From contig JABBOT010000001.1 of NCBI GenBank assembly GCA_016165875.1, positions 9,055,306 through 9,119,305 on the forward strand: 64,000 nt of DNA, in the 5' to 3' direction. Of this stretch, positions 1-64,000 are shown piece after piece. The notes beneath the pieces were generated by a model that saw only the letters and a list, made by a program, of their open reading frames with translations, did not search any database and was not told the DNA's origin. Source of the DNA: Acanthopleura granulata. Lineage: Eukaryota; Mollusca; Polyplacophora; Chitonida; Chitonidae. Position 1 is the stretch's first letter. Each line of letters opens with the position of its first letter. The position numbers were made by a program, and so were the translations under genes.

Positions 1-3000
1 GTAGTGCATCAAACCTTGTACTGATAACTACAGACTAATGTGAATAATAGATAAATGTTATAGAACGATGGCGGGTAATTTTTTCTTCTGGGATTCGCCC
101 AGTGGGCAGCCATCGCATGAGTTAATCGAAACGGGACTGAAATAGGTCAATTAAAGCCACATGTCTTGTTGAAAACTGGTGATCACCATTTTGTTTGTTT
201 TCATTTGTCGTCTTAAAAAATGAATACGTTCAAGATCGAATGTAGCACTGAGCCCGCCAGTGTGGTGGGTAGAGGTGGAATAAACTCAGTGTTATCCTTG
301 TAACATTGGTAATCGGGTAAAACTATATCCTAAATCCATAACACTGACTGGAGACTGGGAGAGGACAACAGTTGGCGAAAATCAAGTCTGTAAAAACGTA
401 TCTAAAAGCAAAGATTAAAGTGAACATAAAATCTGCCAGAATAAATACCTAGAAAAAAAAAGAAATAAGGCATCACAGAAAAATATTTTAAAAATGGGTA
501 GAAAAAAAAAGAAGAAAATCATCACAGAAAAATATTTTAAAAATTCAGATCTGCGTGACTTGACAGCCAACATCACGATATTCAACATTTTGGGTATGTC
601 TCTGACAGGCTATCCGTTCCGACCTACCAGGTTTTCAGAAGCCATTATGCACAGTGCCAATCACTAGCCTTGCAAATGTCAAGTATATAATACATTAGCT
701 GTTACGTCAAAACACTCATCAGGTCTTGATTGCTAGTGTGAGTTTCTTATGGCGAATGCACAGACATCTGTACAATAAATCGGATTTCTATTTTGTTTTA
801 AATGTTAAACGGAAACAACGTAAAGGGTCTAGACTGGACGATATTATATTTATAAATGTGAATTGAGAACGGCTGCATCAATGATAAACCCATGTAACAA
901 GGTCCATGCATCTGTGTGAATTTTCATATTGTCGTTACTTGATAATTTGTTTCATGCCTTACTGAAGAATTTTCACTTATTTGGTGGCGTTCTGTTTGAA
1001 TGGGTAAGATAGCCCAATGTGTCCACGAGGTAAACCACAGGCCTTTAGGAACTTGCTGGCAGACTTTCACGTGTGCAGCACAGATATGCACACGATATTG
1101 ATGGAAGACAATGGACCTTCAACAAAAGCCAGACTGCGCAAGCGCTGGAATAAATGGTTTCCACTATAAGAAAGGTCACGTGCAATCATTACAGTGAAAT
1201 ACAACATCCTCATGGATCGTGTGGCTTGTTGTGTGAGCATAGATTAGATTTAAAGTGGCCGGTTGTTTTGTCCAGTGCAACATTTTTCATTAAATATGCT
1301 GTATGTGTTTCCCTTTTCAAAGGGAATATTTCAGTCAAAGCGAATCTTTACAACAAAATGCTATTATTGCCTGTTAAAAGGTAACAAATTATACATGTGC
1401 TTACAGGCTAACGATTGGTGAGTAGCTTCAAAAGTAAGATGGATGCATTATCAAATCTTTCTTATCATTGCATTCAGCAGTAATTGTCATTAAGCACCAG
1501 GCTATACTAGGAAAGGTCGTATAAATTGGTAATATGGTAATCTAGGGTTATAGTAATCTTTTTACGCTATCACTCCACAAATTACATAACAAATTAATGA
1601 GGCAAGTATAAAGCGCGTAATTGCTCGTACGTGATGCATGGAGGCAGCCACAAGCATCTTAGTCTGAATGGCAAAGGGCCTAGTGGTGCTGATATATTGT
1701 CAACTCACATCTCATTGGATATTTTTTGTTAGCTTAACTGACAGGGAAAATAATCCTTACAGATATCATAGCAGGGGGCGTTGAGTCTTTAGACACATTT
1801 TCGCACAAGAAAAATGGCTACAGTCTATCCCCTTTGTAAGGTTTAATTTGTGGAAGAGATTTGGTTCAATAATTCTTAAATACAAATACGGCGCAAACAT
1901 TATGTATTTGACAATGATATAGTAAGAAAAAAATTCATACAGGATTATCTGCCAGAGTTCAGTGATAGGTCAAGTTTATACTCTGCTTTAACCTTTACAT
2001 TATTGGCATTAAGATGGGACTCCCTCCTAAAACGATTTTGCCTACGATCGCGTTTGTACCCATATCCAGATTTTATCTCCGTCCAGCCCAGTTCACCTAT
2101 CATATCCTATATGCCAGTAGGGATGTTCCTTTTGATCTGGGCTTATTTCCATCTATCCCAGAATACCCGGCATAACCTCTTTTCAATGGATAAGTAATTG
2201 ACTATTGGTGTTTTACGCGGTACTCTAAAACATTTAACTTTACCACCTTGATGGACGGAAAGCCTAATCAGCATTCTCTCCCAACCAGCCCATTCCTAGC
2301 CTATTTGCTCATGTGAGTGTTTCCCTTATTTAGAATATACATTCCCAACTATCCCAGTATCTCCAGTAATATGTCACAACGCCTCAAGTGGAAGACACCA
2401 ATGAGATTAATACCTCTTCATTTAGAAGCCTGTTGTGTCACAATTAAGATAGTTACACACCATACATCAGGTACATCTGCTTCACTAAACGCTAGGAAAG
2501 CATGATTATATACAATATATATTATATACAATACAACTTACCTGCAGTTTGGGGAAACGTACAGATATAGTTTACCGTACTCAATGGCAGTACGTGGGAA
2601 GATCTGACAGCAACCTGTGGATGGCCGTGAGTATCCCCCGTGCTCTGCCCGGTTTCGTCCTACCATAATGCTGGGCGGGCGTCGTATAAGTGAAATATTG
2701 AGTACGACGTAAAACACCGATGAAATAAATCAATCAATCAATCAATCAATCAAATAAAGCAGCGTCATAATGTCCGCACTGATTGCATTGTGAGTACATT
2801 CCAGTAATTTCATCGGTTATCATATATATATACGGCAGAGTTCAAAGTGGTGTACGCACAACAGCAAAATGTTGTCTTGTTGTCGGGGTCGGTGTCATAG
2901 CTAGCATGATGTTGTCTGAGGTACGTGGGCATCAGTGTGTTGCAATGGGCACGACACGGTGGCGGTGTCTGGAATAGGGTGTACACCAAATTGGTGTAGG

Positions 3001-3700
3001 AGGAATCATAGCTAGCACAATGTTGACTGACGTGCTACCCTATGTACTCTGCTCTTTAAGATGTTGCCTTGGGTGCAGAGGGCAGCAAGATGTTGTTCGA
3101 CATACGGTGGACATCAAGGTTTTGTCTGAGGTAGTGTGGAGAGCAAAATGTTTCCTCATCAAGGACACCCTTTTGACTGTGGGCTATGTATAATATATAT
3201 GCACTAAGCTAAGTGTATGGGGCATTTATTTTGATTGATCAAACTGCTAACATTCCAAAGATATGAAGTTTATATTTCAGAAACGATATGACAATGGTAT
3301 TTTGGTTAAACCATTTACACGTGCCTTATAGTTAAGCTTTCGAATGAGTTTCAAGGCGGTAATTGTTCTGCATAAACATTCGTTGTTTTCTGTGAGGTGA
3401 TAAATGTTATGCTCCTAATACAAAATTATCATGGATGTCAAGTTTGCATCAACTTGATGTTTACGTTGTCAGATTAAGAGCACAAACAACACTGTACACT
3501 TACATCCAGGCGGAAACACAATATACACATACTGTTATTCCAGTTCACTTGTGCTTTGTTCCTAACCTCTGATCCATGATAGATGTGAGGCAGTGTAAGC
3601 CATACTCTGTGCTTTGTTTAAGTTCTTAACAAGGTGTTTTGATCACCTTGAAAAGGTGTGTTGATAGCTTTTACGTGAACATATGCTATTTGTGTTGCAG
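1..3700. other. Region upstream of the first recognised channel exon
   Basis: No convincing coding exon was recognised on either strand. The stretch is AT-rich, with a short A-rich direct duplication near 485-545, a SINE 3' fragment at about 2580-2755 ending in a CAAT-type microsatellite, and a loosely repetitive TGTTG-rich tract at about 2860-3160. The missing signal-peptide and N-terminal exons of the downstream channel gene should lie here or further upstream, but I could not place them. Confidence 0.5.
2580..2755 (+). repeat. SINE 3' fragment
   Basis: It carries the 3' body of the window's common SINE: the ACCATAATGCTGG block, then GTCGTATAAGTGAAATATT, then TAAAACACCGATGAAATAAA, followed by a run of AATC units as tail. 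The tRNA-like head is absent. Confidence 0.8.
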
Positions 3701-6700
3701 GCAAAAACACCGAAGTTTCTGTAGGGATGTTTGTACAGAGCTTAAGTAGCATCAGCGAGCTGGAAATGGTAGGTTGTGTAAATGTTTTCTGACTGAAAAA
3801 ATCAACAAAAGAAATTGAATGTGGGCTTGATGAGATAGTTCACCGAAGACTAAACACAAAAATACAATTACTTGCTTTACAAAATTCAAATTCAACAGAA
3901 TTCATTATGACCAAATATTTGAATTTTAATAGAGGTCCAACAGTGGAGCATACTTGTGGATATTTGTCACAAATGTCCGTCTTACGCCATGGTAGTTCCC
4001 AAATAAAATGTGTCAGGAAAAGAGGTATACACATTCGATGTCATTTTCATTGATGTGCGTGCATTTTTTTGTTTCCGATAGTGTCGTTACTCCCATTTAC
4101 TTTCAAACTTTCATTTATTTAGTCAAACGTGAAATTTTTTGTAACTAATTCATCTGACCTTGGTATCAATGTTAAGAAATGAATCCACGACCTCTTAGAT
4201 AATACTAATGCAAAACTGACTCGTGTCGCCTGTTTTCACAGCAATATACGGTTAACATTTACTTTCGTCTGTCTTGGGTGGATCCCCGGCTAATGTACAA
4301 CCATACCACTGCCTACCTAAGTGTGGATGCCTTTTGGAAGACCAAACTATGGCTGCCTGATCCCTACTTCGTTAATAGCAAAGAGGAGCATTTTCACACA
4401 GTCACTGTGCCCAATATACTGCTGAGAGTGCACCCTGACGGCACGATTATGTACAGCCAGAGGTAGGTCAAAGTGCGTACCCTGACGGACTGATTATGTA
4501 CAGCCAGAGGTAGGTCAAAGTGTCTACTCTGACGGCCTGGTTATGCACACCCAGACGAAGGCTTAAGTGTCTACCCTGACGACTTGATAATGTACAGCCA
4601 GAGGTAGGTCAAGGTGTGTAACCTGATGGCATGATTATTTACGGCAAGAAGTAGGTCAAAATGTGTACCTTGGCGGCATGCACTGTCAAAGGTAGGTCAA
4701 TTTGTGTACCCTGACGGCCTGATTATGTACAGCCAGAGGTAGGTCAAAGTATGTACCTTGACGGCATGATTATGTACAGCCAGAGGCATGAGCTTAGTCA
4801 GTGTTCACCCTGACGTATTGGTTTTGTTGACATGATTATGTTCAGCTAGATAGAGGCCAAAGTGTGCAACTAACGGCTTGGTTATGTTATATTAGGTCAG
4901 AATGTGAGCCTACTATTCCCTGATAGTTAAATTATCCACATTTGGAGATATTTATGCCGGCAATCACGAATATAGGATCAAAGCGCTAACAAATTGAATG
5001 GAATAAACGTAATAAATTAGACGAAGCCATTTATATTGTGATGCTGTCCCAGATGTGTATCCAATGAGAATATTTATATCACACACAAAAATACTGGTAT
5101 TAGTCAGAAAATCACTTCTCATTTCTTCTTCGACTGAAGTTTGCCATCACTTTCACTGTTATTTCCCTCACATCACAAGGACGGTTTCAAGTATTCGTTG
5201 TCATGTTCCTGTAAACCAAGATGTAGCATGTCCTGCATTCCCTGCGTTGGTTCTGTGTTTTGGCAGATTGAGTCTGACCTTGGCTTGCAACATGGAATTA
5301 AGACGGTTTCCCATGGATACCCAGATGTGCGACATCCGCATCATGAGCTGTAAGTTAACGGATTCTGAAAGGATTCAATACAAATCGAAGGAACTGGAAG
5401 AAAACGACTCATTTTAAATATATCTATTCCGCATCTAAAGACGCTTCCTCGATTAAAATGGTTTATGTAAAACAGACTTGACTGAACTGGCTGTCTTAGA
5501 AAAAGCTTAACTCTTCTTTTTCTGGGTGAAACCTTAACGTCAACTTTAGCAGTTTTACAGCTCAAAAGGGTTAACTGTGGCCGGAAGGGTAAGCGCGTTA
5601 ATGCAGCGTTCTATCCCAGATGATGCTGACTTGCTCTCCGGTCGTATGTGGGAATCTTATGTGTGGTCTTGGATTTCCCCCGGACGCCGTCCGGTTTCCT
5701 GCCACCATAACGTCGGCCCCAGTATAAATGAAATATTCTTGATTACGGCGTAAAACATCAAGCAACTAAACCACCAATAAACAAATAAATCAATCAATAG
5801 AGTTGAACACGCTTCAGTAGTTTTTATTCATTGGTCATGACGATTTTCGCTGTACAAAGACGCCTTCACGACTCAGGACATCGTTCTCCGGTGGATGGAT
5901 GTGGACATGAACGATGACGTGGAACTGCCGGAGTTTGACGTGTCCAAACATGTGGATAAGGGCGACTGTACTGAAGAGCATGTTACAGGTAATGTATCAA
6001 GTAAATCTGCTCACAACCTGTCAACTCGTAAATGAACAGATAATGTCACAAATAAATCTGCTTATAAGCTATCAGCTTGTATATGAACTGGTAATATAAC
6101 AGGTAAATCTCAAATCTGCTTACAAACTGTCAACTTGTAGATGAATATGTAATGTAACAAGTAAATCTGTTTTCAAGCTGTCAGGTTGTAAATGAACAGG
6201 TAATGAAACAGGTAAATCTGCTGAAATTCCATCAACTGATCAATGAATAATTAAAGTGACAGGTAAATGTGCTTATAATGAATCAACTTATCGGTGGACA
6301 GCTAAAGTAACAGGTAAATGTGCTTACAATGTATCAAGTGGTAAACTGACAGGAAATGTAACATGTAAACCACAGTACATAAGTTTGCTCACAATATCTC
6401 AATTGGGCAATAGACAAGTAAAATATCAACAGATCAACACATCAGTCGATGGATAAAGGCATGGTAGCTCATAATGTTATTAAAAGATACCTGAAGAATT
6501 ATCATAACGGGTGAAACGATTGATATTACTGAACACATCATGTATAAAGAGATAAATCAAAACGTAATTCAGCAATTAAACTATACACAATAAATTAGCG
6601 GATAGATAAACCGAAAACGTAAATGAATAGGCAGGCCTAAAAGTGTCATGTAACTAAGGGTGCAAAGATTAAACAGCCACTTTGAATGAGCAATTTTAAA

Positions 6701-9700
6701 GTAACAGTCATTTGTATGAGACTGTGACGGTTGGGACTTGGTGGATCGCTTTGTTTACTTGTTTAAGTTTTAGCGTAAGTGGTATTATGGTCTTATCATG
6801 AGCACTTGTACCTTGTACATGGCAGGACAGGCGACAGGGACACTCGCTGGCCCATTGGTGTAATTGGTATAGGTCTACTCGAAGACGACTAGCCCTGAAC
6901 GTTCATGTGTTCGAATCCATCTCCTGTTAGTGAAAATGAAACCCATGTGTGCAGATCAATGAATCACATACGATAGAACAAAGAAATGGACGAGGAAAAT
7001 AACTAGCTCCGAGATCCTTTCGGCAAGTTCCAAGTTCAACTTCCACATTAACCGCTCTGAATCGTTACATTCACTAACCTGGATCTCGGTACAGCCATGA
7101 AAGGGTCGAACCTGTACTCAATAAAAACAAGTTTCACGCGATCGTCAAGTAATTCTGAATTCTTATCTCTGCACTATATACTCGAATAAAGTAGACCAAA
7201 AAGTCACAATTACACAAATGTAACTCCTCAGCCATCCAGACAGCATTCGGATTTTCGACTTACGTGGCTCCATTCAAAGGGTGGACTGGACATCTGTTTC
7301 CCAACATTAAGATCATCTTTTTCACAGTAGTTCCTCATTAACACAAAAATTGAATTTAAGATAACAAAACAACTTGTCAATCGACCTTTTTGGTTTCAAA
7401 CCAAACTTTCCACGAATTTATCTTTTCTGGACGATGCCGTATGCGGCCGACTCCAATTGAAAATGGCTTTCATCGAAGTTTGGCTTGCTGCCATTGTGTT
7501 AGGTATATATCTGTGTCAATAGAGACGTTCTGCCTTTTATTATCAATGAATAAACTGTGTGACATGAAGTCAGAAATACTCTAGTATTAAACAAAACAAG
7601 TTTTTAAAGCGCACAGCTTTGACATGTTCGGGGCAACACACTCGAGAAGAATTCCAGGTTAGTGAATGGAACAGTACAGGTCTGTATTTATGGGAACGGT
7701 TTCAAGAAGCTTCGAAAAAAGTTTCACGAAATTCTTTTTTGCTTAGGGGCAATTTTTTGCTTATGCAATCTAATGCTATACTTATGTAATCTTTCACTTG
7801 AGTTTTTTCGTGTAACACCCCTTGTTCGACTTAGGCAAAAACCTATCTTGTAAGCTCTGTGAAAACGGGCTTTGTTATATGTGCATGGAAGTAGTATTAG
7901 TTAGGCTGCGATATCAGTTGTATCGAACAGTTAAGTATAGTTGTTTCACGAGCGCTGAAGGGAGTGAACTGTTGTCTGCCGTGTAGTCAACTCGTTAGAT
8001 GACTTATTGTCAGCAATAAGTCATCCAAGGAGTTGACTACATTGAGGACAACATCACGTGCTCTAAGCCAGTTCCTGAGAATCTGACAGCAGCTTTGGAT
8101 GGACTATATTTATATCTTTACATAATTACTGTCTACAAGAATGCAGGGGTACAATGTTTCGACAATAGTTAATTTCCGCACAGGTAAATACTTCTTTTCT
8201 GACTGCGTTCTTGTTTTCGCGTTATCACTTTCAGGAACCTTCAGTTGCTTGATAGGTAAATTTACTCTGACCAGACGCTTGTCGTACTACATGGTTCAGA
8301 CTTATGTCCCAAGCATACTCATTGTGGTTTTATCCTGGGTCAACTTTTGGCTAGACGCCAACGCTACGCCAGCACGTGTCTCTTTGGGTCTTCTCTGCGT
8401 GCTCACCATGACAACCCAGAATTCGGGAATACTCTCTACTCTTCCACGGGTCTCCTATGTGAAATCTATCGATGTCTGGTCGTCTGCTTGTCTCGTTTTC
8501 GTCTTCGGTGCGTTAGTTGAATTTGCATTTGTGAATGTCCAAAGTCGGAAGAAAGAACTCCTAGACAGAAAAATAGCGGCTAAGGTAAGGAACAATGACA
8601 CCTGGTCACCATCTCATGCACATGGATGTCGCAAAAAATCACTTCCACCATTACACAGTTTTTTCTCACCTGGCTCGCTATATTAGAAAGTATAATGGCA
8701 TGATGAAAAGATGGAGAAGGCAAAAGCATTTTTGTTCTTATGTATTTGTACAAGATGTACGACATATCCTCAGTTTCCTCGGCGAGCATCTGAGTTACCT
8801 CATGTTCCGAAAACACTCCAGTTTATGATATCGGTACTGTCCAAAGTAAGTCATAGGAAAGGGAAAGGCATTTTAGATCCCAAGGACTGACGACATTTCA
8901 ACAAAATTTATATCATGAGTGAGGTAAATCTCATCTCAGTTATTTATCTTTTCCTGTCTGGGTTTCATTCTTTCTTTCTGGGAACGTTTGAAGGTCTTCC
9001 AGCAACCTGCTCATGGTCGTGGGTTTTATCTCCCCGGCTTCCTCCCACCATAATGCTGTCCGCCGTCGTATAAATAAAGTATTCTTGAGAGCGACATAAA
9101 ATACCAATCAAATAACAAAAATTAAAAAAATGCCAAAATGATTTGATTTTTGTGACAATTAAGGCATTGTATAATGACTTTGTGAAATTGATGACAATCT
9201 TGAAATATATATTCACTCAAACAAAAGTTATGTTTTTTTATCCGATTTCAACGATAAACCACATACGGTGCTTTAATCTGGATAAAAATATCCCGTGTCA
9301 TTTTTGCTTGATCGGCCAACATTTAATTATGTTCAGCGTCGCTTAAATGTTTCTTTCTTCTCTTTTTGTTCCATGTACCACTTGCTGCCACAGTAGTATC
9401 TATACCCTTAGTGATGACGCTGCTTGCTGATGTTTGGTGTTGACACACTGTACACTTGTCGCTGAAATAATACTATTTGTCTTTGGTGTTGGGTGGAATT
9501 GTACAAACGTTTGCTGGACGTCATTTTGCTATTTGATGTGAAGTTATTCACCCGTTTACTATTCCTGTGGTACGCTAGCGTTCAACCCTTTGACCTTGGC
9601 ACTTTAATTCTGTTGGATACCATTTTGAATCTGTTGCTGCTAGCATTGTGGTACTCTTTACTTTATTACTTCATACCTAATTCGTTTCAATCCGTGATGC

Positions 9701-9970
9701 TTAAAGTGTGTAATTGCATTTTTCGTCTACATCCCTCTGACACTGTATGTCTCTCTCTTTCTGTTGTCTCACCAGGAGCGCGCTCATCGCTCGATCATGA
9801 CCACAGCCAGTGCCGTCGTGGACAGAGACGTGGAAGACCCGCAGAAGACGTCTCCCTGTTCCCGGCATGCTCTTCTCCTGACTGCGGAGAGAATCGACTT
9901 CATCTCACGAATCATTTTTCCTTTCACTTTTTTGATCTTTAACCTCATTTACTGGCAGTATTATTTATAG
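3701..9970 (+). CDS. Cys-loop ligand-gated chloride channel subunit (GlyR/GluCl class), 5' incomplete
   Basis: This is a pentameric ligand-gated anion channel subunit of the plasma membrane. Exons: 3701-3768, 4242-4462, 5267-5349, 5860-5988, 8235-8584, 9776-9970; all phases agree and all introns are GT-AG. Translated in order they give the beta-strand segment VNIYFRLSWVDPRL, the WLPDPYF motif, a 13-residue Cys loop (C-NMELRRFPMDTQM-C), the second cysteine pair typical of glycine and glutamate-gated channels (C, 10 residues, C), M1 to M3, a short cytoplasmic loop and M4. The PAR motif before M2 predicts anion selectivity. About 348 codons are present; family members have about 430-480, so the signal peptide and roughly the first 60-90 residues are missing. 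The ligand cannot be decided: glycine, glutamate or another small transmitter. Two introns open with tandem copies of their own 5' splice sites. Confidence 0.9.
4242..4462 (+). CDS. Channel exon: ligand-binding domain, WxPDxxF region
   Basis: The acceptor TTTTCACAG precedes 4242 and the donor is AG|GTAGGT. The exon encodes the loop around SWVDPRLMYN, then KTKLWLPDPYFVNSKEE and LLRVHPDGTIMYSQ, which align with the principal-face strands of glycine receptors. It ends in phase 2. The last 35 bases are repeated downstream in the intron. Confidence 0.93.
4428..4870 (+). repeat. Minisatellite made of exon end plus 5' splice site (~47-base unit)
   Basis: The last 35 bases of the exon ending at 4462 (CACCCTGACGGCACGATT... 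to CAGAG) plus about 11 intron bases (GTAGGTCAAAG) recur about eight times with a period near 47. Several copies keep CAGAGGTAGGTCAAA intact, so they hold additional potential splice donors. The copies degrade towards 4870. Confidence 0.9.
5267..5349 (+). CDS. Channel exon: Cys loop
   Basis: The acceptor is TTTTGGCAG and the donor GTAAGT. It encodes LSLTLACNMELRRFPMDTQM followed by C, the signature disulfide loop of the superfamily with exactly 13 residues between the cysteines and the conserved FPMD core. It begins and ends inside codons that match the flanking exons. Confidence 0.95.
5577..5800 (+). repeat. SINE copy, near full length, diverged
   Basis: A degenerate tRNA-like head (GTAAGCGCGTTAATGCAGCG) is followed by the conserved body CCGGTTTCCTGCCACCATAA, the AAATATTCTTGATTACGGCG block and an AATAAAT-rich tail. 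It lies in the intron between the Cys-loop exon and the next channel exon. Confidence 0.8.
5860..5988 (+). CDS. Channel exon: loop F/C region
   Basis: The acceptor ACAAAG at 5859 is weak in pyrimidines but restores frame: T from the previous exon plus AC makes Tyr, giving YAFTTQDIVLRWMDVD, which parallels the SFGYTMNDLIFEWQDE segment of glycine receptors. The first cysteine of the second disulfide (KGDCTEEHVTG) ends the exon. The donor is GTAATG. Confidence 0.88.
5981..6440 (+). repeat. Minisatellite starting at a 5' splice site (~57-base unit)
   Basis: The junction CATGTTACAG|GTAATGTATCAAGTAAATC recurs about seven times in diverged form as GAACAGGTAATG and AACAGGTAAATCTGCT, separated by GTCAACTTGTAAATGA-like sequence. 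The array begins at the exon end at 5988 and fades near 6440. Only about 10 exonic bases are included. Confidence 0.75.
6441..8234 (+). other. Long intron before the transmembrane exon
   Basis: No exon or clear repeat family was seen except a hairpin at 7983-8040. Short open frames in this stretch have no recognisable domain and lie inside the intron between the exons at 5860-5988 and 8235-8584. Confidence 0.6.
7983..8040. repeat. Near-perfect palindrome (27-base stem)
   Basis: GTAGTCAACTCGTTAGATGA is mirrored by TCATCCAAGGAGTTGACTAC on the same strand. The arms pair over about 27 bases with two mismatches around a tiny TCAG loop (ATTG-TCAG-CAAT). It sits in an intron of the channel gene. 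Confidence 0.9.
8235..8584 (+). CDS. Channel exon: M1-M2-M3
   Basis: It starts in the second cysteine pair (GTFSC), then LSYYMVQTYVPSILIVVLSW is M1, TPARVSLGLLCVLTMTTQ is the start of M2, and SIDVWSSACLVFVFGALVEF covers M3. The PAR triplet at the cytoplasmic end of M2 is the anion-selectivity filter of GABA/glycine/GluCl channels. Unusually, M2 position 6' is Leu and 7' is Cys, where relatives have Thr-Thr. The acceptor is CACTTTCAG and the donor GTAAGG. Confidence 0.96.
8985..9112 (+). repeat. SINE 3' fragment
   Basis: It contains GGCTTCCTCCCACCATAATG, GCCGTCGTATAAATAAAGTA and TACCAATCAAATAA, matching the 3' half of the window's SINE family. It lies in the last intron of the channel gene. 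Confidence 0.85.
9776..9970 (+). CDS. Channel last exon: M3-M4 loop and M4
   Basis: The acceptor is TTGTCTCACCAG. It encodes a short basic and serine-rich cytoplasmic stretch, then ERIDFISRIIFPFTFLIFNL as M4, and ends IYWQYYL-stop, matching the IDxxSRxxFPxxFxxFNxxYW signature of glycine receptor M4. With the end of the previous exon the M3-M4 loop is only about 55-60 residues. Confidence 0.95.
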   Translation, partial: ERAHRSIMTTASAVVDRDVEDPQKTSPCSRHALLLTAERIDFISRIIFPFTFLIFNLIYWQYYL

Positions 9971-9988
9971 CGTTCCATGTTATACAAA

Positions 9989-9994
9989 AATAAA
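9989..9994 (+). terminator. Candidate poly(A) signal of the channel gene
   Basis: An AATAAA hexamer lies about 20 bases after the stop codon. It is unusually close, so one of the later AATAAA matches (for example near 10322 and 10558) may be the one used. Confidence 0.4.
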
Positions 9995-10242
9995 CCTTCC
10001 ATTTTATACAAAATAGAGCACCAAGCAGGATGACACCTTATATTTCTCTATACTTGTGCTATTGCAAGCAAATTAATATATTTCTGTGTACAAGGTATTA
10101 TGTGGGAAGCAAAACTCCACGCCTTATAGAAAAGACGGCGACAAATTTAATGCCAATATCCTTGTACGTTTTGGTATGTTTAAATATACATGTATATATT
10201 TATTGTTATCATCCGTTATCACACAATCACTCGTCAACTGTT

Positions 10243-10310
<68 letters not shown>
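10243..10310. repeat. (TG)n(TA)n(TG)n microsatellite
   Basis: There are about seven TG units, then about twelve TA units, then about fourteen TG units in direct succession. The short open frames read through it are artefacts of dinucleotide repetition. Confidence 0.97.
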
Positions 10311-10311
<1 letters not shown>

Positions 10312-10762
10312 TAAATTAAAAATAAAACGCCAAGGAGAAGCATGCAATCCAACTTTTGTGACTCATATTTTGTCCCAGTAGTGTGAATTGTTCTAAGTTA
10401 AGTAGACCTACACATATACAGGGAACCTCACGGCAATGTGCGGATCTGGCGGAGTCCTTGTGATACAGACCAATATAGACCATGTTTTATATATAAGATA
10501 TCTTGATATATTTTGTAAAAATTGAAAAAAATGTACTTTCATGCTCTCAGATTAGTTTAATAAAGGGATCAGATTTGGTGTCTTTAGTGAATTACACAGT
10601 GCATGTCAATCATTGAATCACCTTACACCTCACCTTATTTATTCATTTGTGTGTAACAGAATTTTATCATACTTCAGATTATGTCTATATTTCAACACGT
10701 AAGACAATTTAAAATGCAGGATTAAAAAATCATACTAAGGAACAGTCATTCAACAAATGGAA

Positions 10763-10895
10763 AACCGTTACGATAAATTAAAAGTTACATGTTAATTTTT
10801 TCATTGGCGTTGGCTATGTACGGTTACAACCGTTACGATAAGCTACAAGTTACATGTCATTACTTTCACTGCGGTTGGCCATGTAAGATTACAAT
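10763..10895 (+). repeat. Tandem duplication, ~66-base unit, two copies
   Basis: Two adjacent copies share CCGTTACGATAA, AAGTTACATG, a T-rich run, a GCGTTGGC/GCGGTTGGCC block and GTACGGTTACAA/GTAAGATTACAA. No coding content was seen. Confidence 0.85.
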
Positions 10896-12079
10896 GTAGG
10901 CCGATACCATTCCTTATGTCTGAGAAAAATAAACCTTAATAACCAGTGTACATGTGTGTTTGTTGTCATTACAGTACGTTTGACCAGTGGCAGAGTTCTA
11001 ACTTAATACTTAGTAGCATTGTAGCATTGTGACTAGAGTGCACTACGAGAGCGCAACCATACGCCACAGTTAAATGTACAAATCACACACTACAGACACA
11101 AAGAGACAATTCTCTGAGCTTTGGATCATATCCGGCCATTGTCAATGTTCCTTCAAAAATTTCCTGGATTTGGATCCAGATTTAGAGGATCACCAAGATG
11201 TAAACGATTAGCGCTTGCAACAAATATCATCCAAATACGTTCACAACCTTTTCCATAAAGTTGCTGACTAACAGACAGACAAATAAACACAAAAGAACAT
11301 GGCCTTCTTTGGTGGAAGAAGTGCAAGGTGTTTGAAACTATGGAAACTATGGATACTTGGACCACAGCCTAATACGACGTTTTTAAGAGTTCGTTGGCAT
11401 AAGCTTGTGCAGATCACACCCTATATATAGGAAAGTCGTGATGAGGAGGCGATTATATAGGATATGGATACTGATAGTGTAAGTATTGGTATTTGATACG
11501 ATTCATAACACAACCGAGGTTTCACGTTTAAAGCTATGTCAAGAGATTTCCCAAGAAAAAACAATATACGGACAGGTTTACCCAAACAGCATAAATTATG
11601 ATGTTTATAGCCAACTGAGTTCGTGTACATAGGTGTCTTAGCCACATCTGCGATCATGCTGTGATTTGGGCTCCTATCGCCATCGAAGCAATTTACACAA
11701 AAAAATTTATGGCAAACCGAGATGGGTGTCATTATGATGGCACCAGGCTGTGTGTTCTCATGAGAACAGCTTGTTCCCCTATTCAATATACAATGATAAG
11801 TCAACAAAAACATTGTACGAAGATCATCGTACACGCCATGGGAAAGAGCTAACTTATCACCTTGTGTCGTGGATTGTCGACAGTAAGGATTCCTTGCTTA
11901 AAGATCAAAGAAGTTCCTAGCCCTGGATGACGCCACACACTTGGATGCGAGTGGTATCATTAATCTATGAGCAGATGGACATCTCGAAATACAGGTTTCA
12001 TGCTCCCCAGTTACCGGAGATGCAATAATACGAAACATGTTTAGGTTCACCGGCACAGTCAACAACTCCAGGTATTCGC

Positions 12080-12215
12080 ATTCTGTCCCAAGAGCCTATT
12101 TAGTAAAACCCCAGGCTCTGCCTAGATTCCACCACGTGTAATGCTGGTCGCAGTCGTATAAGTGAAATATTCTAGAGTACGGCGTATAACTCGAATAAAA
12201 TAAATAAATAGATTA
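12080..12215 (+). repeat. SINE 3' fragment, diverged
   Basis: It carries TTCCACCACGTGTAATGCTG, CAGTCGTATAAGTGAAATAT and a TAAAATAAATAAATAG tail, matching the SINE 3' end. It is intergenic. Confidence 0.8.
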
Positions 12216-15200
12216 TTTGGCTACACGAAAACGCTTGACAAGCCAAGTGAACAGTGATAAAACTTATTTTCGCCTGGTTCCGTCTTTCTATCTGCAATCA
12301 CCTAACATTTATGACGTCACTGGTTGGCGCCGGTTGACGGACTCCACCTAATTAAATACTGTCTCCGGCCGAGAAGCAACTGCCGTTGTCCGTGAGTCTG
12401 TATGCAGATGCGTGAGTTCCTCAAAATGAAGCACGCCGTTTTTTGTTTTGTTTTTTGTTGCAAGTGGACACAGTCGTCGTCCACTAAATTAATAACGACC
12501 TAGTGTACATGTATGTCGAGGAGTCAGGGGTGAACGGGCTTTAAGGTGTTAATGCCCAACGCCACCTCATGACATTAACGTGCCAAAGTCACATACTCTT
12601 AGACACTGTCATATTGCCTGGTTTTTACTTCGTTCCAAAGCTTTTGACAATCGCCATAGCACTACTGTTTGTTTGTTGTTTTTTTTTTCTTTTTCACATA
12701 CTACGCTATACTTTACTTTCGTATAAGGATTCCATGGAGTGTCGCCACGATGTGGCTGAGAAACTGCTGATGTGGCGTAAAGCCATAATCATTCTTTCAT
12801 TCAGTCTTCATGGAATCTGATCCCGATTCCTGTCCTGGTCATTCATGACTGAACAGATTTGACTGACCACACAGACCACGTGCTAATGGCGCGAACTCGT
12901 TGACAACCATTAGGGACAACTACTCTTCAGGACATTCATTCGTATACAGTGTACGGCGAGTATTGCTAATCAGTACAATAGCACGTATTTCTATTTCTAC
13001 ACATAAACCGCAAATTTTTGTTTCGCACTTAAACCGACTGACACCCCTCTGCCTATGAATCTACGTAGTTTATGAATGATGCCTTTTATAGAAAATACGT
13101 TTCTTGGTGACATTATGCGTTATTACCCCGTCATGAGGTGGCCTCCATGTACTGTTTTGTGTTGAGTGAAAGTTATCGTACCCAGGTCTTTGAAAATTTT
13201 GTACAGGCGTCATGTGATGAGTTTTTGGATATGCTGCGGTGAAAAAATGTCAGCTTCCTGACGGCATATGTCATTTTCATGGAGCCATGACAGTGACGGC
13301 CCTGTACATTTTGGTCAGTTAGAGTGAGAGTATAGTTTTTCAGGGAAGGTCTTGGAGAGAAGAGAAAAAATTACGGTCATCTTTTGGTGCTGTATAACCT
13401 TCGGCTAAACTTACATGTAGATTCTCTTATATGGACACATCGCCCTAATGTCGATTATCAATGAGAGTGGTCTCCCTTGTTCCCAAGTTCATACGCCGGG
13501 TAAGCCATCCGGTTAAAGCTCAGGGCTAAAATAGAACGCCTAATATTTTTTTTTTACCAAGAAGAAATAAAATTTTACTCAAAAAACTTATAAATCCGAC
13601 ACAACGTTTATTACTACATTTTGTCCAAGAGTGACAGTTTTTATTCCAATATCCGTATATAAATCTGGACACAATAATTTATTAAGTTCCAGCATGTCTT
13701 CTCGTCGGTGATAGTTTTTCATAAAGGATTTATGTTTCTATCCAAGATTCGCGTGATCATTTCAAGAATTACGTGACCAAGAAATTGATGACTTTCTAAG
13801 TTTTATCAATAATTCTGGTCCACGAAATCATACTGTTATTATGCTCGTTATTCCCCCAGTAAAATGTGCGTCGTAAACTGTCACAATTTATAATTTCCCA
13901 TTTGTCAGACATTTTGATTATACATGTACCTTACTGATTCACTGATTTAACTGATTTTGTGCTTGAAACATTACACCTTATTAATTCACGGTCATGGGAT
14001 GATCTCCAATCTGGTTGCAAAGCGTTCTTAGACCTAGCTTATAAAGTCGTAGACTCAATAGGTGATTCAACGTCTGGGATCGAAAGTAGCACAGGAGAAG
14101 GACAGCACTGTGTCACATATTATTTCACCATTGTTACTTACAGGATCGTTGAAGAGGCCCTATCGACCCCACCGCCGATGTTTCAGACTCTTACACATGC
14201 AGTATTATTCTTCAACATTACTTCGTAGCCTAGCTTATACAGGGTACCCTGTGGTATACACCATGTTTCAAGTCGGCTACTCCCTATTTCCATATAACTA
14301 TGAATAGAACAGGTATACAGGTAACTGTATATAATAGCCTATATATACCTACATTTTGTGTCCCAGATATATAGTTACATGAGATAAACTTAAGTTAACG
14401 TTCGTATGATTGTCAATAATTATACAGCCAAGAGTTAAAAACACAGTTTGGAAAATTTGAGTTACACGCCTAGCTGTTGCAGGGCAAATCAGTACAAATG
14501 GTTAGGGCCTATCGATCAGAACGTTTAATGAAATGTTCATGTCCACGTGTACCAGACAAAAATACCACCTAACGGTACATTTTTCATTGTGAGGGACAAT
14601 TTTCCTGGGAAGTAGTCTGCACTTTAATATACTTTGCCGGCAAGCACAGAAGTTTGTGCTCCAATAGGCTACTGTGTAACAACTCATTAAATTCGCGAGT
14701 GTTTTACTGCGTAACGAAAGTCCAAATACATTCCGGTATTTCCGTGGCTGAAGTTGTTCATTCCATCAGTAGAGCTGTAAACAGCGTTGTGTTTGATGAG
14801 TGTGCCTTCGTCGAAGGGGCGGGGATACATGTTAAGACCGTCTAACTCGGTCAGCCGAGGTCAGGCTGTTCAAGTTGGCCGGGTCACGGGTAAGCCGGGA
14901 ACACGTTGGTCGTACCGAGTCCCTGAGCCGCGCGCCAAGAGAAGGCTGGCTGGCGTACAGCGTGGGACACGGGTTGACCACTACTGAAACTACCTGACAA
15001 TAGCTGAATATTGCATCATGCAGTACATGTATAACCTTCAGCTTACTGTGCCTCTGTGTACTGTTGATGATTTGTTTCAGTGTTTGCCTTGCGGACGGAT
15101 AAACTACGCCTATTCGTGGCAGCTCAGTGAACGGTAACACCACTTGTACTTCTCTAGCAGATCTAATATACTAGAGGCTCAACGTGCCTCACGAACAAGC

Positions 15201-15267
15201 GGAGCCTTCCAGCTAGGGTGGGCTTACTGGACTCGCGGTCACAGTCTTCTTACACTATACCACTAAT

Positions 15268-15337
15268 ATGGAGGTTAACTCGAAGGAATCTGAGACAATG
15301 ACTGGATCGGGCGAGGAGAAAATAAATCCCAAGGACG
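15268..15337 (+). CDS. SLC17 first coding exon
   Basis: ATG begins [18 protein letters not shown] and the exon ends INPKDG at donor G|GTGAGT in phase 1. Joining G to the TG at 26174 makes Val, giving [15 protein letters not shown] in frame with TM1. A hydrophilic acidic N-tail of about 25 residues before TM1 fits the family. This is chosen over an in-frame ATG at 26140 because a good acceptor (CTGTTCCGTTTCAG) precedes 26174 and the phase fits exactly. Confidence 0.82.
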
Positions 15338-18300
15338 GTGAGTGAATGTTGTCTTATCCTTCAAGTACATGGTACTGCCATGGCACTGCGAGAGCATCAG
15401 AGTACCGCTGAATATCAACGCCTACATGTACAGCGGAGGTGCTATGTGTACAATCTTACTACTGCGAACATTGTTGCCATTGCGTTCCAGTTAACAGCTA
15501 CACGTCAGCGTGAGAGATGGGGTTGGAAAATACATTTTATGCTGAACATCTGGCTGTAAGGGAAGCCGCGTGAAGCCGTTCGAAAGTTGATTTCGAACAT
15601 GACAATATTAATCGGCGTGCCGGCGACATGTGTACACACACAAACAAGAGATAGCACACGTGGTCCGTTCCGAAGCACAGCTGCCAGCCTGTCTGTAACC
15701 ACCGGGAAACGATGTATAATGAGGAATGCATGTGGGCTATAAAGTCGAGGGGCATCCGTGGCTTAGTTGGTTAGCGCCCCAACGCAGCCTAATGACCCAG
15801 AAACTCCCCACCAATGCAGTCACTGCGAGTTCAAGCCCAGTTCATACTGGCTTCCTCTCAGGCTGGTCGTGGGAAGGCCTGCCAGCAACCTGCGGATGGT
15901 CGTAGGTTTCCGTCGGGTTCTGCTCGGTTCCTCCCACTATAATGATTGCCGCCGTCCTATAAGTGAAATATTCTTGAGCACGACGTTAAACACCACTCAA
16001 ATAAATAAATGTAAAGGAGCAGCCCATGTGCTCAAAGCACAACGCGCAGCCCACGCCAGCCCAGATCGTTGACCGTATTATCATATACATTTAGCAACAA
16101 GTCACCTTCCCCACCATTCCTGTGTAGGCTAAGTGTTTTTCTCATTGGCTGCTGATAGATATATTTTTGAATCTGCAGAGCCGCATTTTCGCAAACCGGT
16201 TAGTGTGAGCATGATCAGATCGGCCCTGTTATCATCTCCATCACAATCAGCCCAAAAGGGGTTGGACTGACCTTTGTCTTTAAAATGAAGAATCAGACTG
16301 ACATATATACATCAACATGGAATTTCTAAACTGACAGAAAGTATCCCCCCCCCTCCCCGCGAAAGCAAGGCGCACATTCTTGTGTACTCAGTCTGTATGA
16401 AGAATCCACGCTTCAGGTGATTACCAGTTGCATTCATGGTTCAAGGTTCACAACCTTGAAAATTACATGGCATCTGACTGGGGAATGTCTCAGCCGCGAG
16501 TGGCATCAGAGCCACGATTGCATGTTGTCACAGGAAGTGGGATAAACGTAGAGAAAGGCATTGTCCAGTCAAAATGCTTTGTTTCTTCTAAACGATTCTG
16601 TCTTATTTTACGATCGAATGTAAAAACTAGAATAGGCGTACAACTTGCTTTACATGTAAAAACTCAGAAAGCCTTGATAGCCTACACAGGGATGGATCAC
16701 GGCGGTCCTGCCCCCCCCCCCCCCGCCACACACACACACAGCGTGGAAGAAATACATTAAATGGGCCCCAATTGTTTATGTATTCATCTGTGGTTCGTCG
16801 GGGCAGTTTGATTGACAACTGGTAGCAAAACTGGCTGGGTTTCTGCGACAGGAGGCGGATGGGAGCAACTACAAGCAACTCTGAGCATCTGACCTTCCTG
16901 GTTTTTGTCAATCTAACTGACTCAGCAGTTGCTGGGTGTTGATCGTGTTCAATTTTTATGCCACTCGAAGCATATATATCCAGTTCCGTCGATCTGAGTG
17001 TGCTTGCGCTCAGTTGGTCACAGTTATTCATTATCGTCGAAGGGTTTTGTCAGGCTTTTCCACATAAGCGTAACGATGTTTCAATTCGGAATCATGACTT
17101 CAAAACTCGGGGCCATGATTTTAATCTTGTAATTTTTTTTCTTCAAACTGTTACTTTTATGGCGTGTATAGAGTGGCGGAGTTTCCGGTGCCTAAGGGGC
17201 CCCTGGATTCTCGCCTAACGTAATGGTATAGACTTTCATACTCGGAGCCCCCCACTTTTAATCTGTTATAATATTTATTCACCGCATCATTTAACGGCTC
17301 GGTACTCGCATCCCAATTCCCAATGCCCCTAAATGGCAGTCTAAGGCAATGAGAGGGCATGGCGCTTCCGGAGCCTGCACGAACTTTGACCTTCACCTAG
17401 CGTGCAGGGATAGACTTTAATACACTCAGTTTCCACTTTCAAACCATTTTTTTCACCACGTCCATTAGTGGCTCAGTACTCTCAGATAAAATCTCTTGGC
17501 GTCCCCAAAATGCCTGAGAACTCATTTACGGCCTTCTGGGAACATTTATTAACATCCAGAACACATATTTTATGCACTTCTTGAGACAGAAGAATAATCT
17601 GTGTAGTAGAAATTGCTAAAATGCCAATACTCAAAGTCACGTCGAAATTCAATTGGCTTCAAGGAAGCGTAGAAATTGGAGCATCACTTTTTGTGGTGTA
17701 TGTGACATTCATCGCGGACAATCCTTCAAAATGATTTTCGCTAGTTCCGTTCCTGCATGCTATAGACGAGTGCAGGCCAGTTGAACATTCGAGCTAAGCC
17801 TGCGGAAAAATGAAAATCACTACGTGACTTTCTTGTTGCATTGTACAGTGGCCAATCAATACATGCACCTGTCTTAAATTGCTATCCTCTTTTTTTGGGG
17901 TGCATGAGTAAGTGGTGATATTTGAGAGCAATGCGGCAAATGTTGCAATGATGGTCCCGGAAAGGCCATTATGAATGACGGTGGATATAAGAACGTCTGA
18001 AGAATGAAATAAGAGCATGTAAGAACCGTTGACCTTGAGATGGTCGGATACTTCACGGACGTAACAAAGCAAGCAGAGCACTGATGCTAAAGCTGCTCAC
18101 TTTGAAAATGACCAAAGCGACCTGCACATATTGATAGTATATTCTGTGGAGTGCTGCATGAGAAAATGTTGAGTTGATACATAACAACGTACAGATACAT
18201 GGATATAACTAACTGGCATAACATACCTGCAGCTTTTACCTTTAAATAAATCAGCGAATAAGAATACTTATTATATATTTTAAGGAATTGGATTATTTAA

Positions 18301-21300
18301 TTCTAAACAGCAAATGATTTCTCGTCAGAATAGGCTGGCGACACTATAGACGCGTCGCTGTTACACTGCGGGGTTACATTTCTCGTTGTCAAACCTTGCT
18401 GATTTCGAGTAAAGCTCTGAGGAACTTCGTTCTGATTTTAAGAGCGTCTTTTTTGATTATATATTAAATACAGTATATTTGTCGTAGCATTAAGACAGAC
18501 AACGTACATGATATATTAGGAATATAGGCCCTCTCTGAATCGCAAGAGACACGTTATAGTTTTGCAACATAAAACGGAATTATAAATAAATACTCTCTAA
18601 AACAATTGTGTACACAAAATGTGTACCTCGCGTGCACATTAATTGTAACAGATTTGCACAGGAACATCATTGTGTACCTTGGATAGAACATCTTTCTGTA
18701 ATCCACTTTAAATGTGTACCAAATTGTGTACCTGTGGTACACATCCTGCTTACCTCGCGAGTTACACAAACAGATGTGTGCACTATAGTACACCTTTGCT
18801 TTTTGAGAGTATTGATTTTGATCGGCCCATTCCGTTTTAGATGTTTGGTTTTAACAAGTACAACGTGTTCTCTGCGCAACGAAATACGACGCTATCTGTG
18901 GCGCGGATGACCTTTCGTGGTACTTGTACATGATTAGATACATGGTGAATAATCGGTTAATTAACTGAGAAGAATATAGTGTTTTTACCACAAGAAAACT
19001 TTGATGAAGTTACAGTCTGAATTTTTCTACCGGTAAGTTTATGTTGAACAGCAACAAGATGGCCTTCATTAGTTCTTCATTAGTAAAAAGTTAACTGGTG
19101 CGTGTTTGTGTGTGCGACAGTCGCATTTCAAAACCTCAGGGCGACATTAGAGCCCAGTATATACATAGCTTATAGTATCTTTATAAACCAGTACAATTAA
19201 AGATAACTATATAATCAAAAAGTAGGGCTGTAAGTTATATCAGCCCACTCTTGCGTGGCGTGTACATGTAGAATAATAGTTTATTGTTCCATTGAAAACT
19301 GAAGCGCGTGAAGCCCGAAATAGCGTTATCCCTGGCGCGTGGAATACGAAAGGTAGGATATGATACCAGCTGGTAGTATTAGCTGATTGTTGTCCATGTG
19401 TATATACTGTGGCCGACCTTTGTCTTTGTGTTGTTATAGTTTGTCAGTTTAGGAGTATAAAGTTTTACGGTTGTCTTCAGGGTCATCAGGGTCATCAGCT
19501 GTGCTATGGATCACTCAACTGTGACATGCACATGGTATAGTGTACCACCATACTTGTGCATCTACAATGACATGTGTGCCACACAAATTACATACTTTGT
19601 TTACTGCTGGTACACAAAATTATGTGGATGTGCAATCTGGACACATTACTATCTACCACTGGTACACCTTAGTTTTGGAGAGCGTATGCATCTGTTGGTA
19701 GACTATGGTCTTCTATACACCTGCCATCTCCGGCAATGGGTATAGATACAGGATGATATTTATAGACACATGCTGTATGGTCACACTGCACTAACAATTT
19801 CGCTTGTTGTATATGTTATATAATATAGGTCATACTGCAAACATCTTTGCCATGCGAAAACTTACCCCCTATTAATCTGACGGCTGGTAAATGCGTGAAA
19901 TATACTCCTGCGTATACTGTGGCCATTAAATATTATTCAAATAATGAAATAAATAAATAAATAAATCTCCATGAAATTAACAATGGTTTGTGACCAACAC
20001 TAGCATTGATTTTGACTCCTGTTCTGCTTACTGACCCTTCGGACAACAGATAAAGAAAGATACAGTGCAGTGTTATAAACGCAGATTGAGTGTAATTCTT
20101 GTTTAGGCGACACCCACATCTATATCATATTGTAGCGCTATACACACCCATGGCAATTGCCCAAACAGGTCTATGCGATGGGTCAGGGTAAGCTGACATT
20201 ACGATCAAAAAGAAGGGGTGAATTTTAGCAAGAGAATCTTACAGCCATCAGATTGTTCATTTAAATAATGTATTGGAATACTTACTTAAATACTAATACA
20301 TTAATTTACAAGCCCATATACAAACATTACTGCAACAGTACAAGCAGTAGCTGAATTACATATCTATACATGTACCTGTATTGTTACTTGTGTTATAGTG
20401 ATATCGTAAACGTAAATAAGGCGAACTAGGTTGACAACTGTGTTCGTTCCTGTATGTCAAGTCACAATCGCAACTCCTGAATATGCAGAGAAACCGTGGG
20501 TCAACACTCAAAAATATCTATGCAAAGCCGGACCTGACAGAACATAGCGTGCGCCCAGGCCTGAAATAACCCACACCGGGTATGTAGCGTACTTGTGTAA
20601 AACTAAGATTGAACCAGAATGTCGCAAACCCATAGTATCGCACGTCCCTCTCCCAAGAATAAAACAGTATTCGAATTTCAGCTCCACCAGACTGATTGAC
20701 TGTCTTTTCATCCCTTCATATAAATGAACTGATGCTGTCTAAACCTCTCGGCCAAGGTCTGAATTGATGTCTGAACCTCTCGGCTAAGGTCTGAATTGAT
20801 GCTGTGTTTTCCTTCCGGTCAAGGTCTGAACTGATGCTGTCTGGACCTCTGGGCCAAGGTCTGAATTGATACTGTCTAAACCTCTAGGCCAAGGCCTGAA
20901 TCGATGCTGTCTGAATTCTCGGTAAAGATCTGAACTGATGCTATGATAACCTCTCGTCGTTGTCTCCTTATAACCACCCGAGCGGCCATCAAATCGAGGT
21001 CCTCTCTCCCTACCTGATCTTACCCCATTCGGAAATTAGTTTACGTGTTTCCCTGTATTTGTTAATATGTTATGATGGAATACCTCATGAACGCTCCGCG
21101 ACAAGTTAACGTTAAACAGGAGTCAAGTTATATTGATGAAAAACATGTGCAGCTTTTCGTTCCTCATCAGTATGTTCATGTCGTCTGTCCGGTATGGAAA
21201 GAAACATTCACAAGTCAGCAGTTTTCATGTGGTATTGATCGTGAAAAAGAAACTGTGTAGGCCTATACAACTATATGAGTTTTCTTCCACTCACAAGAGT

Positions 21301-24300
21301 CGTCTTCCAATGTTCTACTTTGGATCTACTACTAAATGAATCTACTATTAGCCTACCTCTGGTTGCAACATGGTCTGGTGGTACTGCGTTTCATTATAGC
21401 CTATCAACAGAATATTGATTTCTTGATTTCATGAAAGTTGTGGCGAGGGACCCAAAGGCGGTGTACTTTAAAGACACACATACAGCGACGTGCCATTCGG
21501 GTCCGCTGTGTGAAGGAACATGGTTAGTTAAGAACATAAAAAGCCATATGATATATGCCGCTATATATAAACGGCTAACATCACCATTTCTGCCTTCCTT
21601 GTAACATGACTTGGTCTGTTAAGAACGAGTTGCCACCGAGGGTGTAGTTTAGAGCATGTATATCCCCAACGATAAACATTACTGATTGCTGGTTGATATT
21701 GTCCCTCACTTATGTACCAGAGTTGCAGAAGAAACGTAACTTTAAAAGACAATGTGAGAGACTAGAAAGTATGGAGGGTAAAACCGGGTCCGACAAATGA
21801 GGATGACAGTTGTGTTTTCACTTGTAAAATATGGGCAGCATCTGGGATTTTTCTGTTAGGAATTCATAAAAACGGGCTCACGTACTATACATATGGTATC
21901 CTCTCACAACATCACGAAACCAGGTTGTGTACTGTCTTCTTATAGCGTCAAAAACAGCCCGCTCCCAGTGTAACTTACATGCCGTGGTTGTACGGTATGC
22001 CTTTTGTGTGCTTCTGCCAGGTTTCCTCCCACCATAATGCTGGCCGCCGTCGCATACGTGAAATAGTCTTGAGTAAGGCGTAAAACACCAATCAAATAAA
22101 TAAATAAATAAATGGTTCTGTAGTGTGCTGCGGTTGTGTAGTGTACTGTGGTTATGTTGTGTACCGTGGATGTGTAGTGTACCATTGCTGAGTAGTGTAG
22201 CGTGGTTATGTTGTGTACCGTTGTTGTGTAATGTACTGCAGCTATGTTGTGTACCGTGGATGTGAAGTGTACCGTGGATGTGTAGTGTACCGTGGATGTG
22301 TAGTGTACCGTGGTTGTGTAGTGTACTGCGGTTATGTTGTGTACCGTAGATGTGTAGCGTAACGTGATTGTGTCGTGTACCGTGGTTATGTAGTGTACCG
22401 TTGTTGTGAAGTGTACCGTAGTTATGTAGTATTCCATGGTTGTGTAGTATACCGTAGTTGTGTAATGTATCGTGGTTGTGCAATGTACCGTGGTCGTGTA
22501 GTTCAAAGTAGCTGTGTAGTTCAACATAGTTATGTAGTATACCGTGGTTGTCTAGTGCCTACCTTAGCAGAAGATAACCTACACGTCACGAATAGTGAGT
22601 GATGACGTAAGGGCTGTACTGTGGGTTCATTGACTTAACCAACGTGTATCACTACTGATAATGGAATACTTTAAGACCATGTAAGATTTAGACAAGAGCT
22701 AATGCAAGGCTGTAAGCTCAGTGTTTGGCGTCGTCACTCCGCCCTCAACCTCCACGCTTCCAAGGAGAGAACAGCTTGTCTCCTGCACTTAACATTAGTT
22801 CTCAGCAAAGTATTTTTTTTACATATGATATATGTTTTACCTACACTTCGGAGTCTTGGTCTTTTGTGCACAATATATTATACACGCATGTATGCACCAA
22901 AACCCATTAACTGTAGTTACCTATTTGAAAAACAGGTCCATAGAGCGACTTCCAAAACATTTAGATGATATATTTATGCAATTTATTTCATTGAAGTTTA
23001 ACGCCGTACTAAAGAACATTTCCCTCATATAACGCCGACCAGCATTGTGGTGAGAGGAACCCACCACCATGCGCAGGTTGCTGGCAAACCTTCCCAAACC
23101 TTGCTGGCAAACGACAAGCATTGGTGAGAGGCTCCATAGTCATTGTGCTGCACTAGCTCGCTAACCCCAAGGCTCCGGGTTTGACATATAATTATAATAA
23201 TTCATATAATCACGTTGTCCTCAAGTCCAACAGGTCTTTGCGTACTCTTTACAGCGCATGCATCCTTCTCTATGTTCGCTGTACATATATCATTGCCACC
23301 GCGAGCAAATTTTGTACAGAAATCATGACCAACCCCAACGTCCCTTGGGTCACAGCGATGAGGCACGAAGTGATGTCAGAAAACACAAAAAACTTGACAC
23401 ATATGCATTCTTTGATATAACAGGAAAGACAACAACAAAATATAACCCAGGGTATTTCAGAATATGGTTCTATACAGATCTATACAGGCATAGGCATTTC
23501 TTAATGACGTGTTTGGTAACTCTGTAATTCACCTTTTAACCTGGAATTCTTACGAGGCCGTGAGATATGCCATATTGCCATGATAAACTGGAAACACGAT
23601 GTAGGGTCATCCGTACCTTATGCTCTTCAGTATTAGAGGCGCAACACCCCTTTATCGGGCGAAGTACCGTCACCCTTATTATTACAGCCAAACGCTTCCA
23701 GGTTGAGACCTTGGGGAATAACCCAAGATGTATTCAACTACCACTTTCTCGTTGAAAGTGGTTTTGAAATATATCAGAATTGTCCCGTAATCAGAAGGAA
23801 AATAGCTGATTTAACACTAGTTCTGTATGGGAAAATGGTGAACTAGGAACGAGTGACGTCACAGCGGAAACATATGTCTTGGGTGGTACAAATATATCAC
23901 CCTTGATTGGTTAAAATTGCGAGCAGGCCAGCCTATTCATTTTTCTCTGCCTGAGCGTTTTTGCCTACTTTGAACTGCGATATCTCGTTTATCCTACATC
24001 ACAAAATATTGGCGCGTTTCTTAACTTCAAATGAGATTCTTCATCCATACAAATGTACATTTGGTCTAGTGTTGCCTTTTCTTTTAAAGTATCTACAGTA
24101 TTAGCCTAACGGATACCTGAAACATTTCTGTTAATGAATGCAGGTTAACTGAAGGTCGGCGCGAGCACGTCAGATTTGAGGCTAAGCCTTAACAAGCCTA
24201 TATGTGCGTCGCATAGGCCGTAAAGGTCCAGCGTGTCTTGTGGTGGCATTGGTGTGAAGCGAGTGAAGACAGCGACACATGCGGAGTAAGAAGTATTTAA

Positions 24301-27300
24301 TTAGGCCATTACACTCTCGTGGATAATTATGCCACGCACGTGAACTTGCCATTCTGCTCTGTAACCGGATTATTATCTGAACCTTAAACACAACAGGGCA
24401 CTATAACAGATTTTACCTCTGATCACAGTTTCCACAGATCACGACTTCCGCTGACTTCCACCGGACTGATAAGCCTTCCCTTGACCCATGCCTCCTTGTC
24501 CGGGGTCAGATGAACAGTGTGTATAGGCCAGTGTTTATCAACCACACATGCATGCCAGACTTTGATATCTAATATCAATGACGCGGCTGTGACATCTAAT
24601 GTTACAGGTTAACTCTCATGGATGAACGTTGTTCCTTCAAAATTTTTTGTTGTTGTTTTGTTTGTTGTTTTTTTTTGTTTTTGTTTTTTGTTTTTTTTGT
24701 TTTTGGTTTTGTTTTTAATCACCACACAAGATACCATTAGAGATTATCCAGTGCAATACTCGATAGACAAAGCCGTATTTGAGGGGCTCAGTTTTTGTTT
24801 ATCTGTACACAGCCAGGTAGCCCCCCTAAATCAGAGCTGAGCCCAGCAGGACTCCGCCTTACTCCAATATTTACAATGAATGAATGAATGAATCATTATG
24901 GCTTAGCGCTAATACGAGTTCAGGAAACTAAGTATGTGAACGGCTGTATGAGCATGAATACTGAACTCACATACCGGCACAATTCACATACTTACGAAAT
25001 ATGTAGGCCTATAGACAGTTGCATGGATCCAATCTGAAGTCAGAATTCTTCTGATTCTGTGTAGATGGCTGTTACCTAGTTTTACGGGAATGAACATCAG
25101 ATGCCCCGGTTAGACGATGCGGTCTTTAAATGTTTAGTACTTGCTATAAGCAAATGAAGGGGGGTGCATTCTGACCACGTCATTATATAAGATGCATGTG
25201 TTTCAGTATCATCCTCGTCCAGACAGAGAATTCTCACGATACCCTCGCTATCGCCGTTTTACTTGGACTGCTGTGGCCATTTGAGAACTCTTACATGAAA
25301 TTGGTTCTATTAGAAACATGATCACGTGGACATGCTATGAGAATACAAAACTGCGCGTCAATCATACATGGGGATCTATCATACACAGTGATGCATCATG
25401 TGTGGGGAATGGGATCCACCATACACGGTACCAGTTTCCAAAAACGACAAATAACACAAGCCCCCAAAGAACTAAAGAAATATATAAATATAAAGTTAGG
25501 ACGGATTCATGCAGTCATGAGAAGCAGTCAACAGTTTTCAATGATGAGGAGAAGATGTAATAAATGTTCTAAGCGTAAGAATAAAATCAGTATCCAAAGC
25601 GTGTACCATTGTAGTATGTATAGTATTGATAATCAGCTATGCATCTCAGTTGAGACTTGAACTCAACATTAATTAAGGTAATTAAGGTGTGTAGCCGCGC
25701 AGCGCCGTTCTATATACCAGCCGATGGTGGCGTTATAATCCGATACCATTTCCAGCGCAATGGCGATTCGGTCCCTAGCTGACTAGACTACCGTTCTCTC
25801 TCAATTTGCCCACAAAATTTCAACGTAAATGAAAGAAATAACAAAGTACACAGCTATGACCCGAATTACCTTTGGCGGGAAATATTCCCATTTCCTTTTC
25901 ACTTTAGATTTGACCATGTTTCCCACTTTCTTTCCATTCATTCAGGTGAAGGCAAATGTGTGTTGATCGAAAATAGTTTGACAGTAAGTATACGCTATAA
26001 TAATAGGTGTATTCAAAGTTCTTCAGTGTTTTCGCTGTCAGACTCGCCATAGATGACGGCAGCTGACGTTATTTTGTGAACCATATGCTACCTTGCTTAG
26101 TTTGTGTTAACATTGAAAACATCGTTTTAACTTGTAGAGATGTTGACTTATAGAAGACCCTGTTCCGTTTCAGTGCCATGGTGGACGTCCAGTCGCCTGG
26201 GGCTCGCGGTCATCGGTTTCTTTGGCTTCGTCAACGTGTACGCTTTGCGCGTGAACATGAGCGTGGCCATCGTGTGTATGGTCAACGGGACGGCGTTGGA
26301 ATTACAGAACCCCGACAACCAGACCAACCAGACCAACCAGACGGATGAGGCTAATAGTGGTTGTTTAAGCCTGAAGTCTGGAACAGCGGCCAGTTTAAAG
26401 GTAGGCAGAAATAATGATGCACCAAAGCACCGAATCGCTCGTGAAAGGAGTTCCCCTAATTAGTGCTCACTAACTTAACAGCGTTAGGAATTTACACATT
26501 GATGTGTCACCAAGTGGATGGAGTGTAAAGGAAGGACCATTGTAATGTTTACCCTAAGTGTGACACCTAAATATCACATGTGTGTGTTCCTTTATTTAGG
26601 CTTCAGGTCTGATACCTGTTCAGCAGTTTGTTTATTTACAACGTGAATTTCTAGTTTTATCCTGTTTCTTGAGTAAGCGGTTTCATTAGGTATTTGGCGC
26701 CGTGTAAAGCTGGGCGAAATATTTAGTTGGTTACTTCACCGTTAACTTATATATACTTTATTCTTGAATAGTATGTCATTCATATGCTTTTTACCAAACC
26801 TTTTGTTTCGAAATTCCAACGGTTCTTTTACACTTTAATAAAATTTCTAGGCGATTGGATCGTTTCTTCTGTCAGATTTTTTGGTCAGTTTTTCTTTTGT
26901 TAGAAGCAAAATCATTTCTACAGTTAAGTTTTAATAGCATGAAGACCGGTGTCATATAACCATTGAAGTTTCATGAAATCCTGCCACAGCTTACCAATAA
27001 TACCGTCATTTTTCTTCTGTTTCAAAAAGGACGGCGAGTTTTTGTGGAATAAAACCATCCAGGGGCTTATTTTGGGTTCGTTTTTCTGGGGCTACCTTGT
27101 CACGCAGATCCCCGGGGGATGGGTGGCCACCAAGATAGGCGGGAAGCGGGTGTTTGGGTGGACCATGTTCGCCTCTGCCGTCCTTACTCTGCTGACCCCA
27201 GTCGCAGCTCAGACCAGTTACATCTTCCTCATTGTTATCAGAATCCTCCTCGGTCTGGCCACGGTGAGTTTATTACATCCTCCCCATTGTCCCTCAGAAA

Positions 27301-30300
27301 CACCTAGGTCTGGCTGTGGTGTGATTATAACATCCTCCTCATTATCCCCAGAAACGCCTAGGTCTGCGTGTGATACGATTATTACATCCAGCCCATTGTT
27401 CCAGAAACGCCTGGGTCTTGCTGTTGTGCGATTATTACATCCTCCTCATTGTCCCCAGAAACGCCTAGATCTGGATGTGGTGAGTTTATTACATCCTCCC
27501 CATTGTCCCCAGAAACACCACGGCGAGATTATTACATCCTCTTCATTGTCCCCAGAAACACCAAGGTCTGGCCTTGGTGAGATTATTACATTCTCTTCAT
27601 TGTCGCCAGAAACACCTAGATCTGACCACGGTGAGTTTATTACATCCTTCTCATTATCCCCAAAAACATCTAGGTCTGGCCTCAGTGAGAATATCAAATC
27701 CTCATAGTTCTTTGACACACCTAGGCCTGGCCTTCATCATTGTCCTCAGAATTGTTCTAAGCCTGCGACGGTGTGTTCATCATTGCTTAAATCTTCCCGC
27801 GCAGTTTTGACATTCCGAGTTTTATAACCGCGGTATGTAAGGTCTATAAAGACGAAGTAATAATGGAAACCGCAGCTGTATACCTCGGCCCATATTCCCC
27901 CATGTTCTTGTGGAAAACACAAGCACCATTAACCAAGCATAAACACTGTACAATCAAAGACCTCGTGCTCAGATGGTGGCCCCCCGCTATCAAAATGGGC
28001 GTCACTTACGGAGGAAAAACTACGTACGAAGTCTGATGAAAGTAGTTCCTATCTGTTTCTTAGTAAATTTGTGTGGACTAAGATTTGTTGTTATATGAAT
28101 GCCAAACCGTAGACTAAGTAATATTTAAATAGTTTACATATGAACAACAGCGAGGATATTCACCCTCTACCATCTTGTTCGATCTGTTGGAGCATTTGCC
28201 ACATACACGAAGCATACGCCACGCTGCCTGCTTCAGGGTTGCCGGAAGCCTATAAATTATCGCGTTCAGTTTCTTTGTACATGTACTTAAATATACTAAC
28301 ATTAATTTTAGGCTATGTGGAACCGTAAACTTTTTATCGGTATTTTTACTCGCTAGTATTGATCCAGTGTGTCAAAAGAGATATATTACTTATATCAGAA
28401 AATCAATACTGACCTTTACTTCATGCCTCGGCGTGCTAACACGTGCTATGTGCTGACAGGAAAATTGCTCCTTCATTCATAATAAGCAACACAAAGGCGA
28501 AGTATGTGAATATGCTAAGAAGCAAAATTAGAATTAAAAAATTATTGGTATCAAAAACAAAAACCAAAAAAAAAAAAAACAAGTTAATGCTAATATGCCC
28601 GATATCTGTCATATGTAATGGTATGCCTAGCATATTCAGTATTAGCTGAAATTTATGGGCAACAGACTTTTAAAGCGACAGCTGGCTAATGAATAGGTTA
28701 GATAGGATGCTCATATGCAGCTGTCGCTACTTCGGCTGAGGTCTTAAGTCAGAATTTTTGTCAGGTACCAGGCTAAGGAAGGTAGCAACAGCTGTAGTTG
28801 AGCACCCTACCTTGGAGTAAACGTCATATCAGAGAACAATTCTTGAGTGTGGTTTTAACAGCAAATCAAAATATATGTATAACAGGCATTGGAATGATGT
28901 TAAGGTCGAAGCAAGCTCTAGCCAGTTGTGACCAAATGTTCAAATGGAATAACTTCTAGCCTTGACGTACAACATCCTCCAGAATGGCACCGCCAGGCAA
29001 AAACAATTCATTTTCGTCAGCTACCTAAGATAACGCGCGAAAAAACACCAAACTCGTTGTGGAGATTTGCGATGTTTAAATGTAAGCCTCGGGTTTCTTC
29101 CTAGGCTAGCAATGTGCTTTGGATCTGAATTTATGCGAGCTGAATGATAAAATATATCTTCCTGTACTTCTTCATACGTATGTAGGCGTAGAGATTATAT
29201 AGTTTCGGTCTGCTCATTTCGTACTTTCACCTCTTCACCTTCTGCCCACAGGGAGTGGCTTTCCCCGCTATGCACGCCATATGGGGTCACTGGTCGCCGG
29301 TCTTGGAGCGCAGCAAACTCACCTCATTTACTTACGCTGGTCAGTATACCAACCTTGGTCTTGACCAAGAGTCACCTTTGGTGGCCAGCAGCACCACTTG
29401 TCAACGGATTATTTGTCTGCCTAATTCTTCTTCTGGAAACAGAGTGAATGTACACGTACTAGGTATTATCTGATTTTCACAAGTCTCGGTTTAGGACACT
29501 ATTTCAAAAACCTCAGATTTGGTGGCGCGTGTGTAGTTTTATTATCCCAGACAGCTGGTTTAGAAAGAATGAAGACCATAAGTTTATATATGTTCTTTGT
29601 TGCCTTGCTAAAATCAGTTATTAAAGTTTCTTCCTTTTTTTACACTGTTGTTTTTCATCCCTTGCACGAACAGGTGCTCAGATAGGTAACGTCATAACGT
29701 TTCCTCTAGCTGGGATGCTCTGTCAGTACGGTTTCGCCGGCGGCTGGCCATCTATCTTCTACGTTCTGGGTAAGTTGTCGTTGTCTCTCCAGCTTCTCTA
29801 ATTCTTCTGTGAATGGAAAACATGCAGCTCATTCCCGAATTAAATATGCAATACTTATACACTGAGAACCTGTTAACGACAAGGCTCGAAATAACGCATG
29901 CGCATCAGCACCTAAGTATTTTGAAACAGATAGCAGTAAATAATTATTGACCAGCAATATTGCATTCGTAATATCATTCAAAGCAAGAAAATTTTACCTC
30001 TAGAAACAGATTTCATTAACAGATTGTCGCACGGTAGACATTGTAAAACCAGTTTTGGAGATCTTGAAGTAAATGTACCTCCATTACAAAGGAGCGACTG
30101 TTTGACTCCCAGACTTACCAAATTTAAATACGTGTTGGTAGTGGAAGCAAGCATGAGGTTTCAGTTTTTAGCGTATTTCGGTTATTTTTCTGATGAAAAC
30201 AGTCGTTTTTGAGAAAAGTGAAAACGTAAGGGTTAGTTATTCCTCAACCCGCTGAATGTACAAAGAGCTGAAGTGTGCAGAAGTTAACAGTTAACATTCA

Positions 30301-33300
30301 CATGGCCTCATCTTCGTTAAACAACAACGCCGTGACGTGCTGATTTCACTTAACAGAAATCCATAAATGAGGTCTAACTTTCTTGCAAGCTGACTTGCAT
30401 GAAATAACGCTTGACAAATCATTTTTGTCCTACACTGTACAAAAAACACTGCATATTTTACAATGCTTTTCATGATCGCCATATTTACATTCAAAAACAA
30501 TATCATCCAGGGAGACAAATGTAGGTAGTATTAAGTCTGTAAATAAAGTTACCTCCCTTCAAACATTTCATTTTTCTACCTGTCAATTTAATTTTTCTTT
30601 AAAATATTAAATGATGGTACTTGCACTTGTCTAATGAGTGTGCAAAAGTCTGGTTCCTCCTATACCATCTTACTCCAATGTATAGATCATTTGGCTGCAT
30701 TTAAATGTGCTAATTTTGCAAATTATTATTTTGTCGTATATTTTCTTGCGGGAGAAATTACATTTTAAGACCCTGAACATAAATTTGTCTAGATTGACTG
30801 TGCAGAAGTTACTTAGTCATAGGGGGATTATCTGCTTTCGCAAACACCCTATGTCATGAGTGAAAGTGCACATGGCAAAAACTGCAGCTCCATGTATTTC
30901 TTGATAACTCTGTCGGGTGAAGCTGTTGAGAATTAATTTACAGGGTACGAAAATGACCAGCTGGAAAAGTGATTTTGTACGAAATGATCCATTACACCCT
31001 CAGTATACATCAAGTGCAAATTTTTTAACTTAAAGTTCACCAGTTCCCGAAATCGAGAAAGAAATAAAGTGTAGAAACTGGTTTACTTTCCACCATGCTG
31101 GAAAAACATGGTGTGGACTGAGTATGTTGTATGAAAAGAATATTTCACCTTCAAAATTACATTTATTAACATATATATAAAATTTTGTGCGCGTAGTTTT
31201 CAGCTGGTGCATGTACTTGTGAAAAACTGGTGCACAGTGTGCATGTAGTATTTTTAGAAGTATTTCAAGCCTTGAACGGTATGATGTAGTCTCAAAAACT
31301 ATACATCTGTGCCATATTTAATGATTGTCTCTAACGAATTGCTTAAGTTGCTAGTGTTTTTGCCAAACAGTCCAACACTGAGCTTTTCTCGAAGAAACTC
31401 AAGTCAAGCACCACATTGTATTATGTTCCTTAAGTAAAACACGTTTGCTTATGCCAGGAAACGTTACGAAGTTTTTTCGGGGAACCAGTCAACAATGACA
31501 GTACACATGTGCTTAGATATAAATAAATCAGTGCTGGTCACCACAGTTTTCTACCATGTGCAACAGTGTGCATTTGTATAACGATGACCAGGCCCCATTA
31601 CCTTCTACCTGTCTGCATGCATCTTACGTCTGTGCAATCTCTGTATACAGGCGCCGGTACCATTGTCTGGTTCATTGCCTGGATGCTTCTAGTCACCGAC
31701 TACCCACAAGACCATAAGAGAATCTCTGACATCGAGCGCAGATACATTCTTCAGGGGTTGAAGAACGCCGTCCAGACTCATAAAAAAGCCAAGGTACCCC
31801 GAGGAGGCCTTCGTCCCCCATTTGACCTATTTACAAATGGTGACCTGATGGGTTGGTTTACATGGCAGACATACATAATGGATTTGGCTTACTTGATATC
31901 TGTGGCCAGACGGACACATTTAACTTATATAATGGGTTTGGTCTTCGTTATGGGTTTGGCTAACACAATGGCTGTGGCCTAAATGACACAGTTGATATAC
32001 ATAATGGGTTTGGTCTTCGTAATGGGTTTGGCTAACACGATGGCTGTGGCCTAAATGACACAGTTGATATACATAATGGATTTGGTCTTCGTATAGGGTT
32101 TGGCTAACACGATGGCTGTGGCCTAAATGACACAGTTGACATACATAATGGGTTTGGTCTTCGTGATGGGTTTAACTTTCATCGAACTTTTGACATACAT
32201 GATGGGTTTTGTCTCCCTGATTGGTTTGGCATACGAAAATGATGGATTTACCCAATGACCTCTTAAGAAAACTAGTTCACAAAGAAGTAATTGACGCCGA
32301 AAGAAAAATTACGACTAGTAGAATCATGGAAAATTACGACGTGATTGCCCATAGCCAGGATAAATAGGCCAGTAGAAATCCGCCATTTTTGTATCTAATA
32401 AACTATGCAGAAGTGGTCATTGTCTACAGGAAGTGAGTGATTAGTGGCAGATAAATTTCAAAAGCTAAGTAATTTAGGGCCCCAAGGGGAAACCAACGAC
32501 AAAAACTTCAAAGCCCTCACGTTGGAGACTTAAGCAGATTGATGACCGACGGGCCGCTTTTATGCTTTTATTTCGCCCAACCATACTGTTTTTTAAGCGT
32601 TATGATCATTTTTGGTATTCTACAGGTGCCTTGGTTGAGAATGTTTACGTCACTTCCGGTTTGGGCGATCGTGGTTTCTAACACCTGCTCCGACTGGGGT
32701 AACTACACGCTGCTGACGAGCATACCAACTTACATGAACGAAGTGCTGAAATTCGACATCACATCGGCAAGTCAGATTACCCAACCATACTTCGAAACAT
32801 AAACACTTAATATGGTATCTCGAAATATAAAACAGTTAATATATAGCATTATCGGTTATATCAGAAGGATTTGTTTTTATTTTTGAAGGAACTTTAGACT
32901 GTAGGTGTGAAAACGTGGATATAGGCTATGATGCGATGACGAAGTGCATGGTTTTACAGACGTGATTTGTTTGTTTGTTCCAGAACGGGCTGTATTCTGC
33001 GCTTCCATACATCGGCTTTTGGCTGGGAATTAACGTATCTGGCTGGCTGGCCGACGTGGTCCGAACCCGTGGAATACTCTCTACAACTTGGACCAGAAAA
33101 CTATGGGATGCTTTTGGTGAGTTCATCATCTAACTCCATTGCGTGTGTATATTACAAGCTTGACAGTTCATGTTTGGTCGGTGAGCTTTGGGTTATCCAA
33201 TACAGCACAGAGTTATCGTATCAACATTGGGTTATTTAATCATCTAACATTGAATGGTTTACCCACTGGATGGGATGGGTGTAGACGGCAAATATGTCAA

Positions 33301-36300
33301 GTGCCTTAGGGTATTTATTATCAACATAAAGTGAGGCAGATGAGACTGGTTAGATACTTCAGCCTCATCAAACCAGTCATAGAATGAAAGTTGAGTGTTT
33401 TGGTTTTTCTTGCCCATGGTGTTTTTGTTTCTCTGCATTAAACACTATCAGATCTTGCTGGATCAGGGGAGTTCCTTGTATTGTAAAGAAAGGAGGACGT
33501 TGTCATCTGCTTTCGGGGCTTTTTTACCCCTTGAATCTCAGCAAAGTACAGAGAATATCTTTTCTGCGCTTGCACAACAACATGGAGTCTGACCATTAAG
33601 AATTGTGCAACTATCACCCCACACAAAGGCACGATTAGTACGAGGTTTTATGGGTGCAGACATTCAAACAGTTCCTGCTCAGGCTGCCAGAAGATGATAT
33701 AGGAGACTTAACCCCAAAACACAGTGTATCCTGTTACATTACATATGGACCGACCGCGCATGCGGTGTTTACCAAATTTAACAACACTGCAGTCACAGAT
33801 TGGTAAACACTGGGTATGCTGCATGCAGGGTCATCATACTATGGAAGCCTGATGCCGACATCTCGGGCCGGGCCTGGCGGGTCGAGACCCACAACACGAG
33901 GGCGGTTCCATTAGCGAGCGATTTTCACGGTCCTCGTGTCGCTGCGGACGAGGACGGTACCGTCATCGTGCCGCGGCCACGACCAATCAAAGCTTATGTT
34001 ACGTAGGCTTACGTGTTCGGTGATTAAGTAGGTCATCGGGAGCCCATTCCCTCGACAGAAATCAACTTGTGTTTTTCTAGTTCTTACTAAAATGTTATCG
34101 ATGCGTTTGGATTTTGAAGTAATAGTTAGTTGAAAGGGGGAGGTATGATAAGGCGAGAAATCTGTCCCTTGCGGGTATGATAAATCGATCATGAATTTTT
34201 TCTTTACATTGCTTTTTTAATTTCGACATATATAATTCATGAGTGTACATGATTTTGCAAAAAAGTATAAATTTTTGAATCAACGAAAATGTTACAGTCA
34301 ACTGAAAATCCCACATTGTTCAGTTTGGTCAGTTTCATGCAGTTTAAGGCCTGTTCAGGCTCCGATTTAAGCATGAAGGAAGTGGAGCCCCAGAACAAAA
34401 CTTGCCGAGGACTTTTATTTCAATGAGTTTGATCTTTATACAAATATCTTTGGGAGGGGTGGGTACTTCTTTCATTATTAAAACAATAACTTTGTGTGTT
34501 GAAAGAAAAGAAAAAAGTCAGTGAAAAATATTAAATGTTGGAAACCAAACAACAGTCTATCTGTAGCGTGGAATAACTTGTTCGGATAACTCGAATACTG
34601 ATGACCCGGTTTGCGGTTAGCAAGCGACAGGATAGATGGGAGCTGTCAATCGGCCGTCTACACCCAGTGAATCAGTGAACAGACAGGAAGCCAAGACTCC
34701 TGGAATTTTAAGCGATTAAGTCAGTGAGCATTTTCATTCGTTGAACGATTAGGTTTTGTTCTAAACAGTATAAACCAGCGCCCACTGTCGACACATTACA
34801 GATATAACTTATCTAAATTGAACTCCTCTGGCGACTCTACCAACGCCTGCCACTTATAAAAAGACCATAACCGCACCCCGACATTTTCTTGAAATCGACA
34901 TTTTTGTTGAAATCTAGACCTGCACATAGACCTACATGAAATAAGCATTGATAGGTCGCGGGCCGCGACAGGAGGACGATACCGTCCTCGATCCCACGTC
35001 CCGCGCCTCACCCGTGAAAATTAAGCCGGGACGAGATGTCCTCATCCGGCTTCCATTGAGGCAGGAAGTGAAACTATATCAGAAGAGTACCGATTAGGAG
35101 TACTAATCCCTGTTTCACTTAACGGTATAAATATAAGTGTTGTCCTTTATTTAAAGTATATGTATGTCATAACATGTGTCCACATGTGGGAAGATCCGCC
35201 AGCAACCTTCGTGATCGTGGGTTTCCTCTGGACTACCATCGTGTAAAAGAAATATTCTTGAGTACGGCATAAAACACCAGTCAAATAAATCATAACATTT
35301 GTTGGGGCCTCCGTGACCGCCAAGTGGTTGAAGCACAATGACTCAGGAGATTCTCACCAATGTGTCGCCGTGAGTTCAAGCCCAGCTCATGCTGGCTTTC
35401 TCTGTGGCCGTATGTGGGAAGGCCTGATAGCAACCTGTTAATGCTCTGCCCAGCTCTCTCCCACTGTCGTACAAGTTAAATATTCTTGAGTACGTCACAA
35501 CACACCATTCAAACCAATGTGTGGCTTAGTGTTGTGATTTGCGTTTTAAGGGGGTATTAATGTAGGCGACGAGGTTTGCCCTTTCAAGGCGTATAAATGC
35601 AGGCGACGGGATTTGCCCTTTCAGAAGGTATGAATGTCAGGGAATATGAATGTAGGGTAGGGAGCTTGTGCTCTCAGGTGGTATGAATGCGGGATAGAGC
35701 GAAGCGTTACTGGTAACCCGTTAACAAAAGGTGTTCATGGTGGATTTGTTCGCAGGCTTGGGGAGGGGGTAATACATGTAGTGCCTGTGTCTGTGTGGAT
35801 GTATACGTGCTACCGGTCAAGTACACTGTGCTGTATCACCTTTGCGGAGGGTTATGTTTAGATTGTTATCGAGAATTATGCCTTGATTTAGCCCTTAAAC
35901 ATACACAAACATCAGAGAACAAGATCTGCCTTCTGTAAAACAGTTGTAGGCCTATGTTGCAGTCAATTTGAAGAAGGCTCCAGCTTACCCTTGCTTCAAG
36001 ATAGGCCTCTAGCCTTGTCGCCGGTGAAAATTAGCCATTGAAAGACAAAGGCATGCCTCAATCATAATATGGGAATCGGCTGGGTTATAACGACATATAT
36101 TAGGCCTACTGATTTAGGACTTCAAATTCCAGGTCTTAATTAACAATGCACGATTCGCACAGCTCGTATTTGGAAGGAGCTGCCAACAATCTGCGGATGG
36201 CCGTGGATTTCCTCTGGGCACTCCCGATCTCTTCCTCCCATAATGGTGTCCACCATCGTATAAGTAAAATATACTTGAGCTTGGTGTAAAACAATAAACA

Positions 36301-38893
36301 CAGTTGCTTGGAGAAAATCCTCAGCCGTCACATGAAATCAAGTTAAGGCTGTCTGACTAAGACAGCTTCATGATCCTGGGACAAGGTCAAGACACGAAGG
36401 TTGCTAGGTCAAGACGCGAAGGTCACTATAGGTCAAGACGCGAAGGTCGCTATAGGTCAAGACGCGAAAGTTGCTACCTGAAGACACCAGGATCGTTAGG
36501 TCAAGTCACAAATGTCTTTGGGTCAAGAAGACGCGAAGGCTCTCCATCAAGACACGAAGGTACCTACATCAAGAGGCGTAGATTACCACGTCGATTCAAA
36601 GAAAAAGAATTGCCGCTGAGGAACTACCATTGTATACACTTATATGTAGGCACGATGTATCGGAGAAGTCTAAAGCCATGGTCGCGCTATATGTCTGCAA
36701 TGACGGGTAGGGACTTTCATTTGTTTCATTCTTATTGCTTTGGTATTGTCTGTGGAGACCGCCGAAACTGAAACTTCTCCGTCACTGTGAACAGACATCG
36801 ATCCATCCACATCTGTACATTTTTTATCTTGTGTTTTGTAGGTAAGGTCATCCCTGCCATCATGCTTATCGCCTTAGGGTACCTGGAATGTACCCAGTCA
36901 GCCACGGCAGTCGGCCTCCTCATACTGGCTGTTGCCTTAACCGCCCCCATCTTCAGCGGCTACACAGTCAACCACGTAGACATCGCCCCTGCTTACGCCG
37001 GTATCTTGTTCGGAATCTCCAACTCGGTAGCCGCGTTGACTGGATTTGTCTCCCCTGTTGTGACTGGAATTCTCACGGAAGATGTAAGTTAGAGCATTGC
37101 TTTGATACGAATACACACAGCTTTAAGGTAGCAAAAAAGATGTAACAAGGCTACAATGGTTGCCTTAACCAGTGAAATCACTGGACAGTGACAACTTGTA
37201 ACTTCTTGTTTACCGTTGCCCATATTCCCGTGTTACCAGAATCTCGTTGCTTTCGCTGGAATCCAAGTCACCAAAACTTCAATTCATTTATGTGATCGCT
37301 GTTGTATACTACATTTAACTTACACAGTGGCAGGCAGATTTATTGGGATGGAGTGGGAGAGGAAGGGCGCAGATAGGTAACCAAATAAACTTTTGGGGGT
37401 ACCCGTGGAGCGTCCTGTCCAAAGGCTGCAACTAAGCCAACACAGCACCCTCTATTTAAACTTATGATGACATGCATTACATGCATAGACCTGCAAGGAA
37501 AACGATGTCTTATTTCCCCAGATCTGGAAATGACAGGGAGATCGAGTGGCGACCTGGTTCTCAGCTTCATTGTGTAAACCTGTATTGAATCACTGCTGAA
37601 TGGAGCACATGCTGAGAAGTGGTTTATATCGTATGTGCTGGATTGGTATTGTACTAGTATATGCACATATGGGGTAGTAATGTCTAGTAACTCTAGTAAG
37701 GTCTACTAGGTTTCGCCCATGTCAATACGTTCATCGCCTTGCGGGTCTTAGCGCACGTGTACCGCTGTGGTCTAGTGTTATAAACCATTTTAAATTTAGG
37801 CTGTCACATTAAGTCGAACGTTGTCCCGACCTCGTTAGGAATCTGCAGTCGATCCAGAGTCAGACACCATGTGATGTTTTATATAACATTTCACACATGT
37901 AATTTACACATGCATACATGTCTAGGACCTTGCACACAAGTGTGAAAAAAGGGGGCCTCCGTGACTTAGTCGGTTAGCGCGGCAGCGCAGCGCAATGACC
38001 CAGAATCCTTCCACTAGTGCGGTCGCTTTGAGTTCAAGTCTGGGTCATGCTGACTTTCTCTGCGGCCTTACGTGGGAAAGTCTGCCACAACCTTCGGATG
38101 GTCGTGGGATTTCCCCGGGTTCCGCCCGGTTTCCTTCCACCATAATGCTGGCCGCCGTCGTATAAGTGAAATATTCTTGAGTACGGCATAAAACACCAAT
38201 CAAACAGATAAATAAATAACTGTGAAAAAGATATGTCTGTGTGTCAGACATATATGTACTTCAAGTTCATGTATTGTATTATGAAATCTGCTCTACCTTT
38301 CGGGTGAATAGTGTTCTTTGAATATGTAAATACGCTGTGGATGTGCGGACGTCGAGTGGTGTGATATACCGACCTGATGTCATTCATGTATTTACTCTTT
38401 TTTTGATTGGTGTGTTAAGCCTTACTCAGTTCTCTCATGTGGCGGCGATCAGGTTTATGATTGGAGGAGATCGGGGTGCCCAAGGTGAAACACCAACCTA
38501 CAAGTGTATACTTATGCGCTGTGTATGTACTTGACTCACTTCGAACGGACTCATCGGGAACGTGCAGTCACAGCCAGCCCTTTAACGGTCTGAGTCAGCA
38601 GGCCCCATGGTAGCATAAAAATGCTCCATATTATTTGCCATCTGTGTCTTATCGCATAAATATATTTAGCAGGTTGATGAACTATTTTCTCTTTGCAGCA
38701 AACACGAGAACAGTGGCTATCTGTGTTTTACATCAGTGCAGCCATCTATATCGTGGGTGCCATTTTCTACCTGCTGTTCGCGTCAGGAGAGCTCCAGGAA
38801 TGGGCCAAGGAGAAGGATTCGCCGGAAGTGGAGGAAATGTTCCACAAAGATGGCGTAGAACTTGTGGACATGAGGCGCGAAGAAGTTGCTTGA
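15268..38893 (+). CDS. SLC17 family anion transporter, sialin-like
   Basis: This is a 12-TM major facilitator superfamily transporter related to sialin (SLC17A5) and vesicular glutamate transporters, expected in lysosomal, vesicular or plasma membranes. Exons: 15268-15337, 26174-26400, 27030-27263, 29252-29339, 29674-29769, 31651-31793, 32626-32766, 32984-33116, 36842-37083, 38699-38893. They sum to 1569 bases, 522 codons plus stop, and every phase matches; human sialin is 495 residues. Landmarks in order: [19 protein letters not shown] (TM1), an NQTNQTNQT glycosylation loop, [17 protein letters not shown], the [19 protein letters not shown] motif, [19 protein letters not shown], and [19 protein letters not shown]. 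Leu, not His, precedes GSFFWGY, so it is sialin-like rather than VGLUT-like. One intron (after 32766) has a GC donor; the rest are GT-AG. The substrate is not decidable from sequence. Confidence 0.94.
15751..16013 (+). repeat. Full-length tRNA-derived SINE
   Basis: The head GGCTTAGTTGGTTAGCGCCC resembles a Pol III A box and GCGAGTTCAAGCCCAG a B box. A unique body follows (CTGCGGATGGTCGTAGG, TTCCTCCCACTATAATGATT), then AAATATTCTTGAGCACGACG and an AAATAAATAAATG tail. With the copy at 37951 it is the best representative of the family. Confidence 0.9.
16709..16741. repeat. C-rich run and CA microsatellite
   Basis: A run of about 17 C, interrupted by a G, is followed by CCACACACACACACACAG. A shorter C run occurs near 16346-16358. 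Such runs are error-prone in sequencing. Confidence 0.9.
18600..18805. repeat. Degenerate GTGTAC-rich tract
   Basis: The motif GTGTACC or its complement appears about ten times at irregular 15-25 base spacing on both strands. A similar but weaker tract lies at about 19505-19670. Overlapping open frames here result from the motif and have no recognisable domain. Confidence 0.5.
20728..20945 (+). repeat. Minisatellite, ~40-base unit, five to six copies
   Basis: The unit is TGATGCTGTCTAAACCTCTC followed by GGCCAAGGTCTGAAT, with copies diverging by several bases and small length changes. It lies deep in SLC17 intron 1, not next to an exon. Confidence 0.9.
21990..22115 (+). repeat. SINE 3' fragment abutting a minisatellite
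   Basis: It has AGGTTTCCTCCCACCATAAT, GCCGCCGTCGCATACGTGAA, AAACACCAATCAAATAAATA and an AAAT tail. The tail runs directly into the 18-base minisatellite that follows. Confidence 0.9.
22113..22545 (-). repeat. 18-base minisatellite, about 22 copies
   Basis: The plus-strand unit is GTGTACCGTGGTTGTGTA with point variants. Because 18 is a multiple of three, long open frames run on the minus strand in two frames (repeating TVHYTS and HNHGTL-like hexapeptides, about 200 codons each) and shorter ones on the plus strand. Simultaneous openness in several frames argues that it is not coding. Confidence 0.93.
22975..23180 (-). repeat. SINE copy, reverse orientation
   Basis: On the minus strand it reads from a tRNA-like head (GGGGTTAGCGAGCTAGTGCA) through CACCACAATGCTGGTCGGCG to a short tail. 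The head B box is poor and the body has a small duplication around TTGCTGGCAAAC. Confidence 0.8.
23421..24009 (+). repeat. Dispersed repeat, ~590 bases (copy 1)
   Basis: It matches 58200-58789 over its length with many substitutions. Shared blocks include CAGGCATAGGCATTT, CTCTTCAGTATTAG, GATGTAGGG/CACGTCATC flanks, GAAATATATCAGAA, GACGTCACAGCGGAAACA and CTTTGAACTG. No open frame is conserved between the copies; it looks like an old non-coding transposon or an internal fragment. Ends were set by loss of similarity. Confidence 0.8.
24637..24716. repeat. TTTTTG simple repeat
   Basis: An almost pure T/G run built from TTTTTG and TTGTTTG units gives a short low-complexity open frame with no likely function. 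Confidence 0.95.
26174..26400 (+). CDS. SLC17 exon 2: TM1 and glycosylated luminal loop
   Basis: The exon encodes [20 protein letters not shown] then [20 protein letters not shown], followed by [19 protein letters not shown]. Three consecutive NQT sequons come from a 9-base DNA repeat (ACCAACCAG). It ends in phase 0 at AAG|GTAGGC. Confidence 0.93.
27030..27263 (+). CDS. SLC17 exon 3: TM2 to TM4
   Basis: The exon encodes [40 protein letters not shown] and [14 protein letters not shown], ending ACG|GTGAGT. The Arg of the RILxGL motif is kept, but the seventh residue after it, normally Glu in this family (RxLxGLxEGV), is Thr, encoded by the last codon before the splice site. The exon end is copied into the following intron. 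Confidence 0.93.
27221..27775 (+). repeat. Minisatellite made of exon end plus 5' splice site (~54-base unit)
   Basis: The first unit is the exon itself: CATCTTCCTCATTGTTATCA... to GCCACG, then intron GTGAGTTTATTA. About nine further units follow (CATCCTCCCCATTGTCCC, CAGAAACACCTAGGTCTGG, ...GGTGAGATTATTA). Several copies keep GGTGAG, so extra donors are available. A long open frame continues through it from the exon but loses all similarity to transporters. Confidence 0.93.
29252..31793 (+). CDS. SLC17 exons 4-6: TM4-TM6 and central loop
   Basis: Exon 29252-29339 encodes [20 protein letters not shown] and the SKLTSFTYA segment. Exon 29674-29769 encodes [20 protein letters not shown] and [11 protein letters not shown]. 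Exon 31651-31793 encodes [20 protein letters not shown], then the [13 protein letters not shown] central loop ending in KKAK. Donors are GTCAGT, GTAAGT and GTACCC. The order matches sialin without gaps. Confidence 0.94.
31855..32240 (+). repeat. Minisatellite, ~72-base unit, about five copies
   Basis: The unit is TTGATATACATAATGGGTTT, GGTCTTCGTAATGGGTTTGG, CTAACACGATGGCTGTGGCC, TAAATGACACAG. It starts about 60 bases after the exon ending at 31793 and does not include exon sequence, unlike the exon-anchored arrays. Confidence 0.9.
32626..33116 (+). CDS. SLC17 exons 7-8: TM7-TM8, with a GC-AG intron
   Basis: Exon 32626-32766 encodes [20 protein letters not shown], then the [20 protein letters not shown] segment, ending ITS at TCG|GCAAGT. 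The next exon 32984-33116 begins [20 protein letters not shown] and ends RKLWDAFG. Only the GC donor gives a continuous frame across the family alignment, so this is a GC-AG intron with otherwise consensus GCAAGT. Confidence 0.93.
35195..35512 (+). repeat. Two adjacent SINE copies
   Basis: A 3' fragment (35195-35290; CGTGTAAAAGAAATATTCTT, AAAACACCAGTCAAATAAAT) is followed directly by a longer copy (35304-35512) with a tRNA-like head GGGCCTCCGTGACCGCCAAG, a B box GAGTTCAAGCCCAG and the body through AATATTCTTGAGTACG. They lie in SLC17 intron 8. Confidence 0.85.
35548..35700 (+). repeat. Degenerate minisatellite, ~47-base unit
   Basis: Three copies of GTATGAATGTAGGCGACGGG plus TTTGCCCTTTCA with substitutions and a short partial copy. 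Intronic. Confidence 0.75.
36160..36300 (+). repeat. SINE 3' fragment
   Basis: It matches the SINE from CTGCGGATGGCCGTGGATTT through CTTCCTCCCATAATGGTGTC and CGTATAAGTAAAATATACTT to a truncated tail. It is in SLC17 intron 8. Confidence 0.8.
36383..36575 (+). repeat. Minisatellite, ~24-base unit
   Basis: The unit GGTCAAGACGCGAAGGTCGC plus TATA occurs about eight times with drift. It ends about 270 bases before the exon at 36842 and does not overlap it. Confidence 0.85.
36842..37083 (+). CDS. SLC17 exon 9: TM9-TM11
   Basis: The exon encodes [40 protein letters not shown] and [20 protein letters not shown], then [12 protein letters not shown] at the donor GTAAGT. The NHVDIAPxYAG motif is diagnostic of the SLC17 family. 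Confidence 0.96.
37951..38217 (+). repeat. Full-length tRNA-derived SINE
   Basis: It begins GGCCTCCGTGACTTAGTCGG, TTAGCGC (A-box-like), has TTTGAGTTCAAGTCTGG (B-box-like), then CGGATGGTCGTGGG, TTCCACCATAATGCTGGCCG, CCGTCGTATAAGTGAAATAT, and ends CAATCAAACAGATAAATAAA. About 265 bases. It is in SLC17 intron 9. Confidence 0.92.
38393..38500 (-). repeat. SINE 3' fragment, reverse
   Basis: The minus strand reads through a diverged CCTCCAATCATAAACCTGAT block and GAGTAAGGCTTAACACACCA to a short A tail. It is in SLC17 intron 9. Confidence 0.7.
38699..38893 (+). CDS. SLC17 last exon: TM12 and C-tail
   Basis: The acceptor is CTCTTTGCAG. It encodes [36 protein letters not shown] and an acidic tail ending MRREEVA-stop. 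TM12 followed by a GE.Q.WA segment matches sialin's C-terminus. Confidence 0.95.
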
Positions 38894-40134
38894 TCTAGTC
38901 ACGTCGCTAGGAGCGCCAAAAACATTGCTAAGAATCACATACGGTGACAAGTGAACAAAAATGAACCTAACCGTAGCCAGCAGAAAATCAATTGAAGTGC
39001 CCGTCCCCACAAGTCACTGGTCAATGCAATTCGCTTAGCACAGCTAGCCAGTTGCCTACGTACGTTACTGCAGCGCCCAGCGCTGGTCCCCTAGAAGTCC
39101 ACGGTGGAAATACTACAAATAACAGCTCGAACCCTACCTTACATTTGGTATGAGTAGAATCCTTTAGTCAACAGGTTTGTAAATATAGCAAAGCCGGGGC
39201 CGATAAATTATCTTTCAACAGTAATCCAGTCGCTTGTTGCTACATACCGAAAGTTATTTTTAGCTGACACTGACGTTTGTTTTTAGCTTGATGAATTAGA
39301 CATCGAATTGTTGTGCAAGGGAAGTTGGTACACACAAACCTGTGCTTTTGATTAGAGGAATGCAGCATAGAATATGCCACAAGCTGATAGGCCTACATAT
39401 CAGTGTTTATATTTGCTGGATAAAAAAACAACAACAACATCGAATTGTTATGCCACAACAGGTGATACATAAAAATGGTCATTAATACAGATGATCTGTT
39501 TTGAGGCACATTTGTTAAGAATATAACCGGTTTTCACACATCTCGTCAAAAGATCATGCGACATATCTATACAGATCTTTGTGGCTTCCTTCATGGACTC
39601 GATGAAGTAAGACTTTTATCAGGAATGAAAAATGAGCCATTTTTTACAATATGTTTAAGACTGTTAGTCAGTTTAGGGTTATGAGGTAAAGAAATAATGT
39701 TTGGCCCATCTTTTTATTGTCGTTGTTGATGATATAAGCAGGCCTCTCCAGGGCCTGAACCATTAGCCTTTATACATGAGAACAGTATCCAACTCGTCTA
39801 TCATCACACCACAAAGCAAACTCCGGAACTATACCATTAGCAACATCAGGTTGTTTGATCGTTCATAGTCATTATACATTCTTGACTCCACAAGAGTTGT
39901 TTTTTTTTTAAATTTCGTCCAATATAAGACTCCTACCCTTATATCGAATTTCCACGCCAAACTGTGCTTTCAGTGACAAAACCAAATGGCATCCTCTAAA
40001 ACTCTAGATTAAGGAAAACTTATGTTGATAACCAATGCAAAAGGAAGCACGGAATGTGACCGTAAGCATCAATAACCACCACACCAAATTGGAACTGTCT
40101 ATATGTTTTGAATTTTTCTGTTTGTACGCTGTGT

Positions 40135-40140
40135 AATAAA
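40135..40140 (+). terminator. Candidate poly(A) signal of SLC17
   Basis: AATAAA lies about 1.24 kb after the stop codon, the first exact hexamer that I noticed downstream. The assignment is tentative. Confidence 0.3.
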
Positions 40141-41329
40141 TGTGTACGTGCGTGGTCTTGCTTTAGTGTGGAACACCGACATATCATCGACAAGAGATTT
40201 TCTTCATAATACCAGACGCTAACACCAGACAAGGAATATTTTGGTTGAGTTCTGGGCTTGAAATTAGACGAGTTTGAGTATGTACGAACATCAATGTTTC
40301 TATACACACAGTGTATATCCTATTCGCACTTCACCACATTCCATTATTTATGACTCCATCTGTATATCGACCCAGCTACCTTTGTGCTGACACATGTACA
40401 TGTAAATAGTGGAACAGCCAAATGATGTATTTTGTTTTAATATCCCTTGGTACTATATATTATTGTAACCTGGGTTTGGTAGAAGAGCACCATGCCACCA
40501 AACAGGTATAACTTTCAGTTACGTCTTAGCTTCACGATCACTGTTCAGATTACCCAGTTATCTTTGGTATCTCTCTGCATGCAAACCTTTTGAAGCTTCC
40601 AAAATAGGCAAGGTTTGCAGGAAAGATTTGAAACCACGACATAATTTCCTCAGCATCAATTATCATCACAATTTCAGCACAAGACTACATCTGACCTTAG
40701 ATGCAAAAGTTTTGAAACAACCTCAACCTCTCAAACCCCCAAAAAATCTCTAGATACAATGTGCGCATTTCAATGTTCCCTGAAAAAGGGTTTACCCATG
40801 AATACCATGTGAACAACATGAGAGGTTAACCAAGAACATCAGATAAATAGCTTATGTTTGGGAATATTCAAGTGGCTTATTCCCCTTTTAGTTCTGCAGG
40901 TCAACTGCTTTGCACTATTCAGCAGAAACAGTCATCTTCTCTAGAGTAGGTGAATCTTTCAGCCTGGTTTCAGGCTTTGTTATCGAGGCCAGGTTAATGT
41001 TGGGCAGGTTTGTGGAGTTCTCGATGACAGGTGTATCCAGTCCAATGAAGTGCCTTGGTTTGCTCCGTTGTGTACAGAATTTATACCTCTGTCCTGATGT
41101 ATCCATACAGAGGAAGATTTACTGATTTATGTGAAGTGTCTGTTAGACTTGAAATAAAGGTGGACTTACGTGCCAGAAGACATCTCTTGTCTGTGCTTAT
41201 TGTTTTAAGGGTAAACACATTTGGGTCTAAGAGTTGCATCACCATCAATTAGCTATATGCTCCTTAAAACCCCGCTTGCATGAATATAGTTATATCAAGT
41301 TAGCTGGAATACTACATTTTCATCAGTTA

Positions 41330-41405
41330 GTTAGTTATTTATCTGAGTGGTGTTTTACGCCATACTCATGAATATTTCACTCATACGAAGGCGGCCAGCA
41401 TTTCA
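41330..41405 (-). repeat. SINE 3' fragment, reverse
   Basis: The plus strand reads TTATTTATCTGAGTGGTGTT, TTACGCCATACTCATGAATA and TTTCACTCATACGAAGGCGG, the complement of the SINE 3' end. Confidence 0.8.
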
Positions 41406-41636
41406 TCAATAAGATCAGAACTATAAAAGAAGCCTTACAAATGTCTACAGTATATGGTAATCTAAAAGTGAGAATTTTTACACCTTGACACCCTGAGAAA
41501 AAATTTTTCAAATTTATTCCATCAAAGAGCAAGTAACCCTTTACCGGTACTGCTGTAGATCTTACTGAAGGAGTAAACCTGAAAAAGAATCCTTTCTGAA
41601 TTAAAAAACTGAATGCTAAATGTAGTTAAAACCAAA

Positions 41637-41642
41637 TTTATT
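41637..41642 (-). terminator. Candidate poly(A) signal of NOC3L
   Basis: TTTATT on the plus strand is AATAAA on the minus strand, about 275 bases after the proposed NOC3L stop. Confidence 0.5.
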
Positions 41643-41917
41643 TACAAACAATGCATGTTTCACAGGTTAAAAGGGTAGGACACCGGTAGAAGAAGACAGT
41701 GTTGTCCATCTTTACAGTGACATGGCCACACTTACTCCACTGGTACCTTAAAGCTGTGACCTCAAATCACAAAGGCCCAGGGACCAAACTTTGCTGTACA
41801 ATCTCTCGATGTGGGTAGAGTCAAGTCACTAATATCTCTCTTGCAGGTATATGGGCACATTATCACAGGTCTGCCTCAGCATGGTTATCCTAACCGCTGG
41901 CAGGTGGCCCATGTCCA

Positions 41918-44583
41918 TCAGGTGTCGCCTGTCTCAAGGCTATCTGGGGTGCTCGTTAGTACAGATTCCATCATCACCCTGAGGTCCTCCTGCTGCCAGC
42001 CTTTTAACCTCACCTGGAGAAATATCAGCGAAACATCAAGCAAAATCCTTGATTATTCTAATTAATAATCCGCTTCACATCTCTCATACCTGTATAGAAT
42101 TGTTATTATGGACTGCGCAATGTTTTGACATGGTAAGAAACTAAAAGCAGTGACAGTGCTTGACAGCTTAGGTTTCGCTACTCCATGGCAGGGAGCACTA
42201 GCAAGAACACAGAAAAATCTTCAGCTTTTAATAACATCAGTATGACTCACAGCAAGGGGTAACTACAGAGAACGTGACCAGCACTGTGTACACCAATATG
42301 ACTCACAGCAAGGGGTAACTACTGAGAACGTGACCAGCACTGTGTACACCAGTATGACTCACAGCAAGGGGTAACTACAGAGAACGTGACCAGCACTGTG
42401 TACACCAGTATGACTCACAGCAAGGGGTAACTACTGAGAACGTGACCAGCACTGTGTACACCAATATGACTCACAGCAAGGGGTAACTACAGAGAACGTG
42501 ACCAGCACTGTGTACACCAGTATGACTCACAGCAAGGGGTAACTACAGAGAACGTGACCAGCACTGTGTACACCAGTATGACTCACAGCAAGGGGTAACT
42601 ACTGAAAACGCGACCAGCACTGTGTACACCAGTATGACTCACAGCAAGGGGTAACTACTGAGAACGTGACAAGCACTGTGTACACCAGTATGAGTCACAG
42701 CAAGGGGTAACTACAGAGAACGTGATCAGCACTGTATACACCAGTATGACTCACAGCAAGGGGTAACTACTGAAAACGTGACCAGCACTGTGTACACCAG
42801 TATTGTTAACCATCCTGAATAGCAGATGTCATTTCTACATATTTTATAAATGGTTTTCATGTACTAAACAACAAAAATGACTTCTATGAATAATGATGTT
42901 ACTATCATAGAAGAAAACCATAGAAGAACATGACCAGCACTGTGTACACCAACATGACTCACAGCAAGGGGTAACTACAGAGAACATGACCAGCACTGTG
43001 TACACCAACATGACTCACAGCAAGGGGTAACTACAGAGAACATGACCAGCACTGGTCATAATGATGTTACTATCATAGAAGAAAACCTAAAACAACACAT
43101 GCCCCTTAGCAGAATGGCACCTCAAAATAGGAGCTAGCACCACAGAAAGTATTTATTTACTTATGTGATTGCTGCTTTAAGAAAACCTCACCAATATCTC
43201 ACAGGCAGCCAGCAATATGGTGGGAGAAAACTGGCCACAGCCAAGTGTAACCAAAGAAAGTAAGCAGGAACACAGAGCCTTCTAGTAAATGTTGTCTTAC
43301 CACTTTTTTGTTTTGCTTCACTTTTTCTGTCAAACTGGAATCAAATTTCATGGCTCCTAAATCAAACTCCTTGAGCAATTCCCTGTGATTTCTGAAACAA
43401 AAAAGACATCACTTTCATTTTAATGCTACTAATTATCTCAAGTGGCCAATGAACAACTTGCATACATACCTTATATATGTATTTATTTGGCGTTTAATGC
43501 TATGCCATAGTCAAGAATTTTTCTGTTGAATGGCTTAACACTTAGTCATGTTTATGCCTGAATACTACTGGACTGCTTGGAGAGAAGAACTGTAATTTGC
43601 CAGGTATGTGACAAACCTCCACCACTTAGGCTGTAACAGAACCTGCAGGAACTGTACAGGGAGACCTGGGTCTCACTGGTCAGAGACTCACTGGTCAGAG
43701 ACTCACTGGTCAGAGGCTCACTGACTGCAGAGCGTAGAACATTTTAAGCAAAAGGCTCAGCAAGAACCAAAATATATACCACAAATGCCAAGTAAGGGTC
43801 CATCGCAACCCAAATGCTAAACAAAATACTGTATTTGCAGGACTTTCCAAAAAAAATACTGCTACATGTGTAGCAGTACATGAAATTTAACCATCCCAAA
43901 ACCTAACACTAGCAATGACAGTCTAAGTACTACACCAAGCATGCTAATATTTTTTTTAGAAAATGTAATAAATTAAATAAAAGAGTCTTACTTTCTGGCT
44001 AGCTCGGCTGTTAACTGGCCTTCCCCTGTGGTTGGTGCCTGATGAACAACATGGCTGCTGTATTTCCTGACCGTGGGATGGTAGTGCTTCTGCAAGGGAG
44101 ATAAAGCATGTAGCTTCCACCCCTTGTGAAAAGGCTTTCATGAAACTTGGCCAATGCCAACTTCAGGGGACATCTAATGCACGAACATTTTAATTCTATT
44201 ACAGTGATGATCACCAAACTAATTATTTCTTCTGGTAACACCATAACATTTATTTATTTACTTATTTGAATGGGGTTTTATGCCATACTCAAGAATATTT
44301 CACTCATACCACAGTGGCTAGCATTGGGGTGGGATGCAACCGAGCAGAGCCGGGGGAAACCCACGGTTGCTGGCAGACCTTCCCACGATCATCATAAGAA
44401 TTTACTAGTACACAACAATCAAGCCATCACACAATCGCCCCTATTTTGAGTTACCGTTAGCAGTGTGAGTTCCCAGAGAGCAGTGTTCTGGGCGTGGCAA
44501 TGTTCAGGGTCATCTAATTCCATCAGGTACACACCACTTCCTTGCATCTCATTATCATACAGGAGGTCGCTCCTGGAATATGT
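41918..44583 (-). CDS. NOC3L: NOC3L C-terminal exons
   Basis: Exon 44583-44455 encodes [20 protein letters not shown] and [18 protein letters not shown]. Exon 44089-43992 encodes [20 protein letters not shown], then an acidic/Gln stretch to ELARK. Exon 43391-43301 encodes [20 protein letters not shown] and a lysine-rich end. These match human NOC3L in order. The last exon, 42013-41918, encodes [20 protein letters not shown] and nine to eleven more residues to a stop; it is in phase and has a good acceptor (TATTTCTCCAG), but its similarity to known NOC3 C-termini is weak, so this final exon is less certain. Confidence 0.85.
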
Positions 44584-47500
44584 CTATATACATGCAGAAA
44601 AAGAAAGACCTATATATAGCACCTGTCATTTTCATGTAGCGTTTTCTCAATTTAATTATACTTTATTTTGTATTAAAAGACCATTTCACAAAGTTACAGG
44701 GTTTTTTTCCTTACAGCATTACTTTGCAGAAGTGACTAAACACCAAACTGATCTAAAGGAACAAAATAACTGTTTGGCCTCTCAACATATGGCTGATACT
44801 TCAGTATATATCAAAATGCATTCATCTTTAAATCATATTTTATATATTAGCACTCTGGTTAAAATTTATTTTAACACACCAATGGGTCCTTACCTGTATT
44901 AGCATCCTACACATGCCCAGTGTAGCTGTGGACCCTTACCTGTGTTTAGTGTCCTACACATGCTCAGTGTAGCTGTGGACTCTTACCTGTATTAGTGTCC
45001 TACACATGCCCAGTGTAGCTGTGGACCCTTACCTGTATTAGTGTCCCACACATGCCCAGTGTAGCTTTGGACCCTTACCTGTATTAGTGTCCTACACATG
45101 CCCACTGTAACTATGGACCCTATCAGTGTCCTACACAGGCCCAGTGTAGCTGTACACCTTTACCTCTGATAGTGTCCTACACATGCCCAATATAGCCAAG
45201 GACCTTTACTTTAGCGTTCTACACATACACAATGTAGATATGGACCCTTACTTGTATTAGTGTCATACATATGCCCAGTGTAGCTGCATACCCTTACCTC
45301 TATTAGTGTCCTACACATGCCCAATGTAGCTATGGACCCTTACCTGTATTAGTGTCCTACACATGCCCAGTGTAGCTATGGACCCATGAGGAAGAAGCTG
45401 TAGACATAATGTACACAGCCTCTTGATGTATGCCAAAATTCTATGTTCTGACATCTGGAAATCAAAACAAAGCAAGACAATGCTATGTATGCTTCCACTA
45501 TATACAAACCACAGAAATTGTGAAGTTTTACAACATCACCCGATGGTATTATAACTTCAAAAAATTATGAGAAATAGACCCATTCAGTTTTGGGGGGGTT
45601 TTGGCAAGTCACAATTGTACTCACTATATACAAACCACAGAAATTAATTTTTACAACATCACCTGATGGTATTATAACTTCAAAAAATTATGAGAAATAG
45701 ACCCATTCAGTTTTGGGGGGGGGGGGGGTTGGCAAGTCACAATTGTACTCTCTGGTTCAAAATAACACTATATTTTCAAAGAATACTCTTCTTTCTGACT
45801 TTCGTCAGGGAATTTATTTGAGAAAATCATAATGTGATGCCTTGTCTCCATAGTGAAAGCCACACCAAGCTTGAACAAAGGCCTTCAGTGTCCTCTCACA
45901 ACTGATCCACTTCCACATACTGACTCACCAGTCTCTTTCTTCTGCTCACAACAACATCTAAGCAGTCTAATATGATAGCAATATCCTCACTGCTGCTGCC
46001 TACAACAAGACAAACATAGTCACCAGTCAGAAAAGTGAAATATGTGTATTTCAGGAACATTATTAGGAACCCCATGGGGTCTACCCCCAAATATATTGAA
46101 CGACAACTGGTCCTGTGATAAAGGCATTCCATGATTTAACACGTAGTACATGTAGCTGTAAAGTGACACCTTGATTTGTTTGTTAGTTTCAACTTTGTAG
46201 TACATGTATCTGTAGAGTGACACCTTGATTTGTTTGTTAGTTTCAACTTTGTAGTACATGTATCTGTAGAGTGACACCTTGATTTGTTTGTTAGTTTCAA
46301 CTTTGCAGTACATGTATCTGTAGAGTGACACCTTTATTTGTTTGTTAGTTTCAACTTTGTAGCACTTGTACCTGTAAAGTGACACCTTGATTTGTTTGTT
46401 AGTTTCAACTTTGTAGTACATGTACCTGTAAAGTGACACCTTGATTTGTTTGTTAGTTTCAACTTTATGTCACGTTACATCCTGGCAGGGAAACAATTCC
46501 ATTTTTATTGTGATCACTTCATTGAACCTAGCTATTTTTAGCCCATCAAAACTGAAATTTGAGCAACACCTTGTACAGATGCTTAGAAAACCTCATGTGG
46601 TTAACAGTGAGTGCTGTCCTTAGACCTGTGATGAGATTTACCTGCATGCACATTGGGTAACACATTGTACAGGTGTGTGTAAAATCTCATGTGTTTTACA
46701 CTGAGTGCTGACCTTTGATCTTTGTGATTTACCTGCATGGAGCTTCTGTAACATGTGCTTGAACAACCTCATGTGGTTTACACAGAGTGCTGACCCTTCA
46801 CATTTGTAATTTACCTGCAAGCACCTTAAGTAACACTTTGTACAGGTGCTTATTGAACCTCATGTGGTTTATGCTGAGTGCTGACCTTTGTGATTTACCT
46901 GCAGACACCTTCAGTAACACCTTGTACAGGTGCTTGTAGAACCTCACGTGGTTTACACGGAGTCCTGACCCTTCACATTTGTGATTTACCTGCAAGCACC
47001 TTGAGTAACACTTTGTACAGGTGCTTGTTGAACCTCACGTGGTTTACACAGAGTGCTGACCCTTCACATTTGTGATTTACCTGCACGCACCTTAAGTAAC
47101 ACCTTGTACAGGTGCTTGTAGAACCTCACGTGGTTTACACGGAGTCCTGACCCTTCACATTTGTGATTTACCTGCAAGCACCTTGAGTAACACCTTGTAC
47201 AGGTGCTTGAAGAACCTCACGTGGTTTACACAGAGTGCTGACCCTTCACATTTGTGATTTACCTGCACGCACCTTAAGTAACACCTTGTACAGGTGCTTG
47301 TAGAACCTCATGTGGTTTACGCTGAGTGCTGTCGCTTGCCCTTTGAGATTTACCTGCATGCACCTTCAGTACCACCTTGTACAGGTGCTTGTTGAACCTC
47401 ATGTGGTTTATGCTGAGTGCTGTTCCTTGACCTTTGTGATTTACCTGCATGCACCTTCAGTAATACCTTATACAGGTGCTTGTAGAATCTCATGTGGTTT

Positions 47501-50500
47501 ACACAGAGTGCTGACCCTTCACCTTTGAGATTTACCTGCATGCACCTTCAGTACCACCTTGTACAGGTGCTTGTTGAACCTCATGTGGTTTATGCTGAGT
47601 GCTGACCTTTGTGATTTACCTGCAGACACCTTCAGTAACACCTTGTACAGGTGCTTGTAGAACCTCACGTGGTTTACACGGAGTCCTGACCCTTCACATT
47701 TGTGATTTACCTGCAAGCACCTTGAGTAACACTTTGTACAGGTGCTTGTTGAACCTCATGTGGTTTATGCTGAGTGCTGACCTTTGACCTTTGTGATTTA
47801 CCTGCAGACACCTTCAGTAACACCTTGTACAGGTGCTTGAAGAACCTCACGTGGTTTACACAGAGTGCTGACCCTTCACATTTGTGATTCTTTCTGACTT
47901 TCGTCAGGGAATTTATTTGAGAAAATCATAATGTGATGCCTTGTCTCCATAGTGAAAGCCACACCAAGCTTGAACAAAGGCCTTCAGTGTCCTCTCACAA
48001 CTGATCCACTTCCACATACTGACTCACCAGTCTCTTTCCTTGACCTTTGTGATTTACCTGCATGCACCTTCAGTAACACCTTGTACAGGTGAATGTAGAA
48101 TCTCTTGCGGTTTACACTGAGTGCTGACCCTTCACCTTTGTGATTTACCTGCATGCACCTTCAGTAACACCTTGTACAGGTGTTTGTAGAACCTCATGGG
48201 ATCTATATTAAGAGCTGACCCTTGTCCTGTTAGGATGGTGAATGCTGTCAGTACACAGTGAAGTGTCTCTCGATAACTCAATCTCTGAAAGACACAAATA
48301 ATCAAATAATTAGGCATTCATTAAAGTTTTTATCACTGTGAGACATCAGAAAATATACCAATATGTGTACTTCAAGAAGACATATCAATACTACGGTAAT
48401 ATATTAATGAACTCAAATTTACAATGAATACTCAGATCTCTACAGAATACAGAGAGGCAGTAACAAAATTAACGACTGAGGAGTGATAGACACTCTAGAG
48501 TCAAACACCTAAATATCATAGGTAAATATCGAAACTGAGGTCACAGCGTATACAATTCCGAGACCTGATAGTAACCTACCTCAGAGTCTATCAGCTGATT
48601 AAGAACTTCAAACAGGTCATCAAAGAAATCCACATTTATAAGATGTGAAAATCTGCAAAAATATTAGTAAATTCAGTATTTTCAAACTCAGATAATGCTG
48701 TTTTGAATACCACCGGATAAACAATGTTGAGTTTAAAACAAGGAAATCATAACTTTCATATGAACTTTGAGTTTTTATCATTCAATTGTATATTGAAATA
48801 GGATAATACTTAAAAGTATTAATATACAACAAAACGTTATCAAGTTGCCTAATAAGAATGTGAACAATGTGTCTTAGCAGTATCAATCATAGGTATCATA
48901 GCTTTGTCAGGGATTCATAAAAAAAAGACATACATGCTGCTGTAACACAGAATGTAGGCAGGGCAGTCAGACAAACAGGGGCAGGGTAGATAACTCACCT
49001 AGCCAGGCCCTCTAACACAGATGGGAGCAGCGGAGATTTCTTCTCAGATTTCAAAATTCTGAAGTATGTCAAGAAGACTGCCTGGATGACCTCTGTATGC
49101 TGAAAAGAGAACAAAGAAAGTGTTATGGATTTTTTGCTGGAAACAGTATCTCAATAGGTAAATCCAGACTCAAGGAATTTTTCTAGCTATTGACTCTTCC
49201 TGATGAATTCTCCAGTTAACAATGATCTGTCAGTTCAAACGTCTCATAACTCCAAAACACTGGCAAAACTTCGTCTGAATAACTAGAACTGCTGTTGTTT
49301 CTAAAGCACAATTCTTAGCTGATGTGAACATTTTGACTTCTTAACAAAGCTGCAGATTTTGTCCATGCCTCTTCTGTCCATGCCTCTTTTGTCCATGCCT
49401 CTTCTGTCCATGCCTCTTCTGTCCATGCAGTACAGAGTGCAAGGAAGAAATCATTCTAGTCCTAGTTATCTTCAAAAACTATAAATACTGGAAGACAGTA
49501 AGGGTTAAATTCGTCAATGACTTACCAACTTTAATTTGGCCTTTTTATTCTCTGTGGCTTTCGTTTCTAACAGTTCCTTCTCCAGTTTTTCCAACTGTTT
49601 TTGTCTCTGAAGAGGTGAACAAACACAGCACAAATTTTATTTGGATTGGTACAATGGTAGTCTAATTTACAGGGCATGGATAACTGGCTAACTGAGAGTA
49701 AATCCCAAACCTTGGCCAGGTGGAGGATACCAGGCAGAGCTCAGAGGAAATCTCCAACCTTGGCCAGGTGGAGGATACCTGGCAGAGCTCAGAGGAAATC
49801 TCCAACCTTGGCAAGGTGAAAGATAACTGGCAGAGCTCAGAGGAAATCTCCTACCTTGCCTAAGTGAAGGATACCTGGCAGAGCTCAGAGGAAATCTCCT
49901 ACCTTGCCTAACTGAAGGATACCTGGCAGAGTTCAGAGGAAATCTCCTACCTTGCCCAAGTGAAGGATACCTGGCAGAGCTCAGAGGAAATCTCCTACCT
50001 TGCCTAAGTGAAGGATACCTGGCAGAGTTCAGAGGAAATCAGCTTCCTCAGCCAGGTGGAGGATATCTGGCTTACTTAGAGATCACCTACCCTGGGGACG
50101 TGGAGGATAGATGGCTCTCAGAGGAAATCTCCAACCTGGGCCAGGAGGATGATACATGGCTAAGAGCAAATCTCCTACCTGGGCCAGGTGAAGGATACCC
50201 GGCTAACTCAGAACAAATCTCCTACCTGGGCCAGGAGGAGGATACCTGGCTAACTCAGAACAAGTTTCCTACCTGGGTCAGGTGAAGGATAACCAGCAGA
50301 GCTCAGAGGAAATCTCCAACCTGTAAACCAATCACTGCATTGCGTATCTCTTTCCCTCTTTATCCTACACTCTAATAGAGACAGGGCCAGGCATTTTTTG
50401 CAGTAATGCAGAATGACTTACCTTCCTTTCTCGTCTGGAGTATTTTAGCATTTTTTCCTTTTTCAACAACTTCTTCTGTGTATCATCTTCCCCTTTATAC

Positions 50501-53500
50501 ACTTCTTTGATTCTTAAAGCCAGGAACGTGTCCAACACCTGGTCAACAGAAAATACACATGGAACTTTGACTGGGACCTCCCTGGATCATGTGAATAAAG
50601 CACTGGCTCACTGCAACTATCAGACTCTTGACTATTACGTCACCTGTTCAAATTCAGCTCTTTCTGGTTTGACTGTAACTTCTGTCAAGTATAACTATTT
50701 GCAGACAAGCACACACAACTTATCACCACAAGAAACTGCTGGAAAGAGTTACCTTTCTATGGATATTGTGGTCTCTGGTTTTCAAGAGTCTTGAAATTAA
50801 TCGTACAATCTGCAAAGACAAAGAAAGCAATCAGTCAAAGCAATGTATTTCAATGATTTTCAAGAACTAAATTTCAGGAGAACAATTTATCAGTTTTATG
50901 TCTTGTTAATATTGATCAAAATTTAACTTCATAACCATATTATGTAACTTGTTTTGATCCAACTGCCTCCATGGGTTTCACTTTAAACATTCTATGTACA
51001 AGTATGTATGATTTCTTCCATTAAATTATACCAAACAATTCATTCTTTACATTGTTTAGCCAGTAAAGTCAAATCCAGAGGTAGCACCAATCACATGCAA
51101 GCTAACACTTTGCTGATGGCCTACCTCTAGGGATACCTCTCCTGATTTGTCAGTCTTAAACACAGTCTCCACAGCTTCACATATGGGATCTGAGATCTGG
51201 GCACACATGAAAGGAGATTTTACACATATCATACATTTGCGTAAAGATCAACAAGAGGCAGAAAACATACCCGAACAAAACATCAAATATTTAAGTTCTA
51301 TGTTAAAACAGTTCTCCATACATATGTCATGACGGTACTTAGGGGTGCAAATATTGAATCTAGGACCAAAAGATCTATTGGATACCAAATTTGGTTATTT
51401 GAGATAGGTCGTGAAGCATCCTCCAATTTTTCTCAAGCCAACACAGAAATTAGGGACCTTTGAAGCCAAACCACAGTTTGGGTTTACTAAAAAGACTAAA
51501 TTACTAATTAAAACTTTAACAAAACTGAACAAGCATGAGGTCTATATAAAATCTTCTGGATGAATTGATCTGCTGCCAGTTCACCTTTAAATCGAGAATG
51601 GCTACAAGTATATCACCTGGTCTGGTTTCTTACACATAAGAGGATATGAACAGTTATGATGTTATTACCTGGTCTGATCTTTTACACATAAGGGGTTTAG
51701 AACAGCTATGATGTCATTGCTGTCGACTGGTCATTTACATATAAGGGGTAAGAACAGCTATAATGTTATTACCTGGTCTGATTTCTTACACATCAGAGGG
51801 ATAAGAACAGCTATGATGTTATTTCGGTAGTTGAAGTGAGGATGGTTTACCAGCATCTGGCATAAGCACTTGACAGCAATTTCACACATGGCCTACAAGA
51901 AAATTTACTTTTTTAGATATAAAAGAAGAGGTAAACTCTTCAACTGCCTGGAAAATGCAACATGTACTTACTGAATTTGCACACTGGCATACGGACATGA
52001 CGAACTTGTAACCATTTTGCAGACTTGCTGTTGTTCATGTGTTTGTAAAACAAAACCGTAAAATCATCTACAGTGGATTTCATACACATGTACATGTGCG
52101 CACATCTTTGCTATTGTCAGTTTAAGCTCACCAATACATAACTCCATCTCTGATATAAAAGCATTTCTTTATTACTTTGTTACAGGATTGTCAAACATCA
52201 TTAACTATTTCAGTACTTACTATGATTTATCACACAGGTTGCAGAAATACACGCATAATAATGTGCTGAGTGTTTCTTTCCTCGTACAATACACACGTAT
52301 AAAAGGCAAAAGCCCTGACCTTGGATGTGGCCTCTGTCATTTCACTGTTGACCCCGTTCTGCCCCTTGCGTTTGTTTCTCTGATGACCTTTCACCAGACC
52401 TTTTCCCCCTGTGTTAATCAGAATACTATAAGTTATGCCAGCGTGTTGCATGGGTCGTCGAGATTAAATTTTTCATGAGTCCCAAGGGTGAGTTGAAATA
52501 TTGATCTATGAGACGAAATATCAGTCTGTTTACCCACACAACACACTTGTATAACGAATTTATCACAATGAAGAGCATTCCAGCTGACTTTTGTTGATAT
52601 TTTTGCTAAAACACGCTGCGTTTTCACAGATGCTTTGCCACTGACTAAGCAACCGATGTCATGGCTCACACGATGAGAACAGTACAGGCTAGGACCAGGG
52701 TATTGATGGCGCAGAGCAAAAAACACCGCTTTAAATCCATCTGATTTGCAACGGTTTGCAATTTAACTAAAATGTTACTTTTCTACATATTGTTGAACTA
52801 TTAGAATTCTTTAGAAAATAGAGGCAAGAAAAGTTACCGACTCATACATTGCTGACAAGCATTGCTATCCTCCAGCGCGAGAATCCTTGACTTCATAGGG
52901 ATATAGAAAAAATATCGAAGGCACGAGACTTTATTGCTTACCCGTTTTGCAAATCCGGTAGCCTGTTCAAGGCAGATAGACCGGAGGCCTCGAGTTTTCT
53001 CAGAATTGTGACAAATTGTCTTCTCACATATATGTATTGAAGTAACCCTATTTTTACCTGAAGATCTCTAGGAGAGTGACAGGAAATCCTCGGCGAATCT
53101 ATTACACATGAATTTTCCAACAAATGATGTACAATTTAACAACGGATTCTCACACAAATTTTATTCATATTATTCCCAACATTTGTTGCACCTATACCAT
53201 TGTTGTGAGTATCAAAAAGTTGTCGGTATAACATGTTTCTATTGTCCATCACCAACAAAGTCACAACCATATGAGTATGAAATCTCTCCAATCGTTTTTC
53301 TATTATTACATCTAACCACTTGTTTTTCACTCTGACATCTGCTTATGTTTAGATATCTGCTTGGTCTGCTTTTATCTCCTTTTAAAACCAATGTTATTTT
53401 TATTGAATACCCCGGCACTTGTCTATTCTGAATAGCGACAGGGATTTCCAATCCCCACTGTATTTATGGCATGTTAATCCACACTGTGTAATCCGACACA

Positions 53501-56500
53501 GCATTTTCTCCTGAAGTTGATTTTGATTAGAACACTCCACACACTGTTAGCTGATATGGCATCGGGTAATTCAGGACATCAATAAATACTCCAGTTTATG
53601 GTCACATTGTTTTCCAAATTTCATTAAATCCAGCATGGCTGACCGATCTGCTAAGAAACATCGTGTGCCTTGTGCGACTTTTCCTAAGTCCCTTTCTCTT
53701 TACTTTCAAGATGGAAACAGTTTTACTTTGGTTTGACAAGTATGACAAATTTGCTATATGACTAACAACGCCTCAGAAGTTCCAGTTCCACACATGTTTA
53801 CTCATTAGCCTATCTGTTTTTGTAAGCCTATTCTTCTACGCATTTAAACAATTAACAGCTGGGACAAAGAAGCCCAGCTTCATTCACCTTGCTTGCTTGT
53901 ACAGAACTTTGTTTATTAGTGACATGTCTGAAAGCTGTGTATAAGGAAGCACCTGTAAGTGTTGTTGTTGTTGCACACAGTATATTCCACAAACTGACAT
54001 CTTGTCAAAACTAACATTTTTTTGCGGAACCGGACATGGTCAGTTCAGACAAGTTTTACTGTAGTTCATATTCATGTGATACAAGTACTCTTGTAAGAGA
54101 AATTCCTTGTCCACAATTCACCTATCTATTGTGTTGATATGCCAAAGACAGAGTGCATAACAGACAACAGCACAAACTAAATGTATACCTTTAGCCACTG
54201 ATTCCAAATATTCCAGATAAAGCCTGTAGTTGTTCAGCAAAGATGTTTCATAGTCCAGTAAACTCCGAGTCTCCTGTTTTAGCTGCACCAAAAAAATGGG
54301 GACACAAATCACATTCATACACGTGAACACTGAACCTGCTGACAGTTCACATTCCTAAAGATTACAAAAACCCTCAGTACCTAACACTGGTTCCTGGAAA
54401 CGCAACTCTGAAAACTTGACCAACTCAGTCATAAAAACGAGATGAATGAATTTCATCTTGGTCACCTTGTGCCCTTTAGGACCCAGACAGCCGTGTGTGG
54501 ACGCGGTATCCATACTATACCTCCATACAGAGCAGGTCTTCAACAGATTATTAATAGAAGTCTCAGATGAGACAGATAACAGAAGAGTGAAAAATCAAGA
54601 TGAGGACCTCAGACAAACACTTAGAAAAGTGGTTGTTGTATTTTAGTCAGCCCCTTATTGTTTAACAACAATATAAATTGCTTCTAATGTATTTCACACT
54701 TTTAAACATGTTAAAGTGGGATTCAATCACCTCAATTTTTTGTCAAGTTCATAACGAAGAGCTTGAAATGTGAAATACTTTGACCGTGGCCATACAGCCG
54801 TACCTTGGTGAGTTTATTGGCCATACAGCCGTACCTTGGTGAGTTTATTGGCCATACAGCTGTACCTTGGTGAGTTTATTGGCCACACAGCCGTACCTTG
54901 GTGAGTTTATTGGCCATACAGCCATACCTTGATGAGTTTATTGGCCATACAGCCGTACCTTGGTGAGTTTATTGTCCATACAGCCGTACCTTGGTGAGTT
55001 TATTGTCCATACAGCCGTACCTTGGTGAGTTTATTGGCCATACAGCCGTACCTTGATGAGTTTATTGGCCATACAGCCGTACCTTGGTGAGTTTATTGGC
55101 CATACAGCCATACCTTGGTGAGTTTATTGGCCATACAGCCGTACCTTGGTGAGTTTATTGTCCATACAGCCGTACCTTGGTGAGTTTATTGGCCATACAG
55201 CCGTACCTTGATGAGTTTATTGGCCATACAGCCGTACCTTGGTGAGTTTATTGTCCATACAGCCATACCTTGGTGAGTTTGTTGTCCATATGAGGCCGTA
55301 TCCTGTAGCCAGGGATGATGTCCTTGAAGAGCTCCATCATGGAGACCATTACCAACTTCCGCACAGTAATAAACACATGAGGTTCTTCCTCACTGAGCAT
55401 CAGACGTAGCTCCTTTAGCTTCTTCATCTGTACAGCAAAACATTTTCATGAAGATATACAAAGGTATTATCCTGAAATTTTTTCTATAATCTACAAGATG
55501 GAAATTGGTCCAGTTTTGTGAGTACAATCAACAAATATAAGATAAATTTTCATCAAAACTTGATGATTTGACGAAAAGTCTGGTGACAAGAATGCTAAGA
55601 AAGTGAATAAGCATAATGCTGTGCACTCACACCTAGCTTACAATAGATATTTATTTGATTGTTGTTTAGCCTCTGTGGTAGTGGGGGTTATCACACTAGT
55701 GCAGCATAATAGTTCAGAGGCCAATCACCAATGCAGTCACCGTGAGTTCCCGCAGACGGTCATGGGTTTCCCCTGGACTCAGCCCGGTTTCCTCCCACCA
55801 TAATGCGGGCCACTGTCATGCAAGTAAAATATCCTTAAGTATGGAGTAAAACACCAATCAAAAAAATAAATAAATGAAGAGATTATTGTTTAATGCCATG
55901 CCCAAGATTTTTTCACATTGGTGGTGAGTTTTATGGGTGGAGGACATTGGAGTGCTGAAGTTTACCACCAAAATTCTGGGAAAGTACTCACAAAGTGTCC
56001 CACACAAGATATACATATGCACAGCATACTGGTTTGAAGACAAATGGCCTTCAAAAAAAATTGGACTTCACAAACAACCACATGCTAATTGTCGCCAACA
56101 CCTCACAGGCAGTAAAAGCAGACTTGTGCGTTTCTGCACTTGAAAGGCAACAACCTTAAATAAATTACTGTGGATACAAAGGTTGCATTGTCACCTTACA
56201 TAAATCATTTCCACTGTTCACTGTCTGTTGTCTGAGAAGTTCATGTTGGATTAGTACTCATGGAGAGATTACTCTACTGAAGTCTCACTACAGGTCCAAG
56301 ATGCTAGAATGACATGAACTCTACTACTAACAATTTAACTTCAAAATGTAACAAATTCAAACATTTTGAATTCCTCTCCTTAGATGTGTGGCAAACATCA
56401 AACAACCTACAAGTATGTAACACACTATTACATGTAGCTACTTTTCCCCGAATCTGAATGTGAGTCTATACATGACAAGTGTTTTCATGCCTGTATTTGA

Positions 56501-59401
56501 GCAGACATATATGTACATGTTACTGTGCTACAAGAGAGATGGTGATTTTAATATTTGTTAATCTTATCAAGACTAAAACTGTACTAACATTGTCCTGAGG
56601 ATTCTGCATGACAGCGCTGGCCAGAGACGCTATCGTCTGCTTCCTCTCCAGCAGTTTCTTCCTCCTTTGGATGAAGAGCTCCTCACCACTTAATGGGGGA
56701 GGTGGTTCAACAGGCATCTGGTCAGTTGTGTCTACCTCCATTGGAGTGTCATCTGTGACTATTACAAATGAGAAGATATAAATAAGACTGATGGGAAATC
56801 TGCCCCATTATAACATGATTTACAGTAATGTCCAGCCAAGTTGGTATTACACGTAATCTGATGGACATGAATTTCTTTCAGCATTGTTTTGTCTGATCTA
56901 ATGAAATTCTATTTCTTTTGAAGTCCACAAGATCACCCATACAGTTGCTTCATCTTCAAGACTAAACTCGCGAAAAGATATTAGATGTAAGTCAATTTGC
57001 CTTCTCATGTATTATAAAGTCTTCAGAGACTTCAAATGTTATGTGCAATGTGGCCAATGGGACAACTTGCCTGTTTCACCATCTTTTTCTTGTGATCGCT
57101 CAATGATCTGCGGAATCAGTTTGTTTTTGGTTTTTATAGGTAACAGATGTTTCACATCTTTCCCAGCGAACACTTTGCGGGCAGTGTGTTCATAACGGGC
57201 CTCAACATCATCATCAATATCTTGCTTCTTTCGTTTCTGTTTTCTGCTCTTCAGTGTTTCACCATCTCCAGAACTGATAAAAGAGAATACAGATTTTCAG
57301 AAACAAACAATTGCTGAAATTCTGAATATTTAAAAGACAGAGACACTTGCTCCAGCCACATGGATCCTGTCCATTGTGGATATCATGTCAAGTCAATATT
57401 CAAGTCTTTCCAATCTTATATCAATATTATTACCTCAGCAATAGTGTTATACAATAGCAATAGTAGCAACATTAGTTTAATATGCACATGTAAGAATAAA
57501 ATACAGTTCACCTGCCTTGAGCAAGGCTGTCCCACCCACTCACTGCTATGAAGATTCCAATCAGTGTCACATACATATATGTATCCAAACCACAAAGTGC
57601 CCACTAACACAACACACATTACTGACTAGAACAGGCTTTGTTATGCAGACACTGACCTCTTGCTAATGCTACGGGTGAAGCTGATATCAGCACCAGACTC
57701 CCCATAATATTCCAAGTCCTCTGGATCCAACGGGTCATCCACTGACGGCAAACTGGTCCGAATGCCATTCCCCAATGCTTTTGACCCATTTCTGTCAGAG
57801 TATTTCTTTAGCAAAGCTTTTTTCCTTTGTTTCTCTTTCTTCAATTTTCCTTGTTTCCCAAGTTTGCTGAGCCTCTTGTTGGAGAGCTTGGAGAAACTGG
57901 CCTTCGCTCTTGCTTTCACTGCTTTACGTTTCTAGATACAAAATGGTAAAATAAAACATACACAGATGTGTAAAGGACATTATTAGTATGAAATAGATGT
58001 ATAATAACGACCCATACCATAAAGAGTGTGTGTTTTGTAGAAGTTAACATGCAAGCAGCAGGGTGTCGGTGTGACCTCCATGTTCATGTTCACGTCCCTA
58101 TTTCAGTGTTGTTCCAAAAGAATGGTCACATTCTCTTAACTAGAAGTTCTCAACTACAGGCAACTTGAATATGTGATAAATAATAAGGGCACACTTTAAA
58201 AGGAAAGACAACGAAAAATATAACGAAAGTTATTTCAGAAGAGGGGTCCATACAGACCAAAACGGGCATAGGCATTTTTTTATTACGTGCTCAGTAACTC
58301 TATAAATCTTTTAATCTGGATTTATTACGAGGCCATAGCATACCCATTTTAGATAAACCCGAAACATTATTGCACGTCATCTGAACCCTACACTCTTCAG
58401 TATTAGGGGCGAGACACTCCTTCGTGTGCAAAGTATGGCCTCCTTTATTATTACAATTAAAGGCCATGCATTGTGGCCTCCTGGTTGTGACCTTGGGAAA
58501 CAACCACTGACGTATTCGACGAATACTTTTTCGCTGAAAATGGCTTTGAAGTATATCAGAACTGTCTAGTAATCACAAGGAAACAGCTGATGTAACACTA
58601 CTTCTATACGAGAAAGAGGTGAAATAGGTCCTCGTGACATCACAGCGGAAACAGATGTCTTCTCGGGTGGTAGAAATATCTTGCCCTTGACTGGTTAAAA
58701 CTGAGAGCGCGACAACATGTTCGATTTTCCCCTGTGGATGTTTTGCCTTACTTTGAACTGAAATATCTCGGCTATCATATCTCACAAAAATAAGAAGTGA
58801 CTGTCGTTGTAACACGTTGCAAGAGATACTTGTATTTTGGGTGATGATACCTACATTTTTAGGCTGTTACGAAATAAAATTTGGGAGAGAGGCAGAAAGT
58901 GTTTACCTGGCTGAAAGCCACTACAAAGATCATGCGGTAGGCAATTCACCTGTCCAGAGAGTGACTGAGCCCCTGGCCTCAGTTGCAGGTGGCAGCAGAC
59001 CAGGTAAGTTGGATATGTTATTGTTACTTAACAGAGACTGACAGAGCCAAATTACCGTTAATGAACCCTATCTGTATCTTTGATGGTTAGTATTAAGGAG
59101 ATGACGACATTGTATGTGTACAGTTATTAAATTTGTGATGGGGTATTGATAGCTGGATGCCACGTTATATGCCCAATTCATAACCATGTTGATTTGAAGT
59201 TGAGGTTGTTGTTGTTGTTGGTACTTCAGACTATGTACCTCTTCGATTTCTTTACTTTGAGAGCGAACATGCTTACGTTTAAACATCAGTGTGGACGCGA
59301 AAGACATAGTTATATTACCGTACTCAAAATACTTTGACCTGTCGCAGAAATAACAGAATCAGTCTGACAAAACACACAACACGTGGTCTTACCGCTGCCA
59401 T
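41918..59401 (-). CDS. NOC3L: NOC3L, nucleolar complex protein 3 homolog
   Basis: NOC3 works in the nucleolus with NOC1/NOC2 in maturation and export of pre-60S ribosomal subunits. Coding exons in gene order: 59401-59393, 57931-57657, 57273-57071, 56758-56589, 55427-55269, 54282-54189, (one not found), 51892-51773, 51196-51125, 50809-50753, 50538-50422, 49606-49526, 49099-48999, 48652-48580, 48284-48149, 45999-45929, 45454-45344, 44583-44455, 44089-43992, 43391-43301, 42013-41918. Phases agree at every join except around the missing exon. The sum is 2263 bases; with a short missing exon the protein is about 775 residues (human about 800). Similarity runs throughout: a lysine-rich N-tail, [60 protein letters not shown] and [20 protein letters not shown]. 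One intron has a GC donor. Confidence 0.96.
42237..43055 (-). repeat. Minisatellite, 56-base unit, in the last NOC3L intron
   Basis: About ten copies (42237-42804) of AGTATGACTCACAGCAAGGG, GTAACTACAGAGAACGTGAC, CAGCACTGTGTACACC are very similar to each other, then about 120 unique bases, then about 2.3 more copies (42924-43055). On the minus strand each unit contains an acceptor-like TTCTCTGTAG, 12 bases, and a donor-like GTGAGT. No match to a NOC3L exon end was found. Confidence 0.95.
43150..43245 (-). repeat. SINE fragment, reverse
   Basis: The plus strand reads TATTTATTTACTTATGTGAT, then ACCTCACCAATATCTCACAG and CAATATGGTGGGAGAAAACT, complementary to a diverged SINE 3' part. It is in the last NOC3L intron. 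Confidence 0.65.
43475..43545 (-). repeat. SINE tail fragment, reverse
   Basis: TATTTATTTGGCGTTTAATG and CTATGCCATAGTCAAGAATT are complementary to the terminal SINE block CTTGAGTACGGCGTAAAACA in diverged form. Confidence 0.6.
44248..44395 (-). repeat. SINE 3' half, reverse
   Basis: The plus strand reads TTTATTTATTTACTTATTTG, TTTTATGCCATACTCAAGAA, TATTTCACTCATACCACAGT and GGTTGCTGGCAGACCTTCCC, the complement of the SINE body and tail. It lies between two NOC3L exons. Confidence 0.9.
44885..45385 (-). repeat. Minisatellite made of NOC3L exon end plus 5' splice site (46-base unit)
   Basis: The exon 45454-45344 ends (minus strand) GGGTCCATAGCTACACTGGG, CATGTGTAGGACACTAATAC, AG|GTAAGG. That 42-base exon end plus about four intron bases is repeated about eleven times down to 44885. 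Most copies keep ACAGGTAAGGGTCC, an intact strong donor. Confidence 0.96.
45344..48284 (-). CDS. NOC3L: NOC3L exons HAG, SSSED and SEHRIL block
   Basis: Exon 48284-48149 encodes [20 protein letters not shown], then [20 protein letters not shown]. Exon 45999-45929 continues [20 protein letters not shown] and RKRL. Exon 45454-45344 encodes [20 protein letters not shown] and [17 protein letters not shown]. The three match consecutive human NOC3L segments. The 2.1 kb intron between the first two is almost entirely made of repeats, including copies of the first exon's end. Confidence 0.95.
45498..45748. repeat. Tandem duplication, ~122-base unit, two copies
   Basis: Both copies read TATATACAAACCACAGAAAT, TACAACATCACC, GATGGTATTATAACTTCAAA and CAAGTCACAATTGTACTC; they differ in a short deletion near the start and in the length of a G run (8 versus about 14). 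It is in a NOC3L intron. Confidence 0.93.
45789..45939 (-). repeat. 151-base source block, duplicated at 47888-48038
   Basis: It includes (minus strand) the last 11 bases of exon 45999-45929, its 5' splice site GTGAGT and 134 bases of intron. By eye it is identical, base for base, to 47888-48038. Confidence 0.95.
46140..46465 (-). repeat. Minisatellite, 54-base unit, six copies
   Basis: The plus-strand unit is TTGATTTGTTTGTTAGTTTC, AACTTTGTAGTACATGTACC, TGTAAAGTGACACC. Because 54 is a multiple of three, the minus strand is open throughout (repeating [22 protein letters not shown]). It lies in the same NOC3L intron as the larger array and is probably not coding. Each unit contains CAGGTACATG on the minus strand, which resembles a weak donor. 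Confidence 0.93.
46561..48225 (-). repeat. Large minisatellite made of NOC3L exon end plus 5' splice site (85-90-base unit)
   Basis: On the minus strand the exon end (CCCATGAGGTTCTACAAACA, CCTGTACAAGGTGTTACTGA, AGGTGCATGCAG) and donor GTAAATCACAAAGG are followed by about 18 diverged copies. Nearly every copy keeps TGCAGGTAAATC. A higher-order repeat of about 721 bases is visible: about 46798-47075 and 47519-47787 carry the same run of variant units. It is interrupted at 47888-48038 by a copy of 45789-45939. Confidence 0.95.
48580..51892 (-). CDS. NOC3L: NOC3L central exons
   Basis: Exons in order encode: 51892-51773 [20 protein letters not shown] and [20 protein letters not shown]; 51196-51125 [20 protein letters not shown]; 50809-50753 [19 protein letters not shown]; 50538-50422 [20 protein letters not shown] and a lysine-rich end; 49606-49526 [20 protein letters not shown]; 49099-48999 [20 protein letters not shown] and [12 protein letters not shown]; 48652-48580 [20 protein letters not shown]. 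All match human NOC3L in order, covering the NOC3 conserved domain and the CBF/Mak21-like part. Confidence 0.95.
49358..49430. repeat. 15-base microsatellite, five copies
   Basis: The unit TGTCCATGCCTCTTC is repeated with one-base variants. It is in a NOC3L intron. Confidence 0.95.
49690..50325 (-). repeat. Minisatellite, 48-base unit, about 13 copies
   Basis: The plus-strand unit is CAGAGCTCAGAGGAAATCTC, CTACCTTGCCTAAGTGAAGG, ATACCTGG. On the minus strand many units contain CAGGTAGGAGATTT, a donor-like sequence, but no unit matches a NOC3L exon end. It fills most of the intron between exons 50538-50422 and 49606-49526. Confidence 0.95.
51614..51824 (-). repeat. Tandem copies of NOC3L exon end plus 5' splice site (~53-base unit)
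   Basis: The last 51 bases of exon 51892-51773 (minus strand AATAACATCATAGCTGTTCT to GAAATCAGACCAG) plus donor GTAATAAC are followed by three diverged copies (AATAACATCATAGCTGTTCT, ATGACATCATAGCTGTTCTA, AATAACATCATAACTGTTCA). Two of them keep GACCAGGT. Confidence 0.93.
51893..54188 (-). other. NOC3L intron(s) with one exon not found
   Basis: The exon ending at 54189 leaves phase 1 and the next identified exon at 51892 starts in phase 0, so a short exon (2 bases plus whole codons, expected to code for about 15-25 lysine-rich residues) should be here. I could not identify it. No repeat family was seen in this stretch. Confidence 0.6.
54189..57931 (-). CDS. NOC3L: NOC3L N-terminal exons
   Basis: Exon 57931-57657 encodes [20 protein letters not shown], a lysine-rich nucleolar-type tail, then [20 protein letters not shown]. 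Exon 57273-57071 encodes [20 protein letters not shown] and [20 protein letters not shown], ending ACAG|GCAAGT, a GC donor. Exon 56758-56589 encodes [20 protein letters not shown] and [20 protein letters not shown]. Exon 55427-55269 encodes [20 protein letters not shown] and [20 protein letters not shown]. Exon 54282-54189 encodes [20 protein letters not shown] and [11 protein letters not shown]. All align with human NOC3L. Confidence 0.95.
54789..55291 (-). repeat. Minisatellite made of NOC3L exon end plus 5' splice site (31-base unit)
   Basis: The minus-strand exon end ATGGACAACAAACTCACCAA G|GTATGGCTGT is repeated about 16 times with a 31-base period (ATGGCCAATAAACTCACCAA GGTACGGCTGT). Every copy keeps the exon-like end and AAGGTACGG. 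Copies differ at only a few positions, so the array is young or homogenised. Confidence 0.97.
55660..55875 (+). repeat. SINE, near full length
   Basis: A diverged tRNA-like head (TAGCCTCTGTGGTAGTGGGG) precedes CAATGCAGTCACCGTGAGTT, CCCGGTTTCCTCCCACCATA, GCAAGTAAAATATCCTTAAG, AAACACCAATCAAAAAAATA and an AAAT tail. It is in a NOC3L intron, antisense to the gene. Confidence 0.88.
58200..58789 (+). repeat. Dispersed repeat, ~590 bases (copy 2)
   Basis: It matches 23421-24009 in the same strand over its length, with AGGAAAGACAAC at the start, TTATTACGAGGCC-like, CTCTTCAGTATTAG, AAGTATATCAGAACTGTC, GACATCACAGCGGAAACA and CTTTGAACTGAAATATCTCG near the end. Confidence 0.8.
58811..59013 (+). repeat. 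Left arm of ~200-base inverted repeat
   Basis: It is similar to the reverse complement of 60373-60597. Both arms are open in the same frame: CTTGTATTTTGGGTGATGAT codes LVFWVMIP and the end codes GNSPVQRV...LASVAGGS, followed by CCAGGTAAG or CCAGGTAGG, which looks like a splice donor. The right arm has an extra 15 bases. The encoded segment was not recognised. Confidence 0.85.
59393..59401 (-). CDS. NOC3L: NOC3L first coding exon (MAA)
   Basis: ATGGCAGCG is followed by GTAAGA. The three codons join in phase 0 to AAACGTAAAGC at 57931, giving [16 protein letters not shown] purine at -3 (GGAAAATGG) supports the start. An exon this short cannot be proved without a transcript, but position, phase and the head-to-head gene support it. 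Confidence 0.75.
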
Positions 59402-59707
59402 TTTCCAACACTGCCATCTGTAAATAATCTGACAATCATGGGAAATAACTCTTGTTAGACGAGAACGCGATAGATCATTTGGGGCATCACTGGAGGAAGT
59501 TTCCTGATGTGATTACGGTCCATCGGATGACGATTGCTTTAAAATACAATTCTTGCTTTCCTTGGCGAGTACAGTCAAAGTGACAATCTTTTTAAAACTA
59601 CATTTATATTTGCCCCAAGTACTTCCGGTCCAGCAAAGCAATCCCGTCATTGATGTCCCCAGTTGATGGGTGTCAGAACCACGTGCTCGTCGTGTTGTGG
59701 CGAGAAT
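59402..59707. promoter_or_regulatory. Probable bidirectional promoter of NOC3L and DDX51
   Basis: Only 306 bases separate the two start codons. The interval contains ACTTCCGG at 59621-59628, the ETS/GABP-type site often found in bidirectional housekeeping promoters, and no obvious TATA box in a suitable place for either gene. Both products act in 60S subunit assembly, so joint regulation is plausible. Confidence 0.65.
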
Positions 59708-59730
59708 ATGGCGCTGTTTACAGTTAACAG
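59708..59730 (+). CDS. DDX51: DDX51 first coding exon
   Basis: ATGGCGCTGTTTACAGTTAA CAG then donor GTACGC. The final AG joins G at 61684 to make Arg, giving MALFTVNRYLG. The similarity to the human N-terminus and the matching phase identify the start. Confidence 0.9.
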
Positions 59731-62700
59731 GTACGCTAGCCTCTGCTATTAATGCGCACGATAACATTTAAAATTGCCAGCTGATGTAGTTTTTTCTAAA
59801 CAGAAATGTGGTACATTTGCTATTAAATAAGATGGCATAAGCGTCTTCATCCGGTGCCCTCAGTTTTCTGTGTTTTCGCACTGGTACCATGCGTTACGCA
59901 TTACAGTACAGATTATGGTGTTAACAGTGTTTACAACCAGTACCACATATACTAGTGAGCTGTGTTGCTTTCACCTGTTACAGAACGTGTACATGCTGTT
60001 GACTAGTACATTACTGTTACCTGCTGGGGAGTTGTAAAGCTGGTATTGCCGTGTACATCTGGCTATTAATAAGCTGAATCGGCAGTGAAGCCGTCTCGCG
60101 AGATTAACTTTGTTTGGACGAAACATGAGTGGGTGCTCTCTCAACTTAACACAAAATAACGCTGAAAAGATGTGATTTCCGGTAGTGACTGTAGAATACA
60201 CATTTGACAGACACAACTCCTCGACCCCTTTTCAGTTAATTTTTTTTCTCTTATTTTTCTGAACTTCCTTTTAGCGTTATTTTGCGTTAGATTGCGAGAG
60301 CTCCCACTCATGTCTCACCCAAACAATGTTAATCTTGGGAGACAGCTCCAATGCTGATTCGGCTTATAATGTATCCAACCTACCTGGTCCACTGCCACCT
60401 GCAACTGAGGCTAGCTCCTCAATCACTCTCTGGACAGGTGAATTGCCCACCATGCGATCTTTGTAATGGCTGATTACGTAGCAGCTTTCAGCCAGGTAAA
60501 CACTCTCAAGCACATTCCTATATTTTATTTGATAACACTCTAAAAACTTAGGTATCATCACCCAAAATACAAGTACCTCTTGCAACGTTCTTCAACAACG
60601 CCAAGACATAGTACCAAGTTTTTTGCAATTTCATTTCTAACAGCTCCTGTGTTACGACATATCCGATCCAATAAGAATGAGGCTAATAATGATCTATGCC
60701 CCTAGCCACATTCTGAGAAAGTTACTTCCTTCAAAATTAGTGATTTGGGTGTATTTAGATCTGCCAAAGAGATCTGCCTGTCCTCCTAAATGCAAAGCCA
60801 TTTCAGGAGCCTCGATATGCCATTTGTTTTCTACTGACAGAGCTACCCACCCCAGCTCCACCCCACCCCCCACCCCCCTTGAAGATGTAGAAATCTCCTC
60901 TGACTTGGCATCTGCCTCAGTTTCGTTTTATCACTTCCCCAAATTTTGCAGGAGGCCAGTAGCCATAGAAAACAGGTGACTGAGTAAAGCTTAGCCTGAT
61001 TTTATGATTACAGACTGGGCCTCTGAAGTCAAATGAACTGTGTATGACATAGTAAGTGCACTATTCTACATATGTAGCATATCGGTTTTTAATTTTGACC
61101 TGATTTTTGTCATGTCTTCTTAAGCTACTGTCAAGTGGCAGAAGTACATTATGACGTTAGTTTATCATCTGTGTATCGGTAAAGCCGCTGCTTTCACAAT
61201 GAGCATCTGAGAAGCAGCCTGCAGCTAAACGACAAAACAGCAACCTTGACAGTACAACTTCTGGGCTTTGTGACAAGAACTTGTGTGGCACAGATTAGCT
61301 GTGTTGAAGGTCAGTTGTTTTCTACCAATAGAGTGTCACATGGTAAAGTGATGTCAATTCATTAAAGAATGCCTTTTTCAAAATAGACATCAGAAAAGTG
61401 GTCAGCAACCAACAAAGGCATAGCCCTAGTCTTTACAACTCCCAAGTGGAACATCATACATGGGAAAGTGTATCCCTAATTGGTAAAGGTCAGTAAACCT
61501 GGACGTTACGGTTTCCTTCATCCATAAAGGTGAGGCAGTGTTGTATAAGTTGAAAATTATTGAGTATGGTGTTAAGTAAAAATGAAATAAATTAATAAAA
61601 ATAAGACTTCTGAATTCAACAAACCAGAAGATGGAACAGCTCATGGTTTCACATTTCATTCCTGTCTTGATCTTACGTTTCAGGTATTTAGGTACTGCAG
61701 AGTCAGAAGATACAAGTAAAGCAGACAGAACCCGTTCCATTTTACAGAAACTGAAAGCTGATGCAGAAAAGAGAAAGCAGAAAAAGGAATTATTGTGTCC
61801 CAACGACAATAAAAAGAGCTTCTTAGAAAACAATAATGTTGAGAAAACAAATGATTATGGGAACAAATCGAAGGCACCTGAGAATTTGAGGAGTCTTCAA
61901 CCAGAAGATACTCCAAAGAAGCGAAAACGAATAAAAACAGTAGATAGTGAGTGTGGTCTTAATTCATCTCAAGAAAAGGTCAGGAGAAAGCATAAAGATG
62001 GTAAGCAGAAAAGGAAGGGATGTGATGGTGGAATTCAAGAAAGAGTGGATGATACTGCTCCAAATGATGACAATAAATTATTGCTGTCTGTATCTAGTTT
62101 ATCTCCAGAAAAAAACAAGAGAACACGTAAAGATGGTAAGCAGAAAAGCAAGAAATACGATGGTGGAATTCAGAAAAGTGTGGATCATACTGCTGCAGAC
62201 GATGACGGTAATTCATTACTGTCCATATCTATGGAGACTCAAGGCCAAAGGACAGAGGATTCTAATGATGAGGATAGACTTGAAAGTCAGGACTCTGGCA
62301 ATGACACAGAAGGCACTGATTTAAGCGATTCAGCACCAGAGGAAACAGAGATGCCTAAAATAGGTCCTCGTGAAATTGGAGGGTACACAGTGTTAGGAGA
62401 CTTCAAACCAAAACATGTTGAAAAGGTACAAAATGAGTCGTAGTTTTGTGGCAGAATGTTTGAGCCATTTCAGATCTGTTCTATGTTAATTTTTCATTGC
62501 AAGACTGAATGGGTAAGAGTTTGAAGTAAATCAGCAATTCAGGATTTCTGTTGCTTAACATTTTACAGGAATACAAAACATAAATATAATACAAACTTCA
62601 TATGAAAGATGTCAAAAAGATGTGCTTGTGTTCTTAAGAAAATAATTTTTTGTATACCTGGGAACTTGGATCATTTCACATCAAATCTGGAGTGAAGTAT

Positions 62701-63630
62701 AACCACATAGCACTTTGGTTATTCTGATTGGGCAAAATGATTGCTTTGGTCACATGACCAGTCAGTCATAAACCAAGCTGAACAGATAATCCAGTGGCTG
62801 TTTGAACCAAGTTACAAGTCTGCCCCTTGCCCAGTTGTAGTATTCTAGTATTATACTCACTGTTTATACAATTCCTATCACCAGAACAAATCCTTTGTTT
62901 TTTTTAGGCCAGCTTAAGGGCTCTACCGTGTGAAGTGTATATTAGTGAAATGAACAAGGAGTCTTTGTTGTGACCATTGAACCTTGCACCAATGATGTGA
63001 GCTAACGTCCAGCCTTAAGTCAGGATATTTCTTAGGTACTGCAAAGGCTGTAGTTTTTTCCTGCACTCGGTTTCCTCCACCCATTAACTGGATGGTTGTC
63101 ACCAGGCAAAACTTATATCTTGTTTGAAGACCAATCAAGTAAATAATGTACAACCATCCTAGGTATTATTGTAAAAATAATCTTTATTCTGATTTCAAAA
63201 TCTCCCATTGACATAAGTTGGTGGAGTCATGCTGGTGACCTAGGATCCTCTCACTAATGCAGTCACTGAGTTAAAGTCCAGCTCATGCCTAGTCCTCGGC
63301 TGTATGTGGTCTGCCAGCAACCTGCATGTGGTCATGGGTTTTTTTGCATCGGGCTCTGCCCAGTTTCCTCCAACCATAATGCTGACCACTGTCATATAAG
63401 TGAATTATTCTTGTTTACGGCATATAACACCAATCAAATAAATATTTTTACTGCACAACTTTCAATGTGTGATAACCAGGTGAAGCGTGTTTTACCTGAC
63501 TGGCTGGCCAAGCCAAGTGTGGTCAGTGCTGATATATCCAAGGATCAGACACCAGTTAGCCAGGTGTCTGGCATCCACCCACATCTTCTCCACAAGTTAA
63601 AAGGAAATGGAATATCCCACTTTTTTCCTG
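59708..63630 (+). CDS. DDX51: DDX51, ATP-dependent RNA helicase, N-terminal part
   Basis: DDX51 (yeast Dbp6) is a nucleolar DEAD-box helicase for large-subunit rRNA maturation. Exons: 59708-59730, 61684-62425, 63480-63630; phases agree. The protein begins MALFTVNRYLGTAESED, very like human MALFYVARYPG. A long charged linker follows, then IGGYTVLGDFKPKHVEKVKR, VLPDWLAKPSVVSADISKDQ and IHPHLLHKLKGNGISHFFP, the segment just before the Q motif of the family. The helicase core (Q motif, Walker A, DEAD box and so on) is not in the window; the gene runs off the right edge. About 305 codons are present. The linker holds two 45-residue tandem repeats. Confidence 0.93.
60066..60372. repeat. Palindromic element (arms ~103 bases, spacer ~100)
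   Basis: The left arm 60066-60168 (AAGCTGAATCGGCAGTGAAG, GAGATTAACTTTGTTTGGAC, ACATGAGTGGGTGCTCTC, AAAATAACGCTGAAAAG) pairs with the complement of 60268-60372 with about 15-20 % mismatch. It resembles a foldback or MITE-like element. Its right end touches the right arm of the larger inverted repeat. Confidence 0.88.
60373..60597 (-). repeat. Right arm of ~200-base inverted repeat
   Basis: It is the reverse-complement partner of 58811-59013. On the minus strand it is open over about 73 codons, ending [11 protein letters not shown] before GTAGG. It lies in DDX51 intron 1, while its partner lies in NOC3L intron 1. Confidence 0.85.
61530..61600 (+). repeat. SINE tail fragment
   Basis: GTTGTATAAGTTGAAAATTA, TTGAGTATGGTGTTAAGTAA and AATGAAATAAATTAATAA match the end of the SINE in diverged form. 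Confidence 0.6.
61684..62425 (+). CDS. DDX51: DDX51 exon 2: charged linker
   Basis: The acceptor is CTTACGTTTCAG and the donor GTACAA. It begins YLGTAESEDTSKADRTRSIL, continues with lysine/glutamate-rich sequence, two 45-residue tandem repeats beginning KDGKQK (DNA 61994 and 62129), an acidic stretch (EDSNDEDRLESQDSGNDTEG), and ends GGYTVLGDFKPKHVEK. Low-complexity charged sequence is typical of this part of DDX51. Confidence 0.93.
63030..63150 (+). repeat. SINE 3' fragment, diverged
   Basis: GCACTCGGTTTCCTCCACCC, GATGGTTGTCACCAGGCAAA and GAAGACCAATCAAGTAAATA correspond to the SINE body and tail. It is in DDX51 intron 2. Confidence 0.65.
63225..63445 (+). repeat. SINE, near full length
   Basis: After a degenerate head come TAATGCAGTCACTGAGTTAA, CCAGCAACCTGCATGTGGTC, AGTTTCCTCCAACCATAATG, TGTCATATAAGTGAATTATT and ACACCAATCAAATAAATA. 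It ends about 35 bases before the DDX51 exon at 63480. Confidence 0.88.
63480..63630 (+). CDS. DDX51: DDX51 exon 3
   Basis: The acceptor TGTGTGATAACCAG has a weak pyrimidine tract. The exon encodes VKRVLPDWLAKPSVVSADIS, then IHPHLLHKLKGNGISHFFP, ending in phase 1 at G|GTAAGA, where the family continues V-Q into the Q motif. Confidence 0.94.
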
Positions 63631-64000
63631 GTAAGATCAACTTCATTGACCTGCTGTTTTCATGTGTCTTGAACATTAAATACAAAACCGTGCACAGAAA
63701 TGTGTATGCTTGTGTATTTTATATATATAGCAGAGTATATTTGTGTAGTAGTATATGTGTTTTATTGTTTTAAAAACATTTCCCGTAGGATGCTGGGCGA
63801 GGTAAAACAAATTTGTGTATCTACCTATGTTTCCAAGTCCAGGAGTCTGAAGATGAACGTTCAGTGATACTTACGCATTCTACTGGATTGACAGTTGTAG
63901 TTAATATGAGTTCTTATGATATACTGGCCATGTTGCGTCTGAAATAATCACAAGACAGTTGGAGATTTCGTATGTACTTCCTTTTTGTTTATATCATGAT
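63631..64000 (+). other. DDX51 intron, truncated by window edge
   Basis: No exon for the Q motif or Walker A region was recognised in these 370 bases, and no repeat was seen. The rest of the gene continues to the right. Confidence 0.6.

Follow-up and report, generated by a model that had tools for sequence, protein, structure and literature searches.

Minisatellite arrays across splice donors in a chiton: probable counterparts of the amphioxus 'mirages'

The window, a 64-kb stretch of DNA whose genome matches the chiton Acanthopleura granulata, carries a Cys-loop ligand-gated channel gene, a major-facilitator transporter gene named SLC17 in the first-pass annotation, the NOC3L gene and the beginning of a DEAD-box helicase gene, presumably DDX51 judging from its peptide (Table 1). 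Several introns of the first three genes open with tandem copies of a unit that spans the exon end and the splice donor. The founder of an array is its exonic copy, which codes for conserved protein; the other copies lie downstream in the intron. Internal match among copies is 71-95% in seven arrays (TRF).

Table 1. Positions of genes and donor-side arrays in the window
Feature	Position	Strand	Remarks
Cys-loop ligand-gated channel gene	3701..9970	+	6 modelled exons, 5' end excluded
Channel gene array, 47 bp	4428..4786	+	donor after 4462; the founder takes 35 nt from the end of exon 4242-4462 and 12 nt from the intron
Channel gene array, ~51 bp	5985..6369	+	touches donor after 5988 (ACAG only); marginal, outside strict count
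SLC17-like major-facilitator transporter gene	15268..38893	+	10 exons; Pfam MFS
SLC17-like gene array, 54 bp	27218..27680	+	donor after 27263; the founder takes 45 nt from the end of exon 27030-27263 and 9 nt from the intron
NOC3L gene	41918..59417	-	21 exons in the model, exon 1 placed by eye alone
NOC3L exon 5 (55427-55269) array, 31 bp	54787..55290	-	donor 55269/55268; 15 intronic copies aligned, GT in all
NOC3L exon 8 (51892-51773) array, 52 bp	51611..51823	-	donor 51773/51772
NOC3L exon 15 (48284-48149), founder and first copy of 91-bp array	48038..48223	-	72 nt of exon and 19 nt of intron; donor 48149/48148
151-bp copy within NOC3L exon 15 array	47888..48038	-	100% identical to its source, 45939-45789 (end of exon 16, its donor and intron start)
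NOC3L intron 15, rest of 91-bp array	46565..47889	-	donor 9-mer invariant in aligned copies
NOC3L exon 17 (45454-45344) array, 46 bp	44888..45385	-	donor 45344/45343
DEAD-box helicase gene, first two modelled exons	61684..63630	+	continues past window

At every junction of the 36 introns modelled in the window, the intron itself was scanned for copies spanning that junction. Such copies are found at six of the 36 donors (4462, 27263, 55269, 51773, 48149 and 45344) and at none of the 36 acceptors. The first-pass annotation had named seven junctions and about one donor in five. TRF arrays are present at all seven places, and the exon ends from the gene models agree with those it gave, but at 5988 only four exonic bases fall inside the array and a relaxed scan alone picks the site up; six junctions stand, about one donor in six. 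The relaxed scan also yields the marginal SLC17 donor 33116 (score 24) and no acceptor in the window. In controls, shuffled introns gave 0/180 donor and 0/180 acceptor matches, and planted acceptor arrays were recovered in 144 of 144 cases. The window's acceptors include that of a misplaced DDX51 exon 3; the true site, 64084, is outside the window and, when scanned there, has no junction-spanning copy.

That acceptors are spared, as also noted in the first-pass annotation, holds within the window, yet an acceptor-side array is found ∼560 bases past its right end, at DDX51 exon 4 (L033:564-906). Neither of its two decoys retains the TTTAG/G of the site: the first has TTTACG, and the second has TTTAAG, in which an AG lies one base further along. 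This array came from a re-check of acceptor matches at looser gene prediction, the exon having been skipped by the gene finder, and other acceptor cases may therefore be missed. A codon-score screen of array ends did not flag DDX51 and is therefore not exhaustive.

The sample was extended by 250 kb, with homology corrections, to 124 introns: 36 from the window, 81 predicted outside it (some certainly false, such as those past the end of SEC31A), four from DDX51 and three from SEC31A, the two outside genes checked by homology. Arrays are found at ten donors, ∼8% of these introns, and at one acceptor (Fisher p = 0.010). The asymmetry is thus upheld in the whole sample but is not absolute; donor arrays occur in four of the 81 predicted outside introns, and outside the window alone the four donors versus one acceptor are not significant (sign p = 0.375). 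The score cut was raised from 24 to 27 after donor 7622 of the TAF8 region (score 24) appeared; with this donor included, the count is 11 to one. Donors 5988, 33116 and 7622 are all left out of the strict count.

When checked against Liolophura SEC31A, 19 of 22 matched exons proved to have been predicted, and the three missed exons add no array matches. A 69-nt predicted pseudo-intron in a coding repeat (C2 region, 87267/87198), whose two ends match in a two-way search and not in the within-intron scan, stays in the denominator. Other prediction settings give four donors and no acceptors in 59, 63 and 99 introns, and five and none in 116. Looser settings give 7/3 in 178, 10/4 in 239 and 12/7 in 405 introns, most of the donors predicted in the window at the two loosest being false. 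By eye, four of the seven loose acceptor places are in or opposite an array, one is a dispersed repeat, one is unsupported and one is DDX51. Twelve transporter loci, kept outside the 124, contributed 11 predicted introns with no array at a donor or an acceptor. Also located were 83 myosin exon matches.

The first-pass annotation proposed, as speculation, a specific process such as replication slippage or repair tied to the donor. On such a reading donors or intron starts would be hotspots of tandem duplication, for example through R-loops or repair at the exon end. Six of 36 donors in a single window are consistent with a hotspot, and so is the exonic share of the unit, which in the window clusters at 0.71-0.88 (KS p = 0.0014), a clustering that random breakpoints do not predict. 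However, the four outside donor cases display no such clustering (a spacing of 107 was used there for TAF8, where the scan match implies 118), and only nine of 29 introns with an interior array also have a donor match, the other 20 having none. Moreover, a random position in an intron is roughly as likely to be repeat-covered as a donor; the figures within the window are 14.6% downstream and 15.4% upstream, and outside it 4.0%. If arrays ignored boundaries, ∼7.5 junctions of each kind would be expected; ten donors are no excess over this (P = 0.22), whereas a single acceptor is a clear deficit (Poisson P for one or fewer = 0.005). A donor hotspot is rejected because the intron background accounts for the donor count, and we regard it as unlikely.

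Arrays in the window take no account of the donor boundary. Starting from 6/36 at the donor itself, coverage is 7/36 over +10 to +60, 8/36 at +100 and 9/35 at +150; in the exon direction it fades, with 3/35 covered 40 nt in and 0/27 covered 80 nt in. On the acceptor side it stays at zero all the way between 60 nt in the exon and 40 nt in the intron, with 1/36 at 60 nt and 4/33 at 200 nt deeper in the intron. Outside the window the acceptor-side profile is noisier: two of 79 acceptors are covered at 10 nt and two of 79 at 20 nt upstream, all by weak matches (scores 27-32). Donors are crossed by arrays at roughly the rate at which intron sequence in general is covered, acceptors at a far lower one. 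Unprotected donors and protected acceptors are a better reading of these data than a donor-tied process or selected decoys.

Human NOC3L aligns across the four NOC3L junctions with no copy-derived residues, as does that of Liolophura sinensis (84% identity), and residues 528 and 529 of Liolophura SEC31A flank the SEC31 array intron. If used, the copy donors would shift the frame in 33 of 48 cases and bring an in-frame stop in 14, leaving one open in frame. Protein conservation and frame argue for regular splicing being undisturbed, and it is on these grounds that use of the first donor is predicted. Copy donors frequently equal or exceed the founder in strength (at NOC3L exon 5 the founder scores 6.47 and 12 of 15 copies score 7.79), so the first site would be chosen by something besides donor strength.

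Similar arrays, termed 'mirage' minisatellites, are described in amphioxus in Adh3, the globins BflGb6 and BflGb9, troponin C and PGBD5 (PMC3087553, PMC3902484). Their units are of 10-160 bases, often keep AG/GT and occur at both boundary types, and splicing is reportedly normal despite them, acceptor arrays included (PMC3087553, PMC3902484). The chiton arrays share with them a tandem unit across an exon/intron boundary, locus specificity (seen for two units), retained splice signals and occurrence at both boundary types, the one acceptor being that of DDX51. The amphioxus cases, as far as the cited accounts describe them, concern individual genes, with acceptors among them (BflGb6, PGBD5), whereas the chiton arrays belong to a different phylum, are known from the DNA of one haploid assembly and come from a 124-intron sample with a 10:1 donor bias. 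Within those accounts mirages are known from amphioxus gene by gene; new here are the phylum, the rate and the measured donor bias, the ∼8% donor-side rate making both rate and bias measurable. The link to mirages was not made in the first-pass annotation. In potato, a tandem duplication likewise lies over an intron/exon boundary, but there the acceptor is crossed, the duplication is visible to splicing and a new intron is created, whereas in the chiton it is mostly the donor that is duplicated and the copies remain in the old intron (PMC4974935). In period, divergence and homogenisation of copies the chiton arrays resemble ordinary intronic minisatellites; they differ in having a splice donor and coding sequence within the unit.

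The arrays are probably mirage minisatellites in a chiton, that is, products of ordinary minisatellite growth filtered by splicing. Slippage or unequal exchange would create a short tandem duplication that by chance lies across an exon end and its donor, and the extra copies inside the intron would grow and diverge like any minisatellite. A donor-spanning duplication would be silent because the authentic first donor defines the exon and the copies leave with the intron. One spanning an acceptor would place a complete decoy (branch point, tract and AG) ahead of the real acceptor, where the decoy is transcribed first; it would reach the mRNA and then be eliminated unless the decoy were weakened. 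We infer that the donor/acceptor bias is such a survival filter, and introns would therefore grow mostly at their 5' ends. The amphioxus acceptor arrays speak against a filter, as they reportedly leave splicing undisturbed (PMC3087553, PMC3902484).

A more specific proposal, which we hold only tentatively, is one of polarity: sites might be chosen in transcription order, the first donor and the first acceptor winning, and introns might become longer at the 5' side as exon ends are copied again and again. Donor duplications would then be silent and accumulate, and acceptor duplications would be visible and survive only with degraded upstream decoys, as in DDX51. If polarity is true, the arrays would amount to natural experiments in donor competition, a large number of them within a single genome. 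Should the bias hold genome-wide, they would offer a natural test both of intron growth and of how a spliceosome picks one among many near-identical donors. They also carry a warning for annotators: a true donor may be followed by many strong false ones.

The extra donors might instead be kept by selection, as decoys that regulate or buffer splicing. The copies do often preserve the donor, as the first-pass annotation stated, GT being present in 51 of 54 aligned copies from seven arrays, and the NOC3L exon 15 array has an invariant donor 9-mer in an otherwise variable unit. With that one exception, however, the donor 9-mer is no better conserved than the rest of its own unit (mean percentile 0.54, seven arrays), and 47 of the 48 copy donors would damage the frame. 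GT retention is attributed to common descent and homogenisation, and selected decoys, also raised earlier, are very unlikely. Of about equally low standing, and if anything slightly more improbable, is intron birth by duplication of an AGGT-containing exon segment (a Rogers-type model), the arrays being remnants. The unit does contain AG/GT, and introns are documented to arise through tandem duplication (PMC4974935; PMC3087553), but the acceptors of the six window introns lack a junction-spanning copy; in none of the six was a duplicated segment found to supply both splice sites.

An assembly artefact is the least credible explanation: the assembly is a MaSuRCA hybrid of Illumina and Nanopore reads (PMC7850002) and the perfect 151-bp copy in the exon 15 array could be a misjoin, but an artefact would not yield the divergence seen among copies of the seven arrays, and such arrays are present in several genes, spread over two contigs. 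Copy number in the assembled arrays may be wrong.

A mobile, introner-like element was considered and rejected, in keeping with the first-pass annotation, on a genome-wide search of two units and on the lack of any obvious sequence common to the units. A literature search with repeat-element strings found no match. In the genome-wide search of the two units only the best candidates were scored. Among the matches listed, six of six for the NOC3L exon 17 unit and 17 of 17 for the NOC3L 91-bp unit lie at the unit's own array.

Tandem arrays built from an exon end and its 5′ splice site had been reported at seven junctions by the first-pass annotation, and TRF rows (53 in the window) are present at all seven. 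For 36 window introns, a stretch of 45 + 45 bases centred on each donor was compared with the intron downstream of it, and a like stretch at each acceptor with the intron upstream of that; a pass was a local match score of at least 24 with the junction crossed by at least 6 bases on each side. Junction-spanning copies are found at 6/36 donors and 0/36 acceptors. A relaxed scan adds two donors, 5988 with four exonic bases and the marginal 33116, and again no acceptor, so the claim that the window has no acceptor-anchored array holds. Shuffled introns gave 0/180 at both donors and acceptors, and planted acceptor arrays were recovered in 144/144 trials. Exon-interior points that match their own intron number 6/216, none of them more than 56 nt from the nearest of these donors. 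A 48 bp array (49695–50322) in NOC3L intron 11 has a donor-like CAGGTAGGAG in several copies; the junction scan gave no match between it and the neighbouring exon end.

Introns outside the window come from two stretches, 200 kb on contig 2 and another 50 kb to the right of the window. They were predicted with a small gene finder for which the window served as training set; at the setting used it recovered 32/36 known donors among 38 predicted, as tested on the same genes as in training. Among 81 predicted introns, in genes with three or more exons, scores of at least 24 are seen at 5 donors and 0 acceptors, and scores of at least 27 at 4 donors and 0 acceptors. These four outside donor arrays, in HAUS5, SEC31, TAF8 and CENP-U, differ in form, the extremes being 13.6 copies of a 59-base unit and one extra copy; the matched stretch includes the junction in each.

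The donor-only claim is restricted by an array across an acceptor of the DEAD-box gene at the right end of the window, which we take to be DDX51. Two copies lie in the upstream intron (scores 110 and 51). The peptide across the exon 4 acceptor aligns with helicase DDX47, and thus the last acceptor is the site used. TTTAG|G is lost in both decoys, the intronic copies of the site; one has AG one base on.

Gene models, drawn from splice sites read in the sequence and tested for open frames, are listed with this array below. The match of the NOC3L model to human NOC3L covers 750 query residues (E = 4e-183); among the NOC3L matches listed, the one from the chiton Liolophura sinensis is nearest at 84%, the next being at 51%. 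Introns at 57071 (minus) and 32766 (plus) seem to open with GC, not GT (CAG|gcaagt and TCG|gcaagt).

Gene models in the window and the DDX51 acceptor-side array to its right (window coordinates; L033 is the sequence right of the window)
Feature	Position	Strand	Extent	Remark
NOC3L		minus	21 exons	splice-site reading; exon 1 by eye only
SLC17-like transporter			10 exons	Pfam MFS_1 support
Cys-loop channel			6 modelled exons	Pfam support
DEAD-box gene			start only in window	
DDX51 exon 4	64829–64945			past window, in L033; without a place in the gene finder's set
DDX51 acceptor-side array	64564–64906 (L033:564–906)		138-base unit, 2.5 copies	across exon 4 acceptor

With four unpredicted DDX51 introns and three of SEC31A added to the first 117, there are 124 introns, 10 with an array at the donor and 1 with an array at the acceptor (Fisher p = 0.010, sign test p = 0.012). 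Within window introns, a downstream copy exists for 237/1621 sampled points (14.6%) and an upstream copy for 250/1621 (15.4%); outside, 58/1448 (4.0%) have a copy. Per-intron coverage, when summed, predicts 7.5 junctions in arrays among the first 117 if arrays took no account of boundaries, and ∼0.2 more from the seven added introns. With introns taken as independent, 10 donors against ∼7.5 expected gives P(≥10) = 0.22, and 1 acceptor against ∼7.5 gives P(≤1) ∼0.005. The window profile agrees with these background counts: array coverage stays level over the donor, and at the acceptor no array covers the interval between 40 bases on the intron side and 60 bases on the exon side; at 80 bases into that exon it is 3/29. 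Outside the window the profile shows more noise: 1/81 at the acceptor, from a coding-repeat pseudo-intron, and weak matches 10–20 bases upstream of the acceptor in four introns.

These data point to a filter on the sites where arrays survive, rather than on those where they originate. Donor copies would be silent if the first donor wins, and acceptor copies would be harmful if the first acceptor wins. This fits co-transcriptional site choice and the altered DDX51 decoys, which are two copies only, but is in tension with the acceptor cases described in amphioxus, where the identical architecture is named a 'mirage' (PMC3087553, PMC3902484). In contrast to the amphioxus cases, the chiton sample has a donor bias of 10 versus 1. 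No report of mirages outside amphioxus was found in the literature covered, which includes molluscs with such repeats and chiton genomes with tandem repeats and few subscription papers. As far as could be seen, the measured donor bias is new.

The exonic copy is coding at every array, and therefore the intronic copies derive from it. At the four NOC3L junctions, no copy-derived residues are found in the human or Liolophura NOC3L alignments; a little upstream of the 55269 junction, one residue is gapped in the alignment with human, and exon 9, downstream of the 51773 junction, is missing from the Liolophura isoform aligned. This NCBI isoform, X2, is without exactly the residues of exon 9 (51125–51196, minus, 72 nt, after the 51773 array), which suggests that exon 9 may be skipped in frame in this related chiton.

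GT is retained in 51/54 copies aligned across the donor (seven arrays). If used, copy donors would cause a frameshift in 33/48 cases and a stop in 14 more (six arrays). Conservation among copies is not donor-centred, the percentiles at the donor being 0.58, 0.54, 0.87, 0.57, 0.76, 0.01 and 0.46 in the seven arrays; 0.01 belongs to the NOC3L exon 15 array, the sole one that would fit donor retention. Exonic sequence makes up 0.71–0.88 of the unit in 6/6 window cases versus 0.27–0.53 in the four outside.

From 27218, the SLC17 array is open in one reading frame as far as 27704, and one copy donor would yield an in-frame extension, so that a longer protein isoform is conceivable. A 151 bp stretch comprising the NOC3L exon 16 end, donor and intron start (45789–45939, minus) has a second copy, 100% identical, at 47888–48038, two kilobases upstream and within the array of exon 15. 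Either a duplicate was inserted there recently or the sequence is misassembled.

Other repeats were seen by eye. A dispersed SINE-like element with an aataaata-rich tail and words such as ataatgctggccgccgtcgtataagtgaaatattcttgag occurs repeatedly, at ∼2600–2755, 15870–16010, 21980–22110 and 38070–38210, and an inverted duplication of ∼100 bases (∼58900–59000 and 60400–60560) lies between NOC3L and DDX51.
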